From Dysidea avara (Eukaryota; Porifera; Demospongiae; Dictyoceratida; Dysideidae), in contig NC_089274.1 of NCBI RefSeq assembly GCF_963678975.1, positions 8,090,143 to 8,154,142 on the forward strand: DNA of 64,000 nucleotides, read 5' to 3'. The notes under the pieces were generated by a model. The model saw only the letters and a list, made by a program, of their open reading frames with translations. It searched no databases and was not told the origin of the DNA. The position numbers and the translations under genes are program-made. Positions 1-64,000 of this stretch are shown here, in pieces; positions within the stretch are counted from its first letter, which is position 1, and each line of letters begins with the position of its first letter.

Positions 1-479
1 CACCTCACTGATATATACCTCCTCTTAGTGAGTTGCCAGTTTGTAATGTGTAGTTTAGTGTGCAGCTAAACATGGTGTTTTCAGTTTCTCACTCCTGGTG
101 CTGAGATGTATGGAAACGAATTGAATGCCAGTTGTGTACAAATATAGAATGGAATTACCTGTTATTAATGTGTATCAATAAACAAAGAATGAAATCTTCA
201 TTTGTGGCTACAACTACAAAGGTAATATCCTTAAACACTTCACAAAACAATCATTAATACAATAGCATTGTGAAACATCATTTCTATTCACATCACTGCT
301 ATAAAAGGAGTGACTGCCCAGTAGTCCCAAGAATAGTTGCAAATGTTATGATGACAGCAGTGAATGAAAGATACCAGTGGAGAAAGACTTGGAGTTCCTT
401 AAATTCAGGCTATATTGTATTTGGATTTATAAAGTTATTTACAGATGTGTAGCTTGATCTACATGTTTGCAGGAATACC

Positions 480-975
480 GCTGGGTGCTTCTGGCTGCAG
501 ATTGGCCCAGGTCAGCTAACAGCAGTAAGCCATTAGAATAGCTTGTGTTAGCTGAACTGCTCCAGTCTCCAGGCAGTGGTACTGCTGTTGATGTTGTCTA
601 ATCAGTGGTGCCTCTAGGCTGTAGATTGCTAATCCAGGTCAGCCGACAAGAAAGCGGCAATAAAGGCAGCAGTCTGCTGAACTGGGGCAATCTACAGGCT
701 TGAGAGTCCACATTTTGCTACCACAAGTGACCATGATATGTGTGATAACTTAATAGCTGATGAAAGTGCTGGCCATGAGTCATGACTAGACATGCTGCTG
801 TACTTGTTGCTGCTAATGCTGCTGTGTTACTACTGATGCTGGTGTTGCTGTTGCTGCAACTGCTGTTGGTACTGCTACTGTTCATGTGTAGACATGTTGC
901 AGATTGTGCCAGGTCAGCTGACAGCAAAAAGCCACCATTAGAGCTTTGTCAGTTGATTTGACACAGTCTACAAGA
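480..975. repeat. Three spaced copies of an ~85-bp CTG/CAG-rich repeat
   Basis: Copies at about 480-560, 600-690 and 895-975 share a GCAGATTG...CCAGGTCAGC core, then a CAGCA-rich part, a CCATTAGA-like block and a closing part that reads TTAGCTGAACTG or similar. Between copies two and three lies an imperfect GCTGCTG-rich tract (about 785-890). No reading frame here resembles a known protein. The rest of 1-2800 is AT-rich and shows no gene that I can support. Confidence 0.5.
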
Positions 976-1889
976 TGTCTACACATGTCTGCTTGAAGCA
1001 TGAATTCTTGCTTACAAACTCAGGTTAATTGTGATAACTATATACCAACTACATGTATAATATAGCTGTATATATTAACTTCTGTGATCTCAATCTTCAT
1101 GCATACACTATAATATGAAGGCATAGGTTTTATCCTTTGCTGGCTAATTTCATCAGGTATATGTTTATGTTAAGCTTGAACTACTGAGGATTATAATCTG
1201 CTGAAAGTATTTACAGCTATATTACTAGATGCAGGTACTCAAATATCTTTGTAATCTGTATGCGTCATTATTATGCATTGTGCATGTATCTGTTGTTGTC
1301 CTCAGGAGAGTACACAGGTCTTAAACAGTACTACCCAAAACATGGAGGGATATTCCATCTCACCCACTTTGTATTATTTGCATTATTGTATGGATGTTTA
1401 AATTACCAGTTGCAAAGGTATGGTAGAAGTTAAACTTGAAGAGTAAACAATTCAGTAGTATAGTATTGAAACACAAAGTATAGTGTGTAGTCAACAATGT
1501 ACTATTAAGGCCACTCCAAATGAATTCTCCATTTCCTGTCCACCGCCTATAGCTGCATCTGTGTTACTGTGTACTGTTAGCTCTAAAATGTTCCATTATT
1601 CTGTAGCTAGCTACATTTCTCTTATTTTCTTGCATATTGTACATGCAGGCTCAGGGAAAACAATCTTATAAGGGGGATAGTTCACACGTGCTATCAAGTT
1701 GGCACAGCTTGTGTTTGTGTTATTCAAAGATGAAAGTACGTACAAGCTTAAAATATATGGTTATGCTGAGGTAAATGATGACTTGAAAAGTTGCCAGTCT
1801 TATAACAGAATAATTGAAATGGACCACCTGTCTGCATGCAAATATCTGAGCAGAGGATGGGAAACAGTTACTCTATTTGGAGTGGACTA

Positions 1890-2010
1890 ACAGGAAGGAA
1901 AAGAAAATGAGATTCTCACCTATTATACATATGTAGCTCTGTAATCCCTATAATTCTGCCACAACTTTGACTAATTGCAGTGGAGCTGTCTGCCAGATAG
2001 AGCAAGCCAA
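1890..2010 (+). repeat. Short fragment of dispersed repeat family R2
   Basis: The stretch containing ATGTAGCTCTGTAATCCC and the following 60 bases matches, with substitutions, the copies at 6225-7050 and 51960-52400. All three follow the order: an AGGAA/AAGAAA-rich block, a CTCACCTAT-like block, then the GTAGCTCTGTGATCCC-like core. Only about 120 bp is recognisable here. Confidence 0.5.
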
Positions 2011-2810
2011 ATACTGACTTTGAAAGCCGAGTAAAAATTGCACTAAAGTAGATCCTCATCCCTTGGCTGCTATGCCTATGTTCTAACATTCAACCACCAA
2101 TATCAGCTACAAACACAAGACGAAAAAGATAACATAATTCCAGATTAAATAAGAAATCATATTTTTGGGGTAAAGTGCAGGAAGGAATTTTGATGCAATG
2201 CTATATTTGATGCTACATTTAAGAAGACCACGCATGATGCAGTGAAGAAGAAATCAAGGTTGAACCCAACCCTAACCCTAACATTTGCCTGCTTAACGAT
2301 GTCTTTCACTGTCTGTATGAGGGTAAGTTTTTGGTGAACTCGAAATTGCTTTGTTCCCCCCAATTGTCTCAAACTCGCCAAAAACTTACCTTCAACCTTC
2401 ATACAATTGGCTTACATATGTGTTTGATGTTTAGTTGGTGTCAATAGCTTTTGGTCACACTTATTGATGCCAATGATCAGTGTCAGTAAATTGGAATAAA
2501 TCATCCTTGTGACCCCAGGATATGTGTAACCACTATGTTTTGTTCTTTCTCTGCTTTTACTTTTCTTCTTTTTGCACGTGCGCATGCACCGGGCCCAGGC
2601 CCGGGCATCAGCAGGCCTGGGCATATTTAAATACACACAATGAAAAATGAAACTTACAGGCAGTCACGCACTGCAAATTATCAGTAGACCTATACTAAAA
2701 CTTTCACCAAATTAATCATTCCATTTTGTCTGCTATACAACGGTGCAAAACTCCAGAGCTGCTCTCCGAGCTGCTCTCTACTGTCTCCTAGCCACTTACT
2801 GGCAATGAAT

Positions 2811-2893
2811 CACGTGATCCAATTCCACGTGCGGTGACGTGCCACGTGTGTACTTGCCACCGACGCCACGTGCCACGCCACCGACTCCACGTG
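2811..2893. promoter_or_regulatory. Cluster of five CACGTG E-boxes
   Basis: CACGTG occurs at 2811-2816, 2826-2831, 2843-2848, 2867-2872 and 2888-2893, and a near match GACGTG lies at about 2836-2841. The spacing is 15-24 bp and the tract is GC-rich against an AT-rich background. CACGTG is the canonical site of Myc/Max, USF and MITF/TFE-class bHLH-zip factors. It lies about 230 bp before the broken hAT transposase reading frame, so it may be the transposon's own promoter or subterminal repeats. Confidence 0.5.
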
Positions 2894-3121
2894 TGTACTA
2901 TTCAGTGATCACTGTGAACACAAGGTTAGTATTTGTTGATTTATTTATATTATTGATTTACTACAGGTGCATAATACTGGCATAGGCCATTGTATGTCAT
3001 TATGGTCGTCAGTAGTAACCATCATGGCAGAAGTAGAACGCTGTTAGGTTGGTTTGCAAGCAATAAGAAGCCTCCAAATAAAGTTTAAGCCAGCTGTGCA
3101 GATAGCTCACAAAGTTGCTCT

Positions 3122-4771
3122 TTGGATAATCCGATCCCTTGTGACAATGTCTACTCAGTTGTGCCTGTACCTGTGTGTGACTTGGACAGCAGCAATGAGC
3201 CAGCAGAAATCATGTCACCTTCACCTAAGAAGGTGAGAAATGATGATTGTTACTTAGAAGACTCTGTTGGTCTTAATCAGAGTAATAGTTCAAAGGATAT
3301 GCCTGAGAATAACTTTGATGCTTTTGAATATAGCAGTCCTAATGCTACACTCACTGCATCTACAGCATCACCTGTGTTGTCACCCACAAGTACCACTTCA
3401 CAAGTGGCCACAGAATTGGTACACCAATCTGGTCAAACATTTCTGGACATTTCACCAGTGGCTACATCCTCCCCTGTTCAACCATTAGGAATAAAATTCC
3501 CAGTTACTCTATACTCCAACAAACCTAATCCAGCCTGGTTTCAGCACTATCCTTGGTTAGAATATTCCATTAGAAAGGATGCATGCTTTTGTTTCCCATG
3601 CTGTATATTTGGTAGTGATGGTGCAGTACTTGCCAGCAGGCCTGAAAAAACTTTCACAGAAGTTGGTTTTAAAGACTGGAAGCATGCAATGGGAAAAGAT
3701 GGAACCCTGAAAGGTCACAACGATAGTCTTTATCACAAACATGCAGTTGTTGCATGGGAGCAGTTTAACAAAAAGGGAGCATCTATTATTGATCAGATGG
3801 GGGAGAATAGGCAGGAAGAAGTACAAAAGAATTGGTACTACATTAAAACACTCTGTGCGAAATTTTGCTATTATGTAGTAATCAAGGAATTGCATTTCGT
3901 GGGCACAGAGAAGATGAAGCTTCTGAAAATAAAGGAAATTTCATTGATATTCTCCAATTGGTTGCAAACCATGATGAGGTTGTAAGAAATAGACTTAATA
4001 GTCTACCCAAAAATGCAGTGTACACTTCCCCACAAATTCAAAATGATTTATTAGACATTATGGCTGGGATGGTATGTGATTCTATTACATCAGAGGTACA
4101 AAATTCAGGAGTATTTTTTTGGCTGATGAAAGTAAAGATATTTCAAAGCAAGAGCAGCTGGTCTTAATTTTGCGTTACGTACATAAGAGACATATACAGT
4201 GCATGGACGCTTTTTGACATACCGGTATATAAAAGCGGAGTCCTTTAATGCTGAGAGTTTATCAGCATATATTATTGCAACTTTAAAAAATTATCAATCA
4301 GATCCATCATTACTAGTGTCTCAGGGATATGACGGGGCATCAGTAATGAGTGGATCTTGCACAGGTGTTCAACAGCGCATTAAGGCACATGCACCTAATG
4401 CCATATACCTGCATTGCTATGCCCATTGCCTCAATCTAGCTCTTATTGATTGTGTACGCAATGTTCAAGATGCATGTGAGTTCTTTGCACTGATGGAGTT
4501 ACTATATGTGTTTATGTCTTCAGCCAAAGTACATGTACTTTATCTAGCAAAGCAAAAAGAACTTCATCCTTCCAAGAAAATCCATGAATTACAGCATCTA
4601 TGTGATACCCGATGGGCCTGCAGATACTTTGCAGTGGATGCCATTTGCTCCACCTTTGATTCTGTCATAGGTACATTAGAGGATGTTAGCAATGGTGAAG
4701 ACAAAGCCAAAGTGGTTGAAGCCAAAGGGATTCTTGTTCAAGTTAAAGGTTTCAAGTTTCTTTTATTGTAG
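3122..4771 (+). pseudogene. Broken hAT-superfamily transposase, ZMYM1/TTF-zinc-finger type
   Basis: The first frame (3122-3985) holds an acidic, Ser/Thr-rich N-terminus and then a TTF-type zinc finger with WFQHYPWLEYS, CFCFPCCIF and FKDWKHA motifs and a YHKHAV stretch. The later frames (3865-4167 and 4199-4771) hold GIAFRGHRE, SQGYDGASVMSG and the hAT core motif LHCYAHCLNLAL followed by LCDTRWACR. These match the DUF4371/hAT class of proteins. The product would cut and paste its own DNA. Frameshifts are implied near 3860, in a T-run near 4115, and near 4210. The C-terminal hATC dimerisation region is missing because other repeat DNA begins at about 4775. I could not find matching terminal inverted repeats. 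This is a dead autonomous DNA transposon rather than a host gene. Confidence 0.8.
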
Positions 4772-4835
4772 CATAAAATCACTCAAATTCAATTTCAGAG
4801 GGTCCAATTTTCAAAAATTTTCCTGGGGGAGCATG

Positions 4836-4935
4836 CCCCCAGACCCCCCCTAGATTTTACATCTGCCTTCCTGTTAAAACCACCATATGCATGGCGCTAG
4901 GCCCTGGCATTACAAAAATTCTGGCTACGCCCCTG
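4836..4935. mobile_element. Right-end fragment of a CAGGGGCG-terminal MITE
   Basis: The segment ends in CTGGCTACGCCCCTG at 4935, the same terminus as the complete element at 27570-28354. It also shares the internal GCCCCCAGACCCCCC-type block of that family. No left terminus is visible, so this is a truncated copy abutting the dead hAT transposase. Confidence 0.55.
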
Positions 4936-5067
4936 ATTTAAGCAGCTGGCACTAGTTTCCAGCTGACCTTCAGACCTTTTAAATTTTTCCTGCATGTGAA
5001 TGTCTAATGTGCCGATCTGTAATAAATAGCTAATCACCACAAAATACCTTGAATTTGGTGCACATTA

Positions 5068-6185
5068 GGCCACACCAAGTCAAACCTTAGTTTCTGGTCA
5101 CCCGCCCGCATGGTAAACCTGGAACCCTAGTTTATGAGGACTATTATTAATATTACAGGTGCTTAAGTGCACGTGACCCAGCAAGACACTTATTTGTTAC
5201 TGCAAAAGATCGATATACTCTAATAGAGCAGTCAGGGATTCCAATAGAGCAGTCACACTACTCTTAACTCTAATATTAGGTATATATGCCATACTAATAA
5301 AATGTTTCTAACTATAGCTAGTTTTGTCCTTGATTATATAGCTGTTCAGATTATAACTGTTACTAATGCTTCTGTAACCAAAGTAATTTCAGTAGCATTA
5401 ACTACTAGTCCATGCAGATGGGTCATAGCTTTAACTTTATAATTCAAATGTAGTCCTCTAATGATTAGTCTAGTAACTTCAAATTCCTTATCACTGAACA
5501 CTACAGGGGTATGGAAAGCCAGCAACATTCGGTGAGCTTAAACTTAAACAGAACTAAAATTAGATTGGCAAGTAGAAACCCTTATAGTTTAAACATTTCC
5601 AGATGATCACTAAAAAACACTAGTCTGGAGCACTCAATGACTCAAAACTTTGACAGTTACTTTTCTCAAGGTTACTGAATAGAAGGCTGGAAACACATAG
5701 CTAGTGGGCTAAGACTTCACATTTGAATGAAGAATTTCTGATGTGAAAATAGAAGTTAAATTTCATTTTGGATCATGATCATTTGAACAACTTAGCTATA
5801 AGTCATAGTAATACTTTCCTGACATAGCTAATGAGACATTTATTCCACTTGGAAAGCATAAGTAGCTACATGAGCAAAACATTTCCTATATAGTATATTC
5901 TAAATAAATAAATATACTTAAATGCTATACATCAGTGCATAGCTAGCCATGATCCATCAACAACTTTCCTAGTGCATTTTTTGCCGAAGCACAACTACTT
6001 ATGTTGTTGGTTAAGTTTGACTAAAAACAAAATCAACATGAATTTGCTAAATTGAGCAAATAATAATACCATACAGTATATTGTCACAGCAGAGTCTATA
6101 GTCCTGAAGTCCTGATCATCCGCCCGCCCGCATCCATTTGTAGGCTTGGGAGTGACCAGAAACTAAGGTATGACTTGGAGTGGCC
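5068..6185. mobile_element. PIF/Harbinger-like non-autonomous element (1.1 kb)
   Basis: Terminal inverted repeats of roughly 40 bp run from GGCCACACCAAGTCA at the left to TGACTTGGAGTGGCC at the right, and both contain TTAGTTTCTGGTCAC on the inner side. Both ends are flanked by TTA (5065-5067 and 6186-6188), the usual three-base target duplication of PIF/Harbinger elements. There is no transposase reading frame inside. The interior carries one full and one partial copy of the dispersed CTCTAATAGAGCAGTCA motif (5204-5260). Confidence 0.7.
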
Positions 6186-6224
6186 TTAACTTGTGAACTC
6201 ATTCACCATGTTTTCTAATCAAGA

Positions 6225-7050
6225 CACACGATAGTGTGTCGTGCGGCCCAAGAAGCCGGCTGGCCACACCGTGAGTATATTAACAGGAAGAAAGAAAACG
6301 CAATTTTCACACCTATGTAGCTCTGTGATCCCTTATCCGATTGGAACCAAATTAGCTAGAGACGTGCCGCCCAGTTAGGGGAGTCTACATACCAAATTTG
6401 AAGAAAATCGGTCCAGCCATTTCCGAGATACGAGCGAACAAAATTTCATTTTAATTTCTTCGTTTTTTTCTTCTTCATCTTCATTTCGCACACTTCGCAA
6501 AATTCGCCATAAAACACGAATGCATGCTCGGATTGGGCTGAAATTTGACACACTTAAAGGGCTCATTAAGGCGGATCTCCGTACCAACTTTGGTAGGAAT
6601 CCGATGAACATTCACGGAGTTATTACCGATTATTTGCGTAAAATAAGGTCGAAGGTCTGTCACGCCTACAGGGTAAACCCCTTGGAGGAATCAGTTGAAA
6701 ATTGATATGTAGATGGAGCAACCATCGTAGGAGTGCCTTTTTGTGGTTTGAAAGGAATCGGGATAAAGACCATGGAGATATGACACAAAACCCAACCTGT
6801 GTCAAAATTACGCGATCGATTTTTATGAATAAAAAAACTATTAGTTTTCGTGTCTACCAGGAAAACCACTTAGAGCAATGAACTGAAAAATCAGTATGTA
6901 GCTGGAATAATCATCATAGAAAGTTCTTGCAGTAGTACAGAAGAATCGGATTACAAATCACTAAGTTATGATTCGAAAGGCAACTACGTGCAGCAAATGC
7001 GAGATCGAGATACTCTAATAGAACAGTCACCCTAATAAAGCATTCAGTTG
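6225..7050. repeat. Dispersed repeat family R2, longest copy
   Basis: About 800 bp of moderately GC-rich repeat with the core GTAGCTCTGTGATCCC and a CCAGCCATTTCCGAGATACG block. A diverged copy is at 51960-52400 and a short one at 1890-2010. The right end runs into the dispersed motif (about 7001-7035) and then directly into the 31-bp minisatellite. Short open frames on both strands look like chance. The transposon class is unknown. Confidence 0.55.
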
Positions 7051-7074
7051 CATGTATAATTTACACAGTTATAT

Positions 7075-7705
7075 TACATTGCAAGTTATTCTGTAGGGAA
7101 TTCAGCTACAAACAAGTCACCCTGTAGTCAGATCAGCTAGAAGAAGATACCTAATAGAGAGTTCAGCTACAAAGAAGCCATCACGTAGAGAGTTCAGCTC
7201 AAATAAATCACCCTGTAGAGAATTCAGCTACAAACAAATTGCCCTGTAGAGAGATCAGCTAGAAGAAGTTACCTTGTAGAGAGTTCAGTTACAAAGAAAC
7301 AATCATGCAAAGAGTTTAGCTGCAAACAAATCACCCAGTAGAAAGTTCTGCTATGAACAGATCACACTATAGAGAGTTCAGTTAGAAACAAGTCATCCTG
7401 TAGAGAGATCAGCTAGAAGAAGTCACATTGTAGAGAGTTCAGTTACAAAGAAACAATCATGCAAAGAGTTCAGCTACAAACAAATCACCCTGTAGAGAGT
7501 TCAGCTAGAAACAAGTCACCCTGTAGAGAGTTCAGCTAGAAACAAGTTACCCTGTAGAGAGTTCAGCTAGAAGGAGTTACATTGTAGAGAGTTCAGCTAC
7601 AAAGAAATCACCCTGTAGAGAGTTCAGCTACAAGCAAGTCATCCGGTAGAGAGATCAGCTAGAAGGATCACCTTGCAGAGAGGTTAGCTACAAAGAAATC
7701 ATCCT
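7075..7705 (+). repeat. Minisatellite, ~31-bp unit, about 20 units
   Basis: The unit reads roughly GAGTTCAGCTAGAAACAAGT followed by CACCCTGTAGA, with variants such as GAGATCAGCTAGAAGAAGT. Units are adjacent without spacers, which rules out a CRISPR-like layout. The single-copy sequence just upstream (AACAGTCACCCTAATAAAGC, about 7022-7041) resembles one unit and could be the seed of the array. Confidence 0.8.
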
Positions 7706-7810
7706 GCTTCATCTTTTCTTCTTCCTGTAGTAAAGAAAAAATGACAGGTTAAAAAGCCCTAAAGCCAGCCATAGGCCGGCTTTGGGGTATACAAATACAA
7801 AAGAAGTGAA

Positions 7811-8138
7811 ATCTAATCCAAAACAGCCAAGCTGTAAAAAAAGAGTGTGGCCCTGAGAAAGGCTATGGTGAAAAAAGATGTGAAATCCAAGGTGGCGGCC
7901 AAGAAATGGCTGTGATGGTAGGTTAATGGTAAAAATTTTAATAACAACAATTCAGGTGAATTTGGTGCCGCTTGGTCTTGGCACAAAATTCACCTGAATT
8001 GTCGTTATTAAAATTTTTACCATTAACCTACCATCACAGCCATTTCTTGGCCGCCACCTTGGATTTCACATCTTTTTTCACCATAGCCTTTCTCAGGGCC
8101 GCACTCTTTTTTTACAGCTTGGCTGTTTTGGATTAGAT
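7811..8138. mobile_element. Near-perfect hairpin (fold-back MITE), ~150-bp arms
   Basis: The left arm starts ATCTAATCCAAAACAGCC and the right arm ends with its exact complement. The arms stay complementary through GGTTAATGGTAAAAATTTTA to a short loop around 7965-7985, with very few mismatches. No protein is encoded. Such an inverted repeat, if transcribed, would fold into long double-stranded RNA. A second, truncated copy is at 8649-8836. Confidence 0.85.
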
Positions 8139-8648
8139 ATTATTAACATTTACATCATAGAAAGGACCCCAGCAGTGAAGAATAATACTCAGTTTAATAT
8201 ATAGCTATAGTGCATGAACATACCAATTTTTTTGTCAAGACTACAACTAACCTATATGCATACCGGAAATATGTAACTGAAGTCGGTCTGTAGCTATGTG
8301 GTAAACCATCATAGTTCAGATGGTTTAAAGTATAGATGCTGTACTCAGTATCTATGGCATCCACAATTAGCTATCTAGCTCAAGTACACTATATATGATA
8401 CAGTTTGCTCAGGATCAGTCTTGCTGGTGCACCCGGCTGATGCGGTTGGTGTGGTGGATAGGCTCCTGCCGGGTTCATGGAACTTTTTGATTCAAAAGGC
8501 TATGTTCAATGTGGTAATGCGCTGGCGGCCCGGGTAATGGCGACAATGAATCCATCGTCACAGGATATGGCAGAGTTCAGAGAGTTTGCTTCTCTACCCA
8601 CTGTTTGAGCAAAGCAAAGACTGTCTTTTATTTATAAAAATATATATT

Positions 8649-8836
8649 TAATCCAAAACAGCCAAGCTGTAAAAAAGTGTGCGGCCCTCAAAAAGGCTAT
8701 GGTGAAAAAGATATGAAATCCACAAGAAATGGCTGTGATGGTAGGTTAATGGTAAAATTTTAATAATGACAATTCAGGTGAATTTTTGTGCCGCTTGGTC
8801 TTGGCACATATTAAATTTTTTACCATTAACCTACCG
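8649..8836. mobile_element. Truncated second copy of the 7811-8138 hairpin element
   Basis: It begins TAATCCAAAACAGCCAAGC and follows the left arm and loop of the first copy, with small deletions. Only the innermost part of the right arm (TTTACCATTAACCTACC) remains. Between the two copies (8140-8648) I see no gene; a GC-richer block at 8400-8600 is unassigned. Confidence 0.75.
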
Positions 8837-8904
8837 TATATATGTGTATATATCATTGCATTTATTTAAATGCTGTACTCAGGAGTATTTGTATAAAAAA
8901 ATGA

Positions 8905-9102
8905 TAGATGCGGGTAGTCTCGCGTAGCACCCGATTCTCGTAATATATTCAGGTAGTTATCTGAGGAAAAGTCACGTGTTATATCAGGCAATACCTGAAT
9001 AGTATCACCGTGTATAGTTGCATGTTTGGGTAGCGCTGCTATTATTGCCATATTGAAGGATGCGGGTGTGGAGTAGCGCCTTGACTGTCTCTCCAGATGC
9101 AT
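8905..9102 (-). other. Coding-like fragment sharing a peptide motif with 24930-25143
   Basis: On the minus strand this reads an open frame of 78 codons containing DNYLNILRESGATRDYPHL. A similar nucleotide block (CTACGCGAGACTA and flanks) and a similar peptide DNYLMIMREPPGLRE occur on the plus strand at 24930-25143. The two may be remnants of one duplicated exon or of the coding part of an unknown element. I do not recognise the family. Confidence 0.3.
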
Positions 9103-9250
9103 TGGAGTTTAGTGGGATTGGAAGTTTATTGTGAGTTTAGTGTGATTCAAAGTGCTTGTGTGTTGTAAATGGCCTAAGTCAGTGTGCGAGACAATGTGTC
9201 ATCTTACTCTATGCTGTATCCTCGGCTGTATGTATCCATGCCCTGAAATA

Positions 9251-9297
9251 TGCCTGATCATAGCATAGATAGTATATTCTACTATCTATGATCATAG
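9251..9297. repeat. Short AT-rich hairpin
   Basis: GATCATAGCATAGATAGTA pairs with TACTATCTATGATC across a small loop. A related ATAGATAATG word sits at 9313 and in the palindrome at 25502-25530. The stretch 9300-11960 contains only short open frames without recognisable domains and looks intergenic. Confidence 0.45.
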
Positions 9298-11963
9298 ATA
9301 GGTATCACCATAGATAATGTATGCGTTCCTAATGGATTGGAAACGCCTGTTAAATTATTTTCCTATCCTAGCGCCAATACATTGGGAAATTTGTTGAGTG
9401 GCTGTTTGGCTTTCTCTTGCTTGTTTGAAGGTCAATTCGAAGGTGTGGACATTCCTTTTACATTGTTTATTGTGTTGCGTTGTGTACTGAACAAGAACAC
9501 AGCGTGTATGTGGGTACTGGGAGAAATATTGTTTGCGACAGGTGACAATGGCAGGTACGCAGCTAATAATTCAACAGCAGTACTATTAGCCAACTTCTCG
9601 TCACCGCATTTACACAACCAAAGAAATGTGTGATGCATTGAAATAAATTTTAAGCGAATCCCTGTGAAGGTTCCCTTATGTGAATCCCTGTGAAGGTGTA
9701 AGTGTAGTTTTGGCTTTTGTCAAAGCCGGGTTGGTAAAAGACAATTACCCAAAGGAGGTACGATGTGGTTTATGTGAGCTACAGGGTATATAGAGAGCCT
9801 ATTTTTGGAGTGTAATGCTAAGAACTATGTACCAATCACAAGGTTTTCTTACACTAAATTCAGTGGTGTAATTCAATCCCAATGGTTTGACAGTGGTCTA
9901 TTGGAGACTTTGTCACATGATGAATAATTTCAAGTATGAAATGGAGGGTAAGCAGCCACCAGAGAAGACAGTACTGCTAATAACAAAGGAAGGACTGCCC
10001 AGGGAGTCTTAATTATAATCCTTCATATAACATTAAAATATTCTTTCCACAATTTAAAAATTCAAGAATGCAATTAGCATTAATTCTTTATGATGGTGCT
10101 GATTTCATGAGCAATTACCCTATAATCCATACTGAACTGTAATCACTTGCAAGTCCTTGTAGGTGTTTTGTCATAATTATTTAAGTTGGGTCCTAATACA
10201 TAGTTAGGGTAAGCTGTTTGACATGCAGTGATCTATTTAATGGCAGTGTAGCCAGATATATATATATACACTGGTAAGTGTGTTACAGCATGTAACATGC
10301 TGTGGTTTATGTAGGTGGATTGTGGTACTTCAGTGGGTGCGAGTAAGGAAAATGAATGAAGGTATCAGTCATCAGGTATGACATATATAAAATTAACAAT
10401 GTGTATCAGTCCCCTGTCACTATCTGGCATTTGCCTGCAAGCTGTGACATTTGATCATTGATTTCTACAAAGCAATTATCATACATAGCAATAAAATTAA
10501 TTCCTCTTTAAAATATTTTAAAGTTTGTTTAGTAACTTAACCGGATGGGCTGTTAAGCTGTAGGCCAACTGTGGACCTACAGCTGGCCCACAGGTTAACA
10601 GGCCTGTAGGCCCACAAGCCTACAGCTGGCCTGGTTTCCTGAAATTGGATATAGGAAAACCACATGTCTACGTGTAGTATGATTGTATGTTTGTCTGTCT
10701 ACATCATGTTTGTGAACAAGTTTGAAAAGTTTCAACTTTAAAGGAGATTTTGTTCAATGAATGAGCACCCGTATGCATATAAAAGTTAGCTTTCTTACAC
10801 TTAGTCACTCTCATTGTGATAACTTGAATGAGGATGGCTGATCTCTGAGAACATTGAATGGGGCTTTCCTTGTGTGCTTTAACTAGAAATGGTGGGTGGA
10901 CACACCCATCACAACTTGTAATGAACCGTTTACTGGCTAAAGAATTTGCTTTAGAAAACATGTCATGTAGTACACCATTGCTGTGTTTGGAAACTACTTG
11001 AGGCGGCCACTATAGAGAAGTGGTAAGAAGGTGGCCACTACATACAGAGAGGTGGTTAAGGAGGTGGCTGCTGAGTGAGTCATTCATGTCAATGTCTGTG
11101 AATACATCTCAGATCCAGCTGCCAAGTAAATTTAGGTATTAGGTGCATGTGTGGTGGCTACAGCTCTTCTATGCAAACATGAGTTCACTTTTCGTTGAGA
11201 TTGTGTTGTTACTACTACACTACTCTGCTTGTAAAAGTAATTTAACAGTAATGGTACTTTGCATTGAAGGTTTAGATGACTTAATATTTTCAACATTTAA
11301 AATTTACTGTAACGGGACTGTGTATTTTGCAACATGCACATTTTACTTTGCATGTACAGTGTATAAGGTTTGTTTGTATCTACATTAGATGTAAAATTAT
11401 TCTGATGGGACTGCAAAGACGAGATGCTTATACGTATTGAGCTAGGTAAGCTACATACATGCAGTGGTTACAGATATATATATATATATATATATGTATA
11501 TTTCTACTTATAGGAGAAACAGAAAATGGTGATTCAACATTGCTGTATACATCTGAAAACAATTATAGTGCTACTTTGACATTTACGGTGTGAATGTTGT
11601 GTCTGTATTGTGTTATTGTAAACTGTTTATACATCGTGATTGTTTTTATTCCTCACATTAGTCATAAGTCAGTACATTATGTTTATAAGTACACAGTAAG
11701 GATCCAAAGGCAGTGTACGTGCTTACTGGAGATCCAGGCCTAAGGCTTGTTTGGAGACCTAGTATGGAAACCACATGATGAAGTGTCAACTGATATCACT
11801 GATGCCCTTTCTACATGTGTCAGCATAAAAGTGCCATGCTCCATGGCCGTGCATGGGTAGTCAGTGGTAGTATGTGGCATTGTTGTGACTATGGAAAGGT
11901 GGAATGATGTGATTGTTGCACCACAAAGCTAAGCAATTTACTAGCAACATACCAAATGTACAA

Positions 11964-12208
11964 ATGTGACCAGATTTGCAAAAGAGGGTCTTCCACACAC
12001 ATCCAGTTTGCCAACTTTGGCAATTCATATCTTTAGAATGGAAAGAGCTATAGACTTGAAATTTGGTCAGAAGTGAGCACCAACATAGCTGAATATACAT
12101 GGTGATAGTTTCAGAATAATAATTATGTTACTTGAACACTAAGTTATGGTCTCCCAAGTTTACGGAATTGGATGTGTGGAAGACCCTTTTCCCTAAATCT
12201 GGTCACAA
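11964..12208. mobile_element. MITE with ~40-bp terminal inverted repeats
   Basis: The left end TGTGACCAGATTTGC and the right end AAATCTGGTCACA are inverted copies, and the pairing continues through GGGTCTTCCACACA on the left and TGTGTGGAAGACCC on the right. The length is about 245 bp with no reading frame. I could not assign a superfamily because no clear target duplication is visible. Confidence 0.7.
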
Positions 12209-12209
12209 A

Positions 12210-14165
12210 TAGTGTTCTTTATAACTCTTTCACAAAGATTTCTGAAATAATGTTGAAGATGCACACAATTACGCATACAACTACTGTTGTAAATTACGCT
12301 ACTCTTGAAAATTAATACCTTATAGCTAACTATATAACAGATCTAGGTACGGATAAACTCAGGGGAAGTATCATCATTTCAATGCATATAAAAATTGTAA
12401 TACAGATATTTACACTATCCGTATCCTGCAGCTGGTCTTTCAGTTTCAGTATAAGGCTGGTAGTTTATACAGGAGCATGTATGGATTATTAATCAACTGG
12501 TTTAAAGCATTTTTTTTAACCTTACATTTTTGGTTATTAATTTTATTTAATTAAAAGTATACCTCCCCTAGCAGCATACTCTTTGCATACTTGCATAAAG
12601 TTAGGCTGAAACGATGGATGACTCATTGTAATGCATGACTTATACTGATATGTAATTCTATTATAGCTAGATAATAATAGACCGGTATGTCACTGACCTG
12701 TTTGCAATAGAATAGACTCAAATAAGCACATTTCTTCAAGCAAGAGTTCATAATAATTATAGCATATAGTAAGACCCTCTTCTAATATCATGAACTCTTG
12801 TATGACATTTAATGTAACTTTGTTTACTCTTTCTATATATGCAAATATGCATGTTTTGATTTACATACATGGATATATAGACTCAATCAATATCATACAT
12901 GAAGTGATACAAGCAATCAGTGAAACGATTGTTTTATTAGGAAGTTTAAGCTAAAATACATAATGGCACAGATCCCAGATTATCCCCAGACACGTATGGA
13001 CTCTTCTATAATTATAACCATTAATTTCTTTAACAGGTATATTATAATAATAATTGTATATAGACCATAATTATAATAGTACAGTTTGTATAACAATGCA
13101 TTATAGTTTGCAACTACTGTGGCCGTGCTTGCAACAGCACACGTAAAGAGTTATAGGTTATAAAGCTATATAATTATATATATAGGCAGCAATAAACCCA
13201 TGCATGCATGGTTACTACAATATACAATTACACACTCAGTGTTGCAATATTGTGTTTAAGATACATATGAAAAATGAAGTTCACCATCAATAACAATATA
13301 ATATATATAGTAAAGATCTGCCAACAGCTTCAGAATGCATGCATTATAATGCATAATATCTTATGATAAAATAATACCATATTCACTTAAGTGATTACAT
13401 TAAGGTTATAAGCATATGTACTATACACTCTGCATATTATATAGTTACAGTGCGTGATATACTTGTACACAGTACATGCTATTGAACTTGCAATCACTCT
13501 TATAAAACACACATAATATTATCTGCCCACATTGTTGTTCCAGTATATTGCAACATAAGAGATCTATTATATTTGAAACAGTACAACTACGGCATGTATT
13601 GGATTAATGTGCATCAACATAAATACACTTTTTATTACATGTACACTGCATATTATGTACACACAGAATGCTTAAATATGCAACATTGTAACTGCTGTAT
13701 TGCTGTTTGATGCAGTGCTGCTGTATATAAGAGTCCCTTTCGATGTCTCCTTAGAATGACCTGTTAGTTATATTTAATGGCATACTCATCTGCACTGTAT
13801 ATAAACTATAGCTTATCTATGTAACAAGCATCGATGGCCTGCATCACTAAACTGTTGAAATCCCATCATGTCACAATATTTTTTAATCTATTAAATAAAA
13901 TCATGTGGGTCATAAACATTCACCACCATGAATATAAACTTGCAGTTACTACATATGAACACAATACATGTACAGACATACATGCACAGTACAGGACATA
14001 TTATTTAAAATTGGACTTTCAAAACGGAAACATCACACAGGATTTTAAAATTATGAGTTGTCTAAATTATATGTGCAGCCCGTTGGGTTAACTAGCTACT
14101 TTTCTCTGTACTGTAACTATGTTACAACAATGGTTACATAGTATCTAGTAATCATGCATTAAAAC
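12210..14165. other. AT-rich intergenic DNA, nothing recognised
   Basis: The sequence is very AT-rich, with many TATATA and TATAATTA words. Open frames are short, lack known motifs and have no plausible splice chain. I see no RNA gene. Confidence 0.5.
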
Positions 14166-14169
14166 CAAA

Positions 14170-15004
14170 ACACCTACTCGGGGAATTGGAAGCAGTGGAA
14201 ATGGAAACTGGAAACAGAAAATAGAAACCAGAAAAGGTCAAATCTTCATTACATGTATACACTAGGGTAAACCCATTGCTTAGTTGCCACCTCTCAAAGA
14301 CCACCTCGTTACAAAGACCATCTCTGTACAAAGACCACATTTTAATTAGGTATCAAAGATGCCAAAAGGCATACTTAATTACCTATAATAACCACCTCTT
14401 TACAAAAACTGAATGTAATAATGAATTTGTACAATTACATATATTCATCATGATCCCAACCCATTACTGTAGCCAGGTATACTCCAGGACCTTTACTATA
14501 ATGTGTAAAATATGTACGCCCCAGAAAATTAATGGTGTATCTCCTCTTTATGACCCCATGGTAAGGTCAATATTATCCTCCATATTTTGGTCTGATCAGA
14601 CCATCTGTACCATAAATCAGTTTGTAATGGATATTCTCATAAAGTGTTGTAAACTATAACTGTATCAAAGAAAATGCAGTCTCAAAAGATGACCATAAGT
14701 ACCTATCATTTTCTAGGTGTGTTAGTGAACAAGTCATACAATACATTTTTGTAGCTTAGCTATGAAATCTTAAGAAGTGGTCTTTGTAAAGAGGTGGTTA
14801 TTGTAAGGAGGTAGTCACTGTAATGTTCTAATTATAGTGTGCCTTTGTCATATTGTGACCTTGTACAGAGGTGGTTTTTGTAATGAGGCGGTCTTTGGGA
14901 GGTGGACACTAAGTAAGTGTTTTACCCTAATATACATGTCATGAAGATTTGACTTTTTCTCTTTTCCATTTCCATTGCATACAGTTTATTCTTCCCCTGG
15001 GTGA
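14170..15004. mobile_element. TIR element with ~130-bp inverted ends
   Basis: The left end (about 14190-14330) contains GGAAATGGAAACTGG, TCAAATCTTCATTACATG, AGGGTAAA and repeated CAAAGACCACCTC words. The right end (about 14850-14980) holds the reverse complement of each in order. Between them are more AAAGACCACCTC-like words in both orientations. There is no transposase frame. Exact ends are uncertain by about 20 bp. Confidence 0.65.
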
Positions 15005-15836
15005 AATGGTAACAAACAAGGACATGAAACTAACTAGTAACCTAATTTCTAGTTAGCTAACTTTTACAAAAAGTAAGTTGCATGGGATATAAGAAATTAG
15101 TTAATATTTCTACCCCATATACCAAGTTTTTACTTCTGGAATCAATATTTTTTTCACAAAAGTTTCAGGTTATATGTATGCCAGCCAATTTTACTTGGTA
15201 AACAAATGGCACATATACTTGCTGATGACTGTCTTACACATCCTAAAATGGAAATAAAGTCTATCTGCTTCAGTTTATGAGAAGTGCCTCCATGCAGATA
15301 ATATCATATACATCAGACTAGTTAGTCCAAAAGATAATATGTTTTAATTCTTGAGTATATACATTTCTCACAGAGTTTGGGATAGCAAGATAACTAGTCT
15401 ATTGTGGCCACGTGTACACAACTACTGTGGAGTTGTGTTCGCAACTGTAGTCACACCAACTCAGCATTTGCTTTTGTAATGAAACTCAGTACTTGTCATG
15501 CAGATCTTATAACATGCAAATATAAAATTTTTGGATGTATATATATACCCATTCACTTGACTGGACTTTTGGATTACTGGACTAATACTGGGCTGGATTA
15601 CTAGAATAGACTACTGGACTCACGTTAAGTTTGCTCAAGTACCTTCTCAACTATTATGCATCATTAGCATGCATGTACACCACATTCTCAGTCTTGCATA
15701 TTAGAGGTACATACAAACTGTGGTCTTGTCTATTCAACAGTACGAGTGCATAATTAAGAGTTTGAACTCACTAAATGTACATAGTTTTTCACTGATATGT
15801 ACAGCCTTACCCGCAAGCCTATCAGATAGAGTGAGC

Positions 15837-15838
<2 letters not shown>

Positions 15839-15928
<90 letters not shown>

Positions 15929-15968
15929 ATGTGTGTGTGTGTGTGTGTGCATGCGTGTGCATGTGTGT
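15839..15968. repeat. (GT)n microsatellite, ~125 bp
   Basis: A nearly pure GT run, broken only by a few CA/GC changes near the 3' end. Long Val-Cys or Thr-His open frames across it are artefacts of the repeat. It lies directly upstream of a SINE. Confidence 0.95.
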
Positions 15969-15971
15969 ATT

Positions 15972-16370
15972 ACCAGGCCAAGTGGCTAGAGCATCAGCTT
16001 GGTGAAAATTAAGGTTCTAGGTTTGATGCCTGGTTACACCAATTGATATTTTGGCATTTCCTTGAGCAAGAAATTTTACTCACATTACTCCAGTCTACTC
16101 AGCTGTTCAATGGGGACTTGGTGGCCTGGTGTCACTGGGGAAGCAGCTCACCCAGCTGTAACATCAATGGGTATCTGGTAAACTGGGGAAGTAAATGCCA
16201 ACTATCCATGTATCACATAGTGGGTGAAAGTCCATATGGGACTTAAGGCGCCCATACCTTCACCTGCGAGACATGGTACAACCTTCTACAGGTTACTAGT
16301 CCTGTGAAAGTCTTTGAGATACGTGTAGGTAGTGCATCAAAACTGTTTTATGGGATGTTTGGGCTTGACT
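15972..16370 (+). mobile_element. tRNA-derived SINE
   Basis: The head resembles a pol III tRNA promoter: an A-box-like CCAAGTGGCTAGAGC near 15977 and a B-box-like GGTTTGATGCC near 16018, about 30 bp apart. It is not a tRNA gene, because there is no matching acceptor stem. A non-tRNA body of about 300 bp follows, starting with a TTGAGCAAGAAATTTTACTC block. A related head fragment occurs on the minus strand at 34141-34205. Confidence 0.65.
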
Positions 16371-16632
16371 GCACCTACCTATGTACCAGTATACCATCCA
16401 TACCTGATAAATTTCTGAAAAATGCTTTTTGTTTTCTAGCTTGAAATTACAACCTATTACATATGATTTTCATGATACCAACATTTGTATAAAGCTACAA
16501 TATTGTGTAATTATACTGGTTATTGGTACATCAATGATTACAATTTGTGCAAAAAGATTGAAGGTATAAATGTTGGAGTATGTTGTGCAAGAAAAACTGG
16601 AAAATATTTTATAACATAAACATGTTTCTTAT

Positions 16633-17700
16633 TGTTTTTATTATTATTTGTTAATTGGTATAAGGAAGACAAAGTCTTATAAAAACCAATCTCAAATACA
16701 TCTAAATAAAATCAAACCGGCGGTCATATAAAAATACATCTACTTTAGTCTTAAAGATTAGTACATTAGGTGCAGATACAATTTCGTGGGGTAAGGTGTT
16801 CCAATCATTGACGATTCTCTGTGAAAAACTATGACCTCTAATAGCAGTATTGAAGCGATTTTTGTAAAGTTTGAGTCCATTTGATCGGGTGGGGTTGGTA
16901 TTAACAGTAAAAAAATAGTCTTTGTCCACAGATACTAAATTGTTCAGGATTTTGTAAGTCATAATCAGATCCATTCTGGTTCGACGGTAAAGTAAGCTGG
17001 GTAGATTAAGTTCTTGGAGTCTTTCAGAGTATGTCAAATTATAGAAGGAGGATATAAGTTTTGTGGCTCTTCTTTGAACTGCTTCTAATTTACGGATGTT
17101 TTTCATAAGATGAGGGTTCCAGACAGTTGACGCATAGTCCAAAATTGGGTGAACAAGAGTAACGTATAATAATCTTATTGTGTTGGCATCCCTGGAGGCA
17201 AAGGTACGTTTAATAATTCCCAATACCCTGTTAGCTTTCATTACAATTTGATTAACATGAGATGTAAAATTCAAATCTTTATCAAATACTACACCCTGAT
17301 CTTTTTCCTCCACAACCATGGAGATCATATTTGCTTCATTTTCGGATGGGAAATAATACTCTGTGTTTGGTGAAGAATGTCCAATTGTGCTGTAGTGACA
17401 TTTAGGAAGGTTAAGGAAGGATAGCCATGTGTCACACCATTGCAAAGCGGAATCAATGTCTTCTTGCAGAATGGAGGAATCTTCAGATGAGCAGATGGGG
17501 CGATAAAGTTTTGTGTCGTCAGCAAAGATACCCAAATAGCTTTGTATACAGTCAGGTAAGTCGTTGACATATATAATAAATAAGATGGGACCGAGCACAC
17601 TACCCTGCGGGACACCACTAATGACAGTAGACCACTCAGAGAGTGCTCCACGAACAACTACTCGTTGCTTCCTGTTTGATAAAAACTTGCACAACAAAAG
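16633..17700 (-). mobile_element. 5'-truncated LINE, reverse transcriptase C-terminal part
   Basis: An open frame of 331 residues (17697 to 16702) contains the RT motifs VPQGSVLGPILF and FADDTKLY, then the thumb/connection part with RRATKLISS and the typical C-terminal WNTLPHEIV. This is the layout of CR1/L2/Rex-type non-LTR retrotransposons. The N-terminal RT, endonuclease and ORF1 are missing (5' truncation near 17700). The sense 3' end has an AATAATAATAAAA-like tail at about 16633-16650. The frame is still open over its whole remaining length, which suggests a recent insertion. Confidence 0.85.
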
Positions 17701-17844
17701 CTAAGCAAAAGTAAGCAATGGCACTATAATATGGTGTAGTATAACATTGCAATAAAGATTGTTCAAAGCTTCCTCTTTTTCATGGTCCATTCATATGCTA
17801 AGGGATACTTTGAGAACTAAATGTCCAGACTCCGGATTTTACAG

Positions 17845-17936
17845 GTGTCCACATATCTATTATTAACAGGTTTCACTGCTAATTGATACTCAAACAAAAA
17901 AATGATTTGTTTCGTGGAAACCTGTTAATGTGGACA
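17845..17936. repeat. Short inverted repeat with GTCCACAT / ATGTGGAC ends
   Basis: GTGTCCACAT and ATTAACAGGTTTCAC on the left pair with GTGGAAACCTGTTAAT and GTGGAC on the right, around a 38-bp loop. Probably a small MITE or the core of one. Confidence 0.45.
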
Positions 17937-18334
17937 GTTGGGAGGCCCCAACTTCATTCGTAAAGTGATCTGAAAAACCAGTACATTTAATTATCAGGAT
18001 ACTTTGTGCTATATCACTCGTGAGCTTGGGGAGAGTGATGTATTAAAGACTAGTACTACTTTGACAGTGATGTACACAGCAAGCATTAATTTTGTGCATG
18101 GCAAGTCACTTAAACACCTGATTTAAACTAGCCAATGGTCTGCTATGATGTAAATTTACTGTACTTATCATTAGACATGAAAGACAGGTTCATGCTTGTG
18201 GGTACATTCTACCTGTTTGTGTATAATACAGTATATCGATTTTAGGTGGTTTCTAAATGTTCTAAGGCAAATAGTCTGGATGTTTCATTGTTCGGATACA
18301 GCACTTTTCTTAATGTGAATGACCAAATAATATA

Positions 18335-18560
18335 CTGTATACATACAAATTTTTGAGGTACAGTATGTAATTTTCGGGATCGATGAATTTCAGGATTTTC
18401 GTGGTTTTATTTTTGAGGATCAGTCATTTCTCACTGAGGTTATCTATTAGAAAGCATAGAGCTAACCTTAATAATTGTTAATTTTCAGGATGAAAATGTT
18501 GCGGAAAGCAACTGCAAAATCCATGAAAATTACGTCCCTTGAAAATTTGTATGTGTACGG
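18335..18560. mobile_element. Tc1/mariner-like MITE
   Basis: The left end CTGTATACATACAAATTTT and the right end, read inward, CCGTACACATACAAATTTTC are inverted copies flanked by TA on both sides (18333-18334 and 18561-18562). Internal words GTAATTTTC and GAAAATTAC extend the pairing. It is 226 bp with no coding capacity. Confidence 0.55.
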
Positions 18561-18562
18561 TA

Positions 18563-19798
18563 ACCACGGAATGTACAGTTCTGTTAATTCATCCTCCAAT
18601 ACGCAACCCCAAATATATGGCATATGGCACATGATCACAAATGATGACAACCAAGTTAACTTTAACTGTTTAGTCACTTAGGCCAGGTGTGCAAACCTGG
18701 AGCTGTTGGAACCACAATTACAACAAAAGCAAGGCTAGGAAATTCCCTCGTCTACAAATTCACAAAAGGGGTACTGATATTAGCCACATCACCAACAGAT
18801 GTTGTGTTATCAGGCCCACAATAAGGATTTCAGCAGCATGCACACACTCACTGAAAGCAAACTTATTTTTGCTGACTAGAAAAACAAAAGTGTAGGAGCC
18901 GCTACTGTACACATGCAGAATCATAGCCATGGTTACCTATTTATGTTAACAGTTTTGATTCATCCCACAGCTGCAGGGTATCATGTATGTTTTTACATTT
19001 GCTGTTGGTAGTAAAAAGCATATAGCATGGTTGCTGCTTATTGAATAACTTCTGCGCTGCTCACAATCATCGGCAGCATATAGTATGTTTAACATCATCA
19101 GCTACTGGCTGATAGAAGTATCATGTGTGACAGGTGTCATAAGTTGAGTAACAAATATTGTTCTTAGTATAATACGTCCTTACTAGCAACATACTGTAGA
19201 CAGTTATTTATACTGATTATATAACAAATGACTGAATGGCATTAGATAATAGAGCTGAACTTTAATTTGCTTCTAGCACAGCAGGATTCAAGAACACTTT
19301 CTGACATAGTATCACTGCTCTTTAAGGTATTTGGGCACATCTATGATAAGTTGCACTTGTTATGTCAGTTATATTTGAAATGGTCAAGTCATCTGACCAC
19401 TACACATGCAGGCCTCCTTTCAGGTTCCCTGGTCGAGTTGGTTTAATATTATTTTAGACAACATCATAGCTCATTTTGAGGTTTACTAAATCACTTAGTC
19501 ACCTACACATGTCCACTTAGTCACATGCATGCCCTCAAGCAATTTTGTACATGATAAACAATTACAACCACAAAGACAAACTGCTAATCTAGTAGTCCTT
19601 CGGTAGCACCGTTATACTGCACTTGGGATGATAGTCTTTGAAGTTACTAAATTACTTTGTTCTCCCTTGGTCTTGGTGCCTAACTATTAGTAATAAGTAC
19701 ACTCTAATACTGTTCTTTTCACCATGTATTATTAGTAACAAACTGTGTAGCCCAATGATGATTCATTTTCAAGTTGTCCACTTGCATTGCAAATGCAT
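18563..19798. other. Intergenic DNA, no gene seen
   Basis: Only short open frames without recognised motifs. There is no splice chain, RNA gene or clear repeat that I can support. Confidence 0.4.
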
Positions 19799-20252
19799 CA
19801 AGGGAGTGCCACTCAGATTGTAGATCTGTGACCGTGGTCAAACTCTAAAGTTAACGGTCAAGGCTATAAAATAGTGGGTCAATGATCAATGAAATAGAGT
19901 TTTAGACCCAAACTATACGTAACTGGAATCAAGTTTATGGAATTATACATAGCTCACAAGATGTAAGGATCTCCAAGAAGATGTTTCAAAGTTTAAGCAT
20001 CAGCAGTCATTTCACTGTGATTACAAAGATGCTTTTCTCACAGTTGTTGGTAGCACACACCAAGAAGTTGTTATACTATGCTACAAAGGCAGGGCATACA
20101 AAATTATAAAATAAACAGTGGTCAAGAAACAATTAAGCCCCAGGTCAAACACAATAAGCACTGCAAGTCACAAGTCAATGAGAAACTTTGCTTGGTCAAG
20201 ACTTTGACCGTGGTTGCAGATCTATAGCACTTCTCTACATGACACCCCCTTG
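19799..20252. mobile_element. MITE family with CAAGGG termini, copy 1
   Basis: It begins CAAGGGAGTGCC and ends GACACCCCCTTG. The inverted ends extend inward through TAGATCTG...GACCG. It is flanked by the five-base direct repeat TGCAT (19794-19798 and 20253-20257). The same architecture is seen at 30340-30609. The interior carries several GGTCA words in both orientations. Confidence 0.7.
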
Positions 20253-21095
20253 TGCATCTAGCATGCTAGAAATGCAGGTCACATCAATATTAAATATACA
20301 GCAAGCTAGAAATTCTATACAGATTACATGGCACAATGGACTGTTAACATAATTTGGAAGATCATGGATATTAATTTACATGGCATAAGCTCTCTATTTC
20401 AAGCAAGGAATATGACTCCTACTCATTACCAGGGTCTATAGGACGTATAGAAACTTTTGAAGGAAATGTCCACTTGTAGAAAATGTCAGACGTAGGGCTG
20501 GGACTGCAATACTCACAAAATTTCAATATATAATAAATTATCAACAATCCTTTCCGTGCTACAATACCACTTTAGAATCACCTCTCTGGACTCCTTAAAT
20601 TGAATAACGTGCTACTAGCTATATATACTTACTATGTTCTTGTACAAGTAATTTTATTTGTATATGTGACTGTACCCCAGATGCAAAAAAAAGGCACGTG
20701 GGCACAAACTACACACCATCACACAACAGGTCATATCTTATTACTGGAATAGAATAATATGTATAATGTTAAGAGTGATGAAATTACAAAAATGTAGGCC
20801 AATATACGTGCCCACATATCCTGTTTTCACACACATCACCATCTTCAAAAGGTATATGCTACATACGGGGTATAATATTTACTATTAATATCCACTCTGA
20901 CCACACACTTTAGTCTATGCAACTTTGCAATCATACTGTAGATATAGTTGTCTATGGTTGTTTATTGATGTAACTACAGAATTACATGTAAACACAATGA
21001 CTAATTTTGAAAGCGAAAAATTTATAATTTCATTTGTATACAAAATAATAAGGTTTCAGTAGCTTGTACCCAATTCTGAATGGAAGGGTTTTAAG

Positions 21096-21412
21096 CAGCA
21101 GTGGAGGAAGTAGTTGATATGAGGGGGGGCTGGGCTGACCCAGACTTATTTCTATAGTTTGGTAAAGTGAGACCAAAAAAAAAAAAAAAAAAAAAAAGGT
21201 CGCAACCAACTGACAAGAGCTTTCCACCTCACCAGCTACCATTTCTAGCTGATAAACTACATAAAAATCCTTACATATAGTGACTGCCCTATTAGAGTAT
21301 CTCGATCTTTATCACGGTTTTCAGCCCCACTCCAAGAAAGATAATTTCGGTGTGATATCATTCTGAGGGGGAGCTTCAGCCCCCTAGCCCCCCCTCCCTT
21401 TCCGCTGCCCAT
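21096..21412. mobile_element. hAT-like MITE with A-run and dispersed motif
   Basis: The element is flanked by the direct repeat GGTTTTAAG (21087-21095 and 21413-21421), an 8-9-bp duplication typical of hAT elements. The ends are imperfect inverted repeats (GCAGTGGAGGAAG against GCAGCGGAAAGGGA). Inside are an A-run of about 26 (21174-21199), a G-rich block mirrored by a C-rich block, and the dispersed motif TGACTGCCCTATTAGAG at 21281. Confidence 0.65.
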
Positions 21413-21839
21413 GGTTTTAAGTTAGTAAGGTCTGAAAGTTTAGTACTAGAGTCTAAATGCTAATGCAAAATGATTGTGAGCCATCCCCTCCAACCAATGC
21501 ATGGGCAAAAGCAACCTTCTCCTTCCCTTTGTGGAGGAGTCATATATCTTTTAATTGATTCAGAATTGCTAAACTTTCTCAGGCCAACATCAAGTGATCA
21601 CTTAAGAAGTACACTGTATCCATATTATGACCATTTATTACAAACTCACTCAAGTCAAATGAGCTGCTACACAGGCTTTCAGTAGTAGGTCCCTAGGGGG
21701 ATAGTGAATAATAATAAATAAATAAAACTGTTACCCAGCGCCTATTTGTGCCCCTCCCCTTTCCACTCATGGATCTTTCAATAGTTTAAATCAAAGTGCC
21801 TCAAAATGTATCGGAAGCAATCTGAGAAAGTCTAAAATA

Positions 21840-22110
21840 CAAAAATCTCCTGGAGCAACGTGTACCTGAGAATGCATCTAAAATGCAAAAATCGCCTGGA
21901 GTGGCAAGTTATTCTCAGATACTTGAGAATGTACCGGGAGCAACAAAACACAGCGGCATGTTATTCTCAGGTACCTGAGGATGCACCAAAAGCTTTTCAA
22001 GAGTCTAAAATACAAAAATTTCTGGTGAGCATGTCCCCAGACCTAAACACCATGTGTGTACATGGTAAGCACACGGATCTTTACACTACTGCCCTCCCCC
22101 CCCCCCCTGA
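21840..22110. repeat. Degenerate tandem repeat plus C-run
   Basis: Three or four diverged units share CTCAGGTACCTGAGAATGCA and TCTAAAATACAAAAAT(C/T) words. A run of about 16 C lies at 22091-22106. No gene is apparent. Confidence 0.4.
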
Positions 22111-22610
22111 CTAGATGAAGGCCTGCTATGGAAGATACTTGTTTGTGTACAAGGTACAGTTACAATAGCTAATCTCATGTACAAATTTAAGAGTGCTGCA
22201 ACTCACAGCTGAGTGACACTACAATGTATTGTGTAGTCTGATCTTCATCCTAGGTCGAAGTCAATGTCAAAATAATTTTTGTAGTAGCTCAAAGGATAAC
22301 TATCAAGTACATATGCATTAGATATACAATGTGAATGTGAGTTTTATGAGAATTCGGCTAATTAAGAGTTAGCTAAGCGTTCTTTTAATGTCAAGGCCTA
22401 TTTTGCAGTTTGACCAAGAATGAAGATCATAGACATAGTATACAGTACCACCCCCTTGTATATACAACTAACGGTCAGCAATTCCGCAGTACTCTTAAAT
22501 ACACAACCACATACTGATTGCAGCATTGTAACACTGCAGGGAACTTACTGGTCATGAAGATAATGTACTAATCCTTGGTGCACCGAGGATTGAATCAGTA
22601 CATAGAAATT

Positions 22611-23105
22611 ATGCACCTATCAATGCTTTGCCCCACTACTATGAACACGAACAGAGGTAGGGGAATCAACTGCCAACCTCGTCCCAGGTAGTGGGCATTT
22701 AATGACAGCTGATATCTTGTCGAGCTTTAACACCCTCAGTCTTTACTTTCTAACACTGAGATTTATCCTTGGCTTTCTCGCATTAAGTTCTATCTCTTTC
22801 GGCAAGGCTCACGTGCTGTCTACTAGATCATGTGCAAAAGCAAGCTGTTAAAAGATATGTTGAAAGATATGTTGAGTGATGTAGTTCTAAGCCGAGCATG
22901 AAGACCGAAAATTGCTTTAGTGGTAGCTACGCCATTTGGTATTAAAATGAGACTGAGTTGTGGGCCATTTTCCATGCTGAATCCCCACTTATCCCCAGTG
23001 AAAGAGTAGGTAGTGGAGATCAGAACTTTTAATGTTCAGATCTCCACTTATCCTCCACCTCTGCCCATGTTCATAGTAGTGGAGAAAACATTGATAAGTA
23101 CATCA
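22611..23105. mobile_element. Element with ~48-bp inverted arms
   Basis: The left arm (22611-22665) contains CCCACTACTATGAACA and the right arm (23050-23105) contains TGTTCATAGTAGTGG. The flanking TATCAATG/CATTGATA and CAGAGGT/ACCTCTG also pair. Exact termini and target duplication are not clear. Confidence 0.45.
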
Positions 23106-23218
23106 TCTCCAAAATGAAAGCCTATTCAAGTCCTGACTCACCACTATTTAGTTATGCACAAACCTCAGAACTGAGGATGTCAAGTACATCAAAATACATG
23201 ACACATCATGCATATGCT

Positions 23219-23315
23219 CAAGGCTGGCCCATTTAGCCTGTAGCTAGCTATACCACTCAGTGCTATAAGTCTAGCGACTCCAGTAAGTCTAGCGACTCCA
23301 GTAAGTCTATGGAAC
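23219..23315 (+). repeat. Copy A of a duplicated segment with 18-bp tandem units
   Basis: TCAAGGCTGGCCCATTTAGC, the following 35 bases, and two units of GTCTAGCGACTCCAGTAA match 25208-25352 almost exactly. Copy B has five units. Copy A then runs straight into a LINE 3' end. Confidence 0.7.
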
Positions 23316-23460
23316 CAACTCCCTGCTGATGTAATTAATTCCTCTACCCCTAATGAGTTTTGTAATAACTTAAGTAACTTTTATGATCACACCTGTGCGT
23401 TATAATCTTTTGATTGCTGCACAGTAATAAATATAATAATATAATAATATGCATGACTGA
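23316..23460 (+). mobile_element. LINE 3' end fragment
   Basis: The plus strand reads WNQLPADVINSSTPNEFCNN and on to a stop. This is the conserved C-terminal WN.LP..V motif of CR1/L2-type LINE polymerases, also visible in the 16.7-kb LINE. An AATAATATAATAATA-like tail follows. Confidence 0.65.
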
Positions 23461-23949
23461 TTGAATAAGCTCCAAGTTTCATTTTTATAGCACACCGGTG
23501 TCACAGTGATATATGTTTCCCAGGGTAACGTGTTTCCCGCACACATATCCCTAGGGATCCGTGTTTCCCCGCACACATATCACTAGGGATCCGTGTTTCC
23601 CACTAAAAGCTGTCAGTGATATGTGTTTCCCGTAGCGATTTTTTAAATATTTCACCGCACACACATATTCCTAGGGATTCGTGTTTCCCCGCACATATAT
23701 CACCAGGGATCCGTGTTTCCCACTAAGATATAGCCATCGTGCAGTAACTCCAAGATCCTATATGGCCAGTTGCAAACAGTACGCGATCCAACCATTCAGT
23801 AGATATTATTGCTATCTAGCTAATAGACACCCATGCATGCATATTGCATGCAGCTGTATATAGCTATAGTTAGCTAACTAGCTATATAGCTACTATATAA
23901 GCTATACAATAATTATACTATAGCTAGCTATACTAATAATGATAACTAT

Positions 23950-24630
23950 AATAGTCATTTAAAATAAACTTTGTTGCTCTTCTCTGGACCTGCTCAATAA
24001 GTGTGATGTCCTTGACAGGGGCGGATCTAGGATTTATAAAAGGGGGGGGGGGGGGGGGCTAACTCAAGGTACTAATCTCTTGGGTAGAGAGCATGCTCAT
24101 GCCCCCCAGGAAATTTTGAAAAATAAATGTTAAAATACTGCAATTTGGAGACATTCCCACATAAAATTCATAATATTTTCTGCCTGTAGATTATATATAC
24201 TGCCTTTAGATTATAACAGAACCAACTATATGCTTCCAGTGAATGTTCTATTAGAGTAGTTAGCTGACTGCTCTATTAAAGTATCTCGATCTTGTACACC
24301 TCCAGGTCCTTGTTGCATAAACTTTAGCATATAAATCCACTGATAATACCTTGGAAAGATGTTAATAAGGTGGTTTTATATTATTGGTGATCATATAATT
24401 ATGCTAAGACAAAATTTCATTATAATTCTCAGCATCATATTGATCAAGTAAAGCTATAAATATGAAGGGGGGGCTTCAGCCCCCAAAGCTCCCCCCTTGA
24501 ATCCGCCCCTGCTTGATATGGTTATAGGTTTCCAAATCACTGAACAGCATATAACTTGCGGTCTCACTAAGGAAATATACAAAGTTCTTTTGGCTGTCAC
24601 TGTTTGATGCTTGCTATCCTATGCTAACAC
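23950..24630 (-). mobile_element. LINE reverse transcriptase fragment interrupted by a MITE
   Basis: On the minus strand, 24630-24512 encodes RTLYISLVRPQVICCSVIW and on to KPITIS. 24015-23950 continues DITLIEQVQRRATKFI. Both belong to the C-terminal part of a CR1/L2-like polymerase. Removing the MITE and one copy of its five-base duplication restores a continuous LINE reading, so the MITE inserted later. Confidence 0.7.
24016..24511. mobile_element. MITE with CAGGGGCGGATC termini and 5-bp target duplication
   Basis: It starts CAGGGGCGGATCTAGG and ends GAATCCGCCCCTG. The direct repeat CTTGA flanks it (24011-24015 and 24512-24516), and the interrupted LINE frame independently confirms the duplication. 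G-run and C-run blocks lie near the ends. The dispersed motif occurs twice inside (24246-24259, 24265-24295). It belongs with 27570-28354 to one superfamily with five-base duplications. Confidence 0.8.
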
Positions 24631-24929
24631 TACGTAGCTACGTAGCACATGACTTTATAAAGGGGAAACATATTACCCGGGGAAACACATATCACTGTGA
24701 CTTGTAGGTCGCTAGCGAGTTAGTGATATGTGTGCGGGGAAACACGGATCCCTAGGGATAAGTGTGCGGGAAACACGTTACCCGGGGAAACATATATCAC
24801 TGTGACACCGGTCTGGCGATTATTTCACTCACCAGAACTCAAGCAGAGAACTTAAGCAGAGAACTTAAGCAGAGAACTTGGTGGCTATCCAGTCAGGAAC
24901 GTATTTAATCAGTTATTAGTGCTGACATC

Positions 24930-25143
24930 TCACATCCCTACTAGACAGCACGAGAGCCAGCCTGAATCCGTTATGCACGTTTCAGCATCCGCCGTATACT
25001 AAGTATACGAATAACCTCTACAATGAGTACATTGCGGCGCGCTACCAGCTACCTGAATATAGCATACCTTTAAAGCCAGATAATTACCTGATGATAATGC
25101 GCGAACCGCCTGGGCTACGCGAGACTAAGATGCGGGGCGAGTA
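24930..25143 (+). other. Coding-like fragment, no start codon, unknown family
   Basis: One plus-strand frame stays open for about 65 codons and ends TAG at 25141-25143. It includes YNEYIAARYQLPEYSI and PDNYLMIMREPPGLRETK. The composition looks protein-like. The minus strand of 8905-9102 encodes a related DNYLNILRE peptide. It could be a last exon or a transposon remnant. I do not recognise the protein. Confidence 0.3.
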
Positions 25144-25207
25144 GCTACCGACTTCACTGGCTCCGCTGAGTCCGCTCACCAGGAACTACCCTCTCCGCGA
25201 TCATCAA

Positions 25208-25352
25208 TCTCAAGGCTGGCCCATTTAGCCTGTAGCTAGCTATACCACTCAGCGCTATAAGTCTAGCGACTCCAGTAAGTCTAGCGACTCCAGTAAGTCT
25301 AGCGACTCCAGTAAGTCTAGCGACTCCAGTAAGTCTAGCGACTTCATTTGCC
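25208..25352 (+). repeat. Copy B of the duplicated segment, five 18-bp units
   Basis: It matches 23219-23315 through the unique part, then carries five units of the 18-bp repeat GTCTAGCGACTCCAGTAA (25260-25345). Because 18 is a multiple of three, the minus strand shows an ARLTGV peptide repeat; I regard that as non-coding. Confidence 0.7.
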
Positions 25353-25501
25353 GTCACTGGCGAGGACATTTGCCTAGTGTTGCGAACTGTGTTGCCATTA
25401 TGAAAAAGCGCGTGAAACATTTAGTACAAGTCACGTGATCTCAATTTGGCGAAGACGTTGTTGCATCAGTCTCGGCATCAGTGCTCAGGCCGTTGGAGAA
25501 A

Positions 25502-25530
25502 CCATAGATAATAGTGTCCATTATCTATGG
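25502..25530. promoter_or_regulatory. Perfect 11-bp palindrome upstream of the TRAF gene
   Basis: CCATAGATAAT and ATTATCTATGG are separated by 7 bp, about 105 bp before the TRAF start codon. A CACGTG E-box lies further up at about 25432. The role is unknown; it could be a protein-binding site or a hairpin in the 5' leader. Confidence 0.35.
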
Positions 25531-25633
25531 AGAAACATAATTTATGTTGGAGAATAATCTTTAGTAGATCAGAAACGGGATTTCCTGAACGGTAAAACTC
25601 AGTCTAGAAGTTCATTCCGAGTGTCATTCAGTC

Positions 25634-27349
25634 ATGGCGATTGCTACAACCAGTAATGGTGAGGGTGGGTATGACTATCAGTTTGTGATGACACCATCAG
25701 ATATGTTGGTGTGCAAGATATGTCATTGTCCCAGTAGAGAAGCCTGTCTCGCTATTTGCTGTGGTCATACATTTTGTAAGTCTTGTCTTGAGAGTGCAAA
25801 GAGAGTTTCTACTGTTTCTGATACTTGCCCTGTTTGTCGTAATGAGGAATTTGTTACTGTACCAAACAAGCAAGTTGATCGAGCTGTCAGAAATCTCCAT
25901 GTGTTTTGTACTAACAAGGAGAAAGGGTGTGAGTGGCAAGGTGAAGTGAATGACATTGTCAATCACTTTGGAAACAGCAAGGCAGGCTGTCAATTTGAAG
26001 AAGTGCCATGCTCCAATGGTTGTGGAAAGCGTTTACAACAGCGGTATCTTGCCAGTCATGTTGAGGATGAGTGTGTACGGCGCAAGATTGATTGTTGGTA
26101 CTGCCACCTTATAGGAGAACATCACTTCATTCAGGGCGAACACAAGGAACAGTGTCCCAAGCTCCCCATAAAATGTCCCAATAAGTGTGAAGTTGATAAC
26201 ATACTTCGTGAGAATATTGCTGAACACAGGAAGATGTGTCCTCTTGAAGAGGTTGCCTGCCCTAATGGCTGTGGAATAACTTTACAACAACGGTTCCTAA
26301 TCAATCATTCCAATACTGAGTGCCCGCATCTCAAGGTTAAATGCCAGCATTGCGACATTAATGGACAGCATAAGTTTATTGAGAATGGACACAAGGAACA
26401 GTGTTCCAAGTTCCCCATACGCTGTCCTAACAAGTGTAAAATTGATAGTGTCCCAAGAGAAGATTTAGAAGAACACATGAAAATGTGCTCACTTGAGCAA
26501 ATCTGGTGGGAGTATCATGTGGTGGGTTGTATGGAGACAATGGTACGTGAAGATCAGAAGAAACACAACAAGGAAAATATGGAAGAACACTTGTCATTTG
26601 CTGTTTCTACTCTTAACACTACAAAATAAGAACTAACTTTGACTAATCAAAATCTTGCAAGAGTTGAAAAGGTACTAGCTACTGATACTGAAGTTGCACT
26701 AACCAAACTGGAGGTCAAATTTCAAACAAAGTTAACCGAGATTGAAACTGCTGCTCAGAGGAGGATCACTGAACTGGAAGTGAAATTACAACAGAAAAAT
26801 GAACTGTTGCAACTGCTCTATGGTAAATGGACTATTGAGCTTGTCACTACAGCAGCAAAGTTATCAACAGGAACTCAGGTTAGTCCAGTGATTGTGAAGA
26901 TGTCCGAGTACGCAAAGGCAAAGAGAGAAGTAGCTAACTGGTACAGTAACCCATTCTACAGTCATCCCGAGGGATACCAGATGTGCTTATGTGTATTTCC
27001 TGCTGGTTATTATAGTGGTAGAGGTACTCACTTGTCAGTAATCCTGTATCTCATGAAGGGTCCTTATGATGATCAGCTAAGGTGGCCAATGGTGGGACAC
27101 TATGAAGTGATACTGTTGAACCAGACCACAAACACTGAACATCATGTAGGATATGGAAAGTATCAAGCTGATGGTTGCGGGAGGGTCAGTAATGGAGAGA
27201 TAAGTCGTTATCCTATGTGGTACACTAACCAGTTCATTTCCAATATAGAACTATACAAGATCACTGCGTCACGTCAGTACCTCAAGCATGATAGTATCTT
27301 TTTTCAAGTAGATTATTTTTACAATGACAGCATAGTATATGTTGAATAA
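25634..27349 (+). CDS. TRAF-like adaptor / E3 ligase, split by one in-frame stop
   Basis: A TRAF-family protein is encoded without visible introns. Residues 27-68 form a C3HC4 RING finger (CKIC, CGHTFCKSC, CPVC). Residues about 90-300 hold a series of TRAF-type zinc fingers (CSNGCGKRL, CPNKCEV, CPNGCGITL, CPNKCKI with spaced His and Cys). After 331 codons there is a TAA at 26627-26629. The same frame then continues without a gap into a coiled coil (VEKVLATDTEVALTKLEVKF...), then a MATH/TRAF-C domain (KWTIELVTTAAK, MCLCVFPAGYYSG, GHYEVILLNQ) ending in DSIFFQVDYF. TRAFs couple receptors to ubiquitin signalling; the MATH domain binds receptors and trimerises through the coiled coil. The stop would leave a RING/zinc-finger protein without its receptor-binding part. 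It may be a recent null allele, a sequence error or a readthrough site. The start ATG is the first in frame. Confidence 0.85.
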
Positions 27350-27569
27350 GTGCTATTCACCTTTGCAATTCTATTAGTAAACTTGCTATTCATTTAACAC
27401 AGTTAATTGTCAACCAATACATGGAGAGAGTTGAGTAATGATGTATTGCTTTAAAATTGTGTAGTATATTGCACACAGTTTCCTGTGAGATCCATGCAAG
27501 CAGGAGCGAATTCAGGGGGGTACCAAAGCACCTACTGCCACTGCCCATCAAACTGTTTTGCATTGTGCC

Positions 27570-28354
27570 CAGGGGCGTAGGGAGGGGGGGTTCCGGGGGG
27601 TTCAGGAACCCCCCCCCCCCTGTAAAATTTAGACTTCTGCAAGCAGGATCCTAACACACCATTTAGTGTGGCAGGACAAAATGAGTGAGCAATATAGTAT
27701 AATGGCACAGCACAACAATTGATAAAACTTACATTCATCTCTCAGGGAAGGATTTACAGAGGTAACATGAGCCCTCTTCAAAACTTGTTTAAAAGATCGA
27801 TATACTCTAATAGAGCAGTCAGGTATATACTCTAATAGAGCATGCATGTGAATATCCATGTCCATATGAAGTTTTTCAGACATTCCAACATTAAATGCAA
27901 AACTTAGCATGACCTTATACTGCTATAGCTTTGGTGTGCAGTGTTTAAAGATATAGAGCTCCAGTAATTTATCACTTGTGTTATGCAAAATGAATTCATG
28001 CTATGCATATTTGTATAGTTATATTGTTTTGATTGTCATTTGTATCAGTGGATTCATAGCTCCTATACCACAGTGAGATATAACCATCACTTACAGATTA
28101 CTATATGTGTCTCTATGTGTTATGCTGTCTGTTTCCACTAGGTGACTTTATCTAGTACTACCTTCATCCCAGGGGCACTTAATGCATCATAATTAATGTA
28201 CTTTTTGCATAAAATATAGCAATTTGCTGAGTTTTGATTTCTTAAAATATTGAAAGTCTCTCAGCGGCTGGGGGCTGTGCCCCCAGACCCCTGCTTCTAG
28301 TAACTCAATGCTGGTGCTGGAACCCCCCTTCAAAAAGTCCTGGCTACGCCCCTG
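27570..28354. mobile_element. MITE with CAGGGGCGTAG termini and 5-bp target duplication
   Basis: It starts CAGGGGCGTAGGGAGG and ends CTGGCTACGCCCCTG, flanked by the direct repeat GTGCC (27565-27569 and 28355-28359). G-rich and C-rich blocks lie inside each end. Two copies of the dispersed motif are at 27791-27846. It is 785 bp with no transposase. Confidence 0.8.
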
Positions 28355-28440
28355 GTGCCTATAGTAGAAACTGCAGGAGTAATTTATATAATAAAAAGAG
28401 CAAAAGGCAGGGAAATGCTAATCTATTTTAAGTATCAAAG

Positions 28441-28657
28441 TTATAATTTTAGGAAATACTCTCGAACAGTCAACTGCTCCATTGAAATTAGGCTGTTGCT
28501 ATTGTTCCAGCAGTCATGTGAATAAAAATAAAACTTAGACAAAAAAGGGTCCTCAAATGGAAAAAACACTAAATCCTTGATGGGAATCGAACCCGGGACT
28601 TCCAGTGCATTAGTGGAGGATCTTATCCATTGTGCTACATGGCTCCCACCTACCAAA
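28441..28657 (-). mobile_element. tRNA-derived SINE, minus strand
   Basis: On the minus strand the head reads GTAGCACAATGGATAAGATC (A-box type) and then GGGTTCGATTCCC (a perfect B box), about 30 bp apart. The ends do not form an acceptor stem, so it is not a functional tRNA gene. A body with a T-run and CATGACTGCTGG follows to about 28441. Confidence 0.7.
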
Positions 28658-29378
28658 CTCCCACCTTATATGTCTCCAAGTGGAGTAACTTCTATTATAT
28701 TGAAAACAAAGGTGAAAAAAAAACCAAAGTTGAACCCTAGCCTAGCCCTAACGCTTATACTACTTTTCGTATCCCCAAAGTTGAATGCTCGGGGCAACCT
28801 ACTAGACGTGCTCTAAAGTTGAATACTCTGGGAATAGTATATATACAACTAGTGTGCTTGATAGTGAGAGAAATCTAGTGGACTGCCGGAACATTAACCC
28901 TGCCTGACAAAATATTTCCGGTTGCCCGGTGGAACAATAACTATACTTTGTTAAAATAATATGAAACTAAACCTTTTCTTGACATGTAGTGTACTGGACC
29001 CTCACCATTGTGCCAAACATCCAAACTATATGTGTGTATAAACAATTAAATTTCAGTATTGGTGTTCATAATTCTGCAAGTATAGCCTTTGTATTTTACT
29101 TTCAAACTTGATGCTTGCATGTTCCCTTTTGTAACCAACACATCAATTATTCCTGAAAAAAAATCTTGAAGCTAACAAACTAGGGTAGAACATCTGGGAA
29201 TTGTGCCCCCAGACCCCTAGCTGCTACCAGAAATTCTATACTGAGCTTCACCCATAATTCGTATGATTGATTTGAGGAGCATGCAGCTGGGAAACAGTTA
29301 GCTTGGTACATGCATCTGATGTGGTGGAGAATAGACACTTATTGTTCAGATCCCCTGCCTCCATTGCTATACACCTAA
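28658..29378. other. Spacer between SINE and ABCF2 upstream region
   Basis: A short CCCTAGCCTAGCCCTAACG tract near 28735 and a GTGCCCCCAGACCCC block near 29200, like that of the CAGGGGCG MITEs, are the only features recognised. No gene seen. Confidence 0.4.
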
Positions 29379-29626
29379 GAGGGCATCTCCAAACTGATTT
29401 TGGTACGCTTAACGTCATAATGACACTTACTTCAGACCCCCCTCCTTAACATCACACTATGAAAACAATGCATTGGCAATAGAAGCACAAAACGTTAACT
29501 GTTTACACTACAACCGCTTCAATAAAAATTAATAACGTCATGGGCTAAACCCCCCTCCCCCTTAACGTCCCCCCCTTAACGTCATTATGACGTTAAGCGT
29601 ACCAAAATCACTTTGTAGATGCCCCC
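29379..29626. mobile_element. PIF/Harbinger-like MITE upstream of ABCF2
   Basis: The inverted ends GAGGGCATCTCCAAACTGAT and, read inward, GGGGGCATCTACAAAGTGAT continue through TTTTGGTACGC and TTAACGTCATAATGACG. TAA flanks both ends (29376-29378, 29627-29629). It is 248 bp and ends only about 180 bp before the ABCF2 start codon, so it may form part of the promoter region. Confidence 0.7.
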
Positions 29627-29740
29627 TAAATTTGGTCACTATTATCATCATCTCAATGTTTAATGATGAATGTATGGAGTACCATAGCTACCCCAATGTA
29701 AAAATCTATGATCAACCACGCCATGCTATCGCGGTTTGGA

Positions 29741-29760
29741 AATGACGTAATGGTTATTGG
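29741..29760 (+). promoter_or_regulatory. Putative ABCF2 proximal promoter elements
   Basis: A CRE/ATF-like TGACGTAA (29743-29750) and an inverted CCAAT box (ATTGG, 29756-29760) lie 50-70 bp before the ATG. No TATA box stands out. This is typical of housekeeping promoters; the assignment is by motif only. Confidence 0.4.
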
Positions 29761-29810
29761 TTTTGCGGTTTCATTCTATTTACAGCCTACTGCTACACGT
29801 GGTGTGGAAA

Positions 29811-45298
<15,488 letters not shown>

Positions 45299-46225
45299 TT
45301 TATAACTAATTTCTGTATAAAATTATGTGCACTATTTATATGAATTCACCTTATCAACTACTAGCAACCTAGTTACCACCGCTGGGCATGTGAATTGTGT
45401 GTGCATTGACTAAAATGCTCAGTGTTTATGTAATAGTTGTAGCACATTAGAGAGGAAAGTGGCCATAATACCTATTGTCTAAAAACAATATTTTATGCAG
45501 TCATTTGTCTACTCAGTCACCAAAACATTGTGTAATTTGGTAGGCCACACTAAGGGCAGTATGTCAACAGTAACCACTGACCTAGTGTTAGAAATGTGAA
45601 CAGTTACCAAGACTAGCAAAGGTAGAATTTGGCTCATCCTTTTTTTTAAAGAGATTGAGTGTAGAGTTTGTATTGCTCTACTTCATGATCATGTTATTCT
45701 AAATTTAGCAACAATCACTGTTGAAGTGCTCAAAGAAGAGTCTCCCAAGTTATGCGTCTGCTTATCTGATAAGATCAATGATGGTATATATGCGCTTCTC
45801 ATCTTAAGGAGAAACTTTATAATCAAAAGCTTTTTACTGCTGGCCTCTGTGAAATAATTAAATATCAAAGAATGGTTTAGTATAATTGCTATTAAGAATA
45901 GAATTCATATCATAGTAAAGTTTCCTACTTATGTAGACTAAATTCACTAGTGCTGTAGTGTGAAAATGCTACATTCTTCATGTACTTCTCAGGCAGATTA
46001 CAAATACTGTAATTCACTTTATTTTCATGATAAAATTGTTTTCGTATGATTTACGTGAATGACTACTCTATTAGAGTAGTTTGATCTTGTGTGAAAATTT
46101 TTGTACAAGCCTATTTTTAGCCATATATTCTTGGAAGTGCACAATAACACATAACTGACTATATAACTGAACCAATATTAGCCACATGTGATACATTGGT
46201 GATATCGCTAACTACTATAGCAATT
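45299..46225. other. Intergenic spacer between convergent ABCF2 and RTK genes
   Basis: The two genes end toward each other here. The spacer is AT-rich and contains a small repeat with the dispersed motif (46060-46092) within AAAATTTT-type flanks. No additional gene seen. Confidence 0.6.
45985..46120. mobile_element. Small repeat carrying the dispersed motif, copy 1
   Basis: TTTCATGATAAAATTGTTTT, GATTTACGTGAATGACTACT, CTATTAGAG and GTGTGAAAATTTTTGT occur in the same order at 48465-48605 (RTK intron). The family is AT-rich with AAAATTTTC-type ends and has no coding capacity. Confidence 0.5.
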
Positions 46226-49200
46226 TCAGATGATTACAGATGAATCATATTCAGTAGCAGTTGTAAATTTCTCAATATGCTTCAGTATTTCTGCAAACGT
46301 TGGTCTTTCCTCTGATTCAATCCTAGTACACTGGCTCACAAGATCAGCCAATGCCTTACAACGTTCAGCAGGGCTACAAAAATAACACATTTTCAAATTC
46401 AGTAACACTGATAGTTGATAATATTACCAGCTGAGCTGTAGCGTCCCATCACTGGCCATTTCCACAATGTCATGAATTTGAAGTCCCTCATATGGCGTCC
46501 CTCATATGGCGTTTCTCCAAATGTCATAATTTCCCATACTAGTACACCATACGACCTGCATATATATATATATAAAGAATATTAATTACATTAATGTATC
46601 CAGAATCCACTCATAAACCAAAATTTATACTATATACACATCATTTATTCATCAATGGTAGAGACACATTTCACTAACTATAAACAGCAATTATAATACA
46701 GCACCTCCTGTTCTCAAAATGATCGCATAAATGCTGCAATATTACATAATATAGCTAGTCAATATAAAAATTTATTTTTTTCTGTATTTTTCACATTTTA
46801 GTTACACATTCTGAGTCTGACTACCCTTCTCACAAGCTCCTACTGAGTGGGATAGCATTCACAGAATATAAAAGTGTAACTTGTACTGATGCATAATATT
46901 AGAAGTAGTATTGCAATAATTCTGGCTGTGCCAATTCTAAGTATCATGGTACACATCAAGCACCATGCATGGCTCCTGAAAACAGAATCCATATTAATGA
47001 GATTCTGCTGTCACTACTCACTCATCTAAGCAAGCAGTATGATAACACTATTAATTGTGATTCTATATTCACAACACACAATTACACTTTTAATCATTCT
47101 ATTCATTGTCTCACCACACATCAGATGCTGAAGTAAACTTCCCATACAACAGTGACTCTGGAGCAAGCCACCTTACTGGTAGTACTGCACTAGTGACAAC
47201 CTTGTAATAATCCTTTTCATGCACACCACGAGCCAAACCAAAATCTGATAATTTTGCTGTGAAATTCTCACCAACTATAAGAAAAATATACTGTAAAATT
47301 ATAAGTATATATACATATATCCAGTACAATGCTGGGTACTAGATAATGGAAAATTTTTAAAAGGAGGTAGGGATTGATATGAGTACACATGCTACAAAAC
47401 ATAAGGAAACAAGCTCAAAGATAATACAGCTGAAATGAAAATGATGCAAAACAAAAAGTTAAGAAACAAGTCGAACAAGACTAACTTAGATAGCTACTTG
47501 CTAAAAACATAGATAGTATATTCTAAAAATGAGACACATTTTAATGCCCAGTCTCATTTCATGTTAGCCAAAAGTAGGCATTAAAAATATGTCTCACTTT
47601 AGTAAGTAGCCATCTAATCTTGTTCGACTTGTTTCTTTACTTTCTCTTGTGTAGATCAGCTGTAGTATTTTTGAGTTTGTTTCCTTAAATTTTGTAGCAT
47701 GTGTATTATATCAATCCCCACTTCCTTTTGAAATTTTTAAATTGCTAGTTTGTTTACTTTTTACGTCTAGCTAGCTATGTTACACATTCACACTTCGTTA
47801 AAATCACGAGTAAGGCAGTGACTTGTGCCACAACTATCAAATATCCTGCAGGAAGAATAAGGAAGGCCAATAAATGATGAAAACAAACAGCATGGTGCAG
47901 TGGAAAAACATAATCAGAACAACAGATTTGTGAATCTGCCAACATTACCTTGGCTGTGTGAAATTTCTGGAGCCATACACCTGTAGGTGGCAGGCAGGCA
48001 AGCAAACAATGCAGGTGAATTTCAAATTTTTTTATAACCCACTGTATATCAAAACATTAGACTTTTGCTTCATTTAACCAAGGTACAGAGCAGTACTAAT
48101 GCATTCCAGGTGGTTCATTATTGCAAAGCTGTTTGTTAAGTGCACGAAGCCATATGATTTCTTATCAATCCCCACTTATTAAGTACTACCGTACTTTTAA
48201 TACAAGATACTCAAAAACACAACTACTGTATGAAGCCTCCATAATCTGGCACGTATTCATTGGTGACAAAAGTTGCATCAGATTAGTAAAGATGGTCGGT
48301 AATAGAGACTTTGTTGTATATAACTATGCACAGAATTTCAGTTGCCTTTTATTCGGGCTATAGTGGTGATTATTAAACAATACAGTCAAGATATTCTAAT
48401 TGAGCAACCATGCAGTTCTCACAAATTCTCTATGAACAGTAGCTTCTGTAATTTGCTTTATTATTGTGCAAAAACAATTTTTGTGATAAAAATTTTCATG
48501 TAGAAATATTTTCATATGATTTATGTGAATGACTGCTCTATTAGAGTAATTCGATCTAGTGTAAAAATTTTCGTGTAAGAAATTTTCATGCAAGTTTTGC
48601 ATACAAACATTATTTTACAACGAAAACAAGCAAATTATGGTATGTTGCTGTGGCAGCAGAACACATTCAACAATAGAACATTATCATGTACAGACCTCAT
48701 ACTATAGACTAGGGACAATACAGGATTTGAAACTACTAATGCATTACCTAAAAAACATCATGATACAGTGGTATATTGCAATAATAGAAAGCAGTGCATA
48801 TATGTCAGATTTTCTCAAAGTCATACAGAAGATCTTCTCTTTTTCTAACTCTGTACACATCTGTGGTAATACTAATTCAATAATGTGGTTGTAAATTGGC
48901 ATCTGCATTTCAATAATTATGTCAAACACAGCTATGTATGTAATAGTCAAGTTGATACACCCAATATAATTTTATTGTGATATACAATGTATCACATTAA
49001 TGCCTGTATTACTGCCTTGAGTATATTTCTCAATATTAAAGGCATTTACTAAGCAACCTGTTAACAGATTTCAAGGAACCACAGAGAAAAAAAGCATCTT
49101 TCTTGCAGTGTTAAGTGTTTAATTACTGTATATAGCATGCCTCAGCTGGACCTCACCGGCTACAGAACTACCACTGCAAAAGTACTAAAGCGCTATCCAT

Positions 49201-52200
49201 GTCAAAGTAGTCAACAAACTATATAATTATGAAACTGGTTAGTCTAACTACAAGTACATAAAATACAAATTTTAAAAATCGTCTATTACCATATGTGGCT
49301 TGGCAGGCAGTTAAATGAATGTTTACTGTAGCCTGTGTCTGATGTATAGCTGGCATAAGGATCTGGTCATAAGGAATATAGGATAGGACCTCCAGCTACC
49401 ACCAAAAAATAGCTACTACTTACTCAGACAATTTCTTGCTGCTACATCACGATGAACATATTTGTTAGTTGTAAGATATTCCAAACCACTAGCAATCTGT
49501 TTATGAAAAACATATAATTTGATGAATATATGTACATAGACTAGATACACTACACAGGTAAACATACAACACAACATGCTTCTATTCCTTACATCATTTG
49601 CAATGTTGAAAGCTACACTGTCTGTGATTACACTTGTATCGTCATCATTAGTAGGTCTATAGGTCAAACAATGATGGGAGCTAGCAATGTTATAATAGTA
49701 AGGAGACACAGAGAACTACTATACAGTATGTTGAGGCTTCTCACAGTGGAATAGTGTCTCAAGATATTACACTGTTACCGTGTTGCCTCGAATTATGGTC
49801 GGTCTCGTATAAACTGTTTAGTCACCGGGGGTATACAGCATCATAACAAAATAAACGCTGGGTCTCAAATAAACATCTAGTGCAGTCAAGAATTCCGGGT
49901 GGTGTTATAAATGATGAAGTAAAGAACATTTTACGGAACATTTTATGTAATTCCTTTTAAGCTTGAATCTGTGAAATATGCTGAGGGAAACATCAAGGAG
50001 AGTACAACATCAAGGTATGAAGTAGACTCGTGAATGCTGATCAGGTATATAAACGCCGGTCTCGTAGAGTCACTGGTCTTGTTTAGTAACCGGGATAAAA
50101 AGTTGCTTGAAAGAAACAAACACCCAGGCTGTAATTTGAGACAGTACGGTAAACAGACTCATTGTTTACTAAGTTAAGCAGTGTTACAGTATAAATTAAT
50201 GTCAACACAACTTCGATTGCTAATTAGAATTCTTCAAATTATACCACAGAAATAAGTCAATTGTTTAAAGGCTTTGATTTTTATTTTGATATAAAAGAGG
50301 AAAACTGCTATGCATGTACATGCAGACACTATGATAGTATTATATTATTTTGCACACTTGTCACCATTGTCCTTGACTTCTATTCAGACTAAGATGATGT
50401 ACCATCTTTCCTTGGTTAAACACCACACCTTCAATAGTAGCTGCACTGAAGTGGTCCCATAATCAATTTCAAAAAATAAGGGCTTAAACATCATTTTTTG
50501 AACATCAAGAGGGGGTTGAGTTTGAATAGTTGCCACATTGATTTTTGGAATGAAGGTAATAAATGCCATGACGCTTAACCAAGTGAATATGGTATAAGAT
50601 AAAACCCTTAAACTGAGATACAACAATAAAACCAAATTATAGCAACTAAACTATTACATGTCACACTTTAAGTCTACTAACTTATTGGCTTGTAAGAACC
50701 ACTTGAGGTCACCATACTGCATTAGTTCTAGTATCATTAATGGAGCACCATCACTAGTGGCCTCACAATGTCCTATAGTGATCACAACATGTACTCAGTG
50801 ATCATGTAGTGAGGACACATACCAAGTAAGCTGACTATGTTGGGATGAACAAATCTTTTCATTAAGTTAACTTCTTCCAAAAATCTTGAAATATCTTTTG
50901 GATTTCTACTAGTCAATGTCTTTACTGCCACCAGGACTGATCCTTGGATATCACAAATGTCCTACATATAAAAGAAAAAACCACATTAACAATACATGTG
51001 TAAAAGTGGCCAGCTGAGCGAATGGCTAGGGTTGCTTTATCACTGAGAAAGTTTATCATCATCACCATCAGAAATTAATCACTATGCATGCGTGCAGAGG
51101 ACAAAAGATATCCACATCATTTCCATGATGGTTTTGCCATGTTGTGGCAGATATCAAATTCCAACTTAATAACCAATGTATTCATAAGTCATTACATAAG
51201 TGCATATGCAGGGTCTTCCCTAAAGAGCGGTGCAGCACCACTCTACTTTACTCAAACTTCTTTTGATGTGCTAAAAGAAATGTATATTATTAACAAATTG
51301 ACTGATTTCGGAAGCAAATTGACAGTTTTACTGCTCTGCTGGGGAAAGCTCTGATATGTACATTAATACTTCATCTAGCACAATCCTATTGTTGTCCACG
51401 TTAAGCCTAGAACTACCACTATCCAACACATAAGTCTGAAAACTTAGACACATCCTAATAACAGACTAAAAGTAATGATAAAGAGATGCTCAGTAATGTG
51501 TAAACATTGTAGGTCAGACATACACAACTGGTATAGATACGTACCTTGGCTGACATTAGTAGAACTTTTCCAAATTGACCTTCTCCAATGTCACGCATGT
51601 AAATAAGTTTAGCTCTATCATAACTCCAATCCTATCAGTTAAATTAAGTGCATAAAATGTCCAAGTATATTTTCTGATGAGAACTTACATCTTGTCTTGA
51701 ACAGTTAAAATTATAGTAGTCTTGCAGAGGAGCTGACATGCCATACTTCAGTGTGCTATCACCATTTGTGTCCTTTTGTAAATCTGACATTTCCTATTGC
51801 CACAAAACAATGAAAACATACACACCGTACACAGAAAAAAATTAATGGACAAGCCAACAAATATTTTTTTTAAATATGGAAGTTTTGAAATCAATAGCAA
51901 ATCACATGTACAAAAATGGTCACTTTTAGATCAATTGTTTTTTTTTGTTTTTTTTTTTTGAAATCAAGGCACATGGTAGTGTGTTGTGTGGCCAAGGAAG
52001 CAGGAATGCACACTCACAAATATATTAATAGAGAAAGACTTTTTCATGCTCACTTAGCCCAGTGGTCCGTGGTCTCTCTGAACTACTTTAGCAGTGGAAT
52101 TGCAAGTAGGGCAAGCTACACGCCAAATTTAAACCCATTCCTTTGACAATATACGTCACCAAAATTTTTACATTATTCTTCTTTATGTGGCATAGATTTC

Positions 52201-55200
52201 TTCTTTTTCCATACACTTTGCAACAATCACTCAATTGCTATGAGATATGGTGCTCCATACACTACCAAGTTTGGCAAAAATCCAACAAAGGTACAAACAC
52301 TTATCCATACTAAAAATGGTTTTGTCACAGCTACAAGGTAAACCAGTTATCAGAATAGTGTAAAATTGGGTCAAATAGTCTAATAGAACAGTCTCCCAGA
52401 GTTATTTACCTTTACTTCAGTTACTACTAATAGGGCCACAGTGCTGTACTATTGAAGGTGTATTACTACTATTAAACATTGGTACATAACTTGTAATAAC
52501 TTGCCGGAATTTTTAATGGAAATCAAACATATTGTTACTGGTTACATTTTTCATTAACTTTATTTTACTATTAAACTGCTATCTGAAATTTTGGATACTG
52601 CACAACTATCCTTGAATGCACAAGGGGCAAAGAGATCAACATCACTTTAGAAGATGGAGAGACTTGACAAAGAACAGGCCTTACTAATAAAAGGCATGTA
52701 TATTATATTGTAAGGTTGTAATGCTATTTGACAGTACAGTCATATTTAAAGAGTACTGCTGTATGATGTTAATAATAGTACTACAGTACTCCATTATCAA
52801 TTTGGCTTGCTATTTGGCACATGCTAAAAGAGTCCCAAATGCAAATTTTGGTACCTGTTTACAAGTAGATCCAATAAATTGTGAAGAGTGGCAAACAAAT
52901 AATTAGAAATTTGTTGTCAAGCCTATATACTGTGTCCACAAGTAGATACTGTGTTTATAAAGATGGGATGCTGCAACTGGTTCATCAACAAGGGAACTTT
53001 AATACACACAATAGCTAATTACACTGTGGCCAAGGCTGTGGTGATGGTGAACGATAATGTGGTGTCAGCCCAGAACAAAGTGGCATTCATGACATGCAGT
53101 GATGTTAAAGCATTTAATGGTGCCACTACTGAAGTACCAAATTTTGAATACTTGAATAATGATTGGTATTGGTTAAAGTGATATTGCAGGACCTATACAA
53201 TTACATTAGTGGTAATTTGATGCATGTAAAATCTTACTATATTTTGTTGCACATCTTTATTAGTTGGATGTAGCACCTCATACTAAAACACCACAAAGTG
53301 AAAAATCAATGTTGTATAGTATACAGGTCTCACTGGATTGGCAACTCCAACTGTAGTCTTGTCAATCTCATCTTCCTATACATAATAAAATGGAACAGTC
53401 ATATCAAGGAATGTATGTGTAGTATAATACAAAAAAATGTCACTGTGTACCTGATCAATGGTGAAATTAGTACTGACCACTGTCTCCATACCCACTTCAT
53501 ACTGCAAGTGTCTATCAACAGAATTTAAATCTTTAACAATGTATGACAAATTTAGAACTGTGAGGGAAAACATATAGGAAACTCTATGAGAGGTAAAAAG
53601 TGCATATCCGTGTCATTAACATAAATCTCAAGTGCATTGTACTAATCAATAGCTATGTCTGTCACTTACGACTGTTTGTGGTGATAATGGTGATAATGGT
53701 GATAATAGAATACTGTCACAATCAACATCACCACTACCATACTCATGATAACAGCACAAACAGAGATCACAATTCCAAAAATAGCACCAGCTGACAATGA
53801 TGACTCATCATCAGTTGAGTCAGTAGCAACAGTGATATTATAAGTATCATTCATCATTGACATGAACAAATCCAAGTATCTTGTTAAAATTGTTGTAGAG
53901 CTGAGGTTGAATAACTGATCAGGAGCTGGAATAATTTCTAAATTACAATAAGACAATAATCACAGTCAAAGGATATATTATTAGAAATACATGTCTGGGA
54001 ACCAAAATACTACAGATGTATAAACTAAACCAAACTATTCCACTGGCAAATTGAATGACTAAACAATTTATTAGTTGGTATTATGGTCGCACATAATTAT
54101 CACTATAAGTGGTGATTATTAATTAACACCTAAAATACTGTATACACGCATGAGAGAAAGCAATTAACATTTGCATGTAGGTATAAGGATTATAACACAG
54201 TGATCTTCTGAAGAATAAGACCACTGAACATTAAACATTTACACTAGACATATAGCTGTACTGTATGTGTATAATTTTCCTTGGGGAATTATTCACCCCC
54301 TGGGAACATCGGCATACCGTCTGCCCAGCAACAATAAATAAATAAATAATACCAGGAGTTCATGCTTATGGGCTTTACCAGAGCTAAACGACATAACATT
54401 TTGTCAAAAGGAAAAGATGACAAATTCATATTTCGTCAGCTTTGACGAATTAACTGTTGACGAAAATCAAGAAATCATATATCTAAACATGTACTTATAT
54501 AGAGACACATGTTGATGTTTGATGAATATTTGTTGACGAATTTAACTGATTCATTAAATTCATCAACTTTTTCTTTTGTCAAAATTTCCTGTCATACAGA
54601 TAACCAAAAAACACATTACAGTGTGTTGCTAATGTGTTTAGTTACTGTAAGGCTTCCATTGTTTCTTAATGTGTTTATTATTGAAATTTGTGTCACATAT
54701 TAGCATGTCACACCACCTATTATGTCACACTAGTCATTCAGTGCTTGAAATAAACAGGCAGAAACGTAAGACATAGTGTCTGAACAAAAGCATAATTGAT
54801 CAGACACTTGTACTAGCTTGCTCGGACATCAACAATTTTTTTTTACCTTGAAACACTGTCAAGTCTGATGTATTTTGTCTGGATGAATTTTTACCAATAG
54901 TGAGTACATTATGATAGGACATTATGCCCAACGAAAATGGAACATGCTCGGACAAACACCAGTTTTGGTCAGAAAATGTCAGATGTCTGACCACTATTTC
55001 AAGCACTGGTCATTTGATTTACATACGAAGTAACAATGAGGAAGTGTATATATATATGTATATGTATATATGGATGTGAGTGTGCTGTTCTTTTACCATA
55101 AATGTCATCAATACTTGCATTAATTATCAGTTCCTCTAGTAGGCAGTCTCCTCCTATACCAAATGTTATCACAGAAGCTATAGAAATTGGTTCCAATAGG

Positions 55201-58200
55201 ACAATATCATTATTCATAAACAGACTGGTTAGTGTAGGAGATAATGTGGCCACCAAAAATGGAAGCAAATATTCAACATCACTTGACCTGTGCAATTTCT
55301 AACATTATATCATCAGTACAAATAAACGCATAAATACCTGTTAATGAACCTTGTGACTGCAGTTACATTACCCATGTTGTTCACAAACAATACTGCACAA
55401 TGATTTGAAGAACTATCATTACTGAACAATACAGCAGTGCTGTAGGCAAATAATGTGTTATTTAAAGTAACAATGTTGGCTGTGACTTCTCCATATATTG
55501 GATGTGATAACAATATCCAATCCATGTCAGTGTCGGCGAAATACTTTTCTACAAAAACACATGTATCAAGTAGTTCATCACAATCCCAAAGGATGAATGT
55601 CTGTGTATGACTAAGCTAAGATAATAACAATTTTTTTGAAATATTTGCTATAGATAGTTAACTATTACGTACAATTATGTGATGGGTTTCAACAATTTAA
55701 GGAAGAAAATATTAGCCTATATAGTTAAGTGAACTAAGCACCCCCTAATACAACTGGTTATTATAATCACCTTCTTTATAGCAGTCAAGACCATTGGGAG
55801 CTAGTGAAGTATCAGGTGGACAGGAACACTCAAATGATGACTCATTTAACATGTTACAGTAGTAGGTACAACCACATGACTCAAGAAATAGCTCAACATA
55901 TCCATCACCATCATTGTATCCTATCAGTGGCCATGGAGGATTAGGCCAAGAATAACCTCCTTCACCAGGAATAGTTTCCCCAAACACAGTTATCGATCCA
56001 CCAGTGTACCCTCCCCCACCACCTCCACCATTACAGCCTCCACCTCCTCCCCCAAATCCACCATGAGTATCAGTAAACAGTAGTGATTCAGAAACAATAG
56101 TTCTTACATATTCACTGCAATCTTCTCCACCATAAGCATTACGGCTCAGAGGATCAGGATCTGATGCTCTTGGAAAAAATCCATCTGAATAATACCCAGC
56201 ACCGGGAGCTGCTGAATCTCTAAATGTCCTGGTACCAATACTGCCAACTGGCGATTGAGATGGACTTTCATAAACATGGCCATATGAAAAGTTCTGATAG
56301 ATTATTTCCATTTCATCAAAATCATTATACATTATGTTAGATATTGAGAAGAAAGAGGTTAAATTAAATATAGCCCCAGAGCCTCCTCCACCAGGAGCAA
56401 TTACAATTGGAGAATACCTAATATTTACATTTTCTAATAAACTGGCACCTCCACCACCTCCCCCTCCATCAAAGAAAATGTATTCATTATTCGATATGTC
56501 GCTATAGGTTGTATACCACAGATTCTCACAAGCTACCCTATCATTTGCTAGTTGACAAACATCAACATCTTGGTGACCATCACAAGCACTAACTCCTTGT
56601 TGTCCTACTAAAATTCGAAGCCTTTCACCTCTTCTAAACTGAACTGCATTCCTAGCAATCACCCCCAGTCCACTATAGTTAGAACACACTCCATGACCAC
56701 CACTGGCCCCTGCAATAGTCACTGTGTAGTTACCACTTCTGGGGACAACAAATATCTGAGATCCTCTGGTGCCTTCATTAAGTAGATGACCACACACAAG
56801 TGATCCATTGTTACAGTAATGTTGTATACACTCCATCATTGTTGGTCCTTCTCTACCCCTGCTACCACACATTGTGAACCTGTAGGTGGCTGTAGGGGTG
56901 ATAGAAACAGCACATGTACATAGATATGTGTAGTCACTCATTCTGAAGTTCAATATAGAACTACAATCTGCTGGTCATTTATCGCACGAGTAATAATTCA
57001 GATTTATGGTGATGTGTCCATTAACATGTAATTCCGATTGCATTTTGAGATTTAGTAAAATCATTTGTAAACATAGCTGTAAACTTAACTGCGCACATAT
57101 CTATATCTACAAATATAAGGAAAAATTAAACCCATGCATACAGCATCATAAAACTGATGGCACCAGAGGTAATATTATTGACTGAATGTGTGCCCCAGCT
57201 ATCGATTACTGACTCGAAGCGAAGTGGTCATTACACTTCGCCTTCAGCTATGATCAGCCTGTTTTACATAACAAATGAAGAACAGTAGGAGAAGGCCTCT
57301 GCAATCAATCCAGTCACCACAAAAATATGAAAGATTTGCATGCCCGAAAATATCAGTTACCGACTTGAAAGTGAAGTGGCCATTACACTTTTCTTTCAGC
57401 TATGTTCAGCCTGTTACACAACGTTAAAATGAAGAACAATAAGAGAAGCACCTCTGCAATCAATCCAGTTTCCACGGAAAATACGGACCATTCTCATTAA
57501 TAGGGAAGCCATCGTGCTAGCTACCATGAATTGACACCTTGAGCCTGTTGGCAGAAAGAAACGGGAGGACAAAGTTAAGTTCATGATGCATACATTGTAT
57601 GTACTGTGGTATCCCAAAAAGCACCTGTCGGGCTGAAGCAACATCAAACAGTGGAAACGTCAAGCCTATAGCCTTAGCTGTTATCAAATTATGCTGTCTA
57701 AAGGAATCAGGCAGTTAGTCAGTCAGCAGAAAATTCCACTGAATAATAAAATTTGTAGCAATCTATTGGAAACATTTAGGGTTGTACTGAAGGCACCTTT
57801 GGCCTTGGTTATACCACTGCCAAGGCACCAGGACAGTAGGTTTTTGGGTGATATTTTTGGCCAGAAAAACCCAAATCTCCATGATCCCTAATATAAAGTA
57901 CTAACATACTGTATGATATTTGCAAACACAACTGCACATATCGACGTACATATGGTCATTATGCATATAACGTCCGGTTATAAATTTCAGGTTATCAAAT
58001 GTCAGGCACATCACAACATAACAGTTCTAGAAATTTCTGAAGGGAATATTCTATTGTAGTTATCAAAGCTTGGATGCAAGGGTCTGCTGAAAAAGTTTTA
58101 ATGTTACAATTCTTAGATGCAGAAATTTTAGTATGAGATATTTAGAGCTATGGCTGTAGCAATAATAACTGTGGTGATCAGGATGGAGAGGGGTTTCAAT

Positions 58201-60249
58201 TCAGTTTGGCATGTGCCTAGACTGCACGTTGCCGCATCATAAGGTTCAAATTCCTGCTGTTCTGCAGTGGCTGTGGTATAACTGAACATTTGATATCCCA
58301 TATTAACAGGCTAAAAAGAAGCACGAGTATGACTACTCTCGCATATGAAAGCTTTGGCAGTAACGTTTTGCAACTCACAGTTTTATAGGAATATAATATT
58401 ATGTACTATGTAGTACAGTGGCTTGACCTTTGTCATGAGAGCAGTACAGATCATGTGTTTAGCTACTTATAATATGTAACATGGTAATACCTATAACTTG
58501 TCAGCTATCTCAGGCTCTGCTGTCTCTGCACAAGTCAAGATATTGGATTGAAGCAACAATATATTAGATAGAGCCTTTGTATTTGTTACTGGCAAAGATT
58601 TCTACTGAAGATCTACTTAGCCAAAGGAGTATCATTCCAATACTACAATCTGGTGACTGAAAATCAATGAACAAGACCAATTTTAGGCAATGGACAACGT
58701 GCGGTCAAGCTGTTTTCCCAGGATGATAAAAGTTCCACATGAGTTAAGTCTGAAACTCATGATCATTTACAATCTTGTACAACCTGTTTTATAGGATCTC
58801 AAAATGTTATCTAGTCGTAAATTTTCATATGATATTTGTATACTATATCTGTAAAATTTGGTGCAAATAGCTAGCACTGCTTGTCTTCCCTTTGGAGTAT
58901 ATTCCTGTGGTCAGTCTTCATCTGATCCTCAAGTTGTGCAGTATGTAGCTACAATTGCATGAGGATTCATTATCAGTCTTTTGATCATTGTGCTTGTCAG
59001 TATACTATTGCTATGCTGTTATCCAATATAACAGACAATCAAAAATGGAAAATCAATAATCACTAACAACAAATCCGCTGTTGCAGATCAGAGTATAGCT
59101 ATACTGGAGTGATAGTTAACCCCTTGACAGTGACAGCATGTTTAGTGTCATTTGGATCATTGTATGACAAAGGAAACACTTTTATCTGGCTGGTGAAACT
59201 ATAACTATACGCCTTAAACTTGATATAATACCTGCCAGACATTTTTGTAGTGCTAGCTACTCACACACATGGCATGCCGATCAATAAAAGTTCACCAGAC
59301 CTCTCAACACTCACGGTTTCACTGTGAGACTCAAGTTTTTGGGCCTCTTCTCAAGGTCTCACGGTTAGGTGCTAATTTCTCAAGGTCTCGCTCCAGATCT
59401 CAAGAATTCTCAAGGTTTTCACCTATAAATAAAATTCAAACCCACAATCGAAAACTTTTCGTCAACTCAATATAAGAAATGGTACTCACGTGATAAATAT
59501 TAATTTATGGCGCTCAAATCTATAAAAGACTGGAGCCAACCTGAACCCCAAGATTGTATTTCAGCATTGTGAGGTGACTTCTCATTTTTGTTTAGTAGTA
59601 AATAAGTTTTTCTAGCATTAATCAACTTTGAATAGACTTGGTTACTAAGATAGACAGTGGGAAATATATCACGTGCCAGAGCAGAGGCCAGATCCGGACC
59701 TAGTGAAAGGATTAGTGATACCTACAATCATTACAAAGATAGGCATAAAGCTGAATAAGCAGATTATGATTCACGTGATACTACGCCATGCTTGGAATTC
59801 CAGGTTGCTTATATTCTATGTGTAGATTAACACCATAGAGCATAGAAATAAGCTGCAAATAACAGCAGTATACATGTAGTATATAGCTAGTTCATGCTTG
59901 TTGACAGTCTTTATTAATAAAATGTGTGTGCGTGTGAACCCCACTGTTGCATGAGGCCATGCACTTGGGGTGTCTCAAGGTTAACCCCAGTTCCAAGTTG
60001 AGAGGTCTGGTTCACTGAAGCGCAACTAATGATGAATATTCTTGGGAAAAATATGTTAATACTCGTCAATAATTCGCATCAGAGATCGCGATTAATCCTC
60101 CAGTGGATTGATCCTCGGATTGATCTTAACAGGATAGGCATAGCGCACGGGCAGTCTATGTACTTACGTAGCTACATACCTTGGTTCACAGCACTATCCA
60201 CCATCAATCCCCTGTAAACAGCAAACAAAATACAGAAGAACAAAGTCAT
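46226..60249 (-). CDS. ALK/LTK-like receptor tyrosine kinase, 16 exons, one exon frameshifted
   Basis: Minus-strand exons as I read them: 60249-60180 (signal peptide MTLFFCILFAVYRG), 56970-55771, 55548-55338, 55287-55097, 53937-53670, 53583-53451, 53375-53325, 51793-51689, 51631-51545, 50961-50823, 50772-50682, 49656-49593, 49496-49424, 47274-47115, 46555-46428, 46373-46226. All are GT-AG and in phase except 46555-46428. The large second exon encodes FTMCGSRGREGPT, VPRSGNYTVTIAGASGGHG, three poly-Gly blocks and an EGF-like CGCTYYCN...CSCP module: the ALK/LTK glycine-rich region. Exon 5 has the membrane span (GAIFGIVISVCAVIMSMVVV) then an odd YHHYHHYHH stretch. The kinase has [26 protein letters not shown] and a paired Tyr (DYYK) in the activation loop. 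A 14-bp tandem duplication in exon 15 shifts the frame after PYEG; without it the product would be about 1034 residues. The first exon link is less sure than the rest. Confidence 0.82.
47350..47741. mobile_element. Hairpin MITE (~390 bp) in an RTK intron
   Basis: AAATTTTTAAAAGGAGGTAG at the left pairs with CACTTCCTTTTGAAATTTTT at the right. Pairing continues through ATTGATAT/ATATCAAT, AACAAGTCGAACAAGA/TCTTGTTCGACTTGTT and GAGACACATTTTAATGCC/GGCATTAAAAATATGTCTC around a central loop. Confidence 0.7.
48465..48605. mobile_element. Small repeat carrying the dispersed motif, copy 2
   Basis: It matches 45985-46120 and contains GAATGACTGCTCTATTAGAG and TCGATCTAGTGT. The flanks are AAAATTTTCATG-like inverted words. 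It lies in an RTK intron. The rest of 47742-49420 shows no exon or other feature that I can support. Confidence 0.5.
49778..50149. mobile_element. Tc1/mariner-like MITE in an RTK intron
   Basis: The inverted ends CCGTGTTGCCTCGAATTATG and, read inward, CCGTACTGTCTCAAATTACA are flanked by TA (49776-49777, 50150-50151). Internal words GTCTCGTATAAAC/GTCTCGTAGAG and CACCGGGG/AACCGGG recur. 372 bp, non-coding. Confidence 0.65.
51960..52400. repeat. Dispersed repeat family R2, copy in an RTK intron
   Basis: It shares the CAAGGCACATGGTAGTGTG (6225 copy: CAAGACACACGATAGTGTG) start, the ATATTAATAG(A/G)... block and the TAATAGAACAGTC end with the copy at 6225-7050. Quite diverged. Confidence 0.5.
54398..54586. 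mobile_element. Small inverted-repeat element in an RTK intron
   Basis: ATTTTGTCAAAAGGAAAAGA at the left pairs with TTTTTCTTTTGTCAAAAT at the right. Internal TTCGTCA/TGACGAA words extend the symmetry. About 190 bp; no clear target duplication. Confidence 0.5.
54739..55008. mobile_element. hAT-like MITE with CAGTGCTTGAAATA termini
   Basis: The left end CAGTGCTTGAAATA and the right end TATTTCAAGCACTG are perfect inverted copies, flanked by GTCATT on both sides (54733-54738, 55009-55014). 270 bp, between RTK exons 4 and 5. Confidence 0.75.
57240..57915. mobile_element. Fold-back repeat family R1, copy d (RTK intron 1)
   Basis: It contains GCACCTCTGCAATCAATCCA, GAAGCAACATCAAACAGTG, CAGAAAATTCCACTGAA, TGCCAAGGCACCAGGACAG and the worn terminal palindrome AAAGTACTAACATACTGTA. 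The first part is partly duplicated (57240-57330 and 57390-57480 share CAGCTATGNTCAGCCTGTT and AGAGGC/GCACCTCTGCAATC). Confidence 0.6.
57916..59284. other. RTK intron 1 sequence, nothing further recognised
   Basis: AT-rich, with short open frames only. No convincing exon, RNA gene or repeat boundary. Confidence 0.4.
59285..60015. mobile_element. Probable TIR element with CCAGACCTCTCAAC ends (RTK intron 1)
   Basis: TTCACCAGACCTCTCAACAC at the left pairs with GTTGAGAGGTCTGGTTCACT at the right. Several TCTCAAGGTCTC and CTCAAGGTT words lie just inside both ends. No transposase frame. Confidence 0.5.
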
Positions 60250-60719
60250 CTTGGATCATTTACATAACAAAAGGTTGATATACGGTCTTCTTGCTTTAAC
60301 ACCTCATCTTCCTCACGTCTTGATGTACGGAGTGTACACCCTAAGGTATCCGGCCGAATTGCATGCACGTGCGCCGCACAATGAGGCCTGCGCCGATACC
60401 GCATAATCATTGAATACGAATTTAATGCAACAACACTGATGTTCAAGATGAATCTTGGCACCACAACTGAGTGCAATAAAGAAGTTGTGACCTTACCAAT
60501 GAAATAGCATTATTAAATGTAGAGGGTGAATGGTTGGGAATGAATGTACAATTGCAATGTATTACCCCTTAGGCCCTGTAAGCACTGGCAAGTGGCAGTA
60601 ATGAATTTATAGTGCTTATCCCAACTTAAATCTTCTGACTGATCTTTATGAGAAAGTCTAAATAAGATGTAGTAGTATCAGACATGATGTAGATTTGTGT
60701 TAAAGATATGCTTGAATGA

Positions 60720-60890
60720 TACAGTGTAGATGCAGACTGAAGTTCAAGTCTGAGTCCTTAGACCAAGTAAACAGAGCAGTGATGTCTTCCTGGAGAGAAT
60801 TGTGGTCGGGAAAAGAAGCAATATGAATAAAGCATTTTGTGTCATCAGCAAATTTAAGCAGTTGACTTAGATGAGCATTTCTGAAAGCTT
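60720..60890 (-). mobile_element. LINE reverse transcriptase fragment
   Basis: The minus strand encodes LSQLLKFADDTKCFIHIAS followed by DHNSLQEDITALFTWSKDS, the FADDTK catalytic region of a CR1/L2-like polymerase. About 170 bp, bordered by repeat R1. Confidence 0.65.
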
Positions 60891-61017
60891 GTTTGGGCTT
60901 AGTTTCACCTAACCAATACTGCCTCATCGTCATCTGTTTTTTGGGTGATATTATTTTGTGGGCCACACCTACTCCTTTGTGATCATCCCTATTATACAGT
61001 ACTATCGTACTGTATGA
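60885..61017 (+). mobile_element. Fold-back repeat family R1, copy e (one end only)
   Basis: It matches the right end of copy a: GCTTGTTTGGGCTTAGTTT, CAATACTGCCTCATCGT, CACACCTACTCCTTTGTG and the terminal ATACAGTACTATCGTACTGT. It directly abuts the LINE fragment. Confidence 0.65.
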
Positions 61018-61487
61018 TGTGACCTTCTAAGGTTTAGAAATATAAAGCACCACATACAGTACATCATACACACTAAAGCAATCAGCAATGTGTAATAAAT
61101 ATCTGTCTCCCACTCCTATATTATTGAGTACAGTCTTTTAGCCATTGGGATCTTCAGTCAGTGGTGCAATGGAAATTAATAGGCCCTTTAATTTTGCTAA
61201 ATAAAAGCAATGCAAGCATTAATGCTGCATTTTCTCCTTAGACATTTCAATATAATAATATTATTATAGTTATATTTTTAACTTTTAGGTGTTTGAAAAA
61301 TTGCATGTAATTGCAGAATATTCAATTTACTTGATTCTTAAATGAGCACAACAACTTAATCTACTATTATCATCACATGCAAGGTGGCACCATGCACCAC
61401 TTTGATAGCAAAATACACACGGACACAAAATTGCAACAGCTAATTAAGTGTTCACTCAGTTGTACAGCAATCACCATAGGTGGTCTA

Positions 61488-63394
61488 TTAGCTTATTATT
61501 GTTTTTCTTTTACTGCAACATTCTATAAGTTCAGCATATGATGGTCTTTCATCTGGTTTAATTCTTGTACACCAAGCTATAAGATCAGCTAAAATCACTG
61601 GACACTGAGCAGGTCTACAAAGAATATGGAACAATTACTGCAAATCGCTACAAGAATAAACCTGTCTAGTTTGAGTGATCCATCACGAGCCATTTCTACT
61701 ATATCAATAGTCTGTAGTTGTTTGTATGGTGTTTCTCCATATGTTGCCACCTCCGACACTAGAACACCAAAAGACCTGTGATGGAATCACATATTATATA
61801 GCTACACTCAGCATAAGCTAGTCGTCTTACAGTATGGTAGTACTGTGACGTAGTGACAGGCAAGCTTTGGGCATGGTCCATGATAAAATATCACCTGCCT
61901 TGATTAGGTTTCCAGTTACGAGCTCAACTAGGGCTTCCTATAGCTTTTATTCAATTAGGGCTTCCATCTAGTCCACGTTGTGTGAGACTACAGGGCTTTC
62001 ACTAAACTACTCGACTATAAATAGTTACTCAACTAGGGCTTTGACTTATGTGCATATATGTTACACAATATTATTACACCAAAATATTGTAATACAAAAT
62101 TGAGTGAGCTGTTCTCCATTGAAGATCAGATAACCTCTGCCACCAGGAAATATACATACTTGTAGAATGGTATGCACAAAGCATATGCACCAACTATTGC
62201 AGACGCAGCAATCTAGCTCACGGCATAGCTGAATACTATGATGTGCTGTTGGTTAGCTAACTAGTAAAGTGTTGCTGACTGCTTGCATTTCTAGATGCAT
62301 TTTTTACTGTGACCAATATACTATCTGTTTATTTGATGCATGATTGTGGTATGCACAAACGAAGTATAAGGAATTTTATACTAGAGTAGGGACAATACTA
62401 CCCCAATGAAAGTATTGAAACTTGGAGAAGAAAACTACGTATAAGAAGATACTATGCATTTCAATTACAAATTCTCAGTAGGGATATTTGGTTCTTATTG
62501 TTTACAGTAATTGCACATTACATACTAGTTACTCCAATCCAGTATTTTTTATTGGGTTTTTATTGTCAGGACTCTAGTTTAAAATCCTAATTTTTCTTGT
62601 ACTTGCACATATAGTAGCTACAACATGAAATGCTTGCAACAAAAAGATGCAAGATGATAGCTCACATGTGAATTTCCTATCATTAATGGTTTTTTGAAAA
62701 CTTAAGTCCTGTTTCTTATCAGTTCAAAAAATGGAAAGCCTAAGTATTAGAATTTTATTTGAATTCCATTTTGTATTGAAAGGCATTGGCAATGCATGGT
62801 TTGGACACACAGCACTACACACAACAACAGAACTAGAAGCAGTTTGATATATAGTTACAAGCAATAACTGTCCTATAATCTTATCATATCACAAATGGCA
62901 GTTTGGCTGCCTATAGACATGCATGAAACTCTAAATGGATCACTGGACACTGCTTTATGTTACCGGATAAATTTTAAACACATACATTATTATTAATACC
63001 AGTAACATGGGTTAGTCCATTATTGCTTACCATACATCAGAGGCTGTGGTAAACTTTCCAAAGATGAGTGACTCTGGGGCTGCCCATCTCACTGGTAGCA
63101 ATGTTTTAGCAGCAACTTCATAATAATCCTTTTCATGAATGCTACAAGCTAGTCCAAAATCAGCTAATTTTGCCTTGAAGTGTGCACCAACTGGATTAAA
63201 ATGAAGTTATAGCATTTGGTACAGTGTGTCAAATGTTATTAAATATACATGTGTAAAAAAAAGTTTACATGTTATCTCAAATATTATGAACTCTTGATGT
63301 TATCACATGATAATAACTTACCCACACAATTTCTTGCTGCTACATCACGATGAACATACTTGCTAGCTGCAAGATATTCCAAGGCAATAGCAAT
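61488..63394 (-). CDS. Second receptor-type tyrosine kinase, 3' exons only (partial)
   Basis: Four minus-strand exons that join in frame: 63394-63322 ([20 protein letters not shown]), 63190-63031 ([34 protein letters not shown]), 61775-61662 ([30 protein letters not shown]) and 61614-61488 ([26 protein letters not shown], stop TAA at 61490-61488). Exon lengths 73, 160 and 114 match the neighbouring kinase gene exactly once that gene's 14-bp duplication is removed, so the two are tandem paralogs. The catalytic HRD and DFG motifs are intact. The usually conserved Trp of the VLVWE motif is Ser here. Upstream exons (N-lobe, membrane span, ectodomain) lie beyond the window or within 63400-64000, where I did not find them. 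Confidence 0.8.
62376..62600. mobile_element. Diverged relative of the 33-kb hairpin MITE
   Basis: GGAATTTTATACTAGAGTAG and AGTAGGGATATTTGGTTCTT correspond to GGAATTTTCAACTAGAGTAG and AGTAGGGATATAATACTTCT in the element at 33012-33310. It lies in an intron of the second kinase. Pairing of the arms is poorer than in the 33-kb copy. Confidence 0.45.
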
Positions 63395-64000
63395 CTGTGA
63401 ATAGCATTTCTTGGTGAGTAAGACTAGGAAATTCAGTTTACATGGCCAAACTAACTTAACTACTCATTTCTCATTCACGAAATTTGGGATTTGCATATGG
63501 ACAAGAGGTCATTACTAGTAAAGAAATGTCATGAATTACTGCAACAGCACACTATCTGATATATAGCATAAAGGTTAGCCGAAGCCTTCCATAAGCTAAT
63601 ACATACATTCTACTGCCTTTTTTGAGGAGCAATAGATATTCAGTGGTAGTCAATCTGCTCGGCATCAAAATACATGTGCATGTGATTCATAGCAGCAATG
63701 AGGTGGAGGAGTGAGGAGTGATGCAGAACAATTGCCTGGCCTTATTGATGCTGGAGTCTCTCAAATGAGCAAACTTCATGTAATGTGCTGAAACTAGTCT
63801 ATATTCTATCCCATGCAACTTTACAGAGGAAAGATCTGTTATCAAAATACTCACGCAGAGCAGAGCAGTATGACAGTACTACTTTTTAGACACAATCTCT
63901 CATGGGTACATCCACACTTCGTGTTTCAATGTGAACAGTTACAAGTTACAACTAAGATGTATGGTATTACAGGATACTCCACATGCAATTCTAACAAGAA

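Follow-up and report, generated by a model that had tools for sequence, protein, structure and literature searches.

The window analysed here, a 64-kb stretch of DNA from the sponge Dysidea avara (C3:8090143-8154142), has an animal gene content, including TRAF/MATH and ALK/LTK-like genes, and carries eight good copies of a 27-bp motif, GATCGANATACTCTAATAGARCAGTCA, with weaker ones besides. An open frame at 55745-56974 matched ALK/LTK receptors over their extracellular part (E 1.6e-22), and no known RNA family or tRNA was found in the window. The motif forms part of a module in which GATCGANA is followed by TACTCTAATAGARCAGTCA, present in one to four copies at irregular spacing. The full 27-mer was mapped with 0-6 mismatches to 5208-5234 (+, exact; locus A), 7003-7029 (+, two mismatches; B), 21281-21307 (-, two; C), 24265-24291 (-, two; D), 27795-27821 (+, exact; E), 44521-44547 (-, six; F), 46060-46086 (-, four; G) and 48530-48556 (-, two; H); the G copy contains a perfect 17-bp palindrome. 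An earlier sequence-only reading had noted that the motif is often doubled, and a second unit indeed follows the first in five of the eight full copies, at 5237-5255 (+, 21 bp past the first core), 7028-7046 (+, decayed, 17-bp spacing), 24240-24258 (-, 25-bp spacing), 27828-27846 (+, 25-bp spacing) and 44490-44508 (-, 31-bp spacing). All ten loci that it listed are real, but those at 37549 and 52376 are weak, with only the 19-bp core recognizable (position weight matrix [PWM] scores of 21.0 and 20.3, respectively; locus I, 37546-37564, +; locus J, 52376-52394, +). A further weak core was found with the PWM at 48392-48410 (+). One frame of the motif is open over nine codons; a coding reading on this basis was dropped by eye because second units often lie in another frame.

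Chance was ruled out as the origin of the motif by shuffles of the window and by a reversed control in the whole genome (550.8 Mb, 108 contigs). With up to three mismatches, GATCGATATACTCTAATAG had seven matches in the window, as against a mean of 0.01 and a maximum of 1 in 100 dinucleotide shuffles. With up to one mismatch, CTCTAATAGAG had 16, near-palindromic copies being scored on both strands, as against a shuffle mean of 1.12 (largest 5). The PWM for the 19-bp core, which was trained on eight of the sites that it recovered, gave 15 window sites scoring at least 18; the mean of 60 Markov shuffles was 0.017 (largest 1). In the genome, the 27-mer with up to three mismatches occurred 50,026 times (24,980 on the forward and 25,046 on the reverse strand), or about once per 11 kb, and the exact 19-mer 5,761 times, whereas neither reversed pattern occurred at all; the motif is thus far from unenriched. 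In 20 stretches of 10 kb placed evenly without regard to motif content, 14 contained the motif, with 27 copies in all (up to six mismatches, tandem units counted).

Our searches of the open-access literature retrieved no description of the motif and none of four 14-letter pieces of it. No IMG/VR contig contained a 19-mer of the core, two window proteins had no relative among viral contigs, and a plasmid search with carrier E gave no match. Three contigs with a variant of the 5' 19-mer carried it inside one related phage frame without a copy of the core, and seven bacterial contigs matched an 18-mer in differing contexts; both sets were read as chance.

Within the window, most copies lie in repeats with recognizable ends, and the TTA, 8-bp and 5-bp elements named in the sequence-only reading were all recovered. 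Carrier A (5068-6185, +), which we take to be Harbinger-like, has the terminal inverted repeat GGCCACACCAAGTCAA, inverted ends of 35 bp (94%) and a TTA target site duplication (TSD). Carrier C (21097-21413, -) is presumably hAT-like, with the 8-bp TSD GTTTTAAG, and carriers D (24016-24511, -) and E (27570-28354, +) are CAGGGGCG elements with the 5-bp TSDs CTTGA and GTGCC, respectively. Carrier F (44078-44705, -) has 77-bp inverted ends (83%) and no clear TSD. Carrier B (6211-7780, +) is a repeat of approximately 1.5 kb with a 31-bp minisatellite; its ends are not settled, and neither are those of the repeat shared by G and H. The 7.0-kb and 52.4-kb loci (B and J) sit in copies of one family, and in the latter the motif has decayed to eight mismatches, so that there is no sign that the host preserves single copies.

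Several other structures were observed in the window. Inverted ends of 95 bp (97%) at 23491-24815 enclose carrier D in what is apparently a nested insertion. An inverted repeat at 7811-8138 has 159-bp arms that are 98% complementary around a 10-base spacer. The element at 39095-42501, which we take to be DIRS-like, has inverted termini and a frame weakly matching tyrosine recombinases. A broken coding region at 3089-4935, with a CGCCCCTG terminus at 4935, weakly matched DUF659 (E 0.13); apart from that match, its hAT label is our assumption. Its left end was looked for and not found, and a PWM scan located no motif near it.

Conservation stops abruptly at the edges of the motif. The pairwise identity of the eight aligned copies was 0.865 inside the 27 bp (0.79 when the two weak loci were added) versus 0.273 and 0.288 in the left and right 80-bp flanks, respectively. 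BLAST among the 1.4-kb surroundings of the window loci returned matches mostly limited to the motif and second unit; G and H have an 89-bp repeat in common (84%), and weak flank matches joined C with D (62 bp, 71%) and E with G (60 bp, 72%). When 56 flank comparisons were each set against 100 shuffles, z exceeded 2 in six, but only G/H exceeded all shuffles; D-E (z 2.4) and B-C (z 2.9) were both under their own shuffle maxima. We extended the comparison to 61 sequences totalling 357,740 bases, 40 of which were picked for an exact motif, so that family sizes are biased. The 99 loci in this sample (up to five mismatches, tandem units collapsed) fell into 22 clusters by single-linkage flank BLAST and into 29 flank-distinct components when the alignment was required to span the motif. 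Eight of these components have multiple members, the largest including both arms of the family F1 described below, and two of the eight draw on elements that partly coincide, each taking the motif of opposite position; the other 21 are single loci, some of which may be distant relatives, so that the figure of 29 does not give the number of independent origins. The reading of all carriers as one repeat family is ruled out by this flank comparison.

Carriers outside the window extend the range of target duplications. The family F1, with ends TAGGGACCC, has 8-bp TSDs in four copies inspected by eye, L011, L016, L017 and L020 (AAGTAGTG, TCCATTAG, TAGAGGGG and TCAGCAAC), and L036 has the 8-bp TSD GTTTATAT. 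L011-L020 contain a hAT-type family with the terminal inverted repeat TAGGGACCCGCCGATTATGC and two facing motifs, often across an 81-bp span. A TA duplication was found at L035, whose end bases match at 15 of 16 positions, and a weaker TA pair at L018 (12/16). Three further copies of carrier E have 5-bp TSDs by eye, and partial copies of the carrier A family were found in L065 (left end only, after TTA) and L020 (right end only, before TAA). Terminal inverted repeats with TSDs, as expected of inverted-repeat DNA transposons or MITEs, were therefore present in A, C, D, E, F1, L036 and L035. The 8-bp TSD of the hAT superfamily was present in C, F1 and L036, all non-coding; hAT, Harbinger and pogo are labels that we assume from the ends and duplications of the carriers. 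The eight carriers with end pairs span 190-1,118 bp and are too short to encode a transposase. By their TSDs (8 bp, 5 bp, TTA or TA), the carriers with defined ends belong to different transposon classes. The sequence-only claim of a core inside differing families is supported in this respect; the two loci of the carrier B family belong together, and C, D and E may be distant kin. A Helitron or Helentron identity was rejected for the seven carriers with target duplications.

The units within a locus differ in composition. In the 357,740 bases, GATC was present in 90 of 129 first units and in 8 of 56 second units, and same-strand units, one to four per locus, were spaced by 17-37 bp; both counts score copies of one family repeatedly. 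We also used one representative from each of the 25 components (of 29) with a member not picked for the exact motif, the other four having exact-motif members only. A second unit lay within 60 bp in 14 of the 25 representatives, as compared with 32 of 5,000 random stretches, at spacings of 17 (three), 21 (five), 24, 25 (three), 27 and 37 bp. Among these representatives, drawn from L011-L050 and the window, 11 of 14 spacings fall at 17, 21 or 25 bp, in steps of four. F1, L036 and the TTA element all have the 21-bp arrangement, an indication from a few families that a block of approximately 48 bp was copied across classes.

Substitutions in the 25 representatives, whose loci were selected at up to five mismatches, were distributed very unevenly over the 27 positions (none of 20,000 simulations was as uneven). 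Positions 6, 15, 16, 18, 20, 23 and 27 were invariant, whereas positions 5 (G 15, A 8, C 2), 7 (G 12, T 9, A 4) and 21 (G 17, A 7, T 1) were tolerant; the variation at position 5 may be explained by its C-G context. The frequent letters at the three tolerant positions were found in all combinations, and such free combination together with uneven change would be as in a degenerate binding site. The unevenness fell to p 0.07 once positions 4, 5, 7, 8 and 21 were removed, and that of the 19-bp core changed from p 0.001 to p 0.44 without position 21; the argument for a degenerate binding site accordingly depends on a small number of positions. Selection on the motif is only suggested by this pattern.

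We propose, with a probability of roughly 0.45, that the motif marks a cis-acting module of 30-50 bp that was copied between DNA transposons and is probably kept through the binding of a host protein. In the families examined, the module moves along with its carriers. Judged from sequence comparison, its copying between transposon classes appears well supported, since the 27 bp are nearly identical in unrelated surroundings and recurrent point mutation could not credibly have arrived at these 27 bp each time. On this reading, a block of approximately 30-50 bp would have entered, by copying, numerous unrelated DNA transposons within one genome and increased in number as they did. The gaps left by transposon excision can be repaired from other templates, and such repair is a plausible route of copying. 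A host DNA-binding protein, for example a chromatin opener or a germ-line factor, would then bind the core and help the carriers to be mobilised or tolerated, and the module would be retained for that reason. Against this proposal count the dependence of the unevenness on few positions, the decayed copy at locus J, the small size of the carriers and the lack of a motif near the hAT-like coding remnant. A host factor site or a transposon enhancer, as suggested in the sequence-only reading, and passive hitch-hiking may each account for the motif.

The leading alternative is passive dispersal of a minisatellite-like unit, short tandem pieces of which would enter transposon interiors by recombination or repair and hitch-hike there with no benefit to the carrier. 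Loci with one to four units would suit such a unit, as would the exact 27-bp head-to-tail pairs at L024, L030, L043 and L045, the 31-bp minisatellite beside the carrier B motif, the lack of significant unevenness in the core without position 21, and the spread of satellite monomers with transposons described for molluscs in the portion of PMC5139131 available. Against it, most second units lack GATCGANA, the spacing has no single period, change is uneven over the whole 27 bp, and no locus had more than four units in the 357,740 bases. A satellite or minisatellite of constant period was rejected on the unit numbers and spacings in this sample, and the GATC-poor later units with their variable spacing are more like a cluster of sites than the product of slippage. 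We consider passive dispersal somewhat doubtful. The 31-bp minisatellite of carrier B occupies 7091-7706 with approximately 20 units and adjoins the motif at 7003; some of its units (CCTAATAGAGAGTTCAGC) look like the motif, and the 7003 copy may have been the seed of the array.

A wider reading is one that we hold rather doubtful: transposons of at least four TSD classes in one animal would share, through copying among themselves, a common regulatory part, which would draw in a single host protein and be needed for their success. Such a part would be an accessory module of the whole transposon community instead of one family.

Descent with constraint, in which many carriers would be distant kin of one old hAT-like element that has diverged in its ends and interior and kept the module as its sole recognizable remnant, is favoured by carriers C, D and E (at 21.1, 24.0 and 27.6 kb). 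By eye, these have a G/C-rich subterminal palindrome in a common layout; their motif points inward at 106-225 bp from the end, and C and D are joined by the weak alignment upstream. The motif also lies nearer its own upstream end in six of the eight carriers with end pairs. The two TA elements depart from this layout, however, and a general inward position of the motif near the upstream end was rejected for that reason. The different TSDs point to different transposases, and among the eight window loci only the flanks of G and H stood out from all shuffles. Common descent is improbable in our view.

Least probable by far, and hardly credible, is an independent micro-transposon of 27-81 bp inserting into other transposons, for which the sharp edges and the F1 inverted pairs (81-bp outer span) would speak, since only one of 120 flank-matched sites lacked the full motif, and that site kept its tail, no target duplication was seen by eye at the module edges of the eight window copies, and the F1 pair lies at the middle of a longer palindrome. 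The 120 distinct sites were found with both flanks of the 99 loci, a sample that favours motif-bearing copies; searches with a single flank for motif-less copies were dominated by minisatellites and nested repeats. For carrier E, the 40 candidates scored out of 1501 comprised the window copy and 39 further long matches (92-98%), all of which spanned the motif as judged by match ranges, in which small gaps are invisible. The very small element of its own that the sequence-only reading had entertained is thus unlikely, and an independent mobile element, with its own ends, target duplications and empty sites, was rejected.

The description of the motif as palindrome-centred proved misleading, as pairing is not kept across carriers and most of the RNA folds were worse than those of shuffles. 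Of the 25 representatives, 16, 22, 21, 24 and 24 can form the respective five pairs of CTCTA-A-TAGAG, the value of 16 being that of the outer pair (positions 11 and 21), and no compensating double change was found at any of the five pairs in this set. RNA folds of the eight window modules gave z values of -3.9 (46 kb) and -2.1 (44 kb) and were positive in the other six. An RNA hairpin or hairpin-forming repeat was rejected on the lack of compensatory change and on a single fold of eight with z below -3.

Several known systems resemble the D. avara module in part. In bivalves, Cg170, BIV160 and the pearl elements involve satellite monomers embedded in transposons, Cg170 arrays being parts of Helitrons and pearl elements carrying up to six monomers, as described in the available text of PMC5139131. 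Like the D. avara unit, these are short repeat units with conserved motifs that occur within transposons, singly or several at a time, and have abrupt edges; unlike them, it is 27 bp long, is irregularly spaced and lies in inverted-repeat elements of several classes. A defined short site spread by transposons is also known from p53 sites in zebrafish EnSpmN6 (PMC3485254) and from CTCF sites (PMC7156512), according to the parts of these papers at hand; the proteins are known there, whereas here 27 bp are near-identical across classes and the host factor is putative. The non-autonomous DINE-1, HINE and Helentron elements, in the portion of PMC4067079 available, also combine a conserved core with palindromes and internal tandem repeats. 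As described there, they prefer to insert at TT, and they have inverted repeats in subterminal position and a palindrome close to the 3' end, whereas the present carriers have terminal inverted repeats, target duplications and an internal palindrome. The hairpin repeats of sponge mitochondrial DNA (PMC2800124, in part) are likewise short palindromic repeats dispersed in one genome, although they are mitochondrial and hairpin-forming, while the present motif is nuclear and its pairing is not kept. A block of such size common to inverted-repeat elements of several classes is absent from these comparator descriptions, as far as the available excerpts extend.

Different transposon families are generally expected to have little in common, each depending on ends to which its own transposase binds. 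The presence of one nearly identical block of 27 bp in elements of different transposases would mean an exchange of sequence among families, and some factor may favour the block. The motif could help to find a host factor whose action extends to many transposons simultaneously. For repeat annotation, it is a warning that searches seeded with the motif will merge unrelated families. In L028 (1526-3200), the exact 19-mer stands 308 bp upstream of the first ATG of an open frame with a DDE_1 transposase domain, a purely positional relation.
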